The notes beneath the pieces are model-generated. The model saw only the letters and a program-made list of their open reading frames with translations, was not told the origin of the DNA and ran no database searches. This document shows positions 1 through 64,000 of a stretch of 64,000 nt of DNA, piece after piece. The position numbers and the translations under genes were made by a program. Source of the DNA: Pedobacter mucosus (GTDB lineage: Bacteria > Bacteroidota > Bacteroidia > Sphingobacteriales > Sphingobacteriaceae); contig NZ_CP087585.1 of NCBI RefSeq assembly GCF_022200785.1, positions 2,108,001 through 2,172,000 on the forward strand, read 5' to 3'. Every line of letters begins with the position of its first letter. The first letter of the stretch is position 1.

Positions 1-2
1 CC

Positions 3-905
3 ATCGTAGCAAAAAATAAAGCTTTAGCAGAGGAAAATATTGACCTTGTAATTTCAGAAATAGCCAGGATAGAAAGTTTAATATCAGATTGGAAAGCTGA
101 TTCGCAAGTTTCCGAAGTAAACCAGAATGCAGGATTAAGGCCAGTAAAGGTAGATGCGGAGGTTTTCGAATTAACTGAACGGGCAATAAACTTATCTAAA
201 ATTACTAATGGAGCATTTGACATCAGCTTTGCTGCCATGGATAAAATTTGGAAATTCGATGGATCAATGATAGAAATGCCATCGCCAGAAAGCATCAAAA
301 AATCCGTAGCCCGAGTAGGCTATGCAAACATTTTGCTAGACAAAGAAAAATCAACCATATTTTTGAAGTTAAAAGGAATGAAAATCGGTTTTGGTGCTTT
401 GGGCGAAGGTTATGCCGCAGATAGATGTCGTGAAATGATGCTAGCAAAAGGAATAAAAGCCGGAATTGTCAATGCCTCAGGTGATATGAGTGTTTGGGGA
501 AAGCAACCAAATGGAAAGAATTGGACAGTTGGCATCACAAACCCATTGAAAGAAGATACGGTTTTAGCAGTAGTTGCGCTTAAAAAAGGTGCTGTTGTAA
601 CTTCAGGAAGTTATAGAAAGTTTGTAGAGTTTGATGGAAAACGATATTCACACATCATTAATCCATCAACTGGTTATCCAGCCACGGGATTAATAAGCGT
701 AACGATTTTTGGTCCTAGTACCGAAATGGCAAACGGATTAAGCACTTCAACAATGGTTTTAGGAAAAGACGCTGGGAAGCAATTGCTGGAAAAATATCCA
801 GATTACAGCTACATTATGATAACAGATAAAGGTGAATTTATTATTTCAAATGATCCAATGCTCTCAAAAATTGAAGTTCCTCACAAAGTTCAAGTCGATA
901 AATAG
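3..905 (+). CDS. apbE: FAD:protein FMN transferase (ApbE), 5' end outside window
   Basis: ApbE moves FMN from FAD onto a Ser/Thr of exported redox proteins. The reading frame is open from base 3, so the first visible Met (237) is internal and the gene is cut by the window edge. Upstream codons give typical ApbE sequence: SDWKADSQVSEVNQNAG, then GAFDIS just before Met 237. Later signatures are GALGEGYAADRC, VNASGDMSVWG, VVTSGSYRKF, SHIINPSTGYPA and LSTSTMVLG, the usual substrate and Mg-binding order. It converges on the PepSY-flavoprotein gene, and the neighbouring DUF2271 protein is a plausible substrate. Family call is firm; the physiological target is inferred. Confidence 0.93.
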   Translation: MVAKNKALAEENIDLVISEIARIESLISDWKADSQVSEVNQNAGLRPVKVDAEVFELTERAINLSKITNGAFDISFAAMDKIWKFDGSMIEMPSPESIKKSVARVGYANILLDKEKSTIFLKLKGMKIGFGALGEGYAADRCREMMLAKGIKAGIVNASGDMSVWGKQPNGKNWTVGITNPLKEDTVLAVVALKKGAVVTSGSYRKFVEFDGKRYSHIINPSTGYPATGLISVTIFGPSTEMANGLSTSTMVLGKDAGKQLLEKYPDYSYIMITDKGEFIISNDPMLSKIEVPHKVQVDK

Positions 906-950
906 ATTGATTGCGATTTGATATTTAATCCTTTTAGGGCTAATAAAATA

Positions 951-3134
951 CTAGTAACAATCCATCAATATCTGATTTCTAGATTGATAGAAGGACAATG
1001 GATGATCAGTTTTAGTTAGGCATATTTCTGCTAAAACTAGAAGAATATCCTTTTGCATTGATAAAGAGCCGCAAATCATAATCACTGCAGACTGGGCAAG
1101 TTCTTGTGCTATTTTATCCTCATCAATTGAGATTAAATGACTTACATATTGCTTTTTACCTTCTCTAGAATAGGCAATATTGAGGTTGTTTAACTTGAAA
1201 TCATTCAGCCTTGTATTTAAAAAATCATTGAATGGTTCAAATGATGAAGCGTCTTTAAAACCACAATATAAATGACAAGGAATTTTAGCTTTGTTTTCAT
1301 CAATCATTCCTAGAAACGGGGCAATACCGGTTCCATTAGAAATCATAATCACTCTATTGGCCTTTGATGGAAAATTAAAATGGTTGTTTTTAACAATTCT
1401 TGCCTTTAATTTATCACCGCTTTTTAAACTATGCAAAAACTCAGACCCTAGTCCGTTTTGATGCAGTTTAACACTTAATTGAATACTTTTATTAACTATA
1501 CCGACGGAATAAAGTCGCTCTCTATGGTCGTTTGCTGGATAAATAGCTAACAAATCGCCTGATTTTGCTTGAACGGTTATCCCTCCTTTTAAATTAATTA
1601 GAAAGGTACTTCCATATGATTTGTTGGCTTGAACAGTAAAGCTTTTGAGCGATTGTTTTTCAACTTTACTACTAATAAATCCATTAAAAGGAATTTCGCT
1701 TTTTTGCGACCATGATTCCTGCCACAACATTAAATCTTGCGGAGAGCCATCATTTACGGTATGAATATCAATTAATGGCGATGCCCAATTTTGCGATGAA
1801 AAGTAGTTATGAACATCGAATGCAAATTTACAGAAGTCAGGATATGCCTTTGAGCCGAAACCCAAAACTGAATAATGTAATGCTTTAGGCTGGGGGGTTT
1901 CTTTAATTAAAGCAAGAAATTTCGATGCATTTGAAGGTGCCTCACCTTCACCATAAGTCGACGTAAATATAAGTAGTTGCGCTGCATTCGGGAAAACAGC
2001 ATAGTTGTTCATTGATGTTAAAAAGGCTTTCTTACCTTGTTTAAGCAATACTTTATGTACTGCCGCCGCATAACGAGCTGTAGTTCCATTTTCAGAACCT
2101 AGTAAAATAATATAATCACAATCTTGTTTAGGATATTTATTTTTTGATTTTTTTGATATTCGTTTTAAGGTAATTGCAAAACCAGAATAGATAAAGAAGA
2201 TAATGCTAATAGAAGAAATCCCAAGAACAGCGGCCCATAAAGCACTGGCTCTTCCGGTATGAATCTTCATACTTAAATCTGAAATCAGTATTGAAAAAGG
2301 ATACTTACTTTCTGCAAGTATTTCTCCTGTTATTTGGTTAACAGCAACTTCTCTGTCTTTTAAGGTAAGTATAAAATAGTCTTCAACATCTTCTGAAAAA
2401 GGAAACTCTATGGATTGAACATCTGATAAATTTACATCTTTAAAAATTTCGAAATCTTTAATATCTTTTTCTGGACCAGATTTGATGGCGTCGAAATCGA
2501 CATTGACATTCGTTTTTACGGATTTTAAAAGCCCTAAAGTTTCAAGTGACAAATGAGTTCCACTAACGGCAATTAACAGTATGAAAATGAGCGCAATACG
2601 ACCGACAACAACATGATAATATTGAGCTGATTTGTCATTAGGAATTCTAGCAAGAAAACGTCTGATTCCGCGTTGACGTTTAATGGTAAGCATGATTCCA
2701 GATAGGGCAATCAATATCAGAAAAAAGGAGGTTAATCCAATAAAAAATCGACCAGTTTCATGCAGAAACAATGAGCGGTGCAAAGCAGTAACCCACTGAA
2801 AAAATTCATTTTTCTTATCAGGAGTTCCTAAAATTTTTCCAGACTTGGGATCTATATATGCTTTTAAAGTTTTACCAGAAATATCAGTTCCTTCTAACAG
2901 AACAAATTGGCTATTTTGGACAGAGACGCGGGTAATTTCCGAATATTTTTGCTTTAAAACCGGGATGGTTTGAGCTAAATTTAAATCACTTAAATTTCCT
3001 GTAGAATAGGGTTTAGTTTTTTCTACAATTGGTTCGAGTGAAAGCACCGCACCAGTTACAGCAGCAAGAAAGAGAAAAAGAAAAGAAGATACAGCCAATG
3101 CTAAGTGGCTGTATCTCCAGAAAGAAGTTGTCAT
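951..3134 (-). CDS. PepSY-TM / flavodoxin / FAD-NAD(P)H reductase fusion protein
   Basis: A 727-residue inner-membrane flavoprotein. Residues about 8-32 form the first membrane helix, and further helices lie at about 130-150, 175-195 and 300-325, the PepSY-TM pattern. A flavodoxin-like domain starts near 341 (LLGSENGTTARYAA, then TSTYGEGEAPSNASKF). The C-terminal half has an FAD-binding RLYSVG motif near 545 and the nucleotide-binding SNGTGIAPF near 612, as in sulfite-reductase flavoprotein and cytochrome P450 reductase. Such fusions are thought to carry electrons from NAD(P)H across the membrane, often to ferric siderophores or flavinylated partners. It is last in a three-gene minus-strand operon, 15 bases after the DUF2271 gene. 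The electron acceptor is unknown. Confidence 0.85.
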   Translation of the reverse strand: MTTSFWRYSHLALAVSSFLFLFLAAVTGAVLSLEPIVEKTKPYSTGNLSDLNLAQTIPVLKQKYSEITRVSVQNSQFVLLEGTDISGKTLKAYIDPKSGKILGTPDKKNEFFQWVTALHRSLFLHETGRFFIGLTSFFLILIALSGIMLTIKRQRGIRRFLARIPNDKSAQYYHVVVGRIALIFILLIAVSGTHLSLETLGLLKSVKTNVNVDFDAIKSGPEKDIKDFEIFKDVNLSDVQSIEFPFSEDVEDYFILTLKDREVAVNQITGEILAESKYPFSILISDLSMKIHTGRASALWAAVLGISSISIIFFIYSGFAITLKRISKKSKNKYPKQDCDYIILLGSENGTTARYAAAVHKVLLKQGKKAFLTSMNNYAVFPNAAQLLIFTSTYGEGEAPSNASKFLALIKETPQPKALHYSVLGFGSKAYPDFCKFAFDVHNYFSSQNWASPLIDIHTVNDGSPQDLMLWQESWSQKSEIPFNGFISSKVEKQSLKSFTVQANKSYGSTFLINLKGGITVQAKSGDLLAIYPANDHRERLYSVGIVNKSIQLSVKLHQNGLGSEFLHSLKSGDKLKARIVKNNHFNFPSKANRVIMISNGTGIAPFLGMIDENKAKIPCHLYCGFKDASSFEPFNDFLNTRLNDFKLNNLNIAYSREGKKQYVSHLISIDEDKIAQELAQSAVIMICGSLSMQKDILLVLAEICLTKTDHPLSFYQSRNQILMDCY

Positions 3135-3149
3135 TATAAATGATAAAAA

Positions 3150-3635
3150 TTAATTCGAGCTAAAACGAACGTATCTAATAAAACCTGTACCTTCATTTTT
3201 AGCGGCAAGTGTTTCGGTTGTAAGTGGTATTTCCACATCTTTAACATTGTATTTTTGATCTTCTACAGCACTTTCGAAACGAAGTTTATAACCCGCATTG
3301 ATTTTTGATTTATCAATATCAATAGTCGAAACACTTCTATCGCCACCTGTTACCGATGCACCGGTAATTGCACTAATATTTGCAGGTTGTTTTGACTGAA
3401 ACTTGTGCCATTCTTTTAAACTATTATACCATTTTTTATCTGAGCCTAACACATATAATGTTTTCTCATACTGGCCTTTAGCATCGATTAATGATATAAC
3501 AATGTATGCGCCTTCGCCCATATAATTTGTCATTTGAATCATGCACTTATACTTTGCAGTTTGAGCTGCAGCCAAATTTGGTTTTACAAATGCAAGTGAT
3601 GTAACAAGCAAAGAAATCTTTAATAAACTGTTCAT
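3150..3635 (-). CDS. DUF2271-type exported protein, candidate FMN-carrying protein
   Basis: A 161-residue protein with a signal peptide (residues 1-25, cut after AAAQ-like sequence). It resembles the DUF2271 family, which is found beside PepSY and ApbE genes. Residues 88-94 read SAITGAS. The ApbE target consensus is D-x-x-[ST]-G-A-[ST], so this is a near match in which Ser replaces the usual Asp. If used, the Thr at 91 or Ser at 94 would carry FMN. It sits between the ankyrin gene (1 base gap) and the PepSY-reductase gene, so an exported electron-transfer relay is likely. Family placement is moderately sure; flavinylation is inferred. Confidence 0.7.
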   Translation of the reverse strand: MNSLLKISLLVTSLAFVKPNLAAAQTAKYKCMIQMTNYMGEGAYIVISLIDAKGQYEKTLYVLGSDKKWYNSLKEWHKFQSKQPANISAITGASVTGGDRSVSTIDIDKSKINAGYKLRFESAVEDQKYNVKDVEIPLTTETLAAKNEGTGFIRYVRFSSN

Positions 3636-3636
3636 A

Positions 3637-5151
3637 TTATTTTAAAAAGGTAAGGGAAACATTAGCCTTAGCAAGTGATTCATTTTCACTAGCTAAATCG
3701 AAAGCACTTTCGTCGAAATTTGTTTTAGGATCTTTTTTAGCGCCTATTGATATTAAATATTTAAGTATCGAATCATCTTTTGATATCATCGCAGCCTTAT
3801 GCAAAACAGTAATACCTTCTTTATTTTTTGCATTAACATCAATCTTTAAATCCTGCAGGCTTTTAATTAAGTTAAGATCGCCCTTTACTACAGCTAAATG
3901 ATAAAGTGTATTGCCATTTTTTTGTGGTGAAGCAAGGTTAAAACTTTTTGCCTGAAGCAATTTCATTTTAGCAGCAAATTCTTCGGCTTTTGTTGGTCCG
4001 CCTTGATTAAAGCCGCCTCTACCTCCGCCTTCTGCTGGTCCGTAAGATTGGATTAATGCATAAGCAAGATTGTTTCCATCTTTATCTACTACATTTATAT
4101 CAGCACCTTTTGAAATTAAATAAGCAACAACTGCTGATGAATTGCTTCCTACAGCTAACGAAAGTGCTGTTTGTCCTTTGGCATTTGCCTGATTAATGTT
4201 TTTAACTTTAGGAAGTAATAAAGCTAAAACTGTTGTATCACGATTAGATGATGCAGCATTAATAAAAACCGTATTGCCTTCATTATCAGCTTGATTAACA
4301 TCAACTCCTGCAGTAATAAAATGAGTAATAATTTCATTTTGTTTTGGCTTGCGAACAAGCGCATGCAATACATTTCTACCTTCTTTATTTACTGCAGTTG
4401 GTTTAATCTTCAGGCTTTCTAAATATTGAAAAACTTCAATTCCATTACTTCCTCTTCTCGAACCTTCACTTGCCATAATAAGTGCATTGTTATCTACAGG
4501 AACGCCTTTTTTAATCAAAGCTTTAAGCAATTCCATATTACCAGATCTTGCTGCGTAACCAAAAGCATTGGCTCCATCAGCATCCTTACTGTTTAAATCT
4601 AATCCTTTCGAAATAAAGTAATCCGTAAGCTTAAAATCTTTATCATTTCCAATACCTAACAACAATGCGTTTGCGCCATTTCCGTTAACATCAGTTTTTA
4701 AATTGGCTCCTTTAGCAATAAGAAGATCATATATTTTAGTATTTGCTTGCGCTCCACCTGCTGCAAAAGTTAAGGCTGTTACCCCATGACTATCTTTTAA
4801 CGCAACATTAGAACCTTTTTCTAATAAAAGATTAACGATTTCGTCATTTCCTTTGCTTGCCGCCCAATGAAGATAAATACGTCCATCGTGAGTTAATTTG
4901 GTCGCTTCATTTCCTGGCTGAGCTAAAAGAAATTTAATAGTTTCGTTTGGAGCTTCTCCATTAATAGCCATTGTTACTGCATCCATACTCATAAAATTTA
5001 GCTGAGCCGGATTAGCGCCTTTTTCAATTTCAGCTTTAACACTGTTTACATCAGGCTTACCCTGCCAGAAAGATTGATCTAAAAGGATATTTTTTTGTGC
5101 CTGAGCAGAAAATGTCCATAGCGCAATTAGCGCTAATACTATTTTTTTCAT
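3637..5151 (-). CDS. Exported ankyrin-repeat protein
   Basis: A 504-residue protein with a signal peptide (MKKIVLALIALWTFSAQAQ). The rest is made of ankyrin repeats; clear units include DGRIYLHWAASKGNDEIVNL, HGVTALTFAAGG, DGANAFGYAARSGNMELLKA, KGQTALSLAVGSNSSAVVAY and EGITVLHKAAMISKDDSILK. A Gly-rich loop (EGGGRGGFNQGG) interrupts the array near residue 375. Ankyrin arrays bind proteins, and no catalytic domain is visible. It is first in the operon with the DUF2271 and PepSY-reductase genes, so it probably acts in the periplasm on that system, perhaps as a chaperone or scaffold. The function is inferred from context only. Confidence 0.85.
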   Translation of the reverse strand: MKKIVLALIALWTFSAQAQKNILLDQSFWQGKPDVNSVKAEIEKGANPAQLNFMSMDAVTMAINGEAPNETIKFLLAQPGNEATKLTHDGRIYLHWAASKGNDEIVNLLLEKGSNVALKDSHGVTALTFAAGGAQANTKIYDLLIAKGANLKTDVNGNGANALLLGIGNDKDFKLTDYFISKGLDLNSKDADGANAFGYAARSGNMELLKALIKKGVPVDNNALIMASEGSRRGSNGIEVFQYLESLKIKPTAVNKEGRNVLHALVRKPKQNEIITHFITAGVDVNQADNEGNTVFINAASSNRDTTVLALLLPKVKNINQANAKGQTALSLAVGSNSSAVVAYLISKGADINVVDKDGNNLAYALIQSYGPAEGGGRGGFNQGGPTKAEEFAAKMKLLQAKSFNLASPQKNGNTLYHLAVVKGDLNLIKSLQDLKIDVNAKNKEGITVLHKAAMISKDDSILKYLISIGAKKDPKTNFDESAFDLASENESLAKANVSLTFLK

Positions 5152-5397
5152 TTAAAGAAATTATTTTAATGATGTAAAAAGAAATCCAATTCCCAAAACT
5201 AGCAATAATCAGTCTAAATAAAAATAATATTTTAAGATTTTTGGTAAAATTATAGTTGACAATATTTCAAAGATTATTTCAACATTAATTTTCGATTTTA
5301 AGAATTTTTAATGTTGGATGAATAAAATAAATCTCAAAAGTAAAATAAACAATGCCTGTTATAATCTGTTTTATTATTGACTAATAACTGAAAGCAT

Positions 5398-5652
5398 ATG
5401 ATAAATGATGAAAATGAACTTTTCGATGAGCAGGAAAATAATGAAAGCAATAATTCGGATTTAAAAGGTTCTAACGCAATTAAAGATCCTGATGAATGGA
5501 CAACTGGTGATGAGCCGATGACTGGCGCACAACACTCTTATCTAAAAACGTTATCAGATGAAGCAAAGGAAGAATTTGATGAAACGCTTAATAAATCTGA
5601 AGCTTCAAAACGGATAGATGAGTTACAGCATAAAACAGGTAGAGGTTTGTAA
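5398..5652 (+). CDS. DUF3072 family small protein
   Basis: An 84-residue acidic protein. The C-terminal half (DPDEWTTGDEPMTGAQHSYL, then TLNKSEASKRIDELQHKTGRG) carries the DUF3072 pattern of W-x-T-G-D-E-P-M-T-x-A-Q followed by a K-x-E-A-S-x-x-I-D-x-L helix. The first 30 residues are low-complexity and Asn/Glu rich. The family has no assigned biochemical role. A strong bidirectional terminator follows. Confidence 0.8.
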   Translation: MINDENELFDEQENNESNNSDLKGSNAIKDPDEWTTGDEPMTGAQHSYLKTLSDEAKEEFDETLNKSEASKRIDELQHKTGRGL

Positions 5653-5695
5653 GCCTCGGCAAATTTTTACTAAAATAATCGAAGATTTGTTAACC

Positions 5696-5733
5696 AAAAA
5701 ACCCTTTTTACTTGATAGCAAAAAGGGTTTTTT
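5696..5733. terminator. Bidirectional intrinsic terminator
   Basis: A perfect 14-bp inverted repeat (AAAAAACCCTTTTT at 5696-5709 and its complement at 5720-5733) with a 10-base loop, ending in T-runs on both strands. It lies between the convergent DUF3072 and alcohol dehydrogenase genes and can end both transcripts. Confidence 0.85.
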
Positions 5734-5758
5734 CAATATTAAGTAATTGATAATCAAA

Positions 5759-6802
5759 CTATAAAGTTGCCATGTCAATAACGAATCTATAACGAACATC
5801 ACCTTTTTGCATACGATCATATGCATTTTGAATATCTTTAATGTCGATCATTTCGATATCTGAAACAATATTGTTTTCTGCGCAAAAATCAAGCATTTCC
5901 TGAGTTTCAGCAATACCGCCGATACCAGATCCGGCTAAACTTTTTCTACCGCCAAGCAAACTAAATGCAGCAATTTCAGCCGGTTTTGGTGGAACACCTA
6001 CACAAATATGTATACCATTTGTTCTTAACAATGAAAGATACATATTAAAATCGTGCTCAGCTGAAACCGTATCTAAAATGAAATCGAAAGTTCCTTTAGC
6101 AGCCTCAATCTGTGCAGGATCAGAAGTTACCACAAAATGGTGCGCACCAAGTTTCTTAGCATCTTCTTCTTTTTTAGGTGATGTACTTAATACAGTTACT
6201 TCAGCGCCAAAAGCAACTCCAAATTTAACCGCCATATGGCCTAATCCACCTAAACCTAAAACTGCAAGTTTATGTCCTTTACCAACTTTCCAGTGGCGTA
6301 ATGGCGAATAAGTTGTAATACCTGCACATAATAAAGGCGCAACTGCAGCAAGATCAAGTTTATCAGAAACTTTTAAAACAAACTCCTCCCTAACCACAAT
6401 ACTATCAGAATATCCACCATAAGTAGGTGTTTTTCCATCTCTTTCTAATCCATTGTAAGTTTGCGTATTTCCTTCAAGGCAATATTGTTCTAGGTCTTGT
6501 TTACAGTTTTCGCAAACCTGACAAGAATCGACCATACAGCCAGTTCCGGCAAGATCCCCAACCTTAAATTTTGTAACATGATCCCCTACTTTTACAACAC
6601 GACCAACAATTTCATGTCCAGGTACCATTGGGAAAATCCCTGGAAACCAATCGTTTTTTATTTGATGAAGATCTGAATGACAAACACCACAGAAAAGTAT
6701 CTCGAACTGAACATCGTGTGGACCAACTTCACGGCGTTCAAAATTCCAAGGTGCTAAATCTGTTTCGGCACTTTGTGCCGCATATCCTTTTGTTGCTATC
6801 AT
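5759..6802 (-). CDS. Zinc-dependent NAD(P) alcohol dehydrogenase, CAD/YahK type
   Basis: A 347-residue medium-chain dehydrogenase/reductase. Catalytic zinc residues are the Cys of FCGVCHSDLH (41) and the His of GHE (63). The structural zinc cysteines lie at 94, 97, 100 and 108. The Rossmann motif LGLGGLGHMAVKFG is near residue 185. These place it in the cinnamyl-alcohol dehydrogenase-like group, which mostly reduces broad-range aldehydes with NADPH. It is monocistronic, with a TAnnTTTG promoter element about 25 bases upstream. Substrate unknown. Confidence 0.92.
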   Translation of the reverse strand: MIATKGYAAQSAETDLAPWNFERREVGPHDVQFEILFCGVCHSDLHQIKNDWFPGIFPMVPGHEIVGRVVKVGDHVTKFKVGDLAGTGCMVDSCQVCENCKQDLEQYCLEGNTQTYNGLERDGKTPTYGGYSDSIVVREEFVLKVSDKLDLAAVAPLLCAGITTYSPLRHWKVGKGHKLAVLGLGGLGHMAVKFGVAFGAEVTVLSTSPKKEEDAKKLGAHHFVVTSDPAQIEAAKGTFDFILDTVSAEHDFNMYLSLLRTNGIHICVGVPPKPAEIAAFSLLGGRKSLAGSGIGGIAETQEMLDFCAENNIVSDIEMIDIKDIQNAYDRMQKGDVRYRFVIDMATL

Positions 6803-6826
6803 AATTAAATTTTATATACTACTTAA

Positions 6827-6834
6827 CAAAGGTA
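6827..6834 (-). promoter_or_regulatory. Bacteroidota -7 box for the alcohol dehydrogenase gene
   Basis: On the minus strand the bases read TACCTTTG, a full match to TAnnTTTG, 25 bases before the start codon. No clear -33 TTG is seen at the usual distance, so this is a moderate call. Confidence 0.5.
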
Positions 6835-7035
6835 ATTCGCATTTGTTAATATAATATTACACATTTTAATTTTTGATTAAATTCAACATTAATTAAACAA
6901 TTCGTTTAGCCATCAAATCAGTATAAAATTTCCAAGTTTTATCTATAAATATTAAACGCTTTGGTAATCAACAAAGTGGCAAAATACCTAGTGTTTTGTC
7001 AATATTATATCCATTGCAAAAGGTAACTTCGCCTC

Positions 7036-7254
7036 ATGACAGCTATTGAATTTCAGAAACTAGAAGATTTTTTTTTGAATGCTGAAAAGCAACAAACACC
7101 TATCTATTTAAATCAGGCTACGGTAATTAATGATTATGAACATTTTTTACAAAGCCATTTAGGTCCGCTACGATTAGATTCAGCTTCAAAAGTTAATCAG
7201 CCTTTAATTTGGAGATTAAAAACATTAAAACTTCTTATTGAATCAAATGCTTAA
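7036..7254 (+). CDS. DUF6965-like small protein
   Basis: A 72-residue soluble protein. The pattern of an initial amphipathic helix, then TPIYLNQATVINDYEHFLQSH, then LRLDSASKVNQPLIWRLKTLK resembles small Bacteroidota proteins of the DUF6965 type (a P-x-x-L-x-x-A-x-x-I-x-D-x-x-x-F-x-x-x-H core). No function is known. It stands alone and converges on the sterol desaturase gene. Confidence 0.6.
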   Translation: MTAIEFQKLEDFFLNAEKQQTPIYLNQATVINDYEHFLQSHLGPLRLDSASKVNQPLIWRLKTLKLLIESNA

Positions 7255-7265
7255 TATGGCTAATA

Positions 7266-8522
7266 TTAGTACTGATGATGCTTGTTGTTTTTCATCGATC
7301 GCCCAGCTTTTTCATATCGCAAAACATACCTGTTAAAGGCATCTTTTAAACTAAAAGCTCGCTCCATAATGATTATTATAATCACTGGCAATGCAGTATA
7401 ACTGAAAATATCTAATCGATAGAAACAGAATGAAATTACTACAATTAACCGAAAGCATTCTAGATAGAAAATGTATTTACGCTGCTCTAACAATGCGCCG
7501 CAATTGATTAAAGTAAGTAAGATAAAAATTGAGCAGAAAAATATATCTACTCCAGCCAAACTTTTATAGAAACCAGTTACCAGAAAAAGAAGGATTACAC
7601 TTAATAAAATCTGCAAATTAAGGTAGTTTTTAAACCTCAAATTTGGTTTGGCTGAAGTGTTAGTCTGAAGATATTGTTTTTCGAGAACCGGACGAATATC
7701 CTGATCTAGTTTTGCTGGACCGCCGAATAATACACCAAGCTTGCCTTTCAAATTATTTTCACGCTTGCAGGCTTCGATAAGCTCCAAATAATAATGAAAA
7801 TGCTGCCATAAAAAACTATAACTCTTAACGGAATGTGTTAAACCATATTTTGGTGGTTCTTCTTCCTTCTGAAAAGTTCCGAAAAGTTTATCCCAAAATG
7901 TAAAAACATCTCCATAATTTTTATCTAAATATTTTTCATTGCTTGCGTGATGAACGCCGTGAAGCGAAGGCGTGATTAAAATATTCTCTAGCCAACCAAG
8001 TTTTCCTATGGTTTGTGTGTGGGTAAAAAATGAATAAGCACCGTGAACAACCAATATGGTAATAACCATTTTAGGGTGAAAGCCAAGCAAAGGCACAATG
8101 CACCAGAATAGATTTCTAACGAGTGCCTGAAAAACCGTTATCCTTGCTGATACCGTATAATTAAATTCTTCACTTTGGTGATGAACAATATGTGCTGCCC
8201 ATAACAGATTTATTTCGTGGCCAAAGCGATGATACCAGTACCAAACCAAATCTGTAACCAGAATTAGTAGTATCCAAACCCACCAACTATCAGGAATAAA
8301 AAATAAAGCGTAATTTTCGTAAATAAGATAAAACAAGCCGTAAAAGCTACCCGAAATGAATAAACTTAAAAGCCTTTCGGCTATGCCTACCGTAATATTT
8401 GAAATGGAGCTTTCGTATTTAAAAATTGTTGCTTTGCCTTGCTTTTTTGCGATAAAATATTCTAAATAAAGAAATATAAAAAACGCAGGCATAGCAAAGG
8501 CCAGATAATTAAAATCGTTCAT
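7266..8522 (-). CDS. Sterol desaturase / fatty acid hydroxylase family membrane protein
   Basis: A 418-residue integral membrane di-iron oxygenase. The three His motifs are present: HRFGHE, HIVHHQSEEFN and HGVHHASN followed by YLDKNYG. Residues 1-260 are the catalytic domain with several hydrophobic helices. The last 130 residues add about four more helices, which makes it longer than the usual 280-residue form. Family members hydroxylate or desaturate lipids; the substrate cannot be read from sequence. A shorter homologue lies at 59797-60762. Confidence 0.88.
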   Translation of the reverse strand: MNDFNYLAFAMPAFFIFLYLEYFIAKKQGKATIFKYESSISNITVGIAERLLSLFISGSFYGLFYLIYENYALFFIPDSWWVWILLILVTDLVWYWYHRFGHEINLLWAAHIVHHQSEEFNYTVSARITVFQALVRNLFWCIVPLLGFHPKMVITILVVHGAYSFFTHTQTIGKLGWLENILITPSLHGVHHASNEKYLDKNYGDVFTFWDKLFGTFQKEEEPPKYGLTHSVKSYSFLWQHFHYYLELIEACKRENNLKGKLGVLFGGPAKLDQDIRPVLEKQYLQTNTSAKPNLRFKNYLNLQILLSVILLFLVTGFYKSLAGVDIFFCSIFILLTLINCGALLEQRKYIFYLECFRLIVVISFCFYRLDIFSYTALPVIIIIIMERAFSLKDAFNRYVLRYEKAGRSMKNNKHHQY

Positions 8523-8615
8523 ATAAACTATTCAAAATCAAATAAATAAAATCAAGCTTTAACCTGGCTTTATTAAAATTTAAGAACTTATTAATTGGTA
8601 ATATCAATTACCTAG

Positions 8616-8686
8616 AGGTCATGAACGGGATTGAACCGCTGTAAAAGGTTTTGCAGACCCTTGCCTAACCACTCGACCACATGACC
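8616..8686 (-). tRNA. tRNA-Cys (GCA)
   Basis: A 71-base cloverleaf on the minus strand. The acceptor stem is GGTCATG paired with CATGACC and has a U discriminator, as usual for tRNA-Cys. The anticodon loop is CTGCAAA (anticodon GCA) on an AGGGT/ACCTT stem, and the T loop is TTCAATC. CCA is not encoded. It lies just downstream of the LLM monooxygenase gene. Confidence 0.93.
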
Positions 8687-8722
8687 ATGCTGAAAGATAA
8701 ATTTACTGTCCAAACAAATATT

Positions 8723-9760
8723 TTAATTTGAAAGAACGCTGTCTTTTACAATGATGGCATCAGCAAAACGCTCCATTTCTTCTAATTGAGGACTGCATTG
8801 AAGTAGAAAAAAATTTACGCCAATTTTTTCGAATTCACCAATTTTATCTTGAACTTGTGCAGGTGTTCCCGTTAATCCACTTCTTAGGCCTCTGTTAGAA
8901 ACCGAATAATCTGAAAGTGAAACTTGCTGCTCTAACTGCGTACCCGAAATCCACTGCTGATAATTTTTATATCCCGAGCTTCCCTCCTTTACATTTGTAA
9001 TTCGCTCTAATTCTTTTTTCACTTCTTGCTCATTATTGCGGATAATACTATAAGCTGCCACGCCAAATTGCATTGGTGGCAAGCCTTTTTTATCCCGACG
9101 TTCGGATAAATCAGCAATGCGTTTAGCAATTAATTCTGGCGAATCCCCATGCATTACGTAGCCATCGCAAGTAGATGAAATTAGATCTTTCGCAGCTTCA
9201 GATTCACCTCCTGCATAAATTGGTGGCCGTGGTTTGGTAATCGGTTTTGGCTGAAGAATGTTATCTTTTACCTTATAAAATTTTCCATCAAAACTATAAT
9301 TATCCTTTTTCCATACGTTATCAAGCACTTCAAGCCACTCGGCTGACCTTGCGTAACGGTCGTCGTGCTGTTCAAAATTTACACCATACTTTTCAGCTTC
9401 GTCCTTCCACCAAGAAGAAACCAGGTTTAAGGATAACCTGCCACCGCTGATGTGATCTATATTTGCAGCCTGTTTAGCCAATAAAGCTGGATTATGAAAG
9501 GTCGGCCTTACCGCCACCATAAGTTCTTGTTTACTGGTAACCGCAGCAAGTGCGGCAGCTGTAGACCAAGCATCTAATGACGGTGCATCTTCGCCCTTAA
9601 TATCATTTAAATTTAATTCGGCAATTAAAGCTAAATCAAAGCCTATTTCTTCACTTCGAATTGCTAAACGCTTTACATAATCCCATGTCGGCTGCATGTT
9701 TTCATCTTCTACATTGCGTAGCCATCCCCCGAAAACGGGTAACCAATATCCGTATCTCAT
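8723..9760 (-). CDS. LLM-class flavin-dependent monooxygenase (SsuD/SfnG-like)
   Basis: A 345-residue luciferase-like monooxygenase using reduced FMN and O2. It starts MRYGYWLPVFGGW and carries LNLVSSWWKDEAEKYGV and ILQPKPITKPRPPIYAGGES, features of the alkanesulfonate and dimethylsulfone monooxygenase branch. Members release sulfite from organosulfur compounds, but the branch also holds natural-product enzymes. It starts 5 bases after the ATP-grasp gene, so the two are co-transcribed. No flavin reductase is adjacent. The substrate is not determined. Confidence 0.85.
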   Translation of the reverse strand: MRYGYWLPVFGGWLRNVEDENMQPTWDYVKRLAIRSEEIGFDLALIAELNLNDIKGEDAPSLDAWSTAAALAAVTSKQELMVAVRPTFHNPALLAKQAANIDHISGGRLSLNLVSSWWKDEAEKYGVNFEQHDDRYARSAEWLEVLDNVWKKDNYSFDGKFYKVKDNILQPKPITKPRPPIYAGGESEAAKDLISSTCDGYVMHGDSPELIAKRIADLSERRDKKGLPPMQFGVAAYSIIRNNEQEVKKELERITNVKEGSSGYKNYQQWISGTQLEQQVSLSDYSVSNRGLRSGLTGTPAQVQDKIGEFEKIGVNFFLLQCSPQLEEMERFADAIIVKDSVLSN

Positions 9761-9765
9761 ATTTT

Positions 9766-10740
9766 TTAGTAAGTCGTTGCTGTTCCGTTAACCTTTTCTA
9801 GTTGTTCTTCTAAATAATCAACCAGCCTTTCGTGTGGATTAAATCCGATTACATTAACCGCATCGGCAACAAAATTTGATAGTGCATTTACATCATAATA
9901 AAGTACCTCGCCATCGCGATCATCAATAATATATTCTATCCCGCCAACGTCGATTCCGCTTTCCTGCACAATCTTTTCGATATTTGCAATGATCTCATTT
10001 GAAGGCGTAAATGCTTCAACTTTTAAACCATTTTTTGGAGCATCAAGTGCACAAGCATTTCTAACCAAATCTTGGCCGGTTGTGGTTTGGCAAATATCAG
10101 CAGGGCAAAGATTAAAGCTTTCGCCATTGGTATAAACCCTAATTCCATAAAGATATTTACCACCCAAGGTTTCAACACGGGTAATATATCCGCCTCTGGC
10201 TGGAATAAATTCCTGAACCAAAGCCGTATGATCTATTCCGAAATCAACGCGATTTTCTTCAATTGCAGCCTGTACTTCTTCCAAAGAATCAAATTTTTCT
10301 ATTCCAGCTCCACTACCACCAATGTTTGCTTTAATTACGATTGGAAAACGAAGTCCTTCGGCAGCTTTTTCAATTTGTGAACTGTGGTTAACTACCCTTG
10401 ATTTTGGATAACGGATGCCTAGCTTTTCTAGCAACAATAACTGCAATGCTTTTGAGGTTTCGTAGGTAAAAGCTTTATAGCCATTAATCACTTTTACGCC
10501 ATGCTCTTCCAAAAATTTCAGATAATTCAGGGTATAAAAAGTACCTTGAATCCCATCTCTTAAATAAGCTGAGGGACTCATCCTATTAAAAAAAAGATCG
10601 AAATTGGGTTTGCCATCTTCTATCGCAAAGAAATGTTTTGTAGGATTAGTGGTTTCAAAAGGTATTCCCCGCTTCTCTAATTCTGTAAAAAGAGGTTTAA
10701 ACCAATCGGGTTGCTCGTATGATATTGATATTGAACTCAT
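9766..10740 (-). CDS. ATP-grasp ligase, RimK/LysX-like
   Basis: A 324-residue ATP-grasp enzyme. The N-terminal 110 residues form a pre-ATP-grasp domain (FNRMSPSAYLRDG). Next come ATP-binding sequence RFPIVIKANIGGSGAGIEKF near residue 155, LVQEFIPARGGYITRVE near 195, and the metal-binding end GEVLYYDVNALSNF near 290. Such enzymes join a carboxylate to an amine or thiol through an acyl-phosphate. It is first in a two-gene operon with the LLM monooxygenase. The pairing suggests modification of a small molecule or peptide, but neither substrate is known. Confidence 0.82.
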   Translation of the reverse strand: MSSISISYEQPDWFKPLFTELEKRGIPFETTNPTKHFFAIEDGKPNFDLFFNRMSPSAYLRDGIQGTFYTLNYLKFLEEHGVKVINGYKAFTYETSKALQLLLLEKLGIRYPKSRVVNHSSQIEKAAEGLRFPIVIKANIGGSGAGIEKFDSLEEVQAAIEENRVDFGIDHTALVQEFIPARGGYITRVETLGGKYLYGIRVYTNGESFNLCPADICQTTTGQDLVRNACALDAPKNGLKVEAFTPSNEIIANIEKIVQESGIDVGGIEYIIDDRDGEVLYYDVNALSNFVADAVNVIGFNPHERLVDYLEEQLEKVNGTATTY

Positions 10741-10760
10741 AATAAGATTTATACTATTAA

Positions 10761-10779
10761 CTATATAGATTTAGTAGAC
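10761..10779. promoter_or_regulatory. Candidate operator before the ATP-grasp/LLM operon
   Basis: The bases TATAGATTTAGTAG (10764-10777) also occur in the same orientation before the susC leader at 18351-18364. Here one half is well conserved and the other degenerate. The site begins a few bases after the -7 box, over the expected transcription start, which is where a repressor would bind. Confidence 0.5.
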
Positions 10780-10786
10780 TTACTTA

Positions 10787-10794
10787 CAAAGGTA
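10787..10794 (-). promoter_or_regulatory. -7 box for the ATP-grasp/LLM operon
   Basis: The minus strand reads TACCTTTG, an exact TAnnTTTG match, 46 bases before the ATP-grasp start codon and just upstream of the shared operator. Confidence 0.6.
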
Positions 10795-10857
10795 AAATTA
10801 CATTTCAGAAAAAATAATGCTTATTAATTTGTATTAAGTATTTTACATTGTTAATTG

Positions 10858-10929
10858 AGGCATGGGGGCGGATTCGAACCGCCATATAAGGTTTTGCAAC
10901 CCCCCGCCTAACCCTTCAGCCACCCTGCC
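10858..10929 (-). tRNA. Degenerate tRNA-Cys-like gene (GCA)
   Basis: A 72-base cloverleaf with a TTGCAAA anticodon loop (GCA) and a perfect T arm (GGCGG, TTCGAAT, CCGCC). It departs from the normal form in two places. The acceptor GGCAGGG pairs with CCCATGCC only if one A is bulged, and the anticodon stem has a G-A mismatch at 31:39 plus two G-U pairs. It may be a decayed copy, or a divergent functional tRNA. It lies in the same orientation as the regular tRNA-Cys, on the other side of the ATP-grasp/LLM operon. Confidence 0.6.
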
Positions 10930-10965
10930 TTTTATTAATGGGCGACTATAATTGTCGCCCAAAAA

Positions 10966-13638
10966 TTATCTATTTCCCCCGCCTAAAAGATTTCCAAAAA
11001 ATATCGAATTTAAAAACAACCTTGCTGTGCCAAGCCAATAACCTCTATAAGTTGGATCATCAGCAAAAAGAATAACCTCGCCAGCACCGCTACCAACTGC
11101 TATTATCGCTGCTGAATTTGCAACTTTTGCAGTGTTTGCTTTTGATGAATAACCATTTATTAATGGCTTTACAGTGTATTGTGCTACGGTAGCATACTTA
11201 TTTGTACTTGGTAATAAAAGTGTTGGTCCGTTTTTATTGATAAATAATTTACGCGATGAAACTCCAAAAGCAATGGGATGTGTAATGTCTAAATCCGATA
11301 CGAAGATTGCACCGTTTATGCGTTTAGAACCTTCAACGTCTTCTTGTCTGGCGTAATCAAGTCTTTCTGCAAGCGGTTTAATTGGTTTAACACCAGCATC
11401 TGCAATAGTTTTTGACTGATCCTTTTTACCTTCTTCTGTTGATTTTTCAGCAGCAGCTGCAACTGGAGGTGCATCTCCTCTTCTGGCAAAATTTTCAGTT
11501 TGAGATAGTTTTTCTTTCACAATTTCTTGTTGTACTGCCCAAGCAGTTGCGGTTTGGAAAGTAATTAACGTACCGCCGTCATTTACCCAACTCTTAATTT
11601 TATCTACTGTCGCTTTATCCCATGCGCTGTAATTTCCAGCCGGAAGAACAAGTACATTGTATCTTTCTAAAGATGCCCTGGCAAAGCTTTGTAAATCCAG
11701 TTTTGTTACCGGTAAATCAAGTTGCTGATTTAAAAGAAACCAAACCTGGCCAGCTTCAGAAGCCGTTACACCTTGTCCGAAAGCAAGTGCAACTTCTGGT
11801 TTGCGTACTGATCTGATGTTGCTACTTCCTAAATCAATCCCCTCAGCACTAAAGCCGCTAGTAACTGGGGTAATTTCAATGCTGGCTAACTTGGCAACGT
11901 AGCTTACTGCGGCGAAAAGAGAATCAGCTGATATGGATTGGTCTACTACTGGGATAACCAATGAGCCAGGTAAAAATGCTTTTTTGCCAGCTGTGGTATT
12001 AGCCGAAAATGATTTGAAGGCTGTTTTTACCAATACATTTTTAAGTTGCAATTGGTAAAGGGCCTTGGTAAAATTGAAATCGCTAGAATTAATTAAATAA
12101 GCATAGGCCGCACGTTCAACTGAAAATTTACCGGTTTCTACAGGTAAATTTTTAACAATAGTCCCTTTAGAAAAAGCACCATTTAGTTTTGCATATTTCA
12201 AACCGTAAGCATGAATAATACTCCAACCGGTATTATCATAAAAAATACTGTCTTTTAAGGTGTTCTCTTCAAATATGGAATGGACAATCAAAAAATTAGG
12301 CTGAGCAGATGGTACAATATAAGATTTACCTTTATCGAAGGTTTTTCCATCCTGACTCAAATTATCTGCAACTTCATAAACTTCTACATGATGCTGCAAA
12401 AGCAATCCTAAAAACTTCTGCGTAAGAGTTACATCGTTTTTATCACCAAAAACAAATCCCTTTGCCGGGTTTTTTCGACCTTGTTCAAGCGCATATTTAA
12501 AGAAGTCTTTTTGAACTTTAAAAAGTCCTACTTTTTCTGCCACTGCACCTTTAATTGTAGAGAAACTGGTTGCCAAATGATTCCGAATGGTAAAAGCAAA
12601 AGTTAGCGGACCATTTGTAGATTCTTGTAGAATTCCTCTTGAACTGGCTTGTTCGAACGTCGCGGCAACAGAACCGAAAAACTTAGGATAAGTTGAGCCG
12701 TAAATTGGAGAAAGGTTATCGTAATTCTCTTTAGTGAAGTAAAACGAACCAATATCATCTAATGCTTTTGCATGATACTTCGCCAAAATAACTTGGTATT
12801 CATATAAAAATTGAGGAATTATTGGGCTTTCATGACTTTTTGGAGTTGGTTCAAAATAGTAAGTCGCATTGGTTCCTTGCTCATGAAAATCAATTTGAAC
12901 GTTTGGATACCATTTATGGAAGAACACCAATCGATTACGACTTTCTACTTGCACCAAATTAAGCCAATCACGGTTTAAATCTGTAAAATAGTGGTTGGTT
13001 CTTCCATTTGGCCAGCCTTCCTGGTGTTCCTTATCAATTGGATCGCCAACTGGAGGAAAAGAATGATAGGAATTATGCCAGTTGGCGGCTCTGTCTCTTC
13101 CATCTGGATTTAATGCAGGATCGATAAAAATTAAAGATTGCGATAACCAGTTTTGAGTTTCAGCATCATTACTTGCAGCCAAATAATATCCAGTTAACAA
13201 ACTAGTTTCCGTGCTTGAAGATTCATTGCCATGAACACCATATCCTAAGTTGATAATTATAGGCGCATTATTGCCTAATACAGGTTTTGAAGGATCAATC
13301 TGACTTAAATGATCCTGCCTTATTTGCTCCAACTTGCTATAATTCTCAGGAGAAGTGATGGTTACTATAATTTGTTCGCGTTGTTCATAAGTTCTTCCTA
13401 TGCTTTCTACATGAACACGATTAGAAACTTTTTCTAATGCTCTAAAATACGCTACAACCTGATCTTGCCTTGTAAAATATGTACCAATTGAGTAACCTAG
13501 AAAAGCTTCGGGAGTTGGAATTTTTGCATCAAGCTGGGTTGCTTTCGGAAAAAAATAACTGTTCTGGGCCGATGCCTGTTGAATCCAAATAAAGCTTAAA
13601 GCTAATAGGACCTTTATTGTAGTTAAAAATGTTTTCAT
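10966..13638 (-). CDS. Secreted M14 zinc carboxypeptidase-family protein
   Basis: An 890-residue exported peptidase with a signal peptide (cut after QQASAQ). The M14 zinc site is visible: HGNE near residue 137 (H-x-x-E), then PALNPDGRDR, DLNRDW, the third zinc ligand in DFHEQGTN near 252, and a candidate catalytic Glu in ATFEQASSRG. The C-terminal 450 residues include a glutamine-amidotransferase-like part (VLPAGNYSAWDKATVDKIKSW), as in large Bacteroidota M14 proteins. It is last in an operon after susC and susD, so it probably trims peptides taken up by that system. Confidence 0.9.
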   Translation of the reverse strand: MKTFLTTIKVLLALSFIWIQQASAQNSYFFPKATQLDAKIPTPEAFLGYSIGTYFTRQDQVVAYFRALEKVSNRVHVESIGRTYEQREQIIVTITSPENYSKLEQIRQDHLSQIDPSKPVLGNNAPIIINLGYGVHGNESSSTETSLLTGYYLAASNDAETQNWLSQSLIFIDPALNPDGRDRAANWHNSYHSFPPVGDPIDKEHQEGWPNGRTNHYFTDLNRDWLNLVQVESRNRLVFFHKWYPNVQIDFHEQGTNATYYFEPTPKSHESPIIPQFLYEYQVILAKYHAKALDDIGSFYFTKENYDNLSPIYGSTYPKFFGSVAATFEQASSRGILQESTNGPLTFAFTIRNHLATSFSTIKGAVAEKVGLFKVQKDFFKYALEQGRKNPAKGFVFGDKNDVTLTQKFLGLLLQHHVEVYEVADNLSQDGKTFDKGKSYIVPSAQPNFLIVHSIFEENTLKDSIFYDNTGWSIIHAYGLKYAKLNGAFSKGTIVKNLPVETGKFSVERAAYAYLINSSDFNFTKALYQLQLKNVLVKTAFKSFSANTTAGKKAFLPGSLVIPVVDQSISADSLFAAVSYVAKLASIEITPVTSGFSAEGIDLGSSNIRSVRKPEVALAFGQGVTASEAGQVWFLLNQQLDLPVTKLDLQSFARASLERYNVLVLPAGNYSAWDKATVDKIKSWVNDGGTLITFQTATAWAVQQEIVKEKLSQTENFARRGDAPPVAAAAEKSTEEGKKDQSKTIADAGVKPIKPLAERLDYARQEDVEGSKRINGAIFVSDLDITHPIAFGVSSRKLFINKNGPTLLLPSTNKYATVAQYTVKPLINGYSSKANTAKVANSAAIIAVGSGAGEVILFADDPTYRGYWLGTARLFLNSIFFGNLLGGGNR

Positions 13639-13659
13639 TTTTTGATTGTTTAGTTATCG

Positions 13660-14997
13660 TTAATAGCCTGGATTTTGGGTAACATCAGGATCTGATTGAA
13701 CATCTGAATATGGAATAGGAAAAAGCCAGAAGTTTTTATTGGTTATTCCCAATACTGCTCCTACCCTTTCAGTTCGAACTAAATCAAACCAACGGTGCGC
13801 TTCAAATGCAAACTCAATTCCGTTTTCATCTTCTATTGCCTGGATTAATCCTGCTTGTGTTGTAGCCGAGGTTGCAGCTACATCTGCTCTTGCACGTACT
13901 GCATTTAAGTCTGTTGCTGCTTCGATTAATTTATTTTGCTGCGCTCTCGCCTCCGCTCTTATTAAATAAAGTTCGGCTATGCGGATTAAATACGAGGGAT
14001 CGGTACTTGTTGCAGTGGTATTATAAAGTACACCATAAACGGTTGTTCCACTTCCGGCGATCAGTGCGTTTCTTGTTCCGCCAATTGCAGGGTTATTTAG
14101 CTTTGCCACCAAGCCATCAGATGGTTTTAAGGTAAATTGTCCACCTGCCGAACTTGGGTACCAAAGGTTCCAATAACTATTTCGATCATTTACAGAATAA
14201 GCCAATTCTAAAACAGACTCAGCGGTTTGAAAAGGCGCTGTAAAAAAGGATTTATAAGGTTTAGCTAAGCTGTATTTGGTATTTGTAATCACCTGTGTGG
14301 CATAGGTTTCGGCATCAGCCCATTGTTTCCTATACAAATGCAACCTTGCACGTAACGCTTTTGCGGCACTTTTTTGCGCCCTGTTTCTTGTCGTTGCATC
14401 TTCTGGCAATAGCGACTCGGCTTGTACCAAATCAGCCAAAACCTGATCATAAGTTTGATCTAAACTACTGCGTTTAATTCCGCTCAGCACACCCAAATCT
14501 GTTGTAGGTTTTAACTGAAGTTGAACGCCTCCCCAGCCTCTTGCCAAATCAAAATAAGAAAGCGCCCTTATGAAATAAGCTTCACCTAAAATTTTATTTT
14601 TTTCTGCAACTGTTAATAATGGATCAGTTACCAAGGGCACATAAGCAATTACGCTATTGGCCGAATTAATGGTTCTGTAAATGCCTTGATAGGCAGAAAC
14701 AGTAATTACATTATCGGTTGGAATTGCATTTTGATCAAGTTGTAAATATTCACTCAATGTTCCATTAAAAATTACATTATCGGTTGTAATGGTTCCTAAA
14801 GTTGGATAACTAGAGGCGTAATAACCTTGCAATCGATCATAAGTACCAATTATTGCAGCCCTTGCCGTACTTGCATCGGTAATAGAGGTTTCGGTAGGCA
14901 GCGCATTATTTGGCACCTCTTCCAAATATTTTTCGCAGGATGCAGACAGTAAAACAACCGCCAGCAAAATTGTCTTTCTGATATATGATGTTTTCAT
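13660..14997 (-). CDS. SusD/RagB-family nutrient-binding lipoprotein
   Basis: A 445-residue surface lipoprotein with a lipobox at SASC (Cys about 21) in the signal peptide. It has SusD-family features: TPR-like helices (EAYFIRALSYFDLARGWGGV, KSAAKALRARLHLYRKQWADA), the C-terminal FAFEAHRWFDLVRTER, and the ending LFPIPYSDVQSDPDVTQNPGY. SusD proteins bind the ligand over the SusC pore. It starts 18 bases after susC. The M14 peptidase downstream suggests a peptide ligand. Confidence 0.93.
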   Translation of the reverse strand: MKTSYIRKTILLAVVLLSASCEKYLEEVPNNALPTETSITDASTARAAIIGTYDRLQGYYASSYPTLGTITTDNVIFNGTLSEYLQLDQNAIPTDNVITVSAYQGIYRTINSANSVIAYVPLVTDPLLTVAEKNKILGEAYFIRALSYFDLARGWGGVQLQLKPTTDLGVLSGIKRSSLDQTYDQVLADLVQAESLLPEDATTRNRAQKSAAKALRARLHLYRKQWADAETYATQVITNTKYSLAKPYKSFFTAPFQTAESVLELAYSVNDRNSYWNLWYPSSAGGQFTLKPSDGLVAKLNNPAIGGTRNALIAGSGTTVYGVLYNTTATSTDPSYLIRIAELYLIRAEARAQQNKLIEAATDLNAVRARADVAATSATTQAGLIQAIEDENGIEFAFEAHRWFDLVRTERVGAVLGITNKNFWLFPIPYSDVQSDPDVTQNPGY

Positions 14998-15015
14998 TTT
15001 CTCTCTTTTAAATTG

Positions 15016-18000
15016 TTAAAATGTTACGCTTGCTCCAATTTGAAAAGTTCTTGGTTGTGGCACCGTAGCCCAATCGTAACCCACCGTGTTTTGATTATTA
15101 GATTGAGAACTTACCTCTGGATCTAATCCTCCGTAGTTGGTAAAAGTTAGCAAATTGGTTCCCTGAGCGTATAACCTGAATTTACTTACGCCAATTTTGC
15201 TTAATACATTTTTAGGAAGTGTATAGCCAAACGTCAGCGTTTTCAATCTGATAAATGATCCATCTTCAAGATAACGAGATGATAAACTGGCTACATTTCC
15301 ACCATAATTATTAGCTGCACCACCATTTTGTGTCGGGTTTGCACTGTAAGTTGTTAACCTCGGGATATCCGTAATATCACCGGGTTTTTGCCATCTTTCC
15401 AGCTGACGAGGAAGAAAGCCGATGTTTGCCTGTGTTCCGCCATGAACCATAAAGAAATCGTTCATGTTCATAATTTTATTTCCCTGTTGGAAATAGAAAA
15501 AGAAACTTAAATCAAATCCTTTAAAAGTGAAGTTGTTGGTTAACCCTCCCGTGTAATTTGGGAGCGCATTCCCAACAATCTGCCGATCTGCAGAAGTGAT
15601 CAAACCATCACCGTTTAAATCTTCATAAACTGCATTTCCGGTCTGAGGATCAACGTTTAATTGTTTGTATAATTGAAATGAGTTGGTTGAATAGCCTTGT
15701 CTTAAAATTGAAATATTTCTTCCAGAAGCACCCAGACTAATATCTGAAGCCAATTTTTCAATTTTATTGTTATTAAATGAGATGTTGAAATTAGTTGTCC
15801 ATTGGAATGCATCAGTTTCAATATTGGTAGAATTAATTCCCAATTCAAAACCTTTATTTCTAACCGCACCATAATTTTGCAGGTAAGATGCAAACCCTGA
15901 ACGGTAAGGAACCGGCACATTTAACAGCAAATCGTAAGTGTATTTGTTATAATAATCGGCTACGATACTTAACCTATTTTTGAAAATCCCAAACTCAGCA
16001 CCAATATTAAATTGGCGTGTAGTTTCCCAAGTCAAATCTGGATTAGCCAATTGAGTTGGCGCAATACCAGGTTGTTCTAAATAATTTGCACCCGATGACC
16101 ATAGACCCTGAGCAGCATATGAACCAATTCCATTTTGGTTACCTGATAAACCTAAACTCGCCCTTAATTTTAACTCATCAAAAATGTGTAAGTTCTTTAT
16201 AAATTCTTCCTGACTTAATCTCCAAGCTACGCCTCCCGATGGGAAATAACCCCAACGGTTATTGGTTCCAAATTTTGATGAAGCGTCAGCACGAATACTT
16301 CCATCAATGGTATATTTCCCGTTATAAGTGTAGCTTGCCTTACTAAAAAAGGATACTAATTTTGATTCAGCTCTTGATGCAGAACCAGAACGTGTGGCAG
16401 CAACGGAGACTGAACGCAAACTATTTGCAGCAAATCCGGTTCCGCTGGCACTTGTACTTTCATTTAAAACGGTATTGATGGTATTCCCGATAAGCGCATT
16501 TATATTATGTTTTTTACCTTCCCCAAAAGATTTTACAAAACTTAAAACCTGCTCATTGGTAAGCACTAAATTTTTGTTTTCGATGGAAGATGCAGATCCA
16601 TTTGATGCAATACCAGCACTAATCAATGTGCTCGAATAACTATTATCGTACTCACTACTGTTATCAATACTCCAACTGCTGCGTAATTTTAAACCTGGAA
16701 AAAAAGTGTATTCGCCAAAAATATTTCCAATGGTTCTATACCCTACAGCTTTACTATCAAGATTTTCTATCAACGCTAAATGATTATCAAAACTGCCGTA
16801 ACGGGCATAAGTTCCATCATTATTAAATATTGGAAGATAAGATCTAGGAAAAAGTGCTGAGTTTATAACACCCGTCGGACTATTATCACTACCACTTAAA
16901 TTTCTATTTGAACGTGTAAAATTGAAACTTGTACCTATTTTTAATTTATCAGAAAGGTAATTATCATAATTTAACCTGGCAGAATATCGTGTATAGTCTG
17001 ATGGTTTTACAATTGATTCTTGATCCAAATATCCTAAACTGATGTAGTAAGTACTTTTATCGGTACCGCCTTGAGTAGAAACCTCATAATTGGAAGTTCT
17101 AGCAGTTCTGAAAAGACCACTAATTCTATCGTATGTTGGCTGACTTTGAGGATTTGGAAAAGGCAAAACAACTGTCGCAGGGTTTAATCCATTATCTATT
17201 GCAGTATTAACGCGGGATTCGTTAGTTAACAACGCAACTTCTGGTCCCGACGCCACTTCGAATTTGTTTATTGCGGTACTCCAACCCTGAAAAGTGTTTA
17301 AATTGATATTGGCTTTAGTATTTCGTTTCCCTCTTTTAGTGGTTACGATGATTACGCCATTCGCTCCTAGCGATCCATAAATAGCTGTTGCATTGGCGTC
17401 TTTCAAAATCTGAATATCTTCAATATCCGAAGGATTTAGATCAGCAATTGGATTGGACGCGGCCTGATTACCTAAACCAGCCGTAATCGGATCAGCATTG
17501 CTCACAAACACACCATCAATGATGTAAAGTGGATCAACCGAAGCATTAATGGAGTTGTTTCCACGAACACGAAAAGTTATTCCTCCGCCAGGAACTCCAG
17601 AATTTGATGAGATTTGTACACCGGTAGTTTTTCCTTGCAACAGTTGATTAAAACCACCTGAAGGCTGATTTTGAACAACCGAACCACTAATACTGCTAAT
17701 GGAACCGGCTATATATTTCCGTTCCTGAGTGCTGTAACCAGTTACCACCACATCTGTTAGTTGACTTTGAACTTCTTGTAAACGAATCGTAACCGGACTT
17801 CCATTAACAGTAAGTTCTTTTTGATCGAAACCTATAAAACTTACGATTAAAATATATGGAAATCGCTGTCCGGTTATAAAATTAAATCTTCCGTCAGGAT
17901 CTGTAGAAACGGTGTGCGTGGTGCCTTTTATTTTAACAACTGCACCAGGTAATGGTAAACCGGTTGTGGCATCTACAACCGTTCCGTTTAGGCGGGATTG

Positions 18001-18087
18001 TATTGTTGGGTTTCCCTGTGCAAAGGTCAATGCTGACCAAAACACACACACAATAAGGTAAATCCCTTTGCTGTAAAGTTTTTTCAT
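15016..18087 (-). CDS. SusC/RagA TonB-linked outer membrane transporter
   Basis: A 1023-residue TonB-dependent transporter. I start it at the Met at 18087, which begins a clean signal peptide (MKKLYSKGIYLIVCVFWSAL); the frame is open 23 codons further upstream but that part is not signal-like. A carboxypeptidase-like domain is near residues 30-105, then a plug domain (DVVVTGYS, GNNSINASVDPLYIIDGVFV, LKDANATAIYGSLGANGVII) and a beta-barrel ending in PRTFQIGASVTF. It pairs with the downstream SusD and M14 peptidase. The upstream region holds a leader ORF and a palindromic operator rather than a sigma/anti-sigma pair. Confidence 0.94.
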   Translation of the reverse strand: MKKLYSKGIYLIVCVFWSALTFAQGNPTIQSRLNGTVVDATTGLPLPGAVVKIKGTTHTVSTDPDGRFNFITGQRFPYILIVSFIGFDQKELTVNGSPVTIRLQEVQSQLTDVVVTGYSTQERKYIAGSISSISGSVVQNQPSGGFNQLLQGKTTGVQISSNSGVPGGGITFRVRGNNSINASVDPLYIIDGVFVSNADPITAGLGNQAASNPIADLNPSDIEDIQILKDANATAIYGSLGANGVIIVTTKRGKRNTKANINLNTFQGWSTAINKFEVASGPEVALLTNESRVNTAIDNGLNPATVVLPFPNPQSQPTYDRISGLFRTARTSNYEVSTQGGTDKSTYYISLGYLDQESIVKPSDYTRYSARLNYDNYLSDKLKIGTSFNFTRSNRNLSGSDNSPTGVINSALFPRSYLPIFNNDGTYARYGSFDNHLALIENLDSKAVGYRTIGNIFGEYTFFPGLKLRSSWSIDNSSEYDNSYSSTLISAGIASNGSASSIENKNLVLTNEQVLSFVKSFGEGKKHNINALIGNTINTVLNESTSASGTGFAANSLRSVSVAATRSGSASRAESKLVSFFSKASYTYNGKYTIDGSIRADASSKFGTNNRWGYFPSGGVAWRLSQEEFIKNLHIFDELKLRASLGLSGNQNGIGSYAAQGLWSSGANYLEQPGIAPTQLANPDLTWETTRQFNIGAEFGIFKNRLSIVADYYNKYTYDLLLNVPVPYRSGFASYLQNYGAVRNKGFELGINSTNIETDAFQWTTNFNISFNNNKIEKLASDISLGASGRNISILRQGYSTNSFQLYKQLNVDPQTGNAVYEDLNGDGLITSADRQIVGNALPNYTGGLTNNFTFKGFDLSFFFYFQQGNKIMNMNDFFMVHGGTQANIGFLPRQLERWQKPGDITDIPRLTTYSANPTQNGGAANNYGGNVASLSSRYLEDGSFIRLKTLTFGYTLPKNVLSKIGVSKFRLYAQGTNLLTFTNYGGLDPEVSSQSNNQNTVGYDWATVPQPRTFQIGASVTF

Positions 18088-18198
18088 TTTTAAATATTTA
18101 GGAATGTTTAGACAAAATAGATCCATTACCCAAAAATGGGAGACTGGAAATGACACTGAATAATTTTGAATTTGCTAACCAGAATAGGTAGCGAAATT

Positions 18199-18330
18199 TT
18201 AGTTGCCGATGCTATTACACATGACAGATTGAAACATCATTTTATGAAAAGTAGAGACTTTAAAAGATGTTTGAACTGAATCATTTTGCGCTATTTTAGT
18301 AAACGCTTTTGAATGTAAAAATTGTTTCAT
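18199..18330 (-). CDS. Small leader ORF before susC, 43 codons
   Basis: Minus-strand ORF from ATG at 18330 to TAA at 18199-18201. It begins MKQFLHSKAFTKIAQ and its later part reads STFHKMMFQSVMCNSIGN, with five Met and one Cys. It starts about 15 bases after the operator palindrome and 110 bases before susC, so it is the first ORF of the transcript. It may be a regulatory leader peptide or a microprotein, or simply chance; no homologue is claimed. Confidence 0.45.
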   Translation of the reverse strand: MKQFLHSKAFTKIAQNDSVQTSFKVSTFHKMMFQSVMCNSIGN

Positions 18331-18344
18331 GATTTATTATATAT

Positions 18345-18360
18345 TAAATCTATAGATTTA
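18345..18360. promoter_or_regulatory. Palindromic operator before the susC operon
   Basis: TAAATCTATAGATTTA is a perfect 16-base palindrome. It lies directly downstream of a near-consensus -7 box (minus-strand TTAATTTG at 18367-18374). A 14-base stretch overlapping it also precedes the ATP-grasp/LLM operon, so one regulator may control both. The rest of the 460-base region before susC holds the leader ORF and no clear terminator. Confidence 0.6.
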
Positions 18361-18548
18361 GTAGTACAAATTAAAACAATTTAAATGTAATCTCCAATTT
18401 TTATTCTGAAACCATCGCCTTAATAGGTTTATATTCAGAATAAAATTTTGTAATAAGTTATTTAATCTTTAAAAGATTTTTTTTTATTGTAAAATTTTAG
18501 ATGATTATTCCAAAATAGAATGAAAAAAAAAAATGCTCAGAAGTCAAT

Positions 18549-18779
18549 TTAAAGGTTGTTTACTTCGAAACCACGATAGCTTAGCATCTCCGCATTATGC
18601 AAAACAATCAGATTAAGCTTCATTCTTTCAATAATTTCTTTTGCCTGAGTTATGTTTCGGTGTAAATCATTTATCCCTCTAATTTCTATCCCTTTAGGCA
18701 TCAATTTATATTTTATTGGATCAAACTTTTTTATAAATAATTGCAAATCCGAACTGATACTTACCCCTGTATTTTCCAT
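18549..18779 (-). CDS. Hypothetical protein, 76 residues
   Basis: The start is placed at the Met at 18779 (MENTGVSISSDLQLF); the frame runs 12 codons further upstream without better support. The protein is mixed alpha/beta, Ile/Leu/Lys rich, with no signal peptide or membrane helix. I do not recognise it. It is monocistronic between the susC upstream region and the SGNH hydrolase, which is divergent. Confidence 0.5.
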   Translation of the reverse strand: MENTGVSISSDLQLFIKKFDPIKYKLMPKGIEIRGINDLHRNITQAKEIIERMKLNLIVLHNAEMLSYRGFEVNNL

Positions 18780-19016
18780 AATAGCTGTTAATTTCTTGAA
18801 GGCAAAACAAGTCAAATCGTTTGAACTTATCTATACAACTATGTTATTATATTAATATTCATGATATTCATCAATACAAATTAACTAACTGATGTATAAG
18901 CTTTAAGAAATTCAATATCATGATTTATTTTTTAAAGAAATGCGACCGTTAATATTGGGTTTATAAAAACTTAACATGCTGTATATTTCTTTACCTTATG
19001 ATCTTATTATCTTTAA

Positions 19017-19637
19017 TTGAAAATGTATTGGTACGAAGACGAAGTTAAACAGCTTGAAAAGGCGCACAAAAATGATCGGATAGATCCAGGAATTATTTTT
19101 TACGGAAGTTCAACTTTCCGCCTTTGGAATACCATAGAGCATGATTTCGCGAAGCAAAAGGTAACTAATTTAGGATTTGGAGGATCAACCTTGGCCGCTT
19201 GCGTTTGGTTTTTCGAAAGGATTATGACCGATTATCATCCGCAGGCACTTATTGTTTATGCTGGAGATAACGATTTGGGCGATGGTCGGAATCCGGAAGA
19301 AATTTTCATTTTTTTTCAGCAATTAATGTTTAAAGCCAACAAAGAATTTGGCGATTTACCCTGCTTCTTTGTTTCGTTGAAACCTAGTTTATCGCGATGG
19401 CATATGGCTGATCAGTTTAAATACACCAATAATTTAATCGAAAGCGAAATAATTAGATCTAATGGCAACTGGAAATTTATTGATGTATTCAAAGAAATGC
19501 TTGATAAGTCAGGAAAACCCGATCCATCCTATTTCGATCAAGACGGACTTCATTTAAGCAAAGCTGGTTATCGCCTTTGGCAAAAAATTATTCTTGAAAA
19601 ATTAAGTAAACGTCACTTAAAATTAATAAGCAGATAA
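19017..19637 (+). CDS. SGNH/GDSL-family esterase
   Basis: A 206-residue SGNH hydrolase. Block I is FYGSSTFRLW (Ser near 31), block II has the Gly in LGFGGST, block III has the Asn in VYAGDNDLGDG, and block V is DGLHLSKAGY with the catalytic Asp and His. It has no signal peptide, so it is probably cytoplasmic. Members deacylate lipids or acetylated sugars. It lies 33 bases before a serine esterase gene on the same strand, probably in one transcript. Substrate unknown. Confidence 0.88.
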   Translation: MKMYWYEDEVKQLEKAHKNDRIDPGIIFYGSSTFRLWNTIEHDFAKQKVTNLGFGGSTLAACVWFFERIMTDYHPQALIVYAGDNDLGDGRNPEEIFIFFQQLMFKANKEFGDLPCFFVSLKPSLSRWHMADQFKYTNNLIESEIIRSNGNWKFIDVFKEMLDKSGKPDPSYFDQDGLHLSKAGYRLWQKIILEKLSKRHLKLISR

Positions 19638-19670
19638 CATCCGGAAGCTACTTTCAATAAATTTAAATCG

Positions 19671-20399
19671 ATGCACAGGGAATATCATAAATGGTTCAGT
19701 AATAGCTTACAAAGGGATATGGAGCTGTTAATTTTTGGTCATGGTGGGCGAGCTGTACTATTTTTCCCAACCCGGATGGCCAGATTTTACGATTATGAAA
19801 ATTGGGGTATCATTGATGCGTTAACACATCAGATAAATAATGGTGAAATTCAGCTTTTTTGCGTAGATAGCATTGATAGCGAGAGCTTTTATAACGATGG
19901 GGCTTTCCCTTCTGTACGCGTAGATCGCCATTTACAGTATGAAAAATACTTGCTTGAAGAAGTAATTCCGCTTATACATTTAAAAAATAATAACAATTAC
20001 TTAGAAACTGCCGGCTGTAGTATGGGCGCTTATCATGCTATAAATCTTGCTTTAAAATATCCTTGGTTATTTAAAAAAACAGTTGGTATTAGCGGTCGGT
20101 ACGATCTTACCCATACGCCTGGAGATTTTAAAGATTTGTTAAATGGCTTTCATAACGAACAAGTCTACTTTAATATGCCCACCCAGTATATTTCTAATTT
20201 ACACGATGAACATTTACTTTATTCGGTTAGAAATATGGAAATAATATTGGCTGTAGGCGAAACAGATCCGTTTTTAGAAGGCAACAAATTATTGAGCAAT
20301 GTACTTTGGCAAAAAGGAATTTCTAATCACTTGCATACATGGGAAAGTAATGCCCATCGACCTTACTATTGGAGAAAGATGGTTCCATTATACATTTAA
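19671..20399 (+). CDS. Alpha/beta-hydrolase esterase, esterase D/Fes-like
   Basis: A 242-residue alpha/beta hydrolase. The nucleophile elbow is GCSMG (Ser near 122) in TAGCSMGAYHAINLALKYP. An acid residue is likely in VGETDPFLEGN, and the His in SNAHRPYYWRKMVP. The fold matches the putative esterase family that includes esterase D and enterochelin esterase domains. There is no signal peptide. It is likely co-transcribed with the SGNH hydrolase upstream. Substrate unknown. Confidence 0.82.
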   Translation: MHREYHKWFSNSLQRDMELLIFGHGGRAVLFFPTRMARFYDYENWGIIDALTHQINNGEIQLFCVDSIDSESFYNDGAFPSVRVDRHLQYEKYLLEEVIPLIHLKNNNNYLETAGCSMGAYHAINLALKYPWLFKKTVGISGRYDLTHTPGDFKDLLNGFHNEQVYFNMPTQYISNLHDEHLLYSVRNMEIILAVGETDPFLEGNKLLSNVLWQKGISNHLHTWESNAHRPYYWRKMVPLYI

Positions 20400-20511
20400 A
20401 GCGCTTTTTGAGTATGCTTGTTAAACAAGTTTTACCACTTAAAAATTCTGTTAACGTTTACTAAACACTAATAAGTTACTTTTGTATACTCTACAGAAAA
20501 AATTATAAGAT

Positions 20512-21294
20512 ATGAAGCAGGGACTTTTGATTGATATGGATGGTGTTATTTATAGCGGCGAAGAGCTAATTTTTGGAGCTGATAAATTTATAAAGCATCT
20601 TTTAGATGAGGCAATTCCCTTTGCGTTTATGACTAACAACAGCCAAAGAACAGCCTTAGAAGTAGTACGGAAATTAAAGGCATTGGGCATAGAAGTTGAG
20701 GAAAGTCATGTTTATACCAGTGCAATGGCAACCGGTAAATTTCTTTCAGATCAAAGTCCGAACGGTACCGCTTATGTATTGGGCGAAGGTGGTTTATTGA
20801 GCAGTTTGCATGCGCATGGCATTACACTCGTTAACACAGATCCCGAATTTGTGGTACTTGGTGAGGGCAGAAATTTCACATTAGAAATGGTTCAACGGGC
20901 TGTTGATATGATTTTGGCAGGTGCAAAATTTATTACTACCAATAGAGATCCTTCGCCTAAAAAACCAGGTTGGAATAATTTAGGCATCGCTGCAACTACA
21001 GCTATGATTGAAGAAGCAACAGGAAGAAAAGCCTTTGTTACCGGCAAACCTAGTCCGGTAATGATGCGATCTGCCCGTAAATTTCTTGGTTTGGAAACCA
21101 GTGAAACCACTGTTATTGGAGACACGATGGAAACTGACATTCAAGGCGGTGTACAAATGGGATACAAAACGATCCTTGTGTTATCAGGCATCGCAAGTAA
21201 AGATACCTTGGGGCATTATGCATTTAAACCGGATATGATTGCAAGTTCAGTAGATCTAATTAAGTTTCCATTAGCTTGGTGGGAAACTAAATAA
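20512..21294 (+). CDS. HAD-IIA hydrolase, NagD-like
   Basis: A 260-residue HAD phosphatase with the IIA cap. Motif I is DMDGVIY (nucleophile Asp 8), motif II lies in MTNNSQRT, the motif III Lys is near TGKPSPVMM, and motif IV is GDTMETDIQGG. The order and length match the NagD/AraL group, which dephosphorylates small sugar or nucleoside phosphates. Its location next to the PiT phosphate transporter may be chance. Exact substrate not known. Confidence 0.88.
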   Translation: MKQGLLIDMDGVIYSGEELIFGADKFIKHLLDEAIPFAFMTNNSQRTALEVVRKLKALGIEVEESHVYTSAMATGKFLSDQSPNGTAYVLGEGGLLSSLHAHGITLVNTDPEFVVLGEGRNFTLEMVQRAVDMILAGAKFITTNRDPSPKKPGWNNLGIAATTAMIEEATGRKAFVTGKPSPVMMRSARKFLGLETSETTVIGDTMETDIQGGVQMGYKTILVLSGIASKDTLGHYAFKPDMIASSVDLIKFPLAWWETK

Positions 21295-21502
21295 TATTAG
21301 AACTTCAATAATAGGACATACATTTTCTAAACAAAAAGCTGCTTCCTATATAATTAAAATCAGCTATTTTTAACTAAATGTTAATTGTAGTGATTAGAAA
21401 CATAACAATTCCTTAATATTAAAAACACCTAAAAACAAGTACTTATTCGGTTATTTGAGGCTTTCAGATAAATCATTATTTGATTAGTTATTCTCTCCGT
21501 AT

Positions 21503-22924
21503 ATGCCACTGTTCTTCTGTAATATAATTCCGTTTTTAGGCCAAACCGATTTCAGTACACCCCTCATAATTGTGTTTCTTATTTGCTTATTAGCTGTTGT
21601 AGGCTTTGAATTTGTAAATGGATTTCATGATACGGCAAATGCAGTTGCCACCGTAATTTATACCAAAGCACTAAAACCTGTGATTGCCATTCCCTGGTCG
21701 GGATTTTGGAATTTCATGGGCGTTTTTACTGGAGGTATCGCAGTGGCGATGGGTATATTAAAATTAGTTCCTTTAGATGCTTTAATGAATTTACCCATTG
21801 GCGTTGGTGCTTGTTTGGTACTTGCTGTACTTTTAGCATCTATCGCCTGGAACCTTGGAACATGGTATTTAGGTATTCCCTGCTCTAGCTCGCACACCAT
21901 GATTGGCGCCATGATCGGTGCTGGTTTAGCATTTAGTTGGTATTACGGAGGTAGCGGTGTTAACTGGGGTAAAGCAGAGGAAATCGGTCTTTCGCTAATT
22001 TTATCACCAATTATCGGTTTTGGTTTAGCTGTTTTATTAATGTATTTTATTAAACATGTTATTAAATATCATGCATTATTTCATATTCCAACAGGAGAAA
22101 ATGATAGACCTCCGCTTTTAATAAGAGGCTTGCTCATTACCACCTGTACATTGGTTAGTTTTTTTCATGGAAGCAACGATGGTCAAAAAGGTGTAGGACT
22201 TATGATGTTAATTTTAATCGCATTTGTGCCCGCAAAATTTGCATTAAACCACAGTATCAAAAACGAAAAAATTTTACTAGACCTCAATCAAACCGAACAA
22301 GTTTTTAGAAGTCTAGCACAAACAAACTCATCCAAACAGGAAGATTTCACTTTGTTAATTGATAAAATAAGAAAAGCAAAAATTCATTTAAACCTCAAAA
22401 GTGAAACCGATAAAAAGCATACTTACGAATTCCGTAAACAGATTGAAGGTTTAGTGGCTTCAATTAAAGAAGTTAGAAGTAGTAAGGATTTAAAGCTCGA
22501 CAAATACAATGATGAAATTCTCATGAGCAGCCAAAAAGAATTATCAAATGTAGTTGATTTTGCACCGATTTGGGTTATCTTAACCATATCAATAGCGCTT
22601 GGATTAGGTACCATGATTGGTTGGAAAAGAATTGTAGTTACCATTGGCGAAAAAATTGGAAACGAGCATTTAAACTATGCCCAAGGCGTCACTTCAGAAA
22701 TTGTTGCCGCCTCTACTATTGGTTTAAGCACAGCCTTTGGTTTGCCAGTTAGTACTACCCATGTATTATCAAGCGGTATTGCCGGAGCGATGGTTGCATC
22801 AGGCGGAAAAGAAAACCTAAATAACAATACACTTAAAAATATAGGATTAGCATGGGTACTTACCTTGCCAGTATCCATTACTTTGGCCATTCTATTATTC
22901 ATGTTATTCCACTTATTTATTTAA
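21503..22924 (+). CDS. Inorganic phosphate transporter, PiT family
   Basis: A 473-residue membrane protein. Both PiT signature repeats are present: GFEFVNGFHDTANAVAT near residue 35 and the C-terminal ASTIGLSTAFGLPVSTTHVL near 420. A hydrophilic loop of about 110 residues (about 250-360) splits the two membrane halves, as in this family. It would import Pi with H+ or metal-Pi complexes. A universal stress protein gene follows by 34 bases. Two TTAA-type repeats 11 bases apart occur upstream (21370-21385) but lack the full array seen at the Pho-like promoters. Confidence 0.93.
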   Translation: MPLFFCNIIPFLGQTDFSTPLIIVFLICLLAVVGFEFVNGFHDTANAVATVIYTKALKPVIAIPWSGFWNFMGVFTGGIAVAMGILKLVPLDALMNLPIGVGACLVLAVLLASIAWNLGTWYLGIPCSSSHTMIGAMIGAGLAFSWYYGGSGVNWGKAEEIGLSLILSPIIGFGLAVLLMYFIKHVIKYHALFHIPTGENDRPPLLIRGLLITTCTLVSFFHGSNDGQKGVGLMMLILIAFVPAKFALNHSIKNEKILLDLNQTEQVFRSLAQTNSSKQEDFTLLIDKIRKAKIHLNLKSETDKKHTYEFRKQIEGLVASIKEVRSSKDLKLDKYNDEILMSSQKELSNVVDFAPIWVILTISIALGLGTMIGWKRIVVTIGEKIGNEHLNYAQGVTSEIVAASTIGLSTAFGLPVSTTHVLSSGIAGAMVASGGKENLNNNTLKNIGLAWVLTLPVSITLAILLFMLFHLFI

Positions 22925-22958
22925 TCCTGGTTAGATAAATTATCATATTCCATATAAA

Positions 22959-23780
22959 ATGAAACAGATACTCGTAGCAACTGATTTTTCACGTAGTGCA
23001 GCAAATGCAATGGCTTATGCGCTTGCAATGGCGAAAACGCTAAAAATGGAAGTGATTGCTATTCACGCCATCCACCCAACGGAAGGAATAAACAACAGTA
23101 CTTACAATGCTATATTTATCGAATCTTATTACAAAAATAAAAGAGCAGCATTAAAAGAATGGGCAGAAAAAATTAGTGAACGAGAAGGCCTTACAGAAAT
23201 TAAAGTTTCTACCATTTGCGATGTTGGATTTTTGAAAACCGTAATCTCTAAATACATTCAAGACCGACCTGTGGAATTACTGGTGATGGGCGTTACAGGC
23301 TCAACAGGAATTAATGGAATTGTGGGTAGTAATGCCAGTATGGTGGTTACTAAGATGAGAATACCAACTATAATCGTTCCCTTAGAAAGTAATTTTCCTA
23401 GCTTTCCAATCATTACATTAGCAACAGATTATGAAACAAAATTATCTGCAAAAGATGTAAATGCGCTAAATGAAATGTTAAGAGCATCAGGGACAAAAAA
23501 AATGCAAGTGCTTTATGTAGCCGATAAAACAGATGAAGCACATATCCAAACGGGAGAAAGAACCATAAGGGAATTATTGCCGCACACTGAAATAGAATTT
23601 AATTATATCAATGATAATAGTGCTCCAAATGGCATTATGGATTTCATAAAAAGCAACCATACTGATATTTTATGTTTGGTTAAACACCACCATAATATCA
23701 TTTACAGGTTATTTACGAGCAGCACAGTAAATCAGGTAATTAACAAATCAGTCAAAGCTATTTTGGTTTTACACGAATAA
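22959..23780 (+). CDS. Universal stress protein, two tandem USP domains
   Basis: A 273-residue protein with two UspA-like domains, about 1-143 and 148-273. The first starts MKQILVATDFSRSAANAMAYAL and ends with the ATP-loop-like sequence VMGVTGSTGINGIVGSNASMVVTK. The second is more divergent and keeps DILCLVKHHHN and the ending SVKAILVLHE. Tandem USPs are common in Bacteroidota and sense energy or stress state. It is probably co-transcribed with the phosphate transporter. Confidence 0.88.
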   Translation: MKQILVATDFSRSAANAMAYALAMAKTLKMEVIAIHAIHPTEGINNSTYNAIFIESYYKNKRAALKEWAEKISEREGLTEIKVSTICDVGFLKTVISKYIQDRPVELLVMGVTGSTGINGIVGSNASMVVTKMRIPTIIVPLESNFPSFPIITLATDYETKLSAKDVNALNEMLRASGTKKMQVLYVADKTDEAHIQTGERTIRELLPHTEIEFNYINDNSAPNGIMDFIKSNHTDILCLVKHHHNIIYRLFTSSTVNQVINKSVKAILVLHE

Positions 23781-23789
23781 GCTAAAGAA

Positions 23790-24311
23790 TTATTTAACTG
23801 CGGGATAATAATATTGCTTTGTGTAAACGGTATCCCTAATGTTTATAGGTCCTTCTGATGCAAGAATTATGTTAGATTCAATTAGCCATTTTTCTGGTAA
23901 GGAAACATCTTGCTCAACCTTCATGCCTTTTACTATTCCATCAACAGGCTTTAAGTTTATCCAATTACAAGCCGGACAAGAAAACAAATATTTTACCCTA
24001 GCTTCTAAAATATCTGTTTTATTTAGCAGGAATTTATTGCCCACCATTGGAGCCTGAAAATACAAGAAGGTTGTACTAAACGAATTTTGTTGCTGAAAGG
24101 AAAAAACCTTATAGCTACCTTTTGCCAATAAAAATTGATCATCATTTTTAATGGAGTTATTAGTAAAAGAATAATTGCAGGTAGTATTAATTGGGCAACC
24201 TGTTAAATTTCGATCGTCGATATTAAAATCCAATACATTATCTGTTTTTTTACACGAGAATAGAGAAGTAAAAACTAACAAAATGGTTGTAAGGTGGAGG
24301 GCGTTTTTCAT
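23790..24311 (-). CDS. Hypothetical lipoprotein
   Basis: 173 residues when started at the Met at 24311, which begins a lipoprotein signal (MKNALHLTTILLVFTSLFSC, lipobox LFSC). Two further cysteine pairs (LTGCPINTTC and FSCPAC) suggest disulfides or metal binding. No family recognised. It starts 57 bases after the YncE/phosphoesterase gene on the same strand, so it may share that operon and its Pho-like promoter. Confidence 0.65.
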   Translation of the reverse strand: MKNALHLTTILLVFTSLFSCKKTDNVLDFNIDDRNLTGCPINTTCNYSFTNNSIKNDDQFLLAKGSYKVFSFQQQNSFSTTFLYFQAPMVGNKFLLNKTDILEARVKYLFSCPACNWINLKPVDGIVKGMKVEQDVSLPEKWLIESNIILASEGPINIRDTVYTKQYYYPAVK

Positions 24312-24368
24312 GTCTTTTTTATTTATGAATACGGTATGGTTAATCAAAACGCTACATCAAAATCATTA

Positions 24369-26810
24369 TTAATCGTCATCATCTTTCTTTTTCTTTTCTA
24401 AAATTACGAAGGCGCTGCGTTTTGGCGCAGGCATTATTGATTGTTCTCCTTTTATCGATTTCCAAATTACTTCATTTAAATCAAGATCGGGAGCTGCATC
24501 TTCTTTTGCCAAATTGAACATTTCAGACCGCTTACTACTTTCATTAACCGCAATATTTCTAGTATCTAAATTGATTAGTGGTTTAATTAAACGATAAGGC
24601 GAAAAATCGGGCTTATTTGTAAAACATTCAAAAAGGGGAACTGCCGCAGCATCATATTGGCTCATGGGTGGCAATCCTAAAATAAGTTCCATCGTTCTTA
24701 AAAAGCCTGATGTAGAGTACATGGTATGAACAACCGTATTTTTTTTAACATAGGGGCCAACAACATAAGCCGGCGAACGATGGGCATCAACATGATCCGA
24801 TCCATTTTGTGCATCATCTTCGAGAATAAACACAACAGATTCTTTCCAGACTGAACTTTTGGAAAGGTGCTCTAAAATTCGACCCACGGCCAAATCATTA
24901 TCAGCAACAGCCGCCAAGGGCGAAACTTTTCCAATTTTCTGACCGCTGGTATGATCGTTGGAAATTCTTAATGTGCTAAATTTAGGAACTGCATTAGCAA
25001 CTAGGAGCGAATCAAAATCATGCTCCCAGGCATCTGCCCTAACCTGATCGGTAATATCCATATTGAAACCAGGCGATTGTGGACACATATGCCCTTGAAG
25101 CGATTTAATGTTAGCGTGACCATAATCGCCAAATTCTCCATAACTGCGATAGCTCACTTTTGCTCTTTGGCAATAATCCCAAATAAATCCATCTTTAGGA
25201 TAAGTTACTACCCTGCCACCTTCAAAATTAGTACTACCACCACGAGCGCCATAACTGGTTGGCCAAGTTTTTTCCACTACATCAGTTGCGTAGGCAGCCA
25301 TGCTCCAATTATGTCCATCGGCACTCACCTCCGCATCAACATAAAAATTATCCAATAGCACATAATTTTCTGCTATTGCATGTTGGTTTGGTGTAATCTT
25401 CCGCCCAAAAAGCGTTAAAGAAGAATCGCCATTTCCTTGCGGAAGATCACCTAGTACCTGATCGTAAGTTCTATTTTCTTTAATAATGTAAAACACATGT
25501 TTAATCGGCGATTTCTCCCCTTGCTTTCTAGGAATCGGATTGCCAATTTCGCCATCTGCCTGCAATGTTCGTTTTGCTGTGAAAGGACTATTTGCATATA
25601 CTTGTTTAGTAAACTTTTTTAATTCTTCTGCTTTTGGCGTATTGATGAATGATAAAGTGCCTTTAAATAAACCAGCAATGTATTGAAGTCGGCTATTAGC
25701 TGTACTTCCCATTTGGTAACTGCTGTTATCAACTTTAGAAATTGGCTGTGGTCCTTGCGGATTTGCCATAGATGTATTTCCTTTTCCGTTGGTTACTAAA
25801 ATTTTCGAACCTAAAACTTTTACACTTGTAGGGTACCATCCTACCGGGATAAAACCTTGGCTTTGACTTGTTCCTGGTCTAGAAACATCAAAAACTGCTA
25901 AACAATTATTATCAGCATTTGCAATATAAAGTGTTTTTTCATTTGTACTTAAAGCCAATCCATTGGTTGTAGAACCCGTTAACTGCGTAGGGAAAAGTGT
26001 TGTTGCGATGGTTTCAATAACACGATTGCTTACCGTATTTATCACCGAAACCGTATTATCATTGGCATTGGCAACGAAAAGATAGGTTCCATATTTATTT
26101 AGCAAAAGTTCGTTTGGATGATCACCAACTGCAATTGTATGGTCAATTTTCTGCGATGATAAATCGATAACGGCTACAGATTTTCCACCCCATAAGGAAA
26201 CATAAAGTTTAGTTTCATCAATAGAAAGCAAACAGCTATAAGCAATGGCTGGCAGCTGAACTTTTTTAAGAATTTTTCTATCCTGCGGATTTATAATGTA
26301 AAGGCAACTATCTTCTTTGGTAACCGTATATAATCTACTATTGCTTTTATTAACCACAATTCCAGCAGGGCCAATTTTACCTTTTGGCCAAATCTGACCT
26401 AACTTAATGGTATCACTCTTGCCTAATTTATTATTTTCTATATGAAAATCAAGAATCCAGTTGTCATTTCCGCCTGATGCATAAATGTGTTTTTCATCTT
26501 TACTGAAAGCAAGACCATACCAAGCTTTTTTTAAAATCTTTTCATCCAATATATTTTCCGTCTTTGGATCTATTAATTGCAGAGATTGTGTGCTTTGCCC
26601 ATTATTAGTTACTGCTAACAACCTCCCCGAAGCGCTGATCTGCATATTTAAAGGAAAATCTCCTAATTGCAAAGAATGTCCGGCCGGGCTTAATTTCCAA
26701 CCGTTTGGCAAAAGTATTTGAGATGTATTTTCTATTTTTCCTGGCATTTGTGCAAAGCCAAAATGGCAAGTAAAAATAATAATGACTACTAATAAAGATG
26801 ATTTTTTCAT
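24369..26810 (-). CDS. Exported YncE-type beta-propeller / phosphoesterase fusion
   Basis: An 813-residue secreted protein with a signal peptide (cut near CHFGFAQ). Residues about 35-390 form a YVTN/YncE beta-propeller (KNEKTLYIANADNNCLAVFD and similar blades). Residues about 425-770 form an alkaline-phosphatase-superfamily phosphoesterase domain (HVFYIIKENRTYDQVLGD, YVDAEVSADGHNWSMAAYA, FILEDDAQNGSDHVDAHRSP). The C-terminal tail is Lys/Asp rich. It is likely a periplasmic phosphomonoesterase or diesterase. Its promoter carries a four-repeat Pho-like box and its 5' leader a terminator-like hairpin. Confidence 0.88.
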   Translation of the reverse strand: MKKSSLLVVIIIFTCHFGFAQMPGKIENTSQILLPNGWKLSPAGHSLQLGDFPLNMQISASGRLLAVTNNGQSTQSLQLIDPKTENILDEKILKKAWYGLAFSKDEKHIYASGGNDNWILDFHIENNKLGKSDTIKLGQIWPKGKIGPAGIVVNKSNSRLYTVTKEDSCLYIINPQDRKILKKVQLPAIAYSCLLSIDETKLYVSLWGGKSVAVIDLSSQKIDHTIAVGDHPNELLLNKYGTYLFVANANDNTVSVINTVSNRVIETIATTLFPTQLTGSTTNGLALSTNEKTLYIANADNNCLAVFDVSRPGTSQSQGFIPVGWYPTSVKVLGSKILVTNGKGNTSMANPQGPQPISKVDNSSYQMGSTANSRLQYIAGLFKGTLSFINTPKAEELKKFTKQVYANSPFTAKRTLQADGEIGNPIPRKQGEKSPIKHVFYIIKENRTYDQVLGDLPQGNGDSSLTLFGRKITPNQHAIAENYVLLDNFYVDAEVSADGHNWSMAAYATDVVEKTWPTSYGARGGSTNFEGGRVVTYPKDGFIWDYCQRAKVSYRSYGEFGDYGHANIKSLQGHMCPQSPGFNMDITDQVRADAWEHDFDSLLVANAVPKFSTLRISNDHTSGQKIGKVSPLAAVADNDLAVGRILEHLSKSSVWKESVVFILEDDAQNGSDHVDAHRSPAYVVGPYVKKNTVVHTMYSTSGFLRTMELILGLPPMSQYDAAAVPLFECFTNKPDFSPYRLIKPLINLDTRNIAVNESSKRSEMFNLAKEDAAPDLDLNEVIWKSIKGEQSIMPAPKRSAFVILEKKKKDDDD

Positions 26811-26842
26811 GCTCAGAAAATAAATTCATATGAAATTAAATA

Positions 26843-26874
26843 AAAATAGCCACAAAATCCTTTGTGGCTATTTT
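26843..26874 (-). terminator. Perfect hairpin with T-run in the leader of the phosphoesterase gene
   Basis: A 14-bp perfect stem (AAAATAGCCACAAA with its complement) and a 4-base loop, followed by T-rich sequence on the minus strand. It lies downstream of the Pho-like promoter and upstream of the start codon. It could be an attenuator, or the terminator of the small gene at 27008-27244. Confidence 0.75.
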
Positions 26875-26920
26875 ATCAACTAACTAAACTTTATAAATAC
26901 TAACCAAGTACTTAATGCAA

Positions 26921-26976
26921 CAAAGTTAAGTTCCGTATATAAACTGAAAATTAAGTAGATGTTAAAATCAAGTTTG
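26921..26976 (-). promoter_or_regulatory. Pho-like promoter: -7 box and four 11-bp-spaced repeats
   Basis: The minus-strand -7 box is TAACTTTG (26921-26928). Upstream, read on the plus strand, are ATAAA, ATTAA, GTTAA and GTTTG starting at 26939, 26950, 26961 and 26972, exactly 11 bases apart. The layout is identical to that before the phosphate susC at 37237-37292. Confidence 0.65.
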
Positions 26977-27007
26977 TTTCTGCATTATCATATTTGTCCG
27001 AAATCCT

Positions 27008-27244
27008 TTAAAGGTAATTTTGCTCGAAATTTTTCAATAAATTATACAAATCATCCTTGGCAATTTGATTAGGATCAGTAGATTGTTTAATCAGCAAAGA
27101 GTCTGGCACGACTAAAGTGCCTGTATTCGTTCGTAATATGCAGATTCCATTACTGGTGGTATTGCTAATATAATAACCTATTTCAGGTTCAATTTCGGCT
27201 AAACGAATTAAGAGCTCGTAGAAAATATAATGGGGGTAATTCAC
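27008..27244 (-). CDS. Hypothetical protein, 78 residues
   Basis: A small soluble protein beginning MNYPHYIFYELLIRLAEIEP, with an acidic C-terminal helix (DDLYNLLKNFEQNYL). No family recognised. Monocistronic; upstream of the Pho-like promoter of the phosphoesterase gene. Confidence 0.55.
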   Translation of the reverse strand: MNYPHYIFYELLIRLAEIEPEIGYYISNTTSNGICILRTNTGTLVVPDSLLIKQSTDPNQIAKDDLYNLLKNFEQNYL

Positions 27245-27330
27245 GGCGCAAAGGTATGCTTACCCTAACCTTAATTTTCATTATTATTGAGTTAGCAATT
27301 AATAATTTGATAACAATAAATTAATATTAG

Positions 27331-27702
27331 TTATAAACTAGCAAAGTCTTTTACCTGCTTTTCTTGCGATTTCTTTATAACACGCTTATATATTTTAGCT
27401 ATTTTAACTGCGTCTTTTTTTAAAGTATTTAAATAATCTTCAACTTCCTTTTTGCTTAGCGTTTCCATTTTTGCTTTTAAAGTTTGCTTAAAACTTCCAA
27501 TAGCATTAATTTTTTTTGCTTGATCATAAATTTTCACATCAGGTAGAAACTCAGTTAAGTGGCGCTTATTTCGTTCCCTAATTTCAAGTAATTTCTGATA
27601 GGAACTTGATTTTTCATTTAGTTCAAGCGCTTCAAGCGTATTATAATAATCAAAATCTGTAATGTATCTTATAATCTCTAAGGTGATAATATTAATATCC
27701 AT
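27331..27702 (-). CDS. Hypothetical Lys-rich helical protein
   Basis: 123 residues when started at the Met at 27702 (MDINIITLEIIRYITDFDYY); the open frame runs 15 codons further upstream. Nearly all predicted helical, with heptad-like Lys/Glu-rich stretches (SKKEVEDYLNTLKKDAVKIA). No signal peptide. I do not recognise it. Confidence 0.55.
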   Translation of the reverse strand: MDINIITLEIIRYITDFDYYNTLEALELNEKSSSYQKLLEIRERNKRHLTEFLPDVKIYDQAKKINAIGSFKQTLKAKMETLSKKEVEDYLNTLKKDAVKIAKIYKRVIKKSQEKQVKDFASL

Positions 27703-27833
27703 TTTTAAATCTTTTCTTAAAGATAAGTGTTTTAAAATGACAAGCATTTAGCGCCATGTTAAGATTATGTTGCTAATTAAAACATTAGATACAAAGACAT
27801 TGCAAATCTAGATTCAAATAAACAATAAAATTA

Positions 27834-28115
27834 ATGACTGAAATTATTCTATCCCTAACAGATATTGACCGCATAATAGAAATGGCCTGGGAAGATCGCA
27901 CAACATTTGAAGCCATCGAGTCTCAATTTGGCCTTAAAGAAAAGGACGTAATCGCATTAATGCGTAAAGAAATGAAGCACAGTAGTTTTAAAATGTGGCG
28001 CAAAAGAACGAATGGCAGAGTTACCAAACACGAAGCTTTACGGAGCGATGATGTTACCCGATTTAAGTGCGATCTTCAAAGAACAATTACCCATAATAAA
28101 ATCAGCAAACGATAA
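27834..28115 (+). CDS. TIGR03643 / DUF2805 family protein
   Basis: A 93-residue basic protein. The pattern MAWEDRTTFEAIESQFGLKEKDVIALMRKEM then SSFKMWRKR is typical of the TIGR03643 family, often found with photolyase/cryptochrome genes, though none is in this window. The first half resembles a helix-turn-helix, so DNA or RNA binding is possible. The function is unknown. Confidence 0.85.
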   Translation: MTEIILSLTDIDRIIEMAWEDRTTFEAIESQFGLKEKDVIALMRKEMKHSSFKMWRKRTNGRVTKHEALRSDDVTRFKCDLQRTITHNKISKR

Positions 28116-28165
28116 ACTTTCTTATTTGAGGCAATTAGATGCACATAAACTTACATTTTAAATGT

Positions 28166-28693
28166 TTAATTGGTACTAATTGCTTGATTCTTTTTCACAA
28201 CTGCCGCCGTAACCATTAATTGGCCAATGTGGCGCATGGTGTGTTCTGCTGCATGAAACAACAAGCCAATAACGGTTGATGGAAGGCCAGCCCGACCAAT
28301 TCCCCTATAATCTGCAAGCGTGGATTCTTCGGTTTCTTTTATTTGCTTCAATGCCGAATCAACCTGATTATTAAATCGTTCGACCAACTGGGCAACTGTA
28401 TAAGGATCTTCAGCATCGCTACCCTCCTCTTCTAGTTGTTTAAACTGAAATGCAGAAAGACTTTCTGAACGGGCATAAGTAAAAACACGGTCTAATACAC
28501 CGCTCAAGTGTTGAAGATGAAAGCCGGTAGATGCCAATCCTGCTGGTCGCAGCCAAAGTAATTCAACCGGAAACTCAAACATATATTCATTTAATTCTTC
28601 TCTAGCTTGGAGTAGCGCATGGGCAACCGGCTGCAAAACTGGAATTATTTCAGGTAACGGTCCTCTTTGCCAAACTTCTAACTTCTGTGCCAT
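28166..28693 (-). CDS. DinB-family protein
   Basis: A 175-residue four-helix-bundle protein. Two of the usual metal-binding histidines are seen in STGFHLQHLSGVLDR and a third in LLFHAAEHTMRHIGQ. DinB/YfiT proteins often act as thiol-dependent transferases using bacillithiol or similar, but the substrate here is unknown. It stands alone between the TIGR03643 gene and the phosphate operon, with no shared promoter visible. Confidence 0.85.
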   Translation of the reverse strand: MAQKLEVWQRGPLPEIIPVLQPVAHALLQAREELNEYMFEFPVELLWLRPAGLASTGFHLQHLSGVLDRVFTYARSESLSAFQFKQLEEEGSDAEDPYTVAQLVERFNNQVDSALKQIKETEESTLADYRGIGRAGLPSTVIGLLFHAAEHTMRHIGQLMVTAAVVKKNQAISTN

Positions 28694-28836
28694 ATTATGT
28701 AAATACTATTTCTGAATATGTTTCCTTCACAAAATTAAGATAAGAAGTTACAAATGCAAATTGATGATAAGTAGCCACATAGACCAAAGCTTGGCGGATA
28801 TCTATCTAACTTAGTAATTACTAAAAAATGTCTACA

Positions 28837-30009
28837 CTAAAAATTAGGGTCGAAATTGAAATAAATTGGATTAGATAGCGTCACCATTTTTTCACTTAAA
28901 GCTACTGATTTTGGGACTTGAGGATAAGGTGCATTTTTTCCTTCGACAGTTACACGGTAATAAGTTCGCAATTTCACATCAGGTGTATCTGTAAATTGAA
29001 CCGTTGGCACTAAGCCTTTAACATCGAACGTATTAATTATTTTTCCATTTTTAATAATAGTAATGGTATAATTTTCATTTGGTGAAGTATTACCGATTAA
29101 TTGAACCTGAAATTTAACCGGATTGCCTGTTGAAACCGTATTATCTCCCATCATTATTTCGAATTTTCCGTTTTGCTTCGCGTCTGCATAAAACTCAACA
29201 TGCGGCGTAAATGGATTAGCACTAACGGCGACTTTCCCATGATCCAAGGCATCGACAACCGCTTGCAAACTTCGATTCTTTGCAAAAACCCATGTAGTTG
29301 GTGTTCCAACATAATTATATTCTGCCTGATAAGTGTTTGATGATGGCTTTTCTAAAGCAGTTGGAGTGCCGTGGTGCGCATCGCTTCCTCCTCTGCCAGT
29401 CATCATCCTTCCCGAAGAAAGCATATCATCCCAAATCATAATGGCGTTTGCATTTTTTGGCCAAAGAGAGGAGTTCCATACTTCAATCGATTTTACCAAA
29501 TCATAAGAAAACCCAAAATTATCCTTGCCGCTAGGATGATTGGCTGATAAATGAATGCCAAGTGAGTTTTTAACCTTACCAATATTTACATCTCGTTGAT
29601 CCCTAACATCAAACAATTTTTTGTGATCATATGGCTTTGCAGAGAACACATTTCCATGCCCCCTGGTAGTAGTCCATTCCGCTCCATATAATAAAAGCAA
29701 CGAATCAGATTTAAATTCTGGATCCGTCCAAGTGTGATTTGCAACATCGCCATCTACATGGTTATCATGGTCGGTTATGCATAAATAATCTAGTTTTACC
29801 AGTTTAGCGAAATTTATAATTTTCGATATAGCGTTATTTGTCGATTCTGTACTGTGCCTAGAATGAACATGCAAATCGCCTTTGAGCCATATACCTGAAG
29901 TATTTTTTATCGTTCGTATATTGTTATTTTCTTGGCCATTTACAATTCCATAACTTAAACCTAAAATGATAAATGTTAAAGCACAATAGTATTTTGGAAA
30001 AAAACGCAT
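28837..30009 (-). CDS. Exported PHP-domain metallohydrolase, CehA/McbA-like
   Basis: A 390-residue secreted protein with a signal peptide (residues 1-25). The PHP active site is visible: GDLHVHSRHS, CITDHDNH, HLSANHPSG, and GRGGSDAHHG, all metal ligands in this family. CehA/McbA proteins are phosphoesterase-like hydrolases, some acting on carbamates. As the last gene of the susC-susD-PI-PLC-phosphatase operon, a phosphodiesterase or phosphotriesterase role fits best. A strong hairpin at 30034-30053 separates it from the phosphatase gene. Confidence 0.87.
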   Translation of the reverse strand: MRFFPKYYCALTFIILGLSYGIVNGQENNNIRTIKNTSGIWLKGDLHVHSRHSTESTNNAISKIINFAKLVKLDYLCITDHDNHVDGDVANHTWTDPEFKSDSLLLLYGAEWTTTRGHGNVFSAKPYDHKKLFDVRDQRDVNIGKVKNSLGIHLSANHPSGKDNFGFSYDLVKSIEVWNSSLWPKNANAIMIWDDMLSSGRMMTGRGGSDAHHGTPTALEKPSSNTYQAEYNYVGTPTTWVFAKNRSLQAVVDALDHGKVAVSANPFTPHVEFYADAKQNGKFEIMMGDNTVSTGNPVKFQVQLIGNTSPNENYTITIIKNGKIINTFDVKGLVPTVQFTDTPDVKLRTYYRVTVEGKNAPYPQVPKSVALSEKMVTLSNPIYFNFDPNF

Positions 30010-30033
30010 AATGATTGAGTTACTTATATAAAA

Positions 30034-30053
30034 GCGCCTGCAAAAGCAGGCGC
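30034..30053 (-). terminator. GC-rich hairpin between phosphatase and PHP genes
   Basis: A perfect 8-bp stem (GCGCCTGC with GCAGGCGC) around an AAAA loop. On the minus strand it is followed by only four T bases, so it may be a partial terminator or an mRNA processing and stability element that lowers expression of the last gene. Confidence 0.6.
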
Positions 30054-30083
30054 CAAATTATTGGTTTAATTGTTAAGCCATGA

Positions 30084-31487
30084 TTAAACTTTTACTAAAA
30101 AAGCATCAGGCATTTCTGCTGCTTTAAGCATAAAATTATGCAGCTCATAATTTTTAACAAAAGGTTTTAGGTTTTCTGAGCCCGGTCCAAACATGGTTAG
30201 CTCCACATAATCACCCGAATGATTCATACCCGCCCATTGCACATCGGTATATTTACTTAAAATTTTCCCATATTCATAAAATGGAAGATTAGATTCATTG
30301 TAAAGTTGACCTGGAACAATATCTTTAAAATGCACTAAAAGAGATTTTACATCGGCCGACTTCATTACAAAACCCTGGTTTTCTTTTATGAGATCAACTA
30401 TTTTTTCCTCACTCAAAGACTGATTCAGCTGGGCCAAAAGCCAGGTATTGCTATGTTTGAAATTCTGCAGGCTATCAAATTTTTTATCCGTTTCATTGGC
30501 ATTGAACAAACCAGGGTTCGAATTGCCATGATCAGTGGTGATGATAACTAAAGTTTCCCCATCTTTTTCAGCAAATTCAATCACTTTTCCAACGGCTTCA
30601 TCAAATGCCAACTGATCGAAAATTAAACCACTTACATCATTCGAATGTGCTGCCCAATCTACCTTTCCACCTTCAACCTGTAATGCAAAACCTTCTTTAT
30701 TATCTTTCATTAATTCGATGGCTTTCATCGTCATCTCAGCCAAGGTTGGTGTGCTTTTTATCAATTCTGGATCGTGTAATCGATCCACTTCATAAGGCAA
30801 TCCATCTTCAGCAAACAAGCCTAAAACTGGTTTTGATTTATTCAAGGCAAGCATTTCAGCTCTATTTTCAGCAATGTTATAGCCTTGTGTTAAGTATTTT
30901 GGAATCAGGTTTCCACCTGCTCTTTTTTCACCGAAATATTTATGACCACCGCCCATCATTACATCAAACTTAAGTCCGAGGTACATTTCCGCGATAACGT
31001 CTTGTCCGCCGCGATTATTAATATTAATACAAAAACCTGCTGGCGTTGCATGGGTAATTGGCACCGTGGTTACGCAACCTACTTTTTTACCTTTCTCTTT
31101 AAACTTCTGAAGAATAGGTTGAGGTTTTTCTCCATTCGTCCGCACGTTAAGCGAACCATTATTAACCCGAATTCCACCGCCCCACGATGAACTTGCTGCA
31201 GCAGAATCAGTAACCATAGAATTTGCAGATGCTGTATCCATCAAAGCCCGAACCGCCTTGTTATCCCTGTATAAACCCAGCCATTTACTGCCTTTACCAA
31301 AAATACGATTCGAATATAGATCTGCCATATTCAATGTACCTATACTCATGCCATCACTCACCATCATAATGATGTTTTTGGCTTTTTTAGCGCCGAAAAT
31401 TGGTTGTGCAATTACTTCATTCAATCCTATAAAAGGCAAGCCTAAACCAGTTAGCAACCCGCCTTTTAACAATGATCTTCTATTCAT
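30084..31487 (-). CDS. Alkaline phosphatase, PhoA family, Tat-type signal
   Basis: A 467-residue phosphomonoesterase. The N-terminus MNRRSLLKGGLLTGLGLPF has a twin-arginine motif, so export by Tat is likely. The metal and nucleophile sites are IIMMVSDGMSIG, then MVTDSAAASSSWGGG (Ser nucleophile in D-S-A), HATPAGF, and TTDHGN near the third metal site. It releases Pi from esters in the periplasm. It starts 8 bases after the PI-PLC gene, so the two probably act in sequence. PhoA-type enzymes use Zn and Mg. Confidence 0.93.
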   Translation of the reverse strand: MNRRSLLKGGLLTGLGLPFIGLNEVIAQPIFGAKKAKNIIMMVSDGMSIGTLNMADLYSNRIFGKGSKWLGLYRDNKAVRALMDTASANSMVTDSAAASSSWGGGIRVNNGSLNVRTNGEKPQPILQKFKEKGKKVGCVTTVPITHATPAGFCININNRGGQDVIAEMYLGLKFDVMMGGGHKYFGEKRAGGNLIPKYLTQGYNIAENRAEMLALNKSKPVLGLFAEDGLPYEVDRLHDPELIKSTPTLAEMTMKAIELMKDNKEGFALQVEGGKVDWAAHSNDVSGLIFDQLAFDEAVGKVIEFAEKDGETLVIITTDHGNSNPGLFNANETDKKFDSLQNFKHSNTWLLAQLNQSLSEEKIVDLIKENQGFVMKSADVKSLLVHFKDIVPGQLYNESNLPFYEYGKILSKYTDVQWAGMNHSGDYVELTMFGPGSENLKPFVKNYELHNFMLKAAEMPDAFLVKV

Positions 31488-31495
31488 TTCTGCTC

Positions 31496-32566
31496 TTACT
31501 TTGTAAATAATGGATTTCGTCTAAAATATTTTCCATCAGCAAAGCTGATGGCATAATCTGATTTAAAATGACTGCTTTTTTTATAATAATCTGTCGTGAT
31601 GATTTGGGCGCCAGATTTACAAGCGGCCTCAAAATCACTCCAATCATTTCTTCTTGCTTGTTTGGTATCAGCGTCGGCTCTTGTTCTAATGATGTAACCT
31701 TTTTTTACAAGTTCAGGAATTTGGGTATCCTTTGGATTATTTCTGATCATTAAGGCAGCTTCAGGTGTTCCAGCTTCAGCATTTGCAAACATTACGCGAT
31801 TAATTAATGAAGGGTGACCTGCGATGTATGTCGAACGCTTTCTACCGGTCGCATCCAACACGAAAATAAATTTGCCTTTCGCCTTGCTTAATCTAGGCCA
31901 ATTTTGATGTAAAACAGCGTCTTCTAAAGTTTTGTATTTGCCCCTTACCGCATCAGGTGTGATTAAATGCTCTTTTCCCAAATTTTCAAGAATAAATGCA
32001 TCAAGCTTGTCAAAAGTATTAGCGGTAAATACTTCGGGCTGTGTAGATCCAACACGTTTTATCGAATCATCTTTTACCTCCAAAGTAATAAAAATAGGTG
32101 TATGTTCAGGATTGGCTTCTGACCAATTTTTTAGCTGTTGCAAAGCTGATTTGAATGTAAGTGCCGAAGATCGAAAATCTAAATCCGGAACGTGTAAAAC
32201 CTTAAAACCAGGTTGGTTCATTTCATGCTGCGCATCAAAATCAGGCTGACCTTTTACTAAATCAAAGCCTTTTGGATGTGCGTATTTCCCACCTTTTTCA
32301 TCAGCATAAACATCAATTTCCAAATTTCGCAATCCCATATCAAGTTGTTTTGGCATCGAGATATGCTCGTAATCTAAACTATTGGCCGCGTTCGAATCCG
32401 AAGCTTTTATCACCTTAAATAAAGCAGGATTAATCGCTTGTTTATAGCTATTATGCGAACCAATCACCTGAATTTGATTAATCGGCAAATCTTCTTTTTT
32501 AGTGACTAAGGCTATTGCTGGAAGAACCATTAAGAAACCGACGCAAGTAATTAGTCTCATTTTCAA
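31496..32566 (-). CDS. Ca-dependent phosphatidylinositol-specific phospholipase C1-like
   Basis: A 356-residue exported protein with a signal peptide. The first catalytic His is in IQVIGSHNSYKQAI near residue 36. Metal-binding acids are in GLRNLEIDVYADEKGG, and the second His is in FKVLHVPDLDF. These fit the Ca2+-dependent PI-PLC-C1 family, which cleaves phosphatidylinositol to diacylglycerol and inositol phosphate. Whether it takes PI, GPI-linked or other phosphodiesters is not known. It lies between susD (5-base gap) and alkaline phosphatase, so the inositol phosphate released could be dephosphorylated next. Confidence 0.85.
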   Translation of the reverse strand: MKMRLITCVGFLMVLPAIALVTKKEDLPINQIQVIGSHNSYKQAINPALFKVIKASDSNAANSLDYEHISMPKQLDMGLRNLEIDVYADEKGGKYAHPKGFDLVKGQPDFDAQHEMNQPGFKVLHVPDLDFRSSALTFKSALQQLKNWSEANPEHTPIFITLEVKDDSIKRVGSTQPEVFTANTFDKLDAFILENLGKEHLITPDAVRGKYKTLEDAVLHQNWPRLSKAKGKFIFVLDATGRKRSTYIAGHPSLINRVMFANAEAGTPEAALMIRNNPKDTQIPELVKKGYIIRTRADADTKQARRNDWSDFEAACKSGAQIITTDYYKKSSHFKSDYAISFADGKYFRRNPLFTK

Positions 32567-32571
32567 AATAA

Positions 32572-34167
32572 TTAATAACCAGGATTCTGTTTTAGATTTG
32601 CATTTAGCCTTAACTCATTTACAGGTATCGGATAAATTCTTCTGGTCAGATCTTTGTTCATAGAAAGGATGTCATTTGGTAATGGATACTCAGTTTCAAA
32701 CTGTCCGAAACGGATTAAGTCATTTCTTCTCCAAGCCTCCCAGCTAAACTCCCGAGCTCTTTCATCAAGCAAAGTATTCAAAGTTACCAAAGTTGCTGTT
32801 GCAGCGCCAACACGGTTTCTGATTTTATTTAAAAGAATTAAAGGGGTTTGCAGTTCTCCATTTACCGTTGTAGCGCTTGCACCTCTTAAAATTGCTTCAG
32901 CTTTCATCAACATTACATCTGCTAGACGTAAAACAGGCATGTCGTTTCCGTTTAATCTGGTTGCTTGGATGGCGTTTACATCTGGCCAATATTTTAATGA
33001 CCGAACACCTTTTGCCTGATCGGCTACGGTGTTTCCTAAATCCATTGGCTTACCTGGTTTTAAAATTAAATCCGGAGTGATTTCAATTTGCGTGGTTGTT
33101 CCTGCAACGAAAATCGGCTTAGTTAAATCTGGTTTGCGGTTCGCGTCTGGCGCATATTGCTTTCCAATTAACCAGAAACTATTACGGATATCGTTGGTTA
33201 AATTAAAACGGTTATAATATTCTGGAGTAGTACTCATGGCAATACTGAAACCTACATTTATACCATAAGATGCAGCTAAAGCCGGATAAAACCCGAACCT
33301 TGTAATCTGGTTACCAGGAATCTGCTGATCATAAGGAATCGCAAAAATAGTTTCGTTAATTAGCGGTCCGTTATTTACGTCGAAAATATCGCTGTACTTT
33401 ACATCTAATGCATAGTTGGTATTTTTCAAAATATTATCGGCCATAATAACCGCATCTGCATACCTAGGTTTTCCTGTGTAGACTTCCGCATTTAGATACA
33501 TTTTTTCTAATAATGCATAAGCCATTGCCTGTGTCGGCTTGCCATAAGTTGGTATGCGATTGGTATTGTCCTTTACCGGCAGTAGTGAAACGATTGTTAA
33601 AAGTTCCTTTTCAATAAATTCAAAAACTTTTTCTCTGGTTTGATTACCTGGAAGTGTACTTACTGGGAAAGCATCAATAATGGGTACATTACCATATAAA
33701 TCCATCATAAAGTAATAATACAAAGCCCTCATTGCCCTTATTTCTGCCAAACTGCTAGCTTTAGCGGCATCAGAAGCTGAAGATGCTTCGGTGAGGTTTA
33801 TTAGGCGATTGCAGTTATTAATGCCACCGAAACCCCACTGCCAAATATCTCTAACGTTTGGATGATCAATAGTCCATGTATGATAATGCAATTGACGGTA
33901 CTGACCTCCATCATCGAAATTTCCATCACGGGCAGGAATAATTGCCGCATCGGTAGAAAGCTCTTGCATTCTCCAATAAGGTACACCGTATTGTGAGGAA
34001 AGATTAGAGTACATTGTACCAAAAAGTGCTGCATAATCAGCATTGGTAACTGGAAAGTTTTCTTTAACGTATTGAGATTCTACATCTACATCAAGCTTAC
34101 TGCATGATTCGAAAACCATTAGGCAAGCTAGGATATTAAATAAAATTATAATTTTTTTCATCTTCAT
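32572..34167 (-). CDS. SusD/RagB-family lipoprotein of the phosphate operon
   Basis: A 531-residue surface lipoprotein with lipobox FESC in the signal peptide. It has SusD features: AEIRAMRALYYYFMMDLYGNVP, LLEKMYLNAEVYTGK, FSWEAWRRNDLIRFG and the ending RRIYPIPVNELRLNANLKQNPGY. It starts 5 bases after its susC partner. Its closest relative in the window is the SusD at 46739, sharing the order MMDLYGNVP and EAWxRNDxIRFG. The ligand is probably a phosphorylated compound, judging from the operon. Confidence 0.93.
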   Translation of the reverse strand: MKMKKIIILFNILACLMVFESCSKLDVDVESQYVKENFPVTNADYAALFGTMYSNLSSQYGVPYWRMQELSTDAAIIPARDGNFDDGGQYRQLHYHTWTIDHPNVRDIWQWGFGGINNCNRLINLTEASSASDAAKASSLAEIRAMRALYYYFMMDLYGNVPIIDAFPVSTLPGNQTREKVFEFIEKELLTIVSLLPVKDNTNRIPTYGKPTQAMAYALLEKMYLNAEVYTGKPRYADAVIMADNILKNTNYALDVKYSDIFDVNNGPLINETIFAIPYDQQIPGNQITRFGFYPALAASYGINVGFSIAMSTTPEYYNRFNLTNDIRNSFWLIGKQYAPDANRKPDLTKPIFVAGTTTQIEITPDLILKPGKPMDLGNTVADQAKGVRSLKYWPDVNAIQATRLNGNDMPVLRLADVMLMKAEAILRGASATTVNGELQTPLILLNKIRNRVGAATATLVTLNTLLDERAREFSWEAWRRNDLIRFGQFETEYPLPNDILSMNKDLTRRIYPIPVNELRLNANLKQNPGY

Positions 34168-34172
34168 ATTTT

Positions 34173-37160
34173 TTAAAATGATGCACTTACACCAAAACTG
34201 AATGTTCTTGTTTTTGGATAATAATTATTATTGTCTATACCCGGAGTTAAGCCGCCTATATTTATTTCTGGATCAAGACCTGTGTAATTAGTGATTACAA
34301 AAAGATTGTTTGCCGTAACAAAAAGTCTGATGGCTTTTATTGATTGCGTTTTAGGTTTAATAGTATAACCTATGGTTGCGTTATCCAAACGTAGGTATGA
34401 ACCACTTTCCAAATAGCGATCAGATATTAAATAAGCGTTAACATCATTAGTTGATTCGCCTAATGTAGATTTTGGTATGTTTTGAAAAGTTGCATCAGAA
34501 GGATTATTTAAAGATGCTGCTGTAGCATTTAAAATTTTATTTCCTAAAACGCCACGAACAAGGAAATTCATATCCCAGTTTTTGTAGACGAAACTATTTG
34601 CCCAACCATAAATTAATTTGGGTTGTGCATCGCCTGCAATTTTATTATCAGTTATCAATGGTTGCGTAGCGATGGTTTGGCCAGCAGCATTAATATAAGT
34701 ACTTACTCCTGCAGCATTTTTACCTGCATAATTCCATAAGCTAAAAGTTCCTAATGCATAACCAGGTTGTACAATCTGGCTATAATTTCCAGACTGACCT
34801 TTACCACCAAGTTGAGCAGTTGGAATAGAGGAAATTTTATAAAAATCATCAGATAAGGTTACTATCTTATTCTTATTGGTGGCAATATTTGGCGAGGTTG
34901 TCCACCTAAAATCATCAGTTTTTACAACAACAGCATTTAAGGCAAATTCTACACCCGTATTTTTTATTTTACCAACATTAGCAGTAATTGTCGGCAAGAA
35001 AAATTGAGTAGTAGAAACTTCGTATCGATCATAAATTAAATCAGAAGTTTGTTTCACATAAAAGTCAACCGAACCAGTTAATCTATTATTAAATAAGCCA
35101 AAATCTAAACCGATGTTCGTTGTTGCCGTACTTTCCCATTTTAAATCTGGATTTTCATTTCTTACCGGACCAATCGCATTACTGATATTACCATTGTTTA
35201 AAAATTTATTATTCCCAATTGGAGTGCCGTAAATCAGCAAAGAAGAAAAGGCGTTAAAACCTAAACTATTACCCGAAACACCATAACCCGCACGAAGTTT
35301 TAAATCACTAACGACCGGAACAGCTTTCATAAAATCTTCACCGATGATTCTCCAACCTGCAGATACCGCAGGGAATAAACCCCAGCGGTTATTTCTACCA
35401 AATGCTGATGAACCATCATTTCTTAGCGAAGCTTGAAAAAGGTATTTTTCATTATAGTTGTATTGAACTCTGCCGTAATATGATATTAATCTTAAAGTAG
35501 ATATAGGATCTTCATTAAACGCAATTTGAGATAGTAATGTTGGGTTGGAAAGAAATAAATTATTATAGCCTAAATTATCATTTGAGAAATTTTGTGTCGT
35601 TACCCCAAAACCATCATTGGTTCTGTCTTCTTGCCATGAGTAACCTCCGAGCAATTTTAAACTATGTTTTCCAAAAGTTTTATCGTAGTTAAAGTAACCC
35701 TCTAATACCTGACTTTTATTTAAAATATCAACTTTTCTTGCTTGTCCGTTAACACTTCTTGCCAATCCAGATTGACTATTTAAATAAGTGCTATAGTTAT
35801 TTTGATCTCTCTGCGAGGAAACACTTGCCGTAAACCTTAAGCCATCGATAATATTGAGCTGCGCCATTCCATTAATCAATGTTTTGTTGTTAAGGTTATC
35901 GATATCATTATTATCTACAATTGACAATGGATTACGCGTACCACTACCAGTACGATTATAATTTTCTTTATAAGTGCCATCGGTATTAAACGGGCTAACC
36001 GTTGGCAAAAAGAAAAGCATGTTTGGAAGTGCTTGCGACTGGTAAATATCAGAGCTTTTAGAATTGCTATTGGTGATGGTTAAACCAAGTTTCAAGCGAT
36101 CATTGAAAAACTTTTCATTTAAGTATCCCCTAACAATTGTCCTTTTTAATGAAGTATTTTTTAAAATCCCTTTATTATCAAGATAATTGACACTTGCACC
36201 ATAATCTGATGATTGTCCGGAACCGCCGAAAGATACATTATGGTTTTGCGAATAGCCCGTTCGTTCCAGTAGCGACTGCCAATTGGTATCTGAACCATCA
36301 TCATCAACAGCATTGATAACTTTTTTATTATCGGTAAGGTATTGCCTTAACTCTGGCGCTGAAAGCATATCGTACTTTTTCGAAACCTTTTCAACTGCCG
36401 CATACCCATTGTAAGATAACCGGGCCTGTCCGTTTTTTGAACGTTTTGTTGTTACGATAATTACCCCATTTGCTGCTCTAGAACCGTAAATAGCAGTTGA
36501 AGAGGCATCTTTTAGGATATCAATATTTTCGATATCTGAAGGTGCAAGCAAATCTATCGAAGCACCTGGAACCCCATCAATAACATAAAAAGGTTCTTGT
36601 GCTGCACCCTCTCTTAATGTAGATGGACCACGTAAAATAGTTGAAGGCTTTGAATTTGGATCGCCACTTTTGGTAACATTTAAGCCTGCAACCTTACCTT
36701 GTAGTAATTGAGCAGGATTAACCATTACACCTTGATTAAATTCTTCTGATTTGATGGAAGTAACCGCACCTGTTAAATCTTTTTTATTTGCCGTTCCATA
36801 ACCAATTACCACCACATCCTCCAATGTTTTATTATCAGGAATAAGGGTTACGTTAATTTTGGTCTGAGTACCAACAATAATTTCCTTCGTTAATCCACCG
36901 AGCATCGAAAAAGTTAATACATCGCCGTTTTTAGCTTGAATAGAATAAGTACCATCCGAATTCGTGGATGTTCCGCCGGGCATTCCTTTTATTCTAACGG
37001 TAACTCCTGGAACAGATTGATTTGTTTCATCAATCACCTTTCCAGTAATTTTTTTACTCTCCTGGGCAAAAACTGTTATCGAAAAGAAAAGCAGCGTAAT
37101 GGCAAGCCATTGCCTTATTGCAGAAATAGAAAAATAATTGGACTTGTAATTTTTTTTCAT
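34173..37160 (-). CDS. SusC/RagA TonB-linked transporter of the phosphate operon
   Basis: A 995-residue TonB-dependent transporter. Signal peptide about 1-33, then a carboxypeptidase-like domain (KKITGKVIDETNQSVPGVTV), plug (DVVVIGYGTANKKDLTGAV, EPFYVIDGVPGASID, LKDASSTAIYGSRAANGVII) and barrel ending RTFSFGVSASF. It heads the operon with SusD, PI-PLC, alkaline phosphatase and a PHP hydrolase. This suggests uptake of phospholipid-derived or organophosphate ligands under phosphate limitation. A Pho-like box precedes it. Confidence 0.94.
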   Translation of the reverse strand: MKKNYKSNYFSISAIRQWLAITLLFFSITVFAQESKKITGKVIDETNQSVPGVTVRIKGMPGGTSTNSDGTYSIQAKNGDVLTFSMLGGLTKEIIVGTQTKINVTLIPDNKTLEDVVVIGYGTANKKDLTGAVTSIKSEEFNQGVMVNPAQLLQGKVAGLNVTKSGDPNSKPSTILRGPSTLREGAAQEPFYVIDGVPGASIDLLAPSDIENIDILKDASSTAIYGSRAANGVIIVTTKRSKNGQARLSYNGYAAVEKVSKKYDMLSAPELRQYLTDNKKVINAVDDDGSDTNWQSLLERTGYSQNHNVSFGGSGQSSDYGASVNYLDNKGILKNTSLKRTIVRGYLNEKFFNDRLKLGLTITNSNSKSSDIYQSQALPNMLFFLPTVSPFNTDGTYKENYNRTGSGTRNPLSIVDNNDIDNLNNKTLINGMAQLNIIDGLRFTASVSSQRDQNNYSTYLNSQSGLARSVNGQARKVDILNKSQVLEGYFNYDKTFGKHSLKLLGGYSWQEDRTNDGFGVTTQNFSNDNLGYNNLFLSNPTLLSQIAFNEDPISTLRLISYYGRVQYNYNEKYLFQASLRNDGSSAFGRNNRWGLFPAVSAGWRIIGEDFMKAVPVVSDLKLRAGYGVSGNSLGFNAFSSLLIYGTPIGNNKFLNNGNISNAIGPVRNENPDLKWESTATTNIGLDFGLFNNRLTGSVDFYVKQTSDLIYDRYEVSTTQFFLPTITANVGKIKNTGVEFALNAVVVKTDDFRWTTSPNIATNKNKIVTLSDDFYKISSIPTAQLGGKGQSGNYSQIVQPGYALGTFSLWNYAGKNAAGVSTYINAAGQTIATQPLITDNKIAGDAQPKLIYGWANSFVYKNWDMNFLVRGVLGNKILNATAASLNNPSDATFQNIPKSTLGESTNDVNAYLISDRYLESGSYLRLDNATIGYTIKPKTQSIKAIRLFVTANNLFVITNYTGLDPEINIGGLTPGIDNNNYYPKTRTFSFGVSASF

Positions 37161-37236
37161 GATGACTAGTTATAATTGTTTGGTAATGAATTCACGATCA
37201 CCAAGATTGAAACAATCCGGCTTTTTAAATGCGCCA

Positions 37237-37292
37237 CAAAGATGAAGTAGGTGCGTTATTAATGTGTTTATATATGGTTATGAAATTGTTAA
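37237..37292 (-). promoter_or_regulatory. Pho-like promoter before the phosphate susC operon
   Basis: The minus-strand -7 box is CATCTTTG (7 of 8 to TAnnTTTG) at 37237-37244. On the plus strand GTTAT, GTTTA, GTTAT and GTTAA start at 37255, 37266, 37277 and 37288, exactly 11 bases apart. They occupy the -33 zone, as in PhoB-activated promoters. Bases 37293-37619 beyond the box show no further gene or signal I can support. Confidence 0.65.
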
Positions 37293-37619
37293 AATATGGT
37301 TTCCTGTTTTAATAGAATATTAAATTATGATACTTTAAAAGGCTTGGCAAACGCCAGATTTAACATAGCTTAAGTATAATCACACCTAAATCAATAGCTG
37401 TAATAGAGAAAATAGTATAATATTAATCGTAAGTGCACTCAAACTTTTACAGCTTGCAATTACTACAATTGTTTATCACTTGGAGCTCAGTGATATAGTT
37501 AAATGTCTTTTTAAAATGAAAGGAATTTAAATAAATTAAATTCGAGTTTTAAAAGAAATATTTGGTTAGCTAAATTTTTAAAATCAATGTAAATGCAAAT
37601 ACAGCAGAAGATTATATCG

Positions 37620-37943
37620 TTATAATTTTTGCTTCATTGTAAACTCTTTTAATCCAATATATTCAGAGATTACGTTTAGCATTAGCTCATTGTAAATATT
37701 CATTTTCTCTCCAGATCTGCATATTGAAATTATTGCAGCATCATCGTTTTTATTTCTCGAAACAGAGTACTCAAATGATTTCGAGTAAAGCCATTCAGGT
37801 AAATTGTCTTTGTCTAGATTTATGGTAAAATAAACAATTGTGATTCCTGGTTTATCCTTATCAGTTTTTAATCCATAAGTTATTGGAAAATCAAATATGC
37901 CCTGCTCAAATAAATCTACAGATACACTTACAACTTTTTTCAT
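37620..37943 (-). CDS. Hypothetical protein, about 107 residues
   Basis: Start set at the Met at 37943 (MKKVVSVSVDLFEQGIFDF); four more codons are open upstream. A soluble alpha/beta protein with no motif I know. One of the LacI-like operator sites (38053-38067) lies about 110 bases before it, so it might belong to that regulon, or the site may act elsewhere. Confidence 0.55.
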   Translation of the reverse strand: MKKVVSVSVDLFEQGIFDFPITYGLKTDKDKPGITIVYFTINLDKDNLPEWLYSKSFEYSVSRNKNDDAAIISICRSGEKMNIYNELMLNVISEYIGLKEFTMKQKL

Positions 37944-38052
37944 CAATACAATCACTTATAACAGTAGTACAACTTATTTTAACAACATTTACTGCTAGCT
38001 AAATTGTAAATAAAAATAGAAGATAGCTGGCATTCCCATCAATATATTTGCG

Positions 38053-38067
38053 TAAACGTTTAAGTAG
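38053..38067. promoter_or_regulatory. LacI-type operator-like site 1
   Basis: TAAACGTTTAAGTAG contains the perfect palindrome TAAACGTTTA. Close copies lie at 41266-41280 and 42641-42655. It is downstream of the GH28 stop codon and upstream of the 37943 gene. Confidence 0.5.
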
Positions 38068-38085
38068 TTATCATATATTTAAATA

Positions 38086-39501
38086 TTATTTATTACGATT
38101 ACCCTCCCTAAAATTTGTAAGTTTTAAATCTGAGACATTTTTTTGTTCTACTGCTTTACCGGCATAAGGAGGTTTATTCGGACCCCAAATAACTTCACTA
38201 TTAGATAGATTAATCTCTGCGGCGTTTTCAAAATAGAAGCCTGCAATTTTGCTTTCAATAAGACCTTGTACATTACTTGGTCTGCGATCATAGAACCCCC
38301 CAATTTCATTTGTACTTTTATTGATTTGAATACTTACCTGATCGAAATTAACATTCGATATTTTATCCTGACTTTCAGCACTAACATAAACTCCACTTTC
38401 TCCAATGCAACGGATATTGCTAAAATAAATGTTCTTAATATCGCCAACTTTACCTTTATTTTGTCCCTTTGGTAATCTCCAGCCAGCATCTTTATTGTTT
38501 GCAGTTGCTCTTGAATAAGCCGTTACATAGATCGGCTCAGATTTTCCCCACCAAACATCAGTAAACAACTTTGATTCTATTAACAGATTTGAGAAAATGA
38601 TATCACTAACCGTTCCCTCATCTCTATTTTGAATTCCGATACCTCGATTGCTGTTGCGAATATTACAGTTATTGATAAGCACGTTACTAATTCGATCCAT
38701 ATTCTCAGAACCAATTTTAATTGCGCAAGAGCTGGATGTCATTGTGCAATTGCTAACCACAATATTTTCGCAAGCACCGTATTCTTCATATTCCCGTCTA
38801 TTTTTTAAACAAATACAGTCATCCCCTGATTCAATATAGCAATTGGTAATTCTTACATTTTTACTGTGATCAAGGTCAATACCATCGCTATTCCTAATTT
38901 TTATACTATTTAAGAGCGTGATATTTGATATTGAAACGTCATTACAGCCAATGAGGTGAATGGTCCAATAAGCAGAATTTTGAAAGGTTATTCCTTCTAT
39001 ATTGAGTTTTTTACAACCGATTAAGGTAAGCAAGTGCGGCCGAGGATCTATAATATTAAAAGGCTTCAAAACATAAGAATCTTTCAATTCTTCACCCATA
39101 AAAGAAATGCCATTACCATCAATAATTCCATTACCTGTTATACTAACTTGCTCTAATTTTTCACCACCAATCCAAATGGTACCTTCCCCTTTATTTTCCC
39201 GAAAGGCACTTTTTGTGTAGACTTTTTCATCCGGACTCGCTAAGATTTTAGCGCCTGCTTCTACTTTCAGTTCAATAAAAGATTTCAAATTAAACGGGCC
39301 AGATAAAAATACATGCCCCGCCGGAACCAATACTTGTCCGCCGCCAGCAGCAGAACACGCATCAATAGCTTTTTGAATAGCGATGGCATCATTTGTTTTT
39401 CCATCGCCAATGGCTCCATAATTTTTAATATTAAACTTTTCCTGTGCAACTCCATTAAGCGACATCAGCATTATAAAAGCAATGAAATAGATAATCTTCA
39501 T
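38086..39501 (-). CDS. Divergent GH28-family glycoside hydrolase (exported beta-helix)
   Basis: A 471-residue secreted right-handed beta-helix enzyme with a signal peptide (cut after NGVAQ). GH28 active-site motifs are kept as NSDGID and SGDDCI (three catalytic Asp). The usual GHG motif is replaced by SSSCAIKIGSE and the later R-K/R-I-K by RGIGIQNRD. GH28 enzymes usually hydrolyse alpha-galacturonides, but forms lacking the His have other specificities. It is 62 bases after the symporter gene, probably in one operon. Substrate unknown; an alpha-uronide is plausible. Confidence 0.85.
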   Translation of the reverse strand: MKIIYFIAFIMLMSLNGVAQEKFNIKNYGAIGDGKTNDAIAIQKAIDACSAAGGGQVLVPAGHVFLSGPFNLKSFIELKVEAGAKILASPDEKVYTKSAFRENKGEGTIWIGGEKLEQVSITGNGIIDGNGISFMGEELKDSYVLKPFNIIDPRPHLLTLIGCKKLNIEGITFQNSAYWTIHLIGCNDVSISNITLLNSIKIRNSDGIDLDHSKNVRITNCYIESGDDCICLKNRREYEEYGACENIVVSNCTMTSSSCAIKIGSENMDRISNVLINNCNIRNSNRGIGIQNRDEGTVSDIIFSNLLIESKLFTDVWWGKSEPIYVTAYSRATANNKDAGWRLPKGQNKGKVGDIKNIYFSNIRCIGESGVYVSAESQDKISNVNFDQVSIQINKSTNEIGGFYDRRPSNVQGLIESKIAGFYFENAAEINLSNSEVIWGPNKPPYAGKAVEQKNVSDLKLTNFREGNRNK

Positions 39502-39563
39502 TTCTAAGCGTTGTTATTTTATCAGTTGAAAGGTGAATTCATAGAAGAATAATAAATTAGCGG

Positions 39564-41192
39564 CTACCAAAATATGGTATAAAGTGCAGCTAGTATGCCA
39601 CATATTATAACAGAAGCTACTGTAAAAGCAGGCGTCACTTTAAACATACTGCTGTCTATTTCAAGTCCTTGCTTATTATTTTTACTCTTCGGATCAGTGA
39701 TTGTAACGAGTACCATAAGTACAATAATGATGATAAAGACCCACGACATCCTATTTAAAAACGGCATTGCTTCCATCCATCCGTTGCTGAGTATTGGTAA
39801 AAATTTAAAGAAAATTGATAAGGGAATAGTTAATAATGCGGCCGTTAGGGCGGCTCTTGAAGTTGTTCTTTTCCAGAAAAAACCTAACAAGAAAATAGCA
39901 AAAACACCAGGTGAAATAAAACCAACATATTCTTGAATAAACTGGTATACCTGATCAAAACTTCTTAAAGCCGGCGCTACAATAATTGCAATAATAGAAG
40001 CGACAACAACTGATAACCTTCCAACTGAAACCAATCTCCTTTCGGAAGCATTTGTGTTAATAAATTTTTTATAAATATCGAGGGTAAAAATTGTGGCGAT
40101 ACTATTTAATTTCCCTGCTAACGAAGCCACTATCGCCGCAGTTAATGCGGCAAATGCCATCCCTTTAACTCCAGAGGGTAATAAATTCATTAAGACTGGA
40201 TAGGCGTGATCTGGTTTAACGGTTCCTGCAGCATCTAACATTTCTGCTTGAAAATAACCTCGCTGGTAAAGTACAAAGGCAGCAATTCCTGGAATAACAA
40301 CAATCACTGGAATTAGTAGCTTTAAAAATGCGGCAAAAATTAATCCACTTCTGCCCGTTTTTAAATCGGCCCCCAAAGCTCGTTGAACAATATATTGGTT
40401 ACATCCCCAATAATTTAAGTTATTAATCCAAAGTCCGCCAACTAAAACAGCAATACCGGGTAATTCATTATAAAATTTATCACCTTTTTTAAAGATCATA
40501 TGGAAATGGTCTGACGCTTCAGTTTTTAAAAGTGGAAGCGCATCAAATACCGTTTTTGTATCTAATTTTTCTGAAACGAACTTTAAAGCCATGTAGCAAG
40601 TAACTAAACCACCAATTACCAGCACCAAAACTTGAATAACATCGGTATAACCAATAACTTTCATACCGCCAAGTGTTATAATAGCAGAAAAAATCGCTAA
40701 TAAAATAATACACGTATTAAATGGAATGCCGGTGATGGTTTCAATAGCTATTGCCCCTAAAAAAAATATAGAAGTTAAATTAACAAATACATAAACCAAT
40801 AGCCAAAAGACTGCCATCAGTGTACTTACTGTATTGTTGTAGCGTTGAGATAAGAATTGAGGCATGGTATAGATTTTATTCTTCAAGTAAATTGGAAGAA
40901 AAAATACCGCTACAATGATTAAAGTTGCAGCCGCCATCCACTCATAACTGGCTATGGCAAGGCCCATGGCAAAACCAGAACCAGACATGCCAATAAAATG
41001 CTCTGCAGATATATTTGATGCAATTATAGATGCGCCGATTGCCCACCATGTTAAAGAACCTTCTGCCAAAAAATAATCTTTAGTATCAGTTTGCTTCTTT
41101 TTTTTACTTTGATAAACCCAGTAGCCGTATGCAGAAACGATAATAAAATAGATAAAAAAGACGACACAATCGAGTGCGGAGAGGTGGTTCAT
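39564..41192 (-). CDS. Na+/solute symporter, SGLT-like (SSS family)
   Basis: A 542-residue membrane protein with about 14 helices. The motif ASNISAEHFIGMSGSGFAMGLA near residue 60 matches the SGLT/SMIT sugar and inositol symporter group; GRLSVVVASIIAI is the usual later segment. Substrates in this group are hexoses, myo-inositol or related polyols. A LacI-like operator lies about 75-90 bases upstream, and the GH28 gene follows. Inositol is the attractive candidate because inositol oxygenase is in the same locus. Confidence 0.88.
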   Translation of the reverse strand: MNHLSALDCVVFFIYFIIVSAYGYWVYQSKKKKQTDTKDYFLAEGSLTWWAIGASIIASNISAEHFIGMSGSGFAMGLAIASYEWMAAATLIIVAVFFLPIYLKNKIYTMPQFLSQRYNNTVSTLMAVFWLLVYVFVNLTSIFFLGAIAIETITGIPFNTCIILLAIFSAIITLGGMKVIGYTDVIQVLVLVIGGLVTCYMALKFVSEKLDTKTVFDALPLLKTEASDHFHMIFKKGDKFYNELPGIAVLVGGLWINNLNYWGCNQYIVQRALGADLKTGRSGLIFAAFLKLLIPVIVVIPGIAAFVLYQRGYFQAEMLDAAGTVKPDHAYPVLMNLLPSGVKGMAFAALTAAIVASLAGKLNSIATIFTLDIYKKFINTNASERRLVSVGRLSVVVASIIAIIVAPALRSFDQVYQFIQEYVGFISPGVFAIFLLGFFWKRTTSRAALTAALLTIPLSIFFKFLPILSNGWMEAMPFLNRMSWVFIIIIVLMVLVTITDPKSKNNKQGLEIDSSMFKVTPAFTVASVIICGILAALYTIFW

Positions 41193-41265
41193 AAATGCAA
41201 TTATATTTGGTTTTTTTAAAAGTCAGCAAAAAATATCAACCTTACAGCTTTACACTTTTATTTAA

Positions 41266-41280
41266 TTACTTAAACGTTTT
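41266..41280. promoter_or_regulatory. LacI-type operator-like site 2
   Basis: On the minus strand this reads AAAACGTTTAAGTAA, differing from site 1 at two of 15 bases. It lies between the LacI gene's stop codon and the symporter's start codon, so it most likely controls the symporter-GH28 operon. Confidence 0.6.
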
Positions 41281-41300
41281 CGGACGGATAATTAAAGCTG

Positions 41301-42308
41301 TTAACAACCTGTAGATGCCCTTTTAATGAGTTCGGATTTTAAAATAATACTTTTATCATCGTCAATTCCTCTTTTTGTAAGAATTTTAAACAAACATTTT
41401 GCAGCTTCATTTCCAATTTCAAAGGCTGGCTGTGTTATGGTTGTTAACGAGGGATTTAGCAATTTTGCCGTTGCTAGATTTGAAAAGCTTAAGATTTTAA
41501 TATCCTTTGGAATTTCAAGTCTAAGTTCTTTGCATGCAGTATAACTCGGAATTACAAATTCTTCAATGGAAGAAAACAATGCATCTGGCTTATGATGATT
41601 TAACAAAACTTTAATATGCTCTAAATTTGTATTTTCATCATCGCTATATTTCACTATAAAATCATCGCTGATCGTTAATCCATTTGCATCAATAGCATCT
41701 TTAAAGCCTGAAAACCTTGCTTTACCTGCCGGAAGATTTTCTAAACCATATAAATAAGCTAATTTTTTACATCCACATTCTATTAAATGAGAGGTTGCCT
41801 GATAAGAAATATGGTAATCATCAGTCGTAACTTTGAATGTATCTAAATTTTCATAAACCCGATCAAAAAAAACTAAAGGAACCTTTTTTACTAAGTTTTC
41901 ATAGTAGTCAGCATTATCTTCACTGCTCGAAACTGAAGTTAAAATTCCATCTACCCTACCATTGAGCAAACTATTTATAAACGAAATTTCCATTTCGCAA
42001 TCTTCATGCGTTTGGTAAATAAGCACGTGAAAACCATATTTCCTTGCAATTTCTTCTATCCCTTTTATCGCTAACGAAAAGAAATTATTTGCAACACATG
42101 GCAAAATAACAGCAATAGTTTTCGTTTTATTGCTTCGTAAATTACTTGCTGCAGGATTTGGCGTGTAATTAAGTTGCTTGGCAAGATCCCAAACCCGATT
42201 TTTTGTTTTCAAGCTAATTTCGTAGCTATCATTAAGTGCCTTAGATACTGTCGCAATCGAAATATTTAATTCCAGCGCCAACTGTTTAATATTAACCTTC
42301 TCAGACAT
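41301..42308 (-). CDS. LacI-family transcriptional regulator
   Basis: A 335-residue regulator. The N-terminal helix-turn-helix is NIKQLALELNISIATVSKAL with the hinge helix at NYTPNPAASNLRS. The periplasmic-binding-protein-like sensor domain covers about 60-330 (VRINLPXX-type core VKVP-LVFFDRVYEN, and TTITQPAFEIGNEAA near the end). It sits between the symporter operon and the divergent inositol oxygenase operon, and likely binds the three TTTAAGTA-type sites. The effector could be inositol, a uronate or an amino sugar. Confidence 0.92.
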   Translation of the reverse strand: MSEKVNIKQLALELNISIATVSKALNDSYEISLKTKNRVWDLAKQLNYTPNPAASNLRSNKTKTIAVILPCVANNFFSLAIKGIEEIARKYGFHVLIYQTHEDCEMEISFINSLLNGRVDGILTSVSSSEDNADYYENLVKKVPLVFFDRVYENLDTFKVTTDDYHISYQATSHLIECGCKKLAYLYGLENLPAGKARFSGFKDAIDANGLTISDDFIVKYSDDENTNLEHIKVLLNHHKPDALFSSIEEFVIPSYTACKELRLEIPKDIKILSFSNLATAKLLNPSLTTITQPAFEIGNEAAKCLFKILTKRGIDDDKSIILKSELIKRASTGC

Positions 42309-42749
42309 TATTATGAAAGTATTTTTAGTGAATGTTTTACCTGCTTAGTTGCCAGATGGTTTTTCATGTATAAGTTTTAAAAGAATTGTTGAAATATATG
42401 AGTTAGATATATTTCAAATTGATAATCAGCTATTTGGTTATGGTAGAATTTTCAATCGATTTCAATTATAAAATTCTTGTTACGAAAATATAAATTAATC
42501 ATCATATATGCGCTAACATATTGCTAATGCAGTATTTTTTGTAAACTAAGTATACCTAAAAGTTCAAAAGTTTTCTCACAAAGAAAATTAATTAACGGAT
42601 TAAATACACTTTATTTTCACCGAAATGGACAAGATTTACGTAATCGTTTAAGTAAATAAAATTGGGGAAACATTCATGTTTCAGTTTTCAAAAACTCAAC
42701 TTTAGCATAGAAAACCAAATTAATTTATAACCAAATCATTTCTAGCCTT
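42309..42749. other. Divergent intergenic region between LacI regulator and inositol oxygenase
   Basis: A 441-base AT-rich gap. It holds LacI-like operator site 3 near its inositol-oxygenase end. I see no ORF of substance, RNA gene or convincing terminator. No exact TAnnTTTG box is found; CAACTTTA near 42700 is the nearest match. Confidence 0.6.
42641..42655. promoter_or_regulatory. LacI-type operator-like site 3
   Basis: TAATCGTTTAAGTAA, differing from site 1 at two bases, about 95 bases before the inositol oxygenase start. It probably controls the inositol oxygenase-susC-susD-acetyltransferase-GH89 operon. Confidence 0.6.
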
Positions 42750-43637
42750 ATGAGAAACGAAAATTTAGTTTCAGAGGATAATCAAAATCCGCTGCAAAAT
42801 CTTGATCAATGGGAAGAGGATTTATTAATCCGTTATCCCGACCCGACTAGCATAAACGCTGATAAAAAAGAAGAACAGTTTAGAAATTACGAAGAAACGG
42901 AAAAAGATGGTGTAAAAGAGTTTTATAGACTTAACCATACTTATCAAACTTACGACTTTGTAAAACAAAAAAAAGCAGATTACCTTAAGTTTGATAAAGA
43001 GGAAATGCCAATTTGGAGTGCATTTGATTTTCTAAATAAGCTTGTAGATGATTCTGATCCTGATACAGATTTAGATCAAATGCAGCATCTTTTGCAAACC
43101 TCAGAAGCTATTCGCAATGATGGCCACCCAGATTGGATGGTACTTGTAGGTTTAATCCACGACATGGGAAAAGTGCTCTGCTTATATGGAGAGCCACAAT
43201 GGGCGGTTGTTGGAGATACTTTCCCGGTAGGATGCGCTTACTCAGATAAAATTGTTTTCCCAGAATTTTTTAGTAATAACCCGGATGCTAAAAACCCTAT
43301 CTATCAAACCAAACTTGGAGTTTATAGCCAAAATTGCGGTTTAGATAATGTAGATATGTCATGGGGACACGATGAATATGTATACCATATGATGAAGCCT
43401 TACATCCCTGAACCTGGATTATACATGCTGCGTTATCACTCTTTTTATGCACAACATCGCGAAAACGCTTATGATCATTTAATGAGTGAAAAAGACCATG
43501 AAATGTTTAAATGGGTAAGGTTATTTAACCCTTATGATTTGTATTCGAAAAATCCTAATCAAAAAAGTTGGGAAGAACTTAAACCTTATTATCAAGAGCT
43601 TTTAAGTAAATATCTACCAGCAAATATTAAATTCTAA
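42750..43637 (+). CDS. Inositol oxygenase (MIOX)
   Basis: A 295-residue cytoplasmic di-iron oxygenase that converts myo-inositol and O2 to D-glucuronate. The HD-domain iron ligands are in DGHPDWMVLVGLIHDMGKVL near residues 125-145, then SWGHDEYVYHMM near 210 and LRYHSFYAQHREN near 230. The N-terminal FRNYEETEKDGVKEFYRLNH and GEPQWAVVGDTFPVGC match the family. Length is close to the 285-residue animal enzyme. It heads the operon with SusC/SusD and GH89, so inositol is expected from the substrate these degrade. Confidence 0.94.
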   Translation: MRNENLVSEDNQNPLQNLDQWEEDLLIRYPDPTSINADKKEEQFRNYEETEKDGVKEFYRLNHTYQTYDFVKQKKADYLKFDKEEMPIWSAFDFLNKLVDDSDPDTDLDQMQHLLQTSEAIRNDGHPDWMVLVGLIHDMGKVLCLYGEPQWAVVGDTFPVGCAYSDKIVFPEFFSNNPDAKNPIYQTKLGVYSQNCGLDNVDMSWGHDEYVYHMMKPYIPEPGLYMLRYHSFYAQHRENAYDHLMSEKDHEMFKWVRLFNPYDLYSKNPNQKSWEELKPYYQELLSKYLPANIKF

Positions 43638-43683
43638 CTAAAAACAAACAACCAAACATTTATGAAACTAACGCTACTTATCC

Positions 43684-46600
43684 ATGAGAATTAATTTTAC
43701 AAGCTTAAAGTATGGCTGCTTATTTTTGCTGCTTTTACTTATCGGGCAATCTTTTGATAATGTTTACGCCCAAACCGAACGTAAAATCTCTGGAAATTTA
43801 TTAGACAATACCAACCAGCCAATTATTGGTGCATCTGTTTCTGTACAAGGAACAAAAAAAGCAACGGTTACCGCAGAAGCTGGAGCCTTTACAATTTCTG
43901 CGAAAACAGGAGATGTTCTTTTATTTACCTTTATGGGTTATGAAACTAAAAAAATTACTATCGGAACGGCATCAAACTATAAAGTATCGATAGTAGAAAC
44001 CAGCTCAAATCTTACCGAAGTTGTAGTTGTAGGTTATGGCACAACAACCCGGAAAACACTCTCAAGTGCCATTACTTCTTTAAAACCAGAAGAATTAAAT
44101 AAAGGTGCAATAGCGGATGTTGGACAACTATTACAGGGTAAAGTTGCTGGCATGAACATTAGTGCTAGTGGAGATCCAAATAAACCTGCGGCAGTTATTC
44201 TTCGTGGTGCATCAACAGTGAATAGCCCTGGTGCTCCTTATTATGTAATTGATGGAATTCCGGGTGCAGATATTGCAGCCATTGCTCCAGCTGATATTGC
44301 ATCCATTGATGTTTTGAAAGATGCTGCAGCAACAGCAATTTATGGTAACAGAGCTGCAAGCGGCGTAATTATGGTTACCACCAAACGTGGTAGAAAAGGG
44401 GAATCGAAAGTTGCATATAGCGGATATTTTGGCACCGAAAAAGTAAGCAGTCAGTTAGATTTGATGGATGCAGATCAATTAAGGGCTTTTTTAACAGCAA
44501 ATAAATCGGCTTTCTCTCCAAATGATGATTTGGGTGCCAATACAAATTGGATGAAATCCATCGAACGCTCTACCGCTTATTCTCAAAATCATAACCTTTC
44601 TTTTAATGGAGGTTCTGATCATACAATTTATAGTGCAAGTATTAATTATTTTAACAAAGAAGGTATTCTTTCTCAAAGTTCGCTCGAAAGAATTATTGGT
44701 CGTTTAAATATTGATCAATTTGCCTTTGACGATAAAGTAAAGTTCAGCTTAAATTTATCAAACTCGAGCAGCAAATCAAACAATGTACCTTTACAAAACA
44801 TTGTATTGCTTCAGGCAGCAAAGCGTTTGCCAGTTTCACCAATATTTAATGCCGATGGTTCGTACTTCGAAAATTTAAATAATTCGGGATATTTTAATCC
44901 AAAAGCAATTACTGGTAATGCCCAAGACGAAACAAAATATAATGTATTATTGGGTGGTTTTAATACGGAAGTAAAACTTCCATTTGGATTTACTTATAAC
45001 ATTAATTTATCTTACCAAAAAACGACTGCTGCACATGGCGAATTTTATAGTAGTTATTTTGGCAAGTATCCAACATCAAATTTTTATAATAATCCAGATC
45101 CAGGCGTTGGAATAGCACATACACTTATCGGAAGTCTTTTCGGCTCAAACGGTTCTGCATTGCGTAGTAATTTCGAAAACTCTACTAAAACACTCGAAAC
45201 TTTTTTAACCTGGAATAAAAAACTTGGCGATCATTCTTTAAATGCAGTATTGGGCTATACTTATCAGGATAATGTTTATGGAGATGGGTTTCAAACATCA
45301 AGCACTAACTTCCCAACAGATAACATCGGATTTTCAAACCTAACCTTAGGAAATCCATATGCAATTTCATCCTACAGAATAAATTTAGGAAACGATTTAA
45401 CGTATGGAAGAATATTGATGATCTCCGATTTCTTTAGAGTTAATTACAGCTATAAAGATAAATACCTTTTCCAAGGATCTATTAGAAGAGATGGAAGTTC
45501 TGTATTCGGCGATAACAACCAGTGGGGCTACTTCCCTTCAGCAGGTTTAGCCTGGAGAATCAGCGAAGAAAACTTTATGAAAAATCAGTCGGTTGTTAGT
45601 GATTTAAAACTTCGTTTAAGTTACGGTGTAACTGGTAATTCATCAGGAATTGGCGCTTACACAGGTAAATTAATTTATGGAATCAGCGGAACATATTATA
45701 ACAATGGCATTCAAGCTGCTGCTTATGCACCTGTACAAGGCTCTAATCCAAATTTGAAGTGGGAACGAACCGCAACTAAAAATGCTGGTCTTGATTTTGG
45801 GTTATTTAAAAACAAGGTTACAGGTAGTGTTGATGTTTATGATAAAAATACTACAGACATGCTTTTTAAATATAATGTTTCAGCATCACTTGTACCAGGT
45901 GGCGCAATATGGGCAAATGGCGGAAGTATTAATAATAAAGGTATTGAGGTAAGTTTAAATGTTACCCCAGTTTCTACTAAAAACTTTTCATGGTCTACCA
46001 GCTTAAATGGCGCATACAACAAAAATAAAATTACCAGCTTAAAAGGTCCTTATTCAAATGGAGATTCGGTTCGATATTCTGATCCTGAAGGACCTGGACA
46101 AACTAATGCAACCTTACAAATCTTAAAGGTAGGTTATCCATTAGGCCAGTTTTTCACTTTAAAATATGCTGGCAAAGATGCAAATGGAAATTCAACTTTC
46201 TTTAAACGTGATGGTTCTACAACAACAAGTCCTGGTATTGGTACTGATTATTTTTACTTAGGCAGTGCCCAACCAAAAGTTTTAATGGGCTGGAGCAATA
46301 CCTTTAAGTATAAAGATTTTGATCTAAATATTTTTATAAGAGGAACATTCGGCAATAAAATATTTAATGCCACTCGAGCAGATTTATCTTACACCGCAGG
46401 AGCAACGGTTAATAATATTTTGAATAGCGCTGCTGATGATAAAATTTCTGATACTCGGAATTCTTATTACTCTGATAGATACATCGAAAACGGATCTTAT
46501 GTTCGTTTAGACAATGCAACATTGGGTTATAACTTCAAAACACCTTTCAAATACGTTAGTAATATCCGTTTATATGCTTCTACTAATAACCTTTTTACCA

Positions 46601-46722
46601 TAACTGGCTATAAGGGTATAGATCCTGAAGTTAACCAGGGTGGTGTTGCACCAGGTGTGGATTATAATAATTTCTATCCAAAAACCCGCACCTTTTTATT
46701 CGGTGCTAATGTATCATTTTAA
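43684..46722 (+). CDS. SusC/RagA TonB-linked transporter of the GH89 locus
   Basis: A 1012-residue TonB-dependent transporter. Signal peptide about 1-29 (cut near NVYAQ), carboxypeptidase-like domain (RKISGNLLDNTNQPIIGASV), plug (EVVVVGYGTTTRKTLSSAI, APYYVIDGIPGADIA, LKDAAATAIYGNRAASGVIM) and barrel ending RTFLFGANVSF. It is close in sequence to the phosphate-operon SusC, with the same plug and barrel order and the same SYGVTGNS-type segments. It starts 46 bases after inositol oxygenase. The ligand is probably a GlcNAc- or inositol-containing glycan or glycolipid head group. Confidence 0.94.
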   Translation: MRINFTSLKYGCLFLLLLLIGQSFDNVYAQTERKISGNLLDNTNQPIIGASVSVQGTKKATVTAEAGAFTISAKTGDVLLFTFMGYETKKITIGTASNYKVSIVETSSNLTEVVVVGYGTTTRKTLSSAITSLKPEELNKGAIADVGQLLQGKVAGMNISASGDPNKPAAVILRGASTVNSPGAPYYVIDGIPGADIAAIAPADIASIDVLKDAAATAIYGNRAASGVIMVTTKRGRKGESKVAYSGYFGTEKVSSQLDLMDADQLRAFLTANKSAFSPNDDLGANTNWMKSIERSTAYSQNHNLSFNGGSDHTIYSASINYFNKEGILSQSSLERIIGRLNIDQFAFDDKVKFSLNLSNSSSKSNNVPLQNIVLLQAAKRLPVSPIFNADGSYFENLNNSGYFNPKAITGNAQDETKYNVLLGGFNTEVKLPFGFTYNINLSYQKTTAAHGEFYSSYFGKYPTSNFYNNPDPGVGIAHTLIGSLFGSNGSALRSNFENSTKTLETFLTWNKKLGDHSLNAVLGYTYQDNVYGDGFQTSSTNFPTDNIGFSNLTLGNPYAISSYRINLGNDLTYGRILMISDFFRVNYSYKDKYLFQGSIRRDGSSVFGDNNQWGYFPSAGLAWRISEENFMKNQSVVSDLKLRLSYGVTGNSSGIGAYTGKLIYGISGTYYNNGIQAAAYAPVQGSNPNLKWERTATKNAGLDFGLFKNKVTGSVDVYDKNTTDMLFKYNVSASLVPGGAIWANGGSINNKGIEVSLNVTPVSTKNFSWSTSLNGAYNKNKITSLKGPYSNGDSVRYSDPEGPGQTNATLQILKVGYPLGQFFTLKYAGKDANGNSTFFKRDGSTTTSPGIGTDYFYLGSAQPKVLMGWSNTFKYKDFDLNIFIRGTFGNKIFNATRADLSYTAGATVNNILNSAADDKISDTRNSYYSDRYIENGSYVRLDNATLGYNFKTPFKYVSNIRLYASTNNLFTITGYKGIDPEVNQGGVAPGVDYNNFYPKTRTFLFGANVSF

Positions 46723-46738
46723 GAAAGTAATTATAAGT

Positions 46739-48409
46739 ATGAAAAAGATAATATCAGGAATATTAGCCTTAATAACAGGAGCTTTAATGTTCACATCGTG
46801 CCAAAAGCTCGATATACCCATCACCACTGAACTTACGCCAGAATCATATCCACAAACTGCAGCACAGCTAACTTCTGCTTCTGGGCCAGTTTATATTAAT
46901 TTAAGAAGTGATTATGGCACAACTTATTGGTTCCTACAAAGTTCTTCCTCAGACGAATCTATGCTCGGCATTTTTGGATCAGATTGGATTGATGGTAACA
47001 AATACCTCGAATTACATCGCCACACTTGGACGAAAGATAATGCATGGGTTGCCGCCGGTTGGTCATACTTAACCAATATTATTGGTACAGCTAATCAAAC
47101 CATATCAATTGTGGGTCAATCTGCACCTGCCGGAGCATCTAAAAATACGAGTATTGCAGAGCTTAAAACTATGAGGGCACTTGCATATTACATGATGATG
47201 GATTTATACGGGAATGTTCCATTAGATACACTTTATGGAGCAACTGATTTGAAAACAAATTCGCCCAGAGCACAGGTTTTTAACTATGTAGAAAGTGAAT
47301 TAAAAGCTGCTATTCCTTATTTAAAATCTACTTCCGGAATGGCAACTTACGGTTTGCCTACAAAATACCTTGCTTATTCTATTTTAGCAAAAATGTATTT
47401 AAACGCCGTAGTTTACACCGGAACTGCCCGTTATGATGATTGTATTGCTGCTTCTGATCAAATTATAAGTTCAGGATTATACAGCATTGAACCTATGTCT
47501 ACCTATCTTCAAATGTTTTATCCAACAAATGGACCCAACCAAAAAGAATTTATTTTTGCAATTCCGTACGATGCATCAACCGCTACTGGAAATATGATCC
47601 ACGGACGTTATGATGTAAATAGAAATCTCGGCATTCGCTATCAATATTCTGGCTCAACACCTGGTTCATTCGTAAATCCAGTAATGAATCAAAGTGCCGG
47701 CGGAGGATTAATCAACAATAAACCAAGCGGCCCAAGAATGACCACTTCAGAATTTTATAGTAATTTTAATGATCCAAATGATGTGCGTAACAAACAATGG
47801 CTTACAGGATTGCAGACTTGGCAAGATGGAAGCCCGATTATGGTAAGTACAACTAATTTAGGTTACAATCAATTTTATACAGGTGCCGCTCCAGCTGGAG
47901 TTTTCGTTTATCAATTAAACTTAACACCATTGACTTCATCGCGTTTAGGGGCAACCACTTATGATTTGGGCAAGGATGAGATTGCCTGGAATACAGGTTA
48001 CAGAAACATTAAATTTTTGCCAGATTACACCAACCCAATCAATCGTAACCAAAATAACGATGCACCAATTTTTCGTTTTTCAGACATTTTATTAATGAAA
48101 GCTGAAGCGATTTTTAGAGGAGGAACGCCAACACTTGGCGCAACCGCTTTATCACTTGTAAACGGTGTTCGTTCAAACCGTACCACATCTCCTGCTTTAA
48201 CGGCGCTTACCTTAGATGTTTTATACAATGAGCGTAGCAAAGAATTTGCTTGGGAAGCTTGGCACCGTAACGACATGATCAGATTTGGTAAATTCGAAAC
48301 CAGTTATGGCTTATCGAAAACAAATACTGATACCTACCGCAGAATCTTCCCGATTCCGAGTACAGCTATCGCTACAAATAATACGCTGGTTCAAAACCCA
48401 GGTTACTAG
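46739..48409 (+). CDS. SusD/RagB-family lipoprotein of the GH89 locus
   Basis: 556 residues when started at the Met at 46739, which opens the lipoprotein signal MKKIISGILALITGALMF with lipobox TSC. The frame extends upstream into susC but that part is not signal-like. SusD features include AELKTMRALAYYMMMDLYGN, AILAKMYLNAVVYTGTARYD, FAWEAWHRNDMIRFGKFE and the ending PIPSTAIATNNTLVQNPGY. Pairs with the SusC at 43684 (16-base gap). Confidence 0.93.
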   Translation: MKKIISGILALITGALMFTSCQKLDIPITTELTPESYPQTAAQLTSASGPVYINLRSDYGTTYWFLQSSSSDESMLGIFGSDWIDGNKYLELHRHTWTKDNAWVAAGWSYLTNIIGTANQTISIVGQSAPAGASKNTSIAELKTMRALAYYMMMDLYGNVPLDTLYGATDLKTNSPRAQVFNYVESELKAAIPYLKSTSGMATYGLPTKYLAYSILAKMYLNAVVYTGTARYDDCIAASDQIISSGLYSIEPMSTYLQMFYPTNGPNQKEFIFAIPYDASTATGNMIHGRYDVNRNLGIRYQYSGSTPGSFVNPVMNQSAGGGLINNKPSGPRMTTSEFYSNFNDPNDVRNKQWLTGLQTWQDGSPIMVSTTNLGYNQFYTGAAPAGVFVYQLNLTPLTSSRLGATTYDLGKDEIAWNTGYRNIKFLPDYTNPINRNQNNDAPIFRFSDILLMKAEAIFRGGTPTLGATALSLVNGVRSNRTTSPALTALTLDVLYNERSKEFAWEAWHRNDMIRFGKFETSYGLSKTNTDTYRRIFPIPSTAIATNNTLVQNPGY

Positions 48410-48513
48410 CGGAAATATTAAATTCAATTAATGGAATATTCCGCATTCAATACCAACTGGTATAGGATGTCGGGATATTTTTTTTAAATTAAAAAAGATA
48501 AAAATTTTATCTA

Positions 48514-49737
48514 ATGGAACTGCTGCAAGCCATACATCAAAACATTCCACATCAAAAACAAAGATTAGTTTCATTGGATGTTTTACGGGGTTTTGATATG
48601 TTTTGGATCATTAGCGGAGAAGGTATTTTCCATGGTTTGGCAAATGGCGTTATGGCCAAACATTCGCTCGTTAGAAACCCAATAAATTGGACCATTGCCA
48701 CCAATAAGAATCTTAACTTTTTCGAAAATTTATCAATTGGCATTAGCAACCAATTACATCATTCACCTTGGAACGGTTTTACTTTTTACGATTTAATTTT
48801 TCCGCTTTTTATCTTTATTTCTGGCGTATCAATGCCATTCTCCTATCAAAAATATTTTGAAGAGAAAGATAAAAACACTAACTCTTCAAAAAAAATTTAT
48901 GCTGCGCTGATTAAAAGGACGCTGATTTTAATTTTATTAGGCGTAATTATAAATGGATTATTTAAATGGAACGGTTAAGAAAATACCCGCTTTGCAAGTG
49001 TACTCGGTCGCATTGCGCTTTCAACTTTTTTTGCTGCATTAATCTATCTAAATTTTTCATTACCTAAACAAATTATCTGGTTTGCAGCTATTTTGATCGG
49101 CTATTACTTTATAATGAATTATTTTCCTGTTCCCAATTTTGGTGCTGGAGTATTTACACCAGAAGGAAGTCTATCTTCTTATTTTGATAGACAGTTTTTG
49201 CCTGGAAAACTGCACCGTGTAATTTATGATCCTGAAGGCCTGCTAAGCACAATCCCTGCAATTTGTACAGCCATGCTCGGGATTTTTACGGGTACTTTTT
49301 TGAAATCAACATCACCAAATTTCAGCCCGCAGAAAAAGGCAATCGTCTTGTTTTTTGTAGGCATCTTAAATATTTACGTTGGCTTAGCATGGAGCCTGAT
49401 TTTTCCTATTAACAAAACCATGTGGACGAGCACCTTCGTTCTCTTTTCAGGTGGATGGAGCTTGATTTTGCTAGCCGTATTTTATTATGTAATCGATGTT
49501 AAAAACATAAAAAAATGGAGCCTACCTTTTATCTGGATTGGTACAAACTCCATTTTAATTTATGTTTGTGCTCATGGATTGATCAATTTTGAATCAACTG
49601 CCCAGTTCCTTTTTGGAGGCATTATCAACGCCATTCCTACAATTTGGCAACAAGCTTGTTTATGGATAGGCGTACTTATAATACAATTGTTTCTACTAAG
49701 ATTTCTCTATGAGAAAAAGTGGTTCCTAAAAATTTAA
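48514..49737 (+). pseudogene. Heparan-alpha-glucosaminide N-acetyltransferase-like protein, broken by one in-frame stop
   Basis: A 407-codon membrane protein frame of the HGSNAT/DUF5009 type, interrupted by a single TAA at 48976-48978. The frame continues unbroken on both sides: FKWNG, stop, then ENTRFASVLGRIALSTF. The first part has RLVSLDVLRGFDMFWIISGE and the conserved HHSPWNGFTFYDLIFPLFIF with the likely catalytic His. The second part supplies the remaining helices. HGSNAT acetylates terminal alpha-glucosamine so that alpha-N-acetylglucosaminidase (GH89) can remove it. GH89 is the next gene, 1 base away. One base change (for example from CAA) explains the stop; a sequencing error is also possible. 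Confidence 0.85.
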
Positions 49738-49738
49738 T

Positions 49739-51949
49739 ATGAAACTAAAACACGTCATTTCCGCAGCGATTCTCATTTTATTTAGTTTTAACGCAAGCGC
49801 ACAGACTTACTTAGAAACATCAAAAAAACTGATTGAGCGGGTTCTACCGAAACATTATCGTTCCTTTTTAACGGAAAGTATAATAAGCAATAATGGTAAA
49901 GATGTTTTCGAAATAGAAAGTAAAAACAATCAAATTATACTCCGCGGGAATAATGGTGTAGCGCTTAGTTCTGCACTTTATTATTACCTAACAGAATATG
50001 CCCACTGCCAAATTACCTGGAACGGAACGAATTTAAATTTGCCACAAAACTTACCAAAAATTTCACAAAAAGTTAGGAAAGAAACGCCTTACGAATATCG
50101 ATATTATTTAAACTATTGCACTTTTAATTATAGCATGAGCTGGTGGGACTGGCCACGTTGGGAAAAGGAAATAGATTGGATGGCCTTACATGGAATAAAT
50201 ATGCCATTAGCCATTACTGGTGAAGAATATACTTGGTATCTGCTATATAAAGAAATGGGATTTACAGACCTGGATTTACAGGATTTTTTTACTGGTCCGG
50301 CTTATTTTTCTTGGTTTTGGATGGGAAATATCGATGGTTGGGGTGGCCCACTTCCTGTTGATTGGATGAAAAGTCATTTCGAACTGCAAAAGAAAATTTT
50401 GAACAGAGAACGGGCCTTAGGTATGAAACCTGTGCTCCCGGCTTTTACTGGCCATGTACCTGCGGCATTTAAAAAGAAGTTTCCTAATGCAAAACTGAAA
50501 GCCACAAATTGGACAAATGGTTTTCCAGATACTTACATCCTCGATTCAGAAGACCCAATGTTCGCTTTGATAGGTAAGAAATTTCTTCAAAAGCAAACCG
50601 AGATGTTAGGTACAGATCACCTTTATTCGGCAGATACTTTTAATGAAAACGAACCACCATCATCAGAACCAGAATATTTAAGCAAGTTAAGTGCTAGAAT
50701 TTATGATGGGATGTCGCAAGCCGACCAAAAAGCGATTTGGGTTATGCAAGGATGGCTATTTTATAGTGATAGAAAATTTTGGAAAGAGGCTCAAACCGAG
50801 GCGCTTTTAAAAGCAGTTCCCAATGATAAGATGATTTTGCTTGATCTTGCTACAGAGATTGAGCCCGTTTGGAAACGAACTGAAGGATTTTACGGAAAAC
50901 CGTGGATTTGGAACATGCTGCACAATTTTGGTGGCAATACTAATTTATTCGGCAGAATGGATGTCGTTGCCAATGCTCCAACTGAAGCATTGAAAAATCC
51001 AAAAAGCGGAAAAATGAATGGTATCGGACTAACCATGGAAGGCATAGAGCAAAATCCAGTTTTGTATGAGCTTATGATGGAAAATGTTTGGCGGTCTGAA
51101 CCAATTGATCTTAAAATTTGGCTGCCGAAATTTGTTTTAAATCGCTACGGAAAAGTGAATCAAAATGCGCTTAAAGGATGGGAAATATTAAGAAAAACCG
51201 TTTATAATGTTCCTCAAGAAAAGTATGTAAGAGATGGAGCAGAATCAATACTTCAAGCCAGACCTACTCTCGATTCTTCATCTCGCTGGGCAAGAACTAC
51301 CCTTAACTATAACGAACGCGACCTTCTACCAGCTTGGGACGAATTTATAAAAGCCACACCTATTTGTAAACAAAGCGACGGTTTTCAATATGATCTTGTG
51401 GATATTACCAGACAAGTTATGGCCAATTATGCACTTCCTATCCAAAGAAAGATCATTGCTGCTTATCAAAATAAAAATTTGAAAAGCTTCGAAATCGAAA
51501 GCAAAAACTTCATCGCCTTAATTGATGATTTGGATAGGTTACTGGCATCTAGAAAAGATTTTATGTTAGGTCCGTGGGTAAATAGTGCTCGAAAATGGGG
51601 CAACAACTCAAAGGAAAAGGCTCTTTATGAAATGAACGCAAAAGATTTAATCACACTTTGGGGAGACGCAAACAGCCCACTAAATGAATACGCTTGCAGA
51701 CAATGGAGCGGACTTCTAAGTGATTTCTATAAGCCCAGATGGGAAATTTTCTTTAACCGTATGGAAGAATCTTTGAATAAGAAAACGCAATTCAATTTAG
51801 ATAAGTTTAACGATGATATTAAATCTTGGGAGTGGAGGTGGGTAAACCAACGAAAAGATTATGCTTTAACTCCTATCGGAAGTTCTACTGAGATTGCAGT
51901 AGAAATGCACAAAAAGTACCGTAAACTGATGGCGGAGGCGCACAAATAG
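49739..51949 (+). CDS. Alpha-N-acetylglucosaminidase, GH89 (NAGLU-like)
   Basis: A 736-residue exported enzyme with a signal peptide (cut after NASAQ). GH89 features are WWDWPRWEKEIDWMALHGIN near residue 138, LAITGEEYTWYLLYKEMG, PAYFSWFWMGNIDGWGGPLP near 190, the catalytic-region SADTFNENEPPSS and the acid in GIGLTMEGIEQNP. It hydrolyses terminal alpha-linked GlcNAc, as in heparan sulfate or GlcNAc-alpha-inositol/uronate units. It directly follows the acetyltransferase-like gene. Exact substrate unknown. Confidence 0.93.
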   Translation: MKLKHVISAAILILFSFNASAQTYLETSKKLIERVLPKHYRSFLTESIISNNGKDVFEIESKNNQIILRGNNGVALSSALYYYLTEYAHCQITWNGTNLNLPQNLPKISQKVRKETPYEYRYYLNYCTFNYSMSWWDWPRWEKEIDWMALHGINMPLAITGEEYTWYLLYKEMGFTDLDLQDFFTGPAYFSWFWMGNIDGWGGPLPVDWMKSHFELQKKILNRERALGMKPVLPAFTGHVPAAFKKKFPNAKLKATNWTNGFPDTYILDSEDPMFALIGKKFLQKQTEMLGTDHLYSADTFNENEPPSSEPEYLSKLSARIYDGMSQADQKAIWVMQGWLFYSDRKFWKEAQTEALLKAVPNDKMILLDLATEIEPVWKRTEGFYGKPWIWNMLHNFGGNTNLFGRMDVVANAPTEALKNPKSGKMNGIGLTMEGIEQNPVLYELMMENVWRSEPIDLKIWLPKFVLNRYGKVNQNALKGWEILRKTVYNVPQEKYVRDGAESILQARPTLDSSSRWARTTLNYNERDLLPAWDEFIKATPICKQSDGFQYDLVDITRQVMANYALPIQRKIIAAYQNKNLKSFEIESKNFIALIDDLDRLLASRKDFMLGPWVNSARKWGNNSKEKALYEMNAKDLITLWGDANSPLNEYACRQWSGLLSDFYKPRWEIFFNRMEESLNKKTQFNLDKFNDDIKSWEWRWVNQRKDYALTPIGSSTEIAVEMHKKYRKLMAEAHK

Positions 51950-52085
51950 AAAATTAGATAACAATCAACTCATATCCAAAATTAATTAATGAGGATCTCG
52001 ACACCTAACAAAACTTAGGTTTTCGAAGATTACTATGGACAATATTATTATCTGAAACAGATTACATTCGAACTAAACTGGTCAA

Positions 52086-53411
52086 TTAAATTTGTTCAGG
52101 TTTTACTGAAATTCGTTTTAGAATAAACGATAACATTATTGCATATGCCACATATCCAACAAAAATAAAATATCCTGGCTGTAATGAAGTATTGTTTTCA
52201 GTTACCGTGGTCAAGAAATCATTATGAATATTTAAATTAGAAAGTTGACTTTTTAAAATCCCATTTAAACCAATATAAGTCATTAAAATACCGACAACCA
52301 TAACATCAGCCATATCCCACTTGCCGGATTCAAACGCTAGATATTTTACAACTTGATTATCACCTAATTTATTTGCAGCTAAAATATGGATACCCCTTCC
52401 TAACATTCTTAATACTGGTAATATGATTACAAATACAAAGATAAGCACCCCGATAACGATAGAATCTGGCTTTGGTTGTTTTATTAACACTTCAACAATG
52501 CCTAAAATGCTTTTACTTTGAAAAAATAAAACTTGGTTTTCAAATACTATTTTTTCGCCAAGCAACATAAAGTTAAGGGAATGGATACGGGCATCAACCT
52601 CTATTATTGGTGCGGTTATGCCAACAGCTAATAAAACAAATGCAAATAATAGCGATATAATAAAAAGCGAAGTATGAAGGTGAATCTGCTTTCTTACGAT
52701 TAGCCAAAGCGCTAAAGCAACAAGAACACAACCTAGCATTGCAAACGCGGCATTATAAGTAGCTTTATTTATAAACGCTAATTCTGCATTAATTTTTTTG
52801 TTGAATGCTAGCGGATCAGAAACACTATATTTTTTAGCTATATATTTTGTAACCGAATTACTTGCAATTATTGTACTGTCGTATGTTTCTTTTTCGAGTT
52901 GATCTAACTTACTAGTTGCAATATTTTTAAGTCTTTTTTTGCTTGCCGGGCTATTGATTTTGGTTATGATTGTTTTCGCAAATGAAGGTACTTGCGCCTG
53001 AATTTTTGCGGGATCTACAAACTGCTTAAAAGCGAATTTTTTCAGTTTGCCACCGAAGGTTTTTTGAGGCTTATTAATTTGTGCAACAGCTTTATTCACC
53101 AAATCATGAAGTTGATTTTCTACCTGCACTTGAAGCTCTCTTTGCTGCTTCCGGGTCATGCTGAAATCACTAACTTGATGATTTACAACTGTTACGATCT
53201 TCTCACGCCATTGGTCTACAGAAAAAAGACCAAAAGTAATATTATTGATCATACTATAATCTTCCTTAATCTGCTCCCTCTCTATAGATAGCGACCGCAA
53301 GCGATTTCCGTAATATGTTTCTCCGCCAAGTAAAATAATCAATGCAAATATTAGTATAATATTAAGCAAGCCACTTTTTTTAGCTGGTAGATTTTGTGGA
53401 TCAGTTGTCAA
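52086..53411 (-). CDS. PqiA-family membrane protein (copy 2 of a tandem pair)
   Basis: A 441-residue membrane protein. A first helix is at about 16-37, then a soluble, mostly helical region to about 210, and then four or five helices. The PqiA signature part is GKWDMADVMVVGILMTYIGLNG near residue 370. PqiA proteins work with MCE proteins in lipid transport, but no mce gene is adjacent. Its neighbour upstream is a clear paralogue, so this is a tandem duplication. The exact role is not known. Confidence 0.8.
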   Translation of the reverse strand: MTTDPQNLPAKKSGLLNIILIFALIILLGGETYYGNRLRSLSIEREQIKEDYSMINNITFGLFSVDQWREKIVTVVNHQVSDFSMTRKQQRELQVQVENQLHDLVNKAVAQINKPQKTFGGKLKKFAFKQFVDPAKIQAQVPSFAKTIITKINSPASKKRLKNIATSKLDQLEKETYDSTIIASNSVTKYIAKKYSVSDPLAFNKKINAELAFINKATYNAAFAMLGCVLVALALWLIVRKQIHLHTSLFIISLLFAFVLLAVGITAPIIEVDARIHSLNFMLLGEKIVFENQVLFFQSKSILGIVEVLIKQPKPDSIVIGVLIFVFVIILPVLRMLGRGIHILAANKLGDNQVVKYLAFESGKWDMADVMVVGILMTYIGLNGILKSQLSNLNIHNDFLTTVTENNTSLQPGYFIFVGYVAYAIMLSFILKRISVKPEQI

Positions 53412-53450
53412 TTTTATAGCAAATTAAATAATGAAAATCTTTAAACTATT

Positions 53451-54824
53451 TTAATGTGAATCGTGAGGCGTAATAAACTTTAGGATAGTTGAAAGTATCA
53501 ATCCATATAAAACAAAACTGATAAATATTATATATCCAGGTTGCAACGCGGTATTGTTTGTTGTAATAACCGTTAGAAAATCACTTTTGATGTTCAACAT
53601 CTTTAACTGACTCTCCAACAAACCATTTAAACCAATATAAACCATTAATATGGCGATAACGATTACATCAGCCATACTCCATTTTCCAGATTGAAAAGCA
53701 AAGTATTTAATGAACTTATTTTCAGCTATCTTCTTTTTACTTAAAAGGTGAATCCCAGTAGAACTTAATTTCATAACCGGGAAAAGAATACTAAAAACCA
53801 AAATTAAAATCCCCACTAAAATTGAATCAATGGCTGGCTGTTTAACCAAAACTTCAACCACATCGAGAATACTTTTACTTTGGAAAAAAAGGACTTGGTT
53901 TTTAAATACTACATGCTCTCCCAATAGAACAAAATCGAGAGATTTAATTCTAGCGTCCACTTCAATCATAGATGCTGTGAGGCCAATCGCTAATAAGATA
54001 AAGGCAAACATTAGTGACATTACAAATAGTGTTGCATGTAAATCAACACGCTTTCTTAAAACCCACCACATGGTTAAAACCACTAATATGCAAATAAGCA
54101 TTGCGAAAGAATTATAATAAGTGGTTGTTCGAATTTGATCAAGTGAGTTAGTTAAATTCTTATTAAACTCATTAACTGATGAAACATGATATTTCTTAAA
54201 CATCTTATTCACCATTTCACTTTTCACCGTTAAGGAACTATCAATCACTTCAGTATGCTGTAAGGCATTGAATTTGCCTAAAGCCATTTTGCTCAATTGC
54301 TTTTTGTTATTAGGATTATCAACTTTAGCGATTATCGTTTTTGCAAATTTTGGAACCTGAGCTTTTATATCATCAGTATTAACAAAATTATTTACTGCAA
54401 ATTTTGTTATTTTACCACTGAAAGACTTTTGAGGTTTATTAATAATAGCTTCCGCTTTATTTATAAGGGCAAGAATAATCTGCTCCACTTCAACTTGAAG
54501 ATCTTTTTTCTGACTGGCTGTCATTTTAAAATCTCTAACCTGATGTTTAACAATTCCAGCAACTTCTTCTCGCCATTGATCAACTGAAAAGAGTCCAAAA
54601 GTGATGTTATTCATTTCTGAATAATCTGATTTGATAACTTCTTGTTGTTTAGAAAGTGTGTGCAGTTGATAACCAAAATACCCCTCCACGCCTAGCAACA
54701 GCGATAAAAATGTTATTAAAATAATTTTGGGAAGAATCGATTTATGAGCCAATCCATTTTGTTCCGTTGTCGCCAAGTTAAATAAGTTTATGCAGAGTAC
54801 ACTTAATTGATATTCGTTCTGCAA
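53451..54824 (-). CDS. PqiA-family membrane protein (copy 1 of a tandem pair)
   Basis: A paralogue of the gene at 52086, sharing NNITFGLFSVDQWRE and the motif GKWSMADVIVIAILMVYIGLNG. It has the same order of one N-terminal helix, a soluble helical region, and a PqiA-like bundle. The ATG at 54824 gives 457 residues; a TTG at 54776 would give an N-terminus aligned with the other copy, so the start is uncertain. The two genes are 39 bases apart and co-directional. Confidence 0.8.
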   Translation of the reverse strand: MQNEYQLSVLCINLFNLATTEQNGLAHKSILPKIILITFLSLLLGVEGYFGYQLHTLSKQQEVIKSDYSEMNNITFGLFSVDQWREEVAGIVKHQVRDFKMTASQKKDLQVEVEQIILALINKAEAIINKPQKSFSGKITKFAVNNFVNTDDIKAQVPKFAKTIIAKVDNPNNKKQLSKMALGKFNALQHTEVIDSSLTVKSEMVNKMFKKYHVSSVNEFNKNLTNSLDQIRTTTYYNSFAMLICILVVLTMWWVLRKRVDLHATLFVMSLMFAFILLAIGLTASMIEVDARIKSLDFVLLGEHVVFKNQVLFFQSKSILDVVEVLVKQPAIDSILVGILILVFSILFPVMKLSSTGIHLLSKKKIAENKFIKYFAFQSGKWSMADVIVIAILMVYIGLNGLLESQLKMLNIKSDFLTVITTNNTALQPGYIIFISFVLYGLILSTILKFITPHDSH

Positions 54825-54955
54825 TAAAACTCCTATTAATCAAAATAGTTTTAAAATTAATAGATATAATTAAGCGAGTTTAAGCGGTGATGAAGTCATT
54901 GATATTCTACTAATTAAGATGAAGCAAAAAACAAAAACAATATAGTTGTAAACAA

Positions 54956-54986
54956 AAAAAATGCAGACTTATGGCCTGCATTTTTT
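54956..54986 (-). terminator. Intrinsic terminator of the cold-shock gene
   Basis: An 11-bp perfect stem (AAAAAATGCAG and its complement) with a 9-base loop and T-runs on both strands, between the cold-shock gene and the PqiA pair. Confidence 0.8.
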
Positions 54987-55057
54987 CTTTGCTAAATAAG
55001 CTTACAATTTCTAAAATTCAATTCTAAAATTCGTAAAAAAGCGTAAATAATAATTAC

Positions 55058-55246
55058 TTATACCTGCCTTACATTAATAGCGTTTAATCCTTTTTTTCCT
55101 TGTTGTACTTCGAATTCAACATTGTCATCCTCTCTTATCTTATCGATAAGCCCGGTGATATGAACAAATATTTCTTCTCCATTTTCTGCTTTTATAAACC
55201 CAAAACCCTTGGTTTCATTGTAAAATTTTACTACTCCAGTTTGCAT
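55058..55246 (-). CDS. Cold-shock protein, CspA family
   Basis: A 62-residue single cold-shock domain. RNP1 is KGFGFI and RNP2 is IFVHIT; the start MQTGVVKFYNETKGFGFI is canonical. It binds single-stranded nucleic acid and acts as an RNA chaperone. It is short, as usual in Bacteroidota. It is followed by an intrinsic terminator. Confidence 0.95.
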   Translation of the reverse strand: MQTGVVKFYNETKGFGFIKAENGEEIFVHITGLIDKIREDDNVEFEVQQGKKGLNAINVRQV

Positions 55247-55421
55247 TTTAATTAATTTTTATAGTTAAACATCTTTTTTCTTAATTATGTTTTATTCATA
55301 TAAATTTAATTAATTAAAGCACAAATTGTATGCAACTATTACATACTAAACCTATTGAGCTGAATTTATCTCAATTCCATTGATTAAAGTCAAGATTAAT
55401 GAATCAATAGGAATAAATTAA

Positions 55422-55520
55422 TTATTCAGAAATTTTCTTCTGACTAAAAATCACATAAAAAACACTAATTCCACTTACTATAAAAACTACTCCAAGTATA
55501 AAATTGATTATATCATTCAT
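55422..55520 (-). CDS. Candidate 32-residue single-pass membrane microprotein
   Basis: An ORF from ATG 55520 to TAA 55422-55424. It reads MNDIINFILGVVFIVSGISV then FYVIFSQKKISE, one hydrophobic helix followed by a positive C-terminus. This is a membrane protein-like composition in an otherwise empty gap between two cold-shock genes. Small size means it may be chance. Confidence 0.4.
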   Translation of the reverse strand: MNDIINFILGVVFIVSGISVFYVIFSQKKISE

Positions 55521-55602
55521 TTTGTAATTTACAATTAAATGACATTGCTTGTATAGAAAAAAATTTTTTTTTGAAATGTCACTTGGTGACCTTTGCAAGC
55601 AA

Positions 55603-55842
55603 TTAAGTTAAATTACTCACTACCTTTACGTTGCGGCTTATTTTTGGGGCTTTAACTGGAAAAAGATTTTTGGCAACTGTGCCTTTTCGAGTCTGCTCAA
55701 TATCAAATTGAACGCTACTTCCAATAAATAATCCTTTTGTTTTACAATCGATAATGTCAAAATAAATACTTTCTTCTACTAGAAACATAGAAATTAGGCC
55801 AAAACCTCGTTGCTTGTTATAAGCTGTAATAACACCAATCAT
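55603..55842 (-). CDS. Divergent cold-shock-domain protein
   Basis: A 79-residue protein with a recognisable RNP1 (QRGFGLI) and start MIGVITAYNKQRGFGLI. The RNP2 region is changed to SIYFDIIDC, without the usual F-V-H. The C-terminal 20 residues (VKAPKISRNVKVVSNLT) extend beyond the domain. RNA binding is likely but altered. An imperfect inverted repeat lies 30-60 bases upstream. Confidence 0.75.
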   Translation of the reverse strand: MIGVITAYNKQRGFGLISMFLVEESIYFDIIDCKTKGLFIGSSVQFDIEQTRKGTVAKNLFPVKAPKISRNVKVVSNLT

Positions 55843-56127
55843 AAGTTTATATAGAGACGTAAATAATTTAGCAGTGCTATAATAACAATAGTGCTGTTAA
55901 TTAATGTAATATAATAGATTATGTTTAAATCCCGCATAAAGATTTATCTTTCAGGTATTTGTACTTACTTTTATGTTATAAATACATTGTATTAGACGTT
56001 CAATAATTTTTAATTCATAAAACATTTAAACGATTTCTAAATTAAATCTTGATCAACTAACAGCAATCATAAGATTCTTTTAAGATTTTTGAATAAATTA
56101 AACATCTTTGCCAAATAATTATTCTTC

Positions 56128-56763
56128 ATGAAAAACATTAAAAACATCATTTTTGATTACGGAAATGTAATTTTTGAAATTGATTTTACGATAACCCAGG
56201 CTGCATTCAAAAACCTCGGCATTAACAATATTGAAAGCTTTTTTTCACATAAATCGCATCATCAAATCTTTAATGATTTTGAAACAGCGGCAATTTCTCC
56301 GGAAAATTTTAGAGAAGAAATAAGAAAAGCAGCAAATAATAATGCTTTAACAGATCAAGAAATTGATAGTACCTGGAATAGTTTACTAATTGGAACAATC
56401 CAAGCGAATCATGATATATTATTAAAAGTAAAGGAGAAATATCGTACTTTTCTTTTAAGTAATAATAACGAAATCCATTACGAATGGATAATCAATTACC
56501 TTAAAACTACGTTTGCAATAAACAACTATGATGACTATTTCGAGAAGGCTTACTTCTCTCAGCATATGAAATTAAGGAAACCCAATATTAACATCTTTGA
56601 GCAGGTTTTGAAAGAGAATAACCTCGACCCAGCAGAAACTTTATTTATTGATGATAGTCCGCAACATATCGAGGGCGCAAAAAAAGTAGGCTTAAATACC
56701 TTATTAATGACCGTTAAACCATCAGAATTAGCAGTATTTTTAAAAGAAAACGAAATTATTTAA
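56128..56763 (+). CDS. HAD-IA family phosphatase
   Basis: A 211-residue HAD hydrolase. Motif I is FDYGNVIFEID (Asp 10), motif II is FLLSNNNEIHYEW, the motif III Lys is near HMKLRKPN, and motif IV is FIDDSPQHIEGAKKVG. The helical cap lies at about 20-85. Substrate unknown. Its stop codon is directly followed by the DUF962 gene, so they are co-transcribed. Confidence 0.88.
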   Translation: MKNIKNIIFDYGNVIFEIDFTITQAAFKNLGINNIESFFSHKSHHQIFNDFETAAISPENFREEIRKAANNNALTDQEIDSTWNSLLIGTIQANHDILLKVKEKYRTFLLSNNNEIHYEWIINYLKTTFAINNYDDYFEKAYFSQHMKLRKPNINIFEQVLKENNLDPAETLFIDDSPQHIEGAKKVGLNTLLMTVKPSELAVFLKENEII

Positions 56764-56769
56764 TTGTTG

Positions 56770-57093
56770 ATGGAAGAAAAAAAATTCAAATCGCTGAAGG
56801 AATTTTATCCTTATTATTTAACAGAACATAAAAATACCACTTCCAGAATTCTGCACTTTATTGGGACAGGATTGGTCGTGTTAATTTTTCTTACTGGCTT
56901 CTTGTTTCACAATTGGCATTTTTTTCTAGCCATGCCAATTGTTGGTTATGGTTTCGCTTGGGTTGGCCATTATTTTTTCGAGAAAAATAAACCTGCAACT
57001 TTCAAATATCCTGGATATAGTTTTGCAAGTGATTTTATTTTGTTCTACGATTTATTAACTGGTAAGCAACCATTTAGCGTCAAAAAAGCTTAA
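56770..57093 (+). CDS. DUF962/Mpo1-like membrane protein
   Basis: 107 residues from the ATG at 56770; two TTG codons precede it directly. The motif FYPYYLTEHKNTTSRILHFI and later YGFAWVGHYFFEKNKPATFK match DUF962, whose yeast member Mpo1 is a dioxygenase in fatty acid alpha-oxidation. Three membrane helices are visible. It follows the HAD gene within 10 bases. Confidence 0.85.
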   Translation: MEEKKFKSLKEFYPYYLTEHKNTTSRILHFIGTGLVVLIFLTGFLFHNWHFFLAMPIVGYGFAWVGHYFFEKNKPATFKYPGYSFASDFILFYDLLTGKQPFSVKKA

Positions 57094-57141
57094 TACCTCT
57101 AATATTACTCAATCCTATGGTTTAGAACCCAATTAAATTAA

Positions 57142-57200
57142 ACCCGACTGAAGCGATATCCCTCAATCCTTCATTGAGGATTTAGCGGAAGGCGGGACTG
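57142..57200. repeat. REP-like palindromic intergenic element
   Basis: Contains a perfect 7-bp hairpin CCTCAAT-CCTTC-ATTGAGG (57161-57179) flanked by CCCGACTGAAGCG and GCGGAAGGCGGG, which are imperfectly complementary. It lies in the convergent gap between DUF962 and proline dehydrogenase. It looks like a dispersed intergenic repeat, but its copy number cannot be judged from one window. Confidence 0.45.
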
Positions 57201-57250
57201 AAAAATCAAAAGGATTACCGAACGCTCCTTTCCGAAAAATGAAACGTTAA

Positions 57251-58435
57251 TTATAATGCTCTTCTTTTCAGTTCTCTTTCAATCAGCCCTAATTCTCTAC
57301 CTGTCTGACCTTTAACAGAAGTATTTTCCTGTGCTCTTCTAAATAAATAAGGCATAACTGATTTTATTGGTCCGTATGGAACATACTTTGCCACATTGTA
57401 ATCTGCATCGGCCAGGTTGAAGCTTAAGTTATCACTCATGCCTAATAACTGTGAAAAATACACGTGTGTGTGGTTGTGAATAATTTTCTTTTCATCCAAA
57501 AGATAGGTTAGCAAACGGCAGCTATCTTCATTATGAGTTCCAGCAACAATGGCAATTTCTTCAACATAATCGACGCAATAACGCAATGCAGCATTATAAT
57601 CTTTATCTGTTGTTTCCTTATCAGGCTGAATCGGCGAAGGATAACCATTTTCTAAAGCTCGTTTTCGCTCCTTTTCCATATAAGCACCACGTACTATTTT
57701 TACGCCTAAAATAAAACCTGCGGCTTTTGCAATCAGGTGATCAGCTTTTAAATCTGCCAGCTTATCCTTGCGATACATTTGATAAGTATTATAAACGATA
57801 ATGCGTTCTTTATTAAATTTTTGCATCATTTCTAGTGCCAGTTCATCAATGGTGTTTTGTATCCAAGTTTCCTCGGCATCAATCATAACGGGCACTTTTT
57901 TATCAAAAGCTGTTTTACAAATCAGTTCGCATCGCAGTTTTACTTTCTCAAACTCAGCTTTTTCATCTTGAGATAAATTTTGTTTTGCATCTAGCTTTTC
58001 CAGCAAAGCAAAGCGACCAATACCAGTAATTTTAAACACCGTAATTGGGATTTTAGAATCTCCATCAGCACGTAGAATCGTGCTTATAATTTCTGTACAG
58101 GTATCATCAAAAATCGACTCTTCGTCTTCACCCTCAACTGAATAATCTAAAATTGTTCCAACCCTTCCTTTATTTAATTGATCAATGGTGTGATCACATT
58201 CGGAGATAGTTTCTCCACCACAAAATTGTTGAAATATGGTTACTTTAATGGCTCCTTGAACGGGTAAACCAATATTTAAAAAGAAATTTGTTATTGCCGG
58301 ACCAACTTTTGTTAAAAAATTATTTCCAATCATTTTAAAAAGCCAAAATGCTTTCTTTAATTCTGCATTGGTTTTTTGACGGAAGGCAACTTCCGTATTG
58401 TCGAAATTAGGTTGCTTATTTGTGGATAAATCCAT
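57251..58435 (-). CDS. Proline dehydrogenase
   Basis: A 394-residue FAD enzyme oxidising proline to delta-1-pyrroline-5-carboxylate. The PRODH TIM barrel is seen from about residue 90: FKITGIGRFALLEKL, PVMIDAEETWIQNTIDELAL, IVYNTYQMYRKDKLADL, GVKIVRGAYMEKERKRA near 265, AGTHNEDSC near 315, and YVPYGPIKSVMPYLFRRAQEN near the end. It is monofunctional, without the P5C dehydrogenase domain of PutA. A TAATTTTG -7 box lies about 30 bases upstream. Confidence 0.93.
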   Translation of the reverse strand: MDLSTNKQPNFDNTEVAFRQKTNAELKKAFWLFKMIGNNFLTKVGPAITNFFLNIGLPVQGAIKVTIFQQFCGGETISECDHTIDQLNKGRVGTILDYSVEGEDEESIFDDTCTEIISTILRADGDSKIPITVFKITGIGRFALLEKLDAKQNLSQDEKAEFEKVKLRCELICKTAFDKKVPVMIDAEETWIQNTIDELALEMMQKFNKERIIVYNTYQMYRKDKLADLKADHLIAKAAGFILGVKIVRGAYMEKERKRALENGYPSPIQPDKETTDKDYNAALRYCVDYVEEIAIVAGTHNEDSCRLLTYLLDEKKIIHNHTHVYFSQLLGMSDNLSFNLADADYNVAKYVPYGPIKSVMPYLFRRAQENTSVKGQTGRELGLIERELKRRAL

Positions 58436-58515
58436 ATTTACGGTATGATAAGTCAGATTGATGCAAAATTATAAAAAGCATCCATTGATGGAAACATAAA
58501 ATCTTTTATTAATTG

Positions 58516-58523
58516 TATTTTTG
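58516..58523 (+). promoter_or_regulatory. -7 box for the S4 protein-aroB operon
   Basis: TATTTTTG matches TAnnTTTG, only 7 bases before the ATG at 58531. The transcript would be almost leaderless. Confidence 0.45.
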
Positions 58524-58530
58524 TACTAAA

Positions 58531-58737
58531 ATGATACAATTCAAACTAGAAGGCGAATTTATTCCGCTAATACAATTACTAAAAGCAACAGGATTAGTGG
58601 GTAGCGGTGGCGATGCACAAACTGTTGTAGAAGATGGTTTAGTTAAATGTAACGGCGAAGTAGATTTCCGCAAGCGTTTAAAAGTACGTGTTGGCGATAT
58701 AATTACTTACAACAACAATAAAATTGAAGTAATATAA
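58531..58737 (+). CDS. S4-domain RNA-binding protein, YbcJ-like
   Basis: 68 residues from the ATG at 58531; six more codons are open upstream. The S4 motif is FIPLIQLLKATGLVGSGGDA then VVEDGLVKCNGEVDFRKRLK and VRVGDIITYNNNKIEVI. Such proteins bind structured RNA. Its stop overlaps the aroB start codon by one base (TAATG), so the two are translationally coupled. Confidence 0.88.
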   Translation: MIQFKLEGEFIPLIQLLKATGLVGSGGDAQTVVEDGLVKCNGEVDFRKRLKVRVGDIITYNNNKIEVI

Positions 58738-59795
58738 TGGAACCATTAACTAGCGCAGGCCATACTTTATACTTTGAAAGTGGTTTGGAAACATTAAAAA
58801 CGATTTTAGAAAGCAATAAATACAGTAAAGTTTTTGTTTTTGCCGATGAGCATACAAGCGAAATATGTTTACCTGTATTTCAATCTCTTTTAGATGATTA
58901 TGCTGAATTCGATTTAATTGAAACTTCTGCAGGGGAAGAAAATAAAAACATTGATTTCTGTATAGGAATTTGGAAAACCCTTCTGGATTTTGAAGCTGAT
59001 CGAAAAAGTTTGATGATCAATTTAGGTGGCGGTGTTATTACAGATATGGGTGGTTTTATCGCTTCAACTTATAAACGTGGTATTGATTTTATCAATGTTC
59101 CTACCACGCTTTTGGCTCAGGTTGATGCTTCTGTTGGTGGCAAAACCGGAATTGATATCGATAACGTAAAAAACATGGTTGGCACTTTTACGCTTCCACA
59201 AATGGTTTTTATTGAATCGGCTTTTTTAAAAACATTACCACAGCGAGAACTGTTATCAGGTTTTGCCGAAATGATTAAACATGGCTTAATTGCAGATAAA
59301 GCCTATTATGAAAAATTAAAATCCGGCGACTATTTATCGCCTTTATCTGAAGATATTTATCGTTCGGTAGAAATTAAAAACGATGTGGTAACCATCGATC
59401 CCTTAGAAAAAAATATACGTAAAATTTTAAATTTCGGACATACAATTGGTCATGCAGTAGAAAGTTACTCACTAGCAAATGATAAAAATCCTTTAACACA
59501 TGGTGAAGCAATAGCTATCGGATTTATTTGTGAAGCCGCATTATCTATTAAAAACAGCACATTATCAAAAGAGGAGTTGAATGATATAAGTAAATATATT
59601 CTTTCACTTTACCCAAAATACAACATTAAAAAAGAGAGTTTTGAAACGCTTTTAGAACTTATGCAAAGCGATAAAAAGAATGAAGATGGTAACATTCTTT
59701 TTTCTTTATTAGAGAATATTGGTAAATGCACTTTTAACTGCCGTGTAAGTACCAATGATATATTGAGCAGTTTAGATTATTATAATAGTTTATAA
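58737..59795 (+). CDS. aroB: 3-dehydroquinate synthase
   Basis: A 352-residue NAD- and metal-dependent enzyme, second step of the shikimate pathway. Family motifs are NLGGGVITDMGGFIASTYKRG near residue 95, VPTTLLAQVDASVGGKTGID near 120, ELLSGFAEMIKHGLI (metal Glu), and the metal His residues in NFGHTIGHAVE and LTHGEAIAIGF. It lies near the pheA and DAHP synthase genes, so aromatic synthesis genes are loosely clustered here. Confidence 0.96.
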   Translation: MEPLTSAGHTLYFESGLETLKTILESNKYSKVFVFADEHTSEICLPVFQSLLDDYAEFDLIETSAGEENKNIDFCIGIWKTLLDFEADRKSLMINLGGGVITDMGGFIASTYKRGIDFINVPTTLLAQVDASVGGKTGIDIDNVKNMVGTFTLPQMVFIESAFLKTLPQRELLSGFAEMIKHGLIADKAYYEKLKSGDYLSPLSEDIYRSVEIKNDVVTIDPLEKNIRKILNFGHTIGHAVESYSLANDKNPLTHGEAIAIGFICEAALSIKNSTLSKEELNDISKYILSLYPKYNIKKESFETLLELMQSDKKNEDGNILFSLLENIGKCTFNCRVSTNDILSSLDYYNSL

Positions 59796-59796
59796 A

Positions 59797-60762
59797 ATGA
59801 AATTTACAGCAGGCGATATCTCTGTCGGCACCTTATTCGGTTTTGTTATCGTGCTTACGCTCGTTGAGTTATATTTTAGCTACGTACACGATAGAAAATT
59901 ATATTCAAAACGCGATACCTGGACAAATGTATATTTGATGGTTGCCGCAATTTTAATCAACTTGGGTACTAAAACGGGAACTTTTTTTCTGTTAGATTAC
60001 TTTTATCAATTTAGATTATTTCAAATTTCTAACTTCTGGATTTATTGGATAGTTTTGATTTTAGCTCAGGATTTTTTATACTGGTTCTTACACACAACAG
60101 GTCATTATGTTCGCTTTTTTTGGGCAATGCATGTTACTCACCATTCATCCGAACACTTTAATTTAACAACAGGTTTTCGCTCAACGGTTTTTGAACCATT
60201 GTACCGCGTAATTTTCTACCTGCCATTGGCATTTATGGGTTTCACAGCAATGGACGTGCTTTTTGCTTACCTAATTACTCAAATATATGGCAATCTTGTA
60301 CATACCAGAACCATAGGAAAATTACATCCTTGGTTTGAATATGTTTTTGTTACGCCTTCTCATCACCGTGTTCATCATGCCAGCAATGTTCGTTACCTTG
60401 ATAAAAACATGGGTATGGTTTTAATTCTTTGGGATAGGTGGTTTGGTACTTTTCAAGAAGAAATTCCTGATGATGAAATTAAATATGGCTTAACTACTCA
60501 ACCAAAAGATACTGGCCCAGTGAATATCATTTTTCATGAATTTATAGCTTTGAAGGCTGATGTAAATAAAGCGCCAACTTTTAAAGATAAAATCAAATAC
60601 ATGCTTTATCCACCAGGTTGGAGCCATGATGGTAGCACTAAAATTGCTAAAGTGATGCAGCAAGAACTTCTTGAGGAAGAACGAAAAGTTGCTGAACTTA
60701 GAGAGCAAGAAAAAGTAAAAGATTTTAATGAGAAGCAACGAACATTAAGTTCTACAGGATAA
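59797..60762 (+). CDS. Sterol desaturase family membrane protein
   Basis: A 321-residue di-iron membrane oxygenase. His motifs are FLHTTGHYVRFFWAMHVTHH, SSEHFN, and SHHRVHHASNVRYLDKNMG. It has about four membrane helices and a Lys/Glu-rich C-terminal tail. It starts 1 base after aroB and is followed by an intrinsic terminator. A larger homologue lies at 7266-8522. Lipid substrate unknown. Confidence 0.88.
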   Translation: MKFTAGDISVGTLFGFVIVLTLVELYFSYVHDRKLYSKRDTWTNVYLMVAAILINLGTKTGTFFLLDYFYQFRLFQISNFWIYWIVLILAQDFLYWFLHTTGHYVRFFWAMHVTHHSSEHFNLTTGFRSTVFEPLYRVIFYLPLAFMGFTAMDVLFAYLITQIYGNLVHTRTIGKLHPWFEYVFVTPSHHRVHHASNVRYLDKNMGMVLILWDRWFGTFQEEIPDDEIKYGLTTQPKDTGPVNIIFHEFIALKADVNKAPTFKDKIKYMLYPPGWSHDGSTKIAKVMQQELLEEERKVAELREQEKVKDFNEKQRTLSSTG

Positions 60763-60768
60763 TATTGG

Positions 60769-60795
60769 CGGTCTGAAATTTACAGGCCGTTTTTT
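60769..60795 (+). terminator. Intrinsic terminator after the aroB operon
   Basis: The stem CGGTCTG/CAGGCCG (one G-U pair) with a 7-base loop is followed by a run of six T bases at 60790-60795. Confidence 0.75.
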
Positions 60796-60900
60796 GTTGA
60801 ACAGATTTTTGTGATTAGATATTTTTTCCGCCTAATATCCTTTCTCCTTAGTGTTGGCAAGAAGTAAGATTAACTTGCAATTTTTCTTAGATTTAAATTA

Positions 60901-61311
60901 ATGGAAAAAGCTAAGAAAGAAAATCTTTGGCACTACAACAGGAATCTAAGGGGTTTTGCAAATGCAAATCGAAAAAACATGACCAAGGCTGAAGCCTGCA
61001 TTTGGAAGTTTCTTTTAAGCAGCAAACAAATGATGGGTTATTCATTTCGTAGACAAAGACCAATACTAAATTTCATTGCCGATTTCATGTGTAAAGAATT
61101 GATGTTAATTATCGAAGTCGACGGATTAACCCATGATTGGGAATCAATAGCTGAAAACGATATTCTTAGAGGTAAAGCACTTTCTGAAATTGGTTATACC
61201 ATAATTCATTTTAATGATGATGAAGTTTTAAACGATATGGAAAATGTGAACAGAGCAATTTGCTTTTATATTGAGGACTTTGTAAATGGACAGATTAATC
61301 AACAAATATAA
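60901..61311 (+). CDS. DUF559 endonuclease-like protein
   Basis: A 136-residue protein of the DUF559 group (Vsr/PD-(D/E)xK fold). Visible features are NMTKAEACIWKFLL, GYSFRRQRPILNF, the acidic cluster IADFMCKELMLIIEVDG near 60-75, and GYTIIHFNDDEVLND. These proteins resemble single-domain DNA nucleases; the target is unknown. It is next to a large palindromic element of the kind often seen beside such genes. Confidence 0.8.
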   Translation: MEKAKKENLWHYNRNLRGFANANRKNMTKAEACIWKFLLSSKQMMGYSFRRQRPILNFIADFMCKELMLIIEVDGLTHDWESIAENDILRGKALSEIGYTIIHFNDDEVLNDMENVNRAICFYIEDFVNGQINQQI

Positions 61312-61340
61312 TTTTTACAGCTAAGCGGTTGTGCGATTTG

Positions 61341-61455
61341 CTATCCCCCTCTTCGAGGGGGCAGGGGGAGGATTTTTAGATTATTTATATTCGAAATCGA
61401 ACTTTTGATAAAAACCACCCCCGTTGATTCCCCCGCCAGCGGGGGAGACAGGATG
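61341..61455. repeat. Two-hairpin inverted repeat element (BIME-like)
   Basis: Hairpin 1 is CCCCCTC-TTC-GAGGGGG (61345-61361). Hairpin 2 is CCCCCGC-CA-GCGGGGG (61430-61445). Between them, AGGGGGAGGATTTTTA and TAAAAACCACCCCC are inverted partners. The whole is a pair of facing hairpins with a 30-base AT-rich middle. It directly follows the DUF559 gene. Confidence 0.7.
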
Positions 61456-61610
61456 CAAACCCGCAAATTGCATAAACGATACCTTAATCAAACTATAAAA
61501 AAATTTGTAGATAGCCCCTGATATTAATTAAATAGACATTTCATACCCATCATCAAAATAGCCTAAATGAAACAAAATTTAATTTTACTGAAATTATTTT
61601 CATTTTCCTA

Positions 61611-61640
61611 TTGACAAATTAAATTTTGTTGTTACATTTG
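61611..61640 (+). promoter_or_regulatory. Promoter of the pheA attenuator transcript
   Basis: TTGAC at 61611-61615, then 19 bases between TTG and the -7 box TACATTTG at 61633-61640. This is a complete Bacteroidota-type promoter, about 16 bases before the leader ATG. The 150 bases between the palindromic element and this promoter show nothing else. Confidence 0.8.
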
Positions 61641-61656
61641 GCTCAACGAAAAAACA

Positions 61657-61719
61657 ATGGAATTAACAAACACATATTACTTTGGTTACTTTTACTATTT
61701 TAGTAAGAGCCGGGGCTAA
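61657..61719 (+). CDS. Tyr/Phe leader peptide of the pheA attenuator
   Basis: A 20-codon ORF with the run YYFGYFYYF: five Tyr and three Phe in nine codons. This is the composition expected of an aromatic-amino-acid attenuator. The stop codon directly adjoins the antiterminator strand. Stalling at Tyr/Phe codons would leave 61709-61717 free to pair with the terminator's 5' arm. Confidence 0.9.
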   Translation: MELTNTYYFGYFYYFSKSRG

Positions 61720-61766
61720 TATGCAAAAAGATATATAACAATATAAAATGTATAAAAAGTCCCGGC
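61709..61766 (+). promoter_or_regulatory. Antiterminator of the pheA attenuator
   Basis: GCCGGGGCT (61709-61717) can pair with AGTCCCGGC (61758-61766), nine pairs including one G-U. The second strand is the 5' arm of the terminator, so the two structures are mutually exclusive. Confidence 0.8.
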
Positions 61767-61785
61767 AAATAGCCGGGACTTTTTT
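61754..61785 (+). terminator. Attenuator terminator before pheA
   Basis: A 13-bp perfect stem (AAAAAGTCCCGGC and GCCGGGACTTTTT) with a 5-base loop and a T-run, ending 13 bases before the pheA start codon. Confidence 0.9.
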
Positions 61786-61798
61786 GTTTTACACAAAA

Positions 61799-62632
61799 AT
61801 GGAAACCAGAAAACGAGTAGCAATTCAAGGTATTAAAGCATCTTTCCATGAGGAGGCCGCATACAAATTCTTCGGACAGGATATTGACACGATTGAATGT
61901 AATTCATTTAAAGAGACTTGCGATAAATTGGAAAAAAACGATGCCGATTTTGTTGTTATGGCCATAGAAAATTCAATCGCAGGAAGCCTTTTACCAAATT
62001 ATACGCTTATCCGCGATTTTGGTTTCTCAGTTGTAGGTGAGGTTTATCTTCCAATTCAGTTGCACTTAATGGCTTTACCAGGTGTAAAATTTGAGGATGT
62101 AAAAATCGTAACCTCCCATCCTATTGCCATTCGCCAATGCATCGATTTCTTTTACGACTATCCAAATATAAAAATTGTGGAAAGTAATGATACGGCAGCC
62201 TGTGCAAAACGGATTCAAGATGAGCAACTAAAAGACACGATGGCCATTGCAAATAGCCTAGCCGCTGATCTTTACGGCTTAAATATTTTAGAAAGAAGAG
62301 TAGAATCAAATAAAAAAAATTACACTCGTTTTCATATCCTGAAAAAAGATAAAACGGATGAAGGAAAGAAAATTAATAAAGCATCAATCTGTTTTCAGGT
62401 TGGCCACAAAGCTGGCTCATTAGCAACTGTATTAAATATCTTTGCCGAACAAGAGGTAAGCTTAACAAAAATACAATCTATGCCGGTACTTGGTAAAAGA
62501 AATGAATATTACTTTTATGTGGATTTAGAATGGCCAACAACCGAAAAGTACGATAAAGCCATTAGAAAAGCTTTGAAGTATACATCGAACTTTAACATTC
62601 TCGGAGAATATCAAAAGAACGATAAAGTATAA
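61799..62632 (+). CDS. pheA: Prephenate dehydratase
   Basis: 277 residues from the ATG at 61799. The frame extends 17 codons upstream into the attenuator terminator, so that part is not coding. The enzyme makes phenylpyruvate from prephenate. Family motifs are VAIQGIKASFHEEAAYKFFG, VMAIENSIAGSLLPNYTLIR, ESNDTAACAKRI and the ACT domain start GSLATVLNIFAEQEVSLTKIQSMPV, seen near residue 200. It lacks a chorismate mutase domain, which the next gene supplies. It is regulated by the Tyr/Phe attenuator just upstream. Confidence 0.95.
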   Translation: METRKRVAIQGIKASFHEEAAYKFFGQDIDTIECNSFKETCDKLEKNDADFVVMAIENSIAGSLLPNYTLIRDFGFSVVGEVYLPIQLHLMALPGVKFEDVKIVTSHPIAIRQCIDFFYDYPNIKIVESNDTAACAKRIQDEQLKDTMAIANSLAADLYGLNILERRVESNKKNYTRFHILKKDKTDEGKKINKASICFQVGHKAGSLATVLNIFAEQEVSLTKIQSMPVLGKRNEYYFYVDLEWPTTEKYDKAIRKALKYTSNFNILGEYQKNDKV

Positions 62633-62749
62633 TTGAATTACGATTTTAGATTTACGAATTTAGAATCAACGATAAATAATAAAACATTTAACATTTAGAA
62701 TATAATCGCAATCCGACATCGGAATTCGAACTTTAAACAACCCAATATC

Positions 62750-63889
62750 ATGAAACTTAATTTAAACATTCAGCCCTTAAACACTTGGTTAACTATTAAC
62801 AACGAACCTTTAATAATTTCGGGTCCTTGTAGTGCAGAAACTGAAGAACAATTATTAACTACAGCACATTTATTAGCTGCAACTGGTAAAGTATCGGTTT
62901 TAAGAGCTGGAATCTGGAAGCCTAGAACTCGTCCAGGAGAATTTGAAGGCATTGGAAGCATTGGTTTACAATGGTTAAAACGTGCTAAAGAAGAAACTGG
63001 ATTACCTATAGCAGTTGAGGTTGCAAATGCAAAACATGTAGAAGAAGCTTTGTCGGCAGGTGTTGATATCCTTTGGATTGGAGCACGTTCTACAGTAAAC
63101 CCATTTACAGTTCAGGAAATTGCTGATGCTTTAAAAGGTGTAGATATTCCTGTATTAGTTAAAAATCCGATAAATCCTGATTTACAATTATGGATTGGCG
63201 CTTTGGAACGTATAAATGGTGCTGGTATTACTAAATTAGGTGCTATTCACCGCGGATTTTCATCATACGAAAAAAGCTCTTTCCGTAACGAACCAATGTG
63301 GGAACTTGCTATCCAATTGAAAACACTTTGTCCGGATTTGCCTATCATTAACGATCCAAGTCATATTTGTGGTAACCGTGAGCTAATTCCTTACATTTCT
63401 CAAAAAGCTTTAGATTTAGATATGCAAGGTTTGATGATCGAATCTCATATCGATCCATCAGTAGCCTGGACAGATGCCAAACAACAACTTACGCCAGCTG
63501 CATTATCAGAATTGGTTAGCCGTTTAACGGTTCGTGAACCAGAATCACAAAATGAGGCTTTTGTTGATAAATTAGCTGATTTACGTGCTTCAATTGATAA
63601 AATCGATGATATTCTATTACAGAAATTAAGCGAACGTATGGCTATTGTGGAAAAGATTGGTGAATTTAAACGCGATAACCAAGTTACTATTCTTCAGGTT
63701 AACCGTTGGGATGCCATCATCAAGAAAGGACATGCCTTTGCAAAAGCACTTAAGCTAGATTTAAACTTCACAGAGAAATTTCTAGAACTTATGCATGCTG
63801 AATCCATCCGTAAGCAAACAGAAATTATGAATGCTGGCAAATCTGAACAAGGCATTGCAGCAGAACAACATACTGAAGTTAAAGCTTAA
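62750..63889 (+). CDS. Bifunctional DAHP synthase / chorismate mutase
   Basis: A 379-residue fusion. Residues about 1-265 are a type I-beta DAHP synthase (GPCSAETEEQLL, LRAGIWKPRTRPGEFEGIG, LVKNPINPDLQLWIGALERI, NDPSHICGNRELIPYIS). Residues about 275-360 are an AroQ chorismate mutase (LADLRASIDKIDDILLQKLSERMAIVEKIGEFKRDN in outline). It catalyses the first step of aromatic synthesis and the branch to prephenate, the substrate of the upstream pheA. It starts 117 bases after pheA, so both likely lie under the attenuator. Confidence 0.94.
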   Translation: MKLNLNIQPLNTWLTINNEPLIISGPCSAETEEQLLTTAHLLAATGKVSVLRAGIWKPRTRPGEFEGIGSIGLQWLKRAKEETGLPIAVEVANAKHVEEALSAGVDILWIGARSTVNPFTVQEIADALKGVDIPVLVKNPINPDLQLWIGALERINGAGITKLGAIHRGFSSYEKSSFRNEPMWELAIQLKTLCPDLPIINDPSHICGNRELIPYISQKALDLDMQGLMIESHIDPSVAWTDAKQQLTPAALSELVSRLTVREPESQNEAFVDKLADLRASIDKIDDILLQKLSERMAIVEKIGEFKRDNQVTILQVNRWDAIIKKGHAFAKALKLDLNFTEKFLELMHAESIRKQTEIMNAGKSEQGIAAEQHTEVKA

Positions 63890-63950
63890 GAAAGCTAGAA
63901 GGCTGAACGGTAAAAGGTTGAGGGCTTCAAACCCAAAGCTTATATACCAA

Positions 63951-64000
63951 AGTCTAAATTACCACGTCATTGTTAGGCACAGTTTATCCTGAAATTTCGG
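63951..64000. repeat. Partial intergenic repeat at the window edge
   Basis: The last 50 bases contain CGTCATTGTTAGGCACAG, close to the CGTCATTGCGAGGCAC-type repeats scattered in many Bacteroidota intergenic regions. It runs off the window, so it is only a tentative call. Confidence 0.35.

Follow-up and report, generated by a model that had tools for sequence, protein, structure and literature searches.

A candidate locus for the use of inositol phosphoglycolipid head groups, with a myo-inositol oxygenase, in Pedobacter mucosus

The window analyzed here, 64,000 nucleotides of Pedobacter mucosus contig NZ_CP087585.1, contains a gene unit (38086–51949) that includes a myo-inositol oxygenase (MIOX). 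Judging from its gene content and from its counterparts in related genomes, we propose, with a probability of about 60%, that this unit serves, in the manner of a polysaccharide utilization locus, to use the heads of inositol phosphoglycolipids; the most likely source is plant glycosyl inositol phosphoryl ceramides (GIPCs). Plant GIPCs have the structure (Ara, Gal, Man)-GlcN(Ac)-α-1,4-GlcA-α-1,2-inositol-P-ceramide, and the predicted enzymes of the locus fit these heads. The substrate, all catalytic specificities, the order of steps, operator binding and protein location are our deductions. The first-pass annotation had suggested a pathway for GlcN/GlcNAc-inositol lipids encoded by two adjacent loci; the families it named are located where it placed them and, except for the acetyltransferase, score far above the Pfam cut-offs.

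On the forward strand, MIOX (42750–43637; PF05153, 364 bits) is full-length, covering positions 2–249 of the 249 in the PF05153 profile. Its HD and other His/Asp motifs, which presumably include the metal ligands, align with the solved inositol oxygenase 2huo, and the enzyme is probably cytosolic, as its N-terminus lacks a signal-like stretch. Downstream are a SusC-like receptor identified by Pfam (43684–46722), a SusD-like protein (46739–48409; start set at MKKIISG in an ORF opening at 46640), the interrupted frame of a NagX/HGSNAT-like membrane N-acetyltransferase (48514–49737), and a GH89 α-N-acetylglucosaminidase (49739–51949; PF05089, the NAGLU barrel, 492 bits, with PF12972 and PF12971). 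The GH89 protein has a signal-like N-terminus, and its best PDB match is the human NAGLU entry 4xwh (569 bits). Its FNE and EGI regions, whose Glu residues we take to be the two catalytic ones, are conserved across 30 orthologues. Divergently oriented on the reverse strand are a LacI-family regulator (41301–42308; PF00356, PF00532), an SGLT-type sodium symporter (SSF; 39564–41192; PF00474, 232 bits), which is vSGLT-like and a candidate myo-inositol importer, and a GH28-fold enzyme, GH28a (38086–39501; PF00295, 120 bits, with a structure model and fold match). The SusC/SusD pair and the glycosidases with predicted export fit a polysaccharide utilization locus; location was judged by a crude hydropathy scan for hydrophobic N-termini alone.

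The whole genome yielded one match each for MIOX, GH89, PI-PLC and UxaC, so that the sole GH89 and the sole MIOX found lie 6 kb apart. The genome also encodes a KDG kinase-like and a KDPG aldolase-like protein. IolD stayed below the cut-off in this genome, and MIOX is thus the likely inositol route. By Pfam, neither GH92 nor a purple acid phosphatase occurs among the genes of the window locus, and heparinases, sulfatases and GH88 were not detected among the 20 ORFs scanned between 27.3 and 58.4 kb.

The acetyltransferase gene is a single reading frame broken by one in-frame TAA (48976–48978), and therefore appears as a pair of ORFs (154 and 214 aa). The upstream piece matches HGSNAT_cat (25.0 bits; cut-off 22), which bears out the family named in the first-pass annotation, though not as an intact gene in this strain; the second gave no Pfam match. 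Both pieces match the NCBIfam NagX model NF046061 (100.6 and 200.3 bits) under its cut-off of 480, as does the intact NagX of the relatives' locus L032 (322.7 bits). All 39 ORFs of the relatives' NagX cluster are intact (399–422 aa), and the homologue in locus L115 had no Pfam match at 1e-3. The stop codon could be a sequencing error instead of a true mutation. Given this stop and the lack of a phosphatase or GH92 in the locus, the window locus may be partly decayed.

GH28a is a candidate uronidase acting on an inositol glycan. Alignment and modeling indicated the β-helix fold and the catalytic Asp residues of GH28 polygalacturonases. Compared with 3jur, the His of the polygalacturonase GHG motif is replaced by Ser258 and R-L-K by G-I-Q (289–291), and both altered stretches are conserved among GH28a orthologues. 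We assume that the GHG histidine and the R-x-K motif serve galacturonate recognition in polygalacturonases. The enzyme has a signal-like N-terminus. Orthologues were found in 25 of 40 MIOX-positive genomes versus none of 40 MIOX-negative ones, and within the genus in 17 of 20 versus none of 20, kinship being ignored in both comparisons. The wider comparison ties GH28a to the use of inositol, not to general pectin use. To our knowledge, no GH28 enzyme is known to have α-glucuronidase activity.

We identified three operator-like palindromes overlooked in the earlier reading: TTTACGTAATCGTTTAAGTAAA at 42635–42656, which precedes MIOX by 93 bp and scores 34.3 of 34.6 bits; one at 41265–41286, which precedes the symporter by 72 bp (13.0 bits); and one at 38047–38068, 17 bp past the GH28a stop codon (17.7 bits). 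The best score in five mononucleotide shuffles of the window was 10.8 bits. The matrix was derived from 46 MIOX upstream regions, excluding the window. Of 80 loci, 60 have the palindrome before MIOX; 14 of these are outside the matrix, and the 46 others score high by construction; in 11 of 80 relatives' loci it precedes SSF on the LacI side. In some relatives, palindromes also precede the SSF, GH92 and UxuA units. This arrangement, beside the regulator and before several units, is that of a LacI regulon with a predicted operator. A genome-wide search allowing two mismatches returned background levels (1–5 matches per genome versus 0–3 for the reversed pattern), and we therefore counted only palindromes with 0–1 mismatches as meaningful genome-wide; the one before MIOX is the sole such palindrome in the window genome.

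The arrangement MIOX-SusC-SusD-NagX-GH89, with divergent LacI-SSF-GH28, is conserved. In the 32 Pedobacter-type loci (L032–L063), MIOX, SusC, SusD, NagX, LacI and GH28a are always present, SSF in 31 and GH89 in 28. The MIOX–GH89 linkage, whose absence from relatives the first-pass annotation had named as a refutation, thus holds in 28 of 32 loci and recurs, rearranged, in other genera. Relatives add a purple acid phosphatase (28/32; identified from one member), GH92, a second GH28 type (GH28b) and UxuA, which lies beside the locus in 8/32. GH92 lies inside the stretch examined in 21 of the 32 loci (clusters c9/c10) and next behind GH28b in L035 and L062, the two of the 11 remaining loci that were read further. 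The tally of flanking genes by Pfam covered 61 of 108 candidate ORFs and 4 others, and gives the top 25 of 84 families. The full gene set was found, for example, in P. jejuensis (L035/L180-181) and in Pedobacter sp. Leaf194 (L062/L178). An SSF gene lies close to MIOX in 67 of the 80 loci. Most of the 48 more distant ones do not have the set (GH89 in 4, NagX in 7, SusC in 13); many retain MIOX and the symporter alone, perhaps with free inositol as input.

Rearranged sets occur in other genera and another family. PI-PLC joins the MIOX set in a single gene run in two genomes: in L182+L115, GH28a-GH92-GH28b-LacI is followed by SusC-SusD-GH28b-MIOX-GH89-NagX-PIPLC, and L183-184 reads SusD-GH92-lyase-like-DUF4861-PIPLC-metallophosphatase-hybrid sensor-MIOX-GH2-NagX-SSF-GH28b-GH28a-GH27. 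In a third (L205+L215), PI-PLC lies with both GH28 types and GH92, as SusC-SusD-699 aa-PIPLC-GH28b-GH92-GH28a. All eight MIOX loci examined in family f4 carry NagX, SSF, GH28a and GH28b; GH89 is absent from their examined stretches, and the ORF behind MIOX is GH2 in the two tested. Among MIOX or GH28a loci, L208 has two arabinofuranosidases, L207, L184 and L185 have GH2, and L184 has GH27, all of which would suit longer GIPC heads. GH106, GH97 and GH39 in L212 would also suit pectin-type or other glycans.

Next door to the MIOX unit in the window strain, PI-PLC lies in a SusC/SusD unit of its own on the reverse strand. It comprises a SusC-like TonB receptor (34173–37160; PF00593, PF07715), a SusD-like protein (32572–34167; PF07980), a PI-PLC-C1 of the Ca2+-dependent phosphoinositide phospholipase C family (31496–32566; PF16670, 436 bits), an alkaline phosphatase (30084–31487; PF00245, 240 bits) and a fifth member overlooked earlier, a PHP/CehA-McbA family metallohydrolase with a hydrophobic, signal-like N-terminus (28837–30009; PF02811; NF038032, 135.9 bits, cut-off 80). 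The PI-PLC domain is complete (positions 2–329 of 329), and its similarity to the solved PI-PLC 3h4w is weak (30 bits). Of 42 PI-PLC loci, 34 have SusC and SusD before PI-PLC on the same strand, 14 have the alkaline phosphatase adjoining PI-PLC (cluster 4) and 15 have a metallohydrolase homologue (cluster 3). A small reverse-strand ORF (37620–37943; 107 aa) resembles, by eye, the c15 ORF located between the operator and UxuA in L032 and L034.

The two units lie side by side here, as described in the earlier reading; their adjacency is not general. Among 400 genomes of the order, 72 have both PI-PLC and MIOX, 80 MIOX only, 23 PI-PLC only and 225 neither, ignoring kinship and leaving out two weak matches (MIOX in G125, PI-PLC in G091). 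MIOX thus exceeds the cut-off in 152/400 genomes of the order and in 29/395 of a phylum sample, where 29 genomes have PI-PLC and 11 both, again ignoring kinship. The two genes are at most 12 kb apart in 2 of the 72 genomes with both, and more than 25 kb apart or on separate contigs in 70 (on the same contig in 29). The palindrome at 38047 lies 886 bp before the SusC gene of the PI-PLC unit; we do not propose control of this unit by the same LacI regulator, as none of 40 PI-PLC loci (L119–L158) has a palindrome of at least 12 bits. A palindrome of 14.6 bits does occur in L115, where PI-PLC belongs to the MIOX run.

In the proposed pathway, PI-PLC would supply heads either from the (de-glucuronylated) lipid, whose phosphodiester it would cut, or from PI and GPI in the same way. 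SusC/SusD would carry the freed head across to the periplasm. GH92 of the relatives would strip mannose, NagX would acetylate the free α-glucosamine with cytosolic acetyl-CoA, and GH89 would then take off GlcNAc. GH28a and/or GH28b may split α-linked glucuronic acid from inositol. A phosphatase, the purple acid phosphatase in relatives and the alkaline phosphatase of the PI-PLC unit here, would free myo-inositol for import by the SGLT-type symporter and oxidation by MIOX to D-glucuronate, which, with the released glucuronate, would feed the hexuronate route via UxaC. Control of the unit would fall to the LacI regulator, acting through the palindromes. PI-PLC chemistry uses the inositol 2-OH, which is blocked by GlcA in GIPCs; therefore, either deglycosylation would have to come first, or PI-PLC targets PI or GPI. 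HexN forms are abundant in barley grain, according to the relevant passages of PMC12201980.

By our estimate, it is improbable that the locus targets GPI anchors (or the inositol phosphoglycolipids of fungi or protozoa). In that case, PI-PLC would free Man3-GlcN-inositol-P, GH92 would take the mannoses, NagX and GH89 would remove GlcN as GlcNAc, and the phosphatase and MIOX would handle inositol. In GPI, both the α-GlcN and the inositol 2-OH are free, and this scheme accords with the PI-PLC runs in L115 (with MIOX-GH89-NagX) and L183-184 (with MIOX, GH92 and NagX) and with GH92 adjoining PI-PLC in L149. However, it leaves unexplained the two MIOX-associated GH28 types, the arabinosidases and galactosidases of some loci, and UxuA in 8/32 loci. 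Of the two substrates raised in the first-pass annotation, plant GIPC is favored over GPI, since GH28 is tied to MIOX and arabinosidases and galactosidases occur in some loci; these would hardly be needed for the GPI core. We also consider it unlikely that the neighbors are independent, with a PI-PLC unit scavenging phosphate or inositol lipid, a glycan unit for sugars that have no bond to inositol, as in heparan, mucin or a pectin side chain, and MIOX passing free inositol on to the shared glucuronate pool. In favor of this reading, the units are mostly unlinked, the palindrome is missing from PI-PLC loci, many distant loci have MIOX and SSF without the rest, and, all end products being uronates, one regulator could serve unrelated inputs. 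Nevertheless, NagX, GH89, the phosphatase, GH92 and GH28 accompany MIOX even where the locus is rearranged, across several genera and two families. In L176-177, L178 and L180-181, all ORFs of at least 130 aa between GH28a and GH92 belong to the set, leaving no sulfatase or heparinase there. Heparan contains neither mannose nor inositol, and we disfavor it as the sole substrate.

Compatible with the other readings is decay here of a system that works in relatives, so that this strain could only take up and oxidize inositol and use GH89 on heads that come already acetylated. We regard this as a real possibility, but lean against it. The in-frame stop in NagX and the missing GH92 and purple acid phosphatase point to decay, whereas the other genes are open, the motifs of GH28a, GH89 and MIOX and the palindromes are retained, and the stop may be an error. 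A DinB/mycothiol-transferase-like gene lies at 28166, and mycothiol is a GlcN-inositol thiol; we rejected mycothiol as substrate, as none of 111 loci had a DinB match. Taken together, the gene set assembled in relatives (phosphatase, GH92, second GH28, UxuA and PI-PLC) strengthens the inositol-lipid pathway proposed earlier, which remains only partly supported, given the non-general PI-PLC–MIOX adjacency, the NagX interruption here and the deduced substrate.

The plant GIPC reading can be set against known systems. The locus resembles the lysosomal heparan pathway (HGSNAT, then NAGLU) in placing a membrane N-acetyltransferase and GH89 in sequence on α-GlcN, with a GH89 nearest to human NAGLU among solved structures. 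It differs in being bacterial, with SusC/SusD import, MIOX and GH28, in the GH92 and phosphatase added by relatives, and in the sulfatase-free core of three relatives' loci. It shares SusC/SusD pairs, glycosidases with signal-like N-termini, a local regulator and a sugar symporter with Bacteroidota polysaccharide utilization loci, but it also encodes phosphatases and an inositol oxygenase, joined in some genomes by a phospholipase, making a glycolipid head, not a polysaccharide, the likely input. As in the Iol pathway, myo-inositol would be a carbon source, but IolD is not above the cut-off and MIOX yields glucuronate. Iol clusters occur in 3% of Bacteroidetes species, as given in part of PMC9430895. 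The Bacteroides GH89 BT3590 cleaves GlcNAc-α-1,4-GlcA, the GIPC linkage; it was assayed on heparosan oligosaccharides, and inositol goes unmentioned in that paper (PMC8225759). In a literature search of open-licence PMC papers, none of the papers listed joined GIPCs with bacterial utilization loci, and none described such a locus or a bacterial route for GIPC heads.

More tentatively, and at somewhat less than even odds, a widespread and overlooked Bacteroidota system for GIPC heads may exist. GH92, NagX with GH89, and accessory glycosidases would strip the outer sugars, GH28a and GH28b would be new α-glucuronidases on GlcA-α-1,2-inositol, and the head uronate and inositol would both end as glucuronate; GH89-less loci might use the unannotated GAG-lyase-fold family X599 on 4-substituted GlcA. 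GIPCs make up as much as 40% of total sphingolipids in the plant plasma membrane, according to the relevant part of PMC8099651. The locus makes a bacterial route for GIPC heads testable through defined enzymes, a candidate operator and Pedobacter species, such as P. jejuensis, in which the full set occurs, and its enzymes could serve as tools for GIPC analysis. If true, the proposal would explain why some Bacteroidota carry MIOX, may add a new GH28 activity, and would connect the turnover of plant membranes with the cycling of carbon and phosphorus in soil.

Pfam and NCBIfam searches bore out the two adjacent loci that the first-pass annotation had tentatively assigned to the dismantling of GlcN/GlcNAc-inositol lipids, GPI anchors or plant glycosyl inositol phosphoryl ceramides (GIPCs). 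The genome holding them comprises one contig of 4.93 Mb. Unit A (28837-37160, minus strand) encodes SusC, SusD, PI-PLC-C1, an alkaline phosphatase and a PHP/CehA-type metallohydrolase. Unit B has a left arm on the minus strand (38086-42308; LacI, an SGLT-type symporter (SSF) and GH28) and a right arm on the plus strand (42750-51949; myo-inositol oxygenase (MIOX), SusC, SusD, the HGSNAT-like acetyltransferase NagX and GH89). Human NAGLU is the closest solved structure to the window GH89, the symporter resembles vSGLT, and the alignment of MIOX with 2huo runs through the HD motif. A single TAA interrupts the NagX frame, and both purple acid phosphatase and GH92 are absent from the unit B locus. 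Near unit A (21503-26810), a PHO4 phosphate transporter accompanies a PF04185 phosphoesterase that has propeller-type domains, and the neighbourhood may serve phosphate gathering. Two tRNA-Cys(gca) genes lie at 8615-8686 and 10857-10929 (minus strand, 2.2 kb between).

The closest MIOX relatives in the named collection are from Pedobacter species (≤92% identity). We compared 80 named MIOX loci. The closest 32, L032-L063, of which 31 bear a Pedobacter label and the last comes from a Sphingobacteriaceae MAG, all carry MIOX, SusC, SusD, NagX, LacI and GH28a, the group of the window GH28 and its orthologues. SSF is present in 31/32, GH89 and purple acid phosphatase in 28/32 each. GH92 falls within the fetched stretch of 21/32, mostly behind GH89 or NagX, with L061 and L063 having it on the LacI side instead. 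Two of the other 11 were read further (L035 as L180-181, L062 as L178), and in both GH89 is followed by GH28b, a second GH28 type, and then GH92. The ORFs of the NagX cluster measure 399-422 aa in 39/39 cases.

The same parts, differently ordered, occur in Mucilaginibacter, Desertivirga, genomes of other genera and f4, a family other than the window's, and this recurrence speaks for joint function over mere shared descent. All eight fetched f4 loci (L183-184, L185-L191) have NagX, SSF, GH28a and GH28b close to MIOX, and none has GH89 near it; the ~1,050-aa ORF adjoining MIOX there was GH2 in both members tested. A further 48 more distant MIOX loci keep SSF (36/48) and LacI (30/48) more often than SusC (13), NagX (7), phosphatase (6), GH89 (4) or GH28a (4), suggesting that a glycan module was added to a MIOX-SSF-LacI core for inositol use. 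Genome G066 holds two MIOX-GH89-SusCD loci 20 kb apart (L208, L209), the latter bordered by two long FG-GAP/ASPIC-UnbV proteins.

Some MIOX loci showing no GH89 encode a ~600-aa family (L096:15763-17562, L095:17078-18874, L183:7338-9134), adjoined in two distant loci by DUF4861 proteins (L183:9220-10077, L095:18884-20197). The family gave no Pfam domain and has 3619 homologues at E 1e-3. Comparison of its model (pLDDT 81) with the PDB gave matches to lyases of glycosaminoglycans and alginate, with a best E of 1e-9 and TM ~0.5, and the family may be a uronate-glycan lyase standing in for GH89.

Upstream of the window MIOX lies a 22-bp palindrome, TTTACnTAAnCGnTTAnGTAAA, whose end is 93 bp from the gene and which scores 34.3 of 34.6 bits against a matrix built without the window. 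The 64 kb contain two other matches above 11 bits, one of 13.0 bits 72 bp upstream of the symporter and one of 17.7 bits that lies 17 bp past the stop codon of GH28 and precedes a 107-aa ORF; five shuffles of the window reached 10.8 at most. The palindrome lies upstream of MIOX in 60/80 loci, 46 of which served to build the matrix. Extra copies precede SSF (11 Pedobacter-type loci and L077), GH92 (L063, L072, L073), GH28b (L074) and a c15-UxuA unit (L032, L034), UxuA being a step in glucuronate use. A genome-wide search allowing two mismatches gave no more than background, and PI-PLC loci L119-L158 contained no copy. The cluster c15 comprises small conserved ORFs that occur in 9/80 loci (L032:4779-5159; compare window 37620-37943); such an ORF stands behind a palindrome ahead of UxuA in L032 and L034 and ahead of the PI-PLC unit in the window.

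We know of just one class of glycan, the inositol phosphoglycolipids, whose use would call jointly for alpha-GlcN(Ac) removal, mannosidase, uronidase-type and phosphatase activities, inositol-type import and inositol oxygenase. From gene content, such a lipid would be the most likely target of unit B, and plant GIPC fits piece by piece. The GIPC head is described as GlcNAc or GlcN alpha-1,4-linked to GlcA, alpha-1,2-linked to inositol-1-P-ceramide, with mannose replacing GlcN/GlcNAc in Arabidopsis leaf and outer galactose and arabinose in tobacco (PMC8099651). Barley grain GIPC is reported as rich in free amino forms (PMC12201980), GT64 enzymes attach mannose or GlcNAc (PMC9113257), and a GH89 cleaves GlcNAc-alpha-1,4-GlcA (PMC8225759). 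NagX would be required for GlcN-bearing heads, and glucuronate would be the common product of MIOX and of freed GlcA. UxaC and KDG-route genes were found in the window's genome; IolD had no match there above the cut-off. In some loci the set is extended by two arabinofuranosidases, by GH2 or by GH27.

GPI anchors, our second choice, better match PI-PLC, but leave GH28 and the arabinosidases unexplained. Across 400 genomes of the order, 72 have both PI-PLC and MIOX, 80 MIOX only, 23 PI-PLC only and 225 neither, omitting one weak match per list (G125, G091); a phylum sample of 395 genomes has both in 11 (PI-PLC 29, MIOX 29). The two genes share a contig in 29 of the 72 and lie within 12 kb in two, the window's included. 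SusC and SusD precede PI-PLC in 34/42 PI-PLC loci, which also hold alkaline phosphatase (14), PHP (15) or purple acid phosphatase (2). L115 packs SusC-SusD-GH28b-MIOX-GH89-NagX-PIPLC into 13 kb of a single strand, and in L183-184 PI-PLC runs with GH92, metallophosphatase, a hybrid sensor, MIOX, GH2, NagX, SSF, both GH28 and GH27. GH92 adjoins PI-PLC in L149, and L205 and L215 taken together give the order SusC-SusD-(699 aa)-PIPLC-GH28b-GH92-GH28a. The 699-aa ORF (L205:6894-8993), whose neighbours are all assigned, reaches a few bases from the fetched edge and had no Pfam match.

Several points count against the GIPC reading: NagX is interrupted in the window strain, PI-PLC is loosely tied to the MIOX unit, and GH106, GH97 and GH39 are among other glycosidases in L212. 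The inositol 2-OH is also blocked in intact GIPC.

The families of the window's parts are known, as are PULs as a kind. Literature searches found no bacterial GIPC-utilization locus, and a 2022 inositol survey, in the portion available, counted Iol clusters and named inositol oxygenase for fungi only (PMC9430895). If the GIPC reading is true, the substrate class and the role of GH28 would be new.
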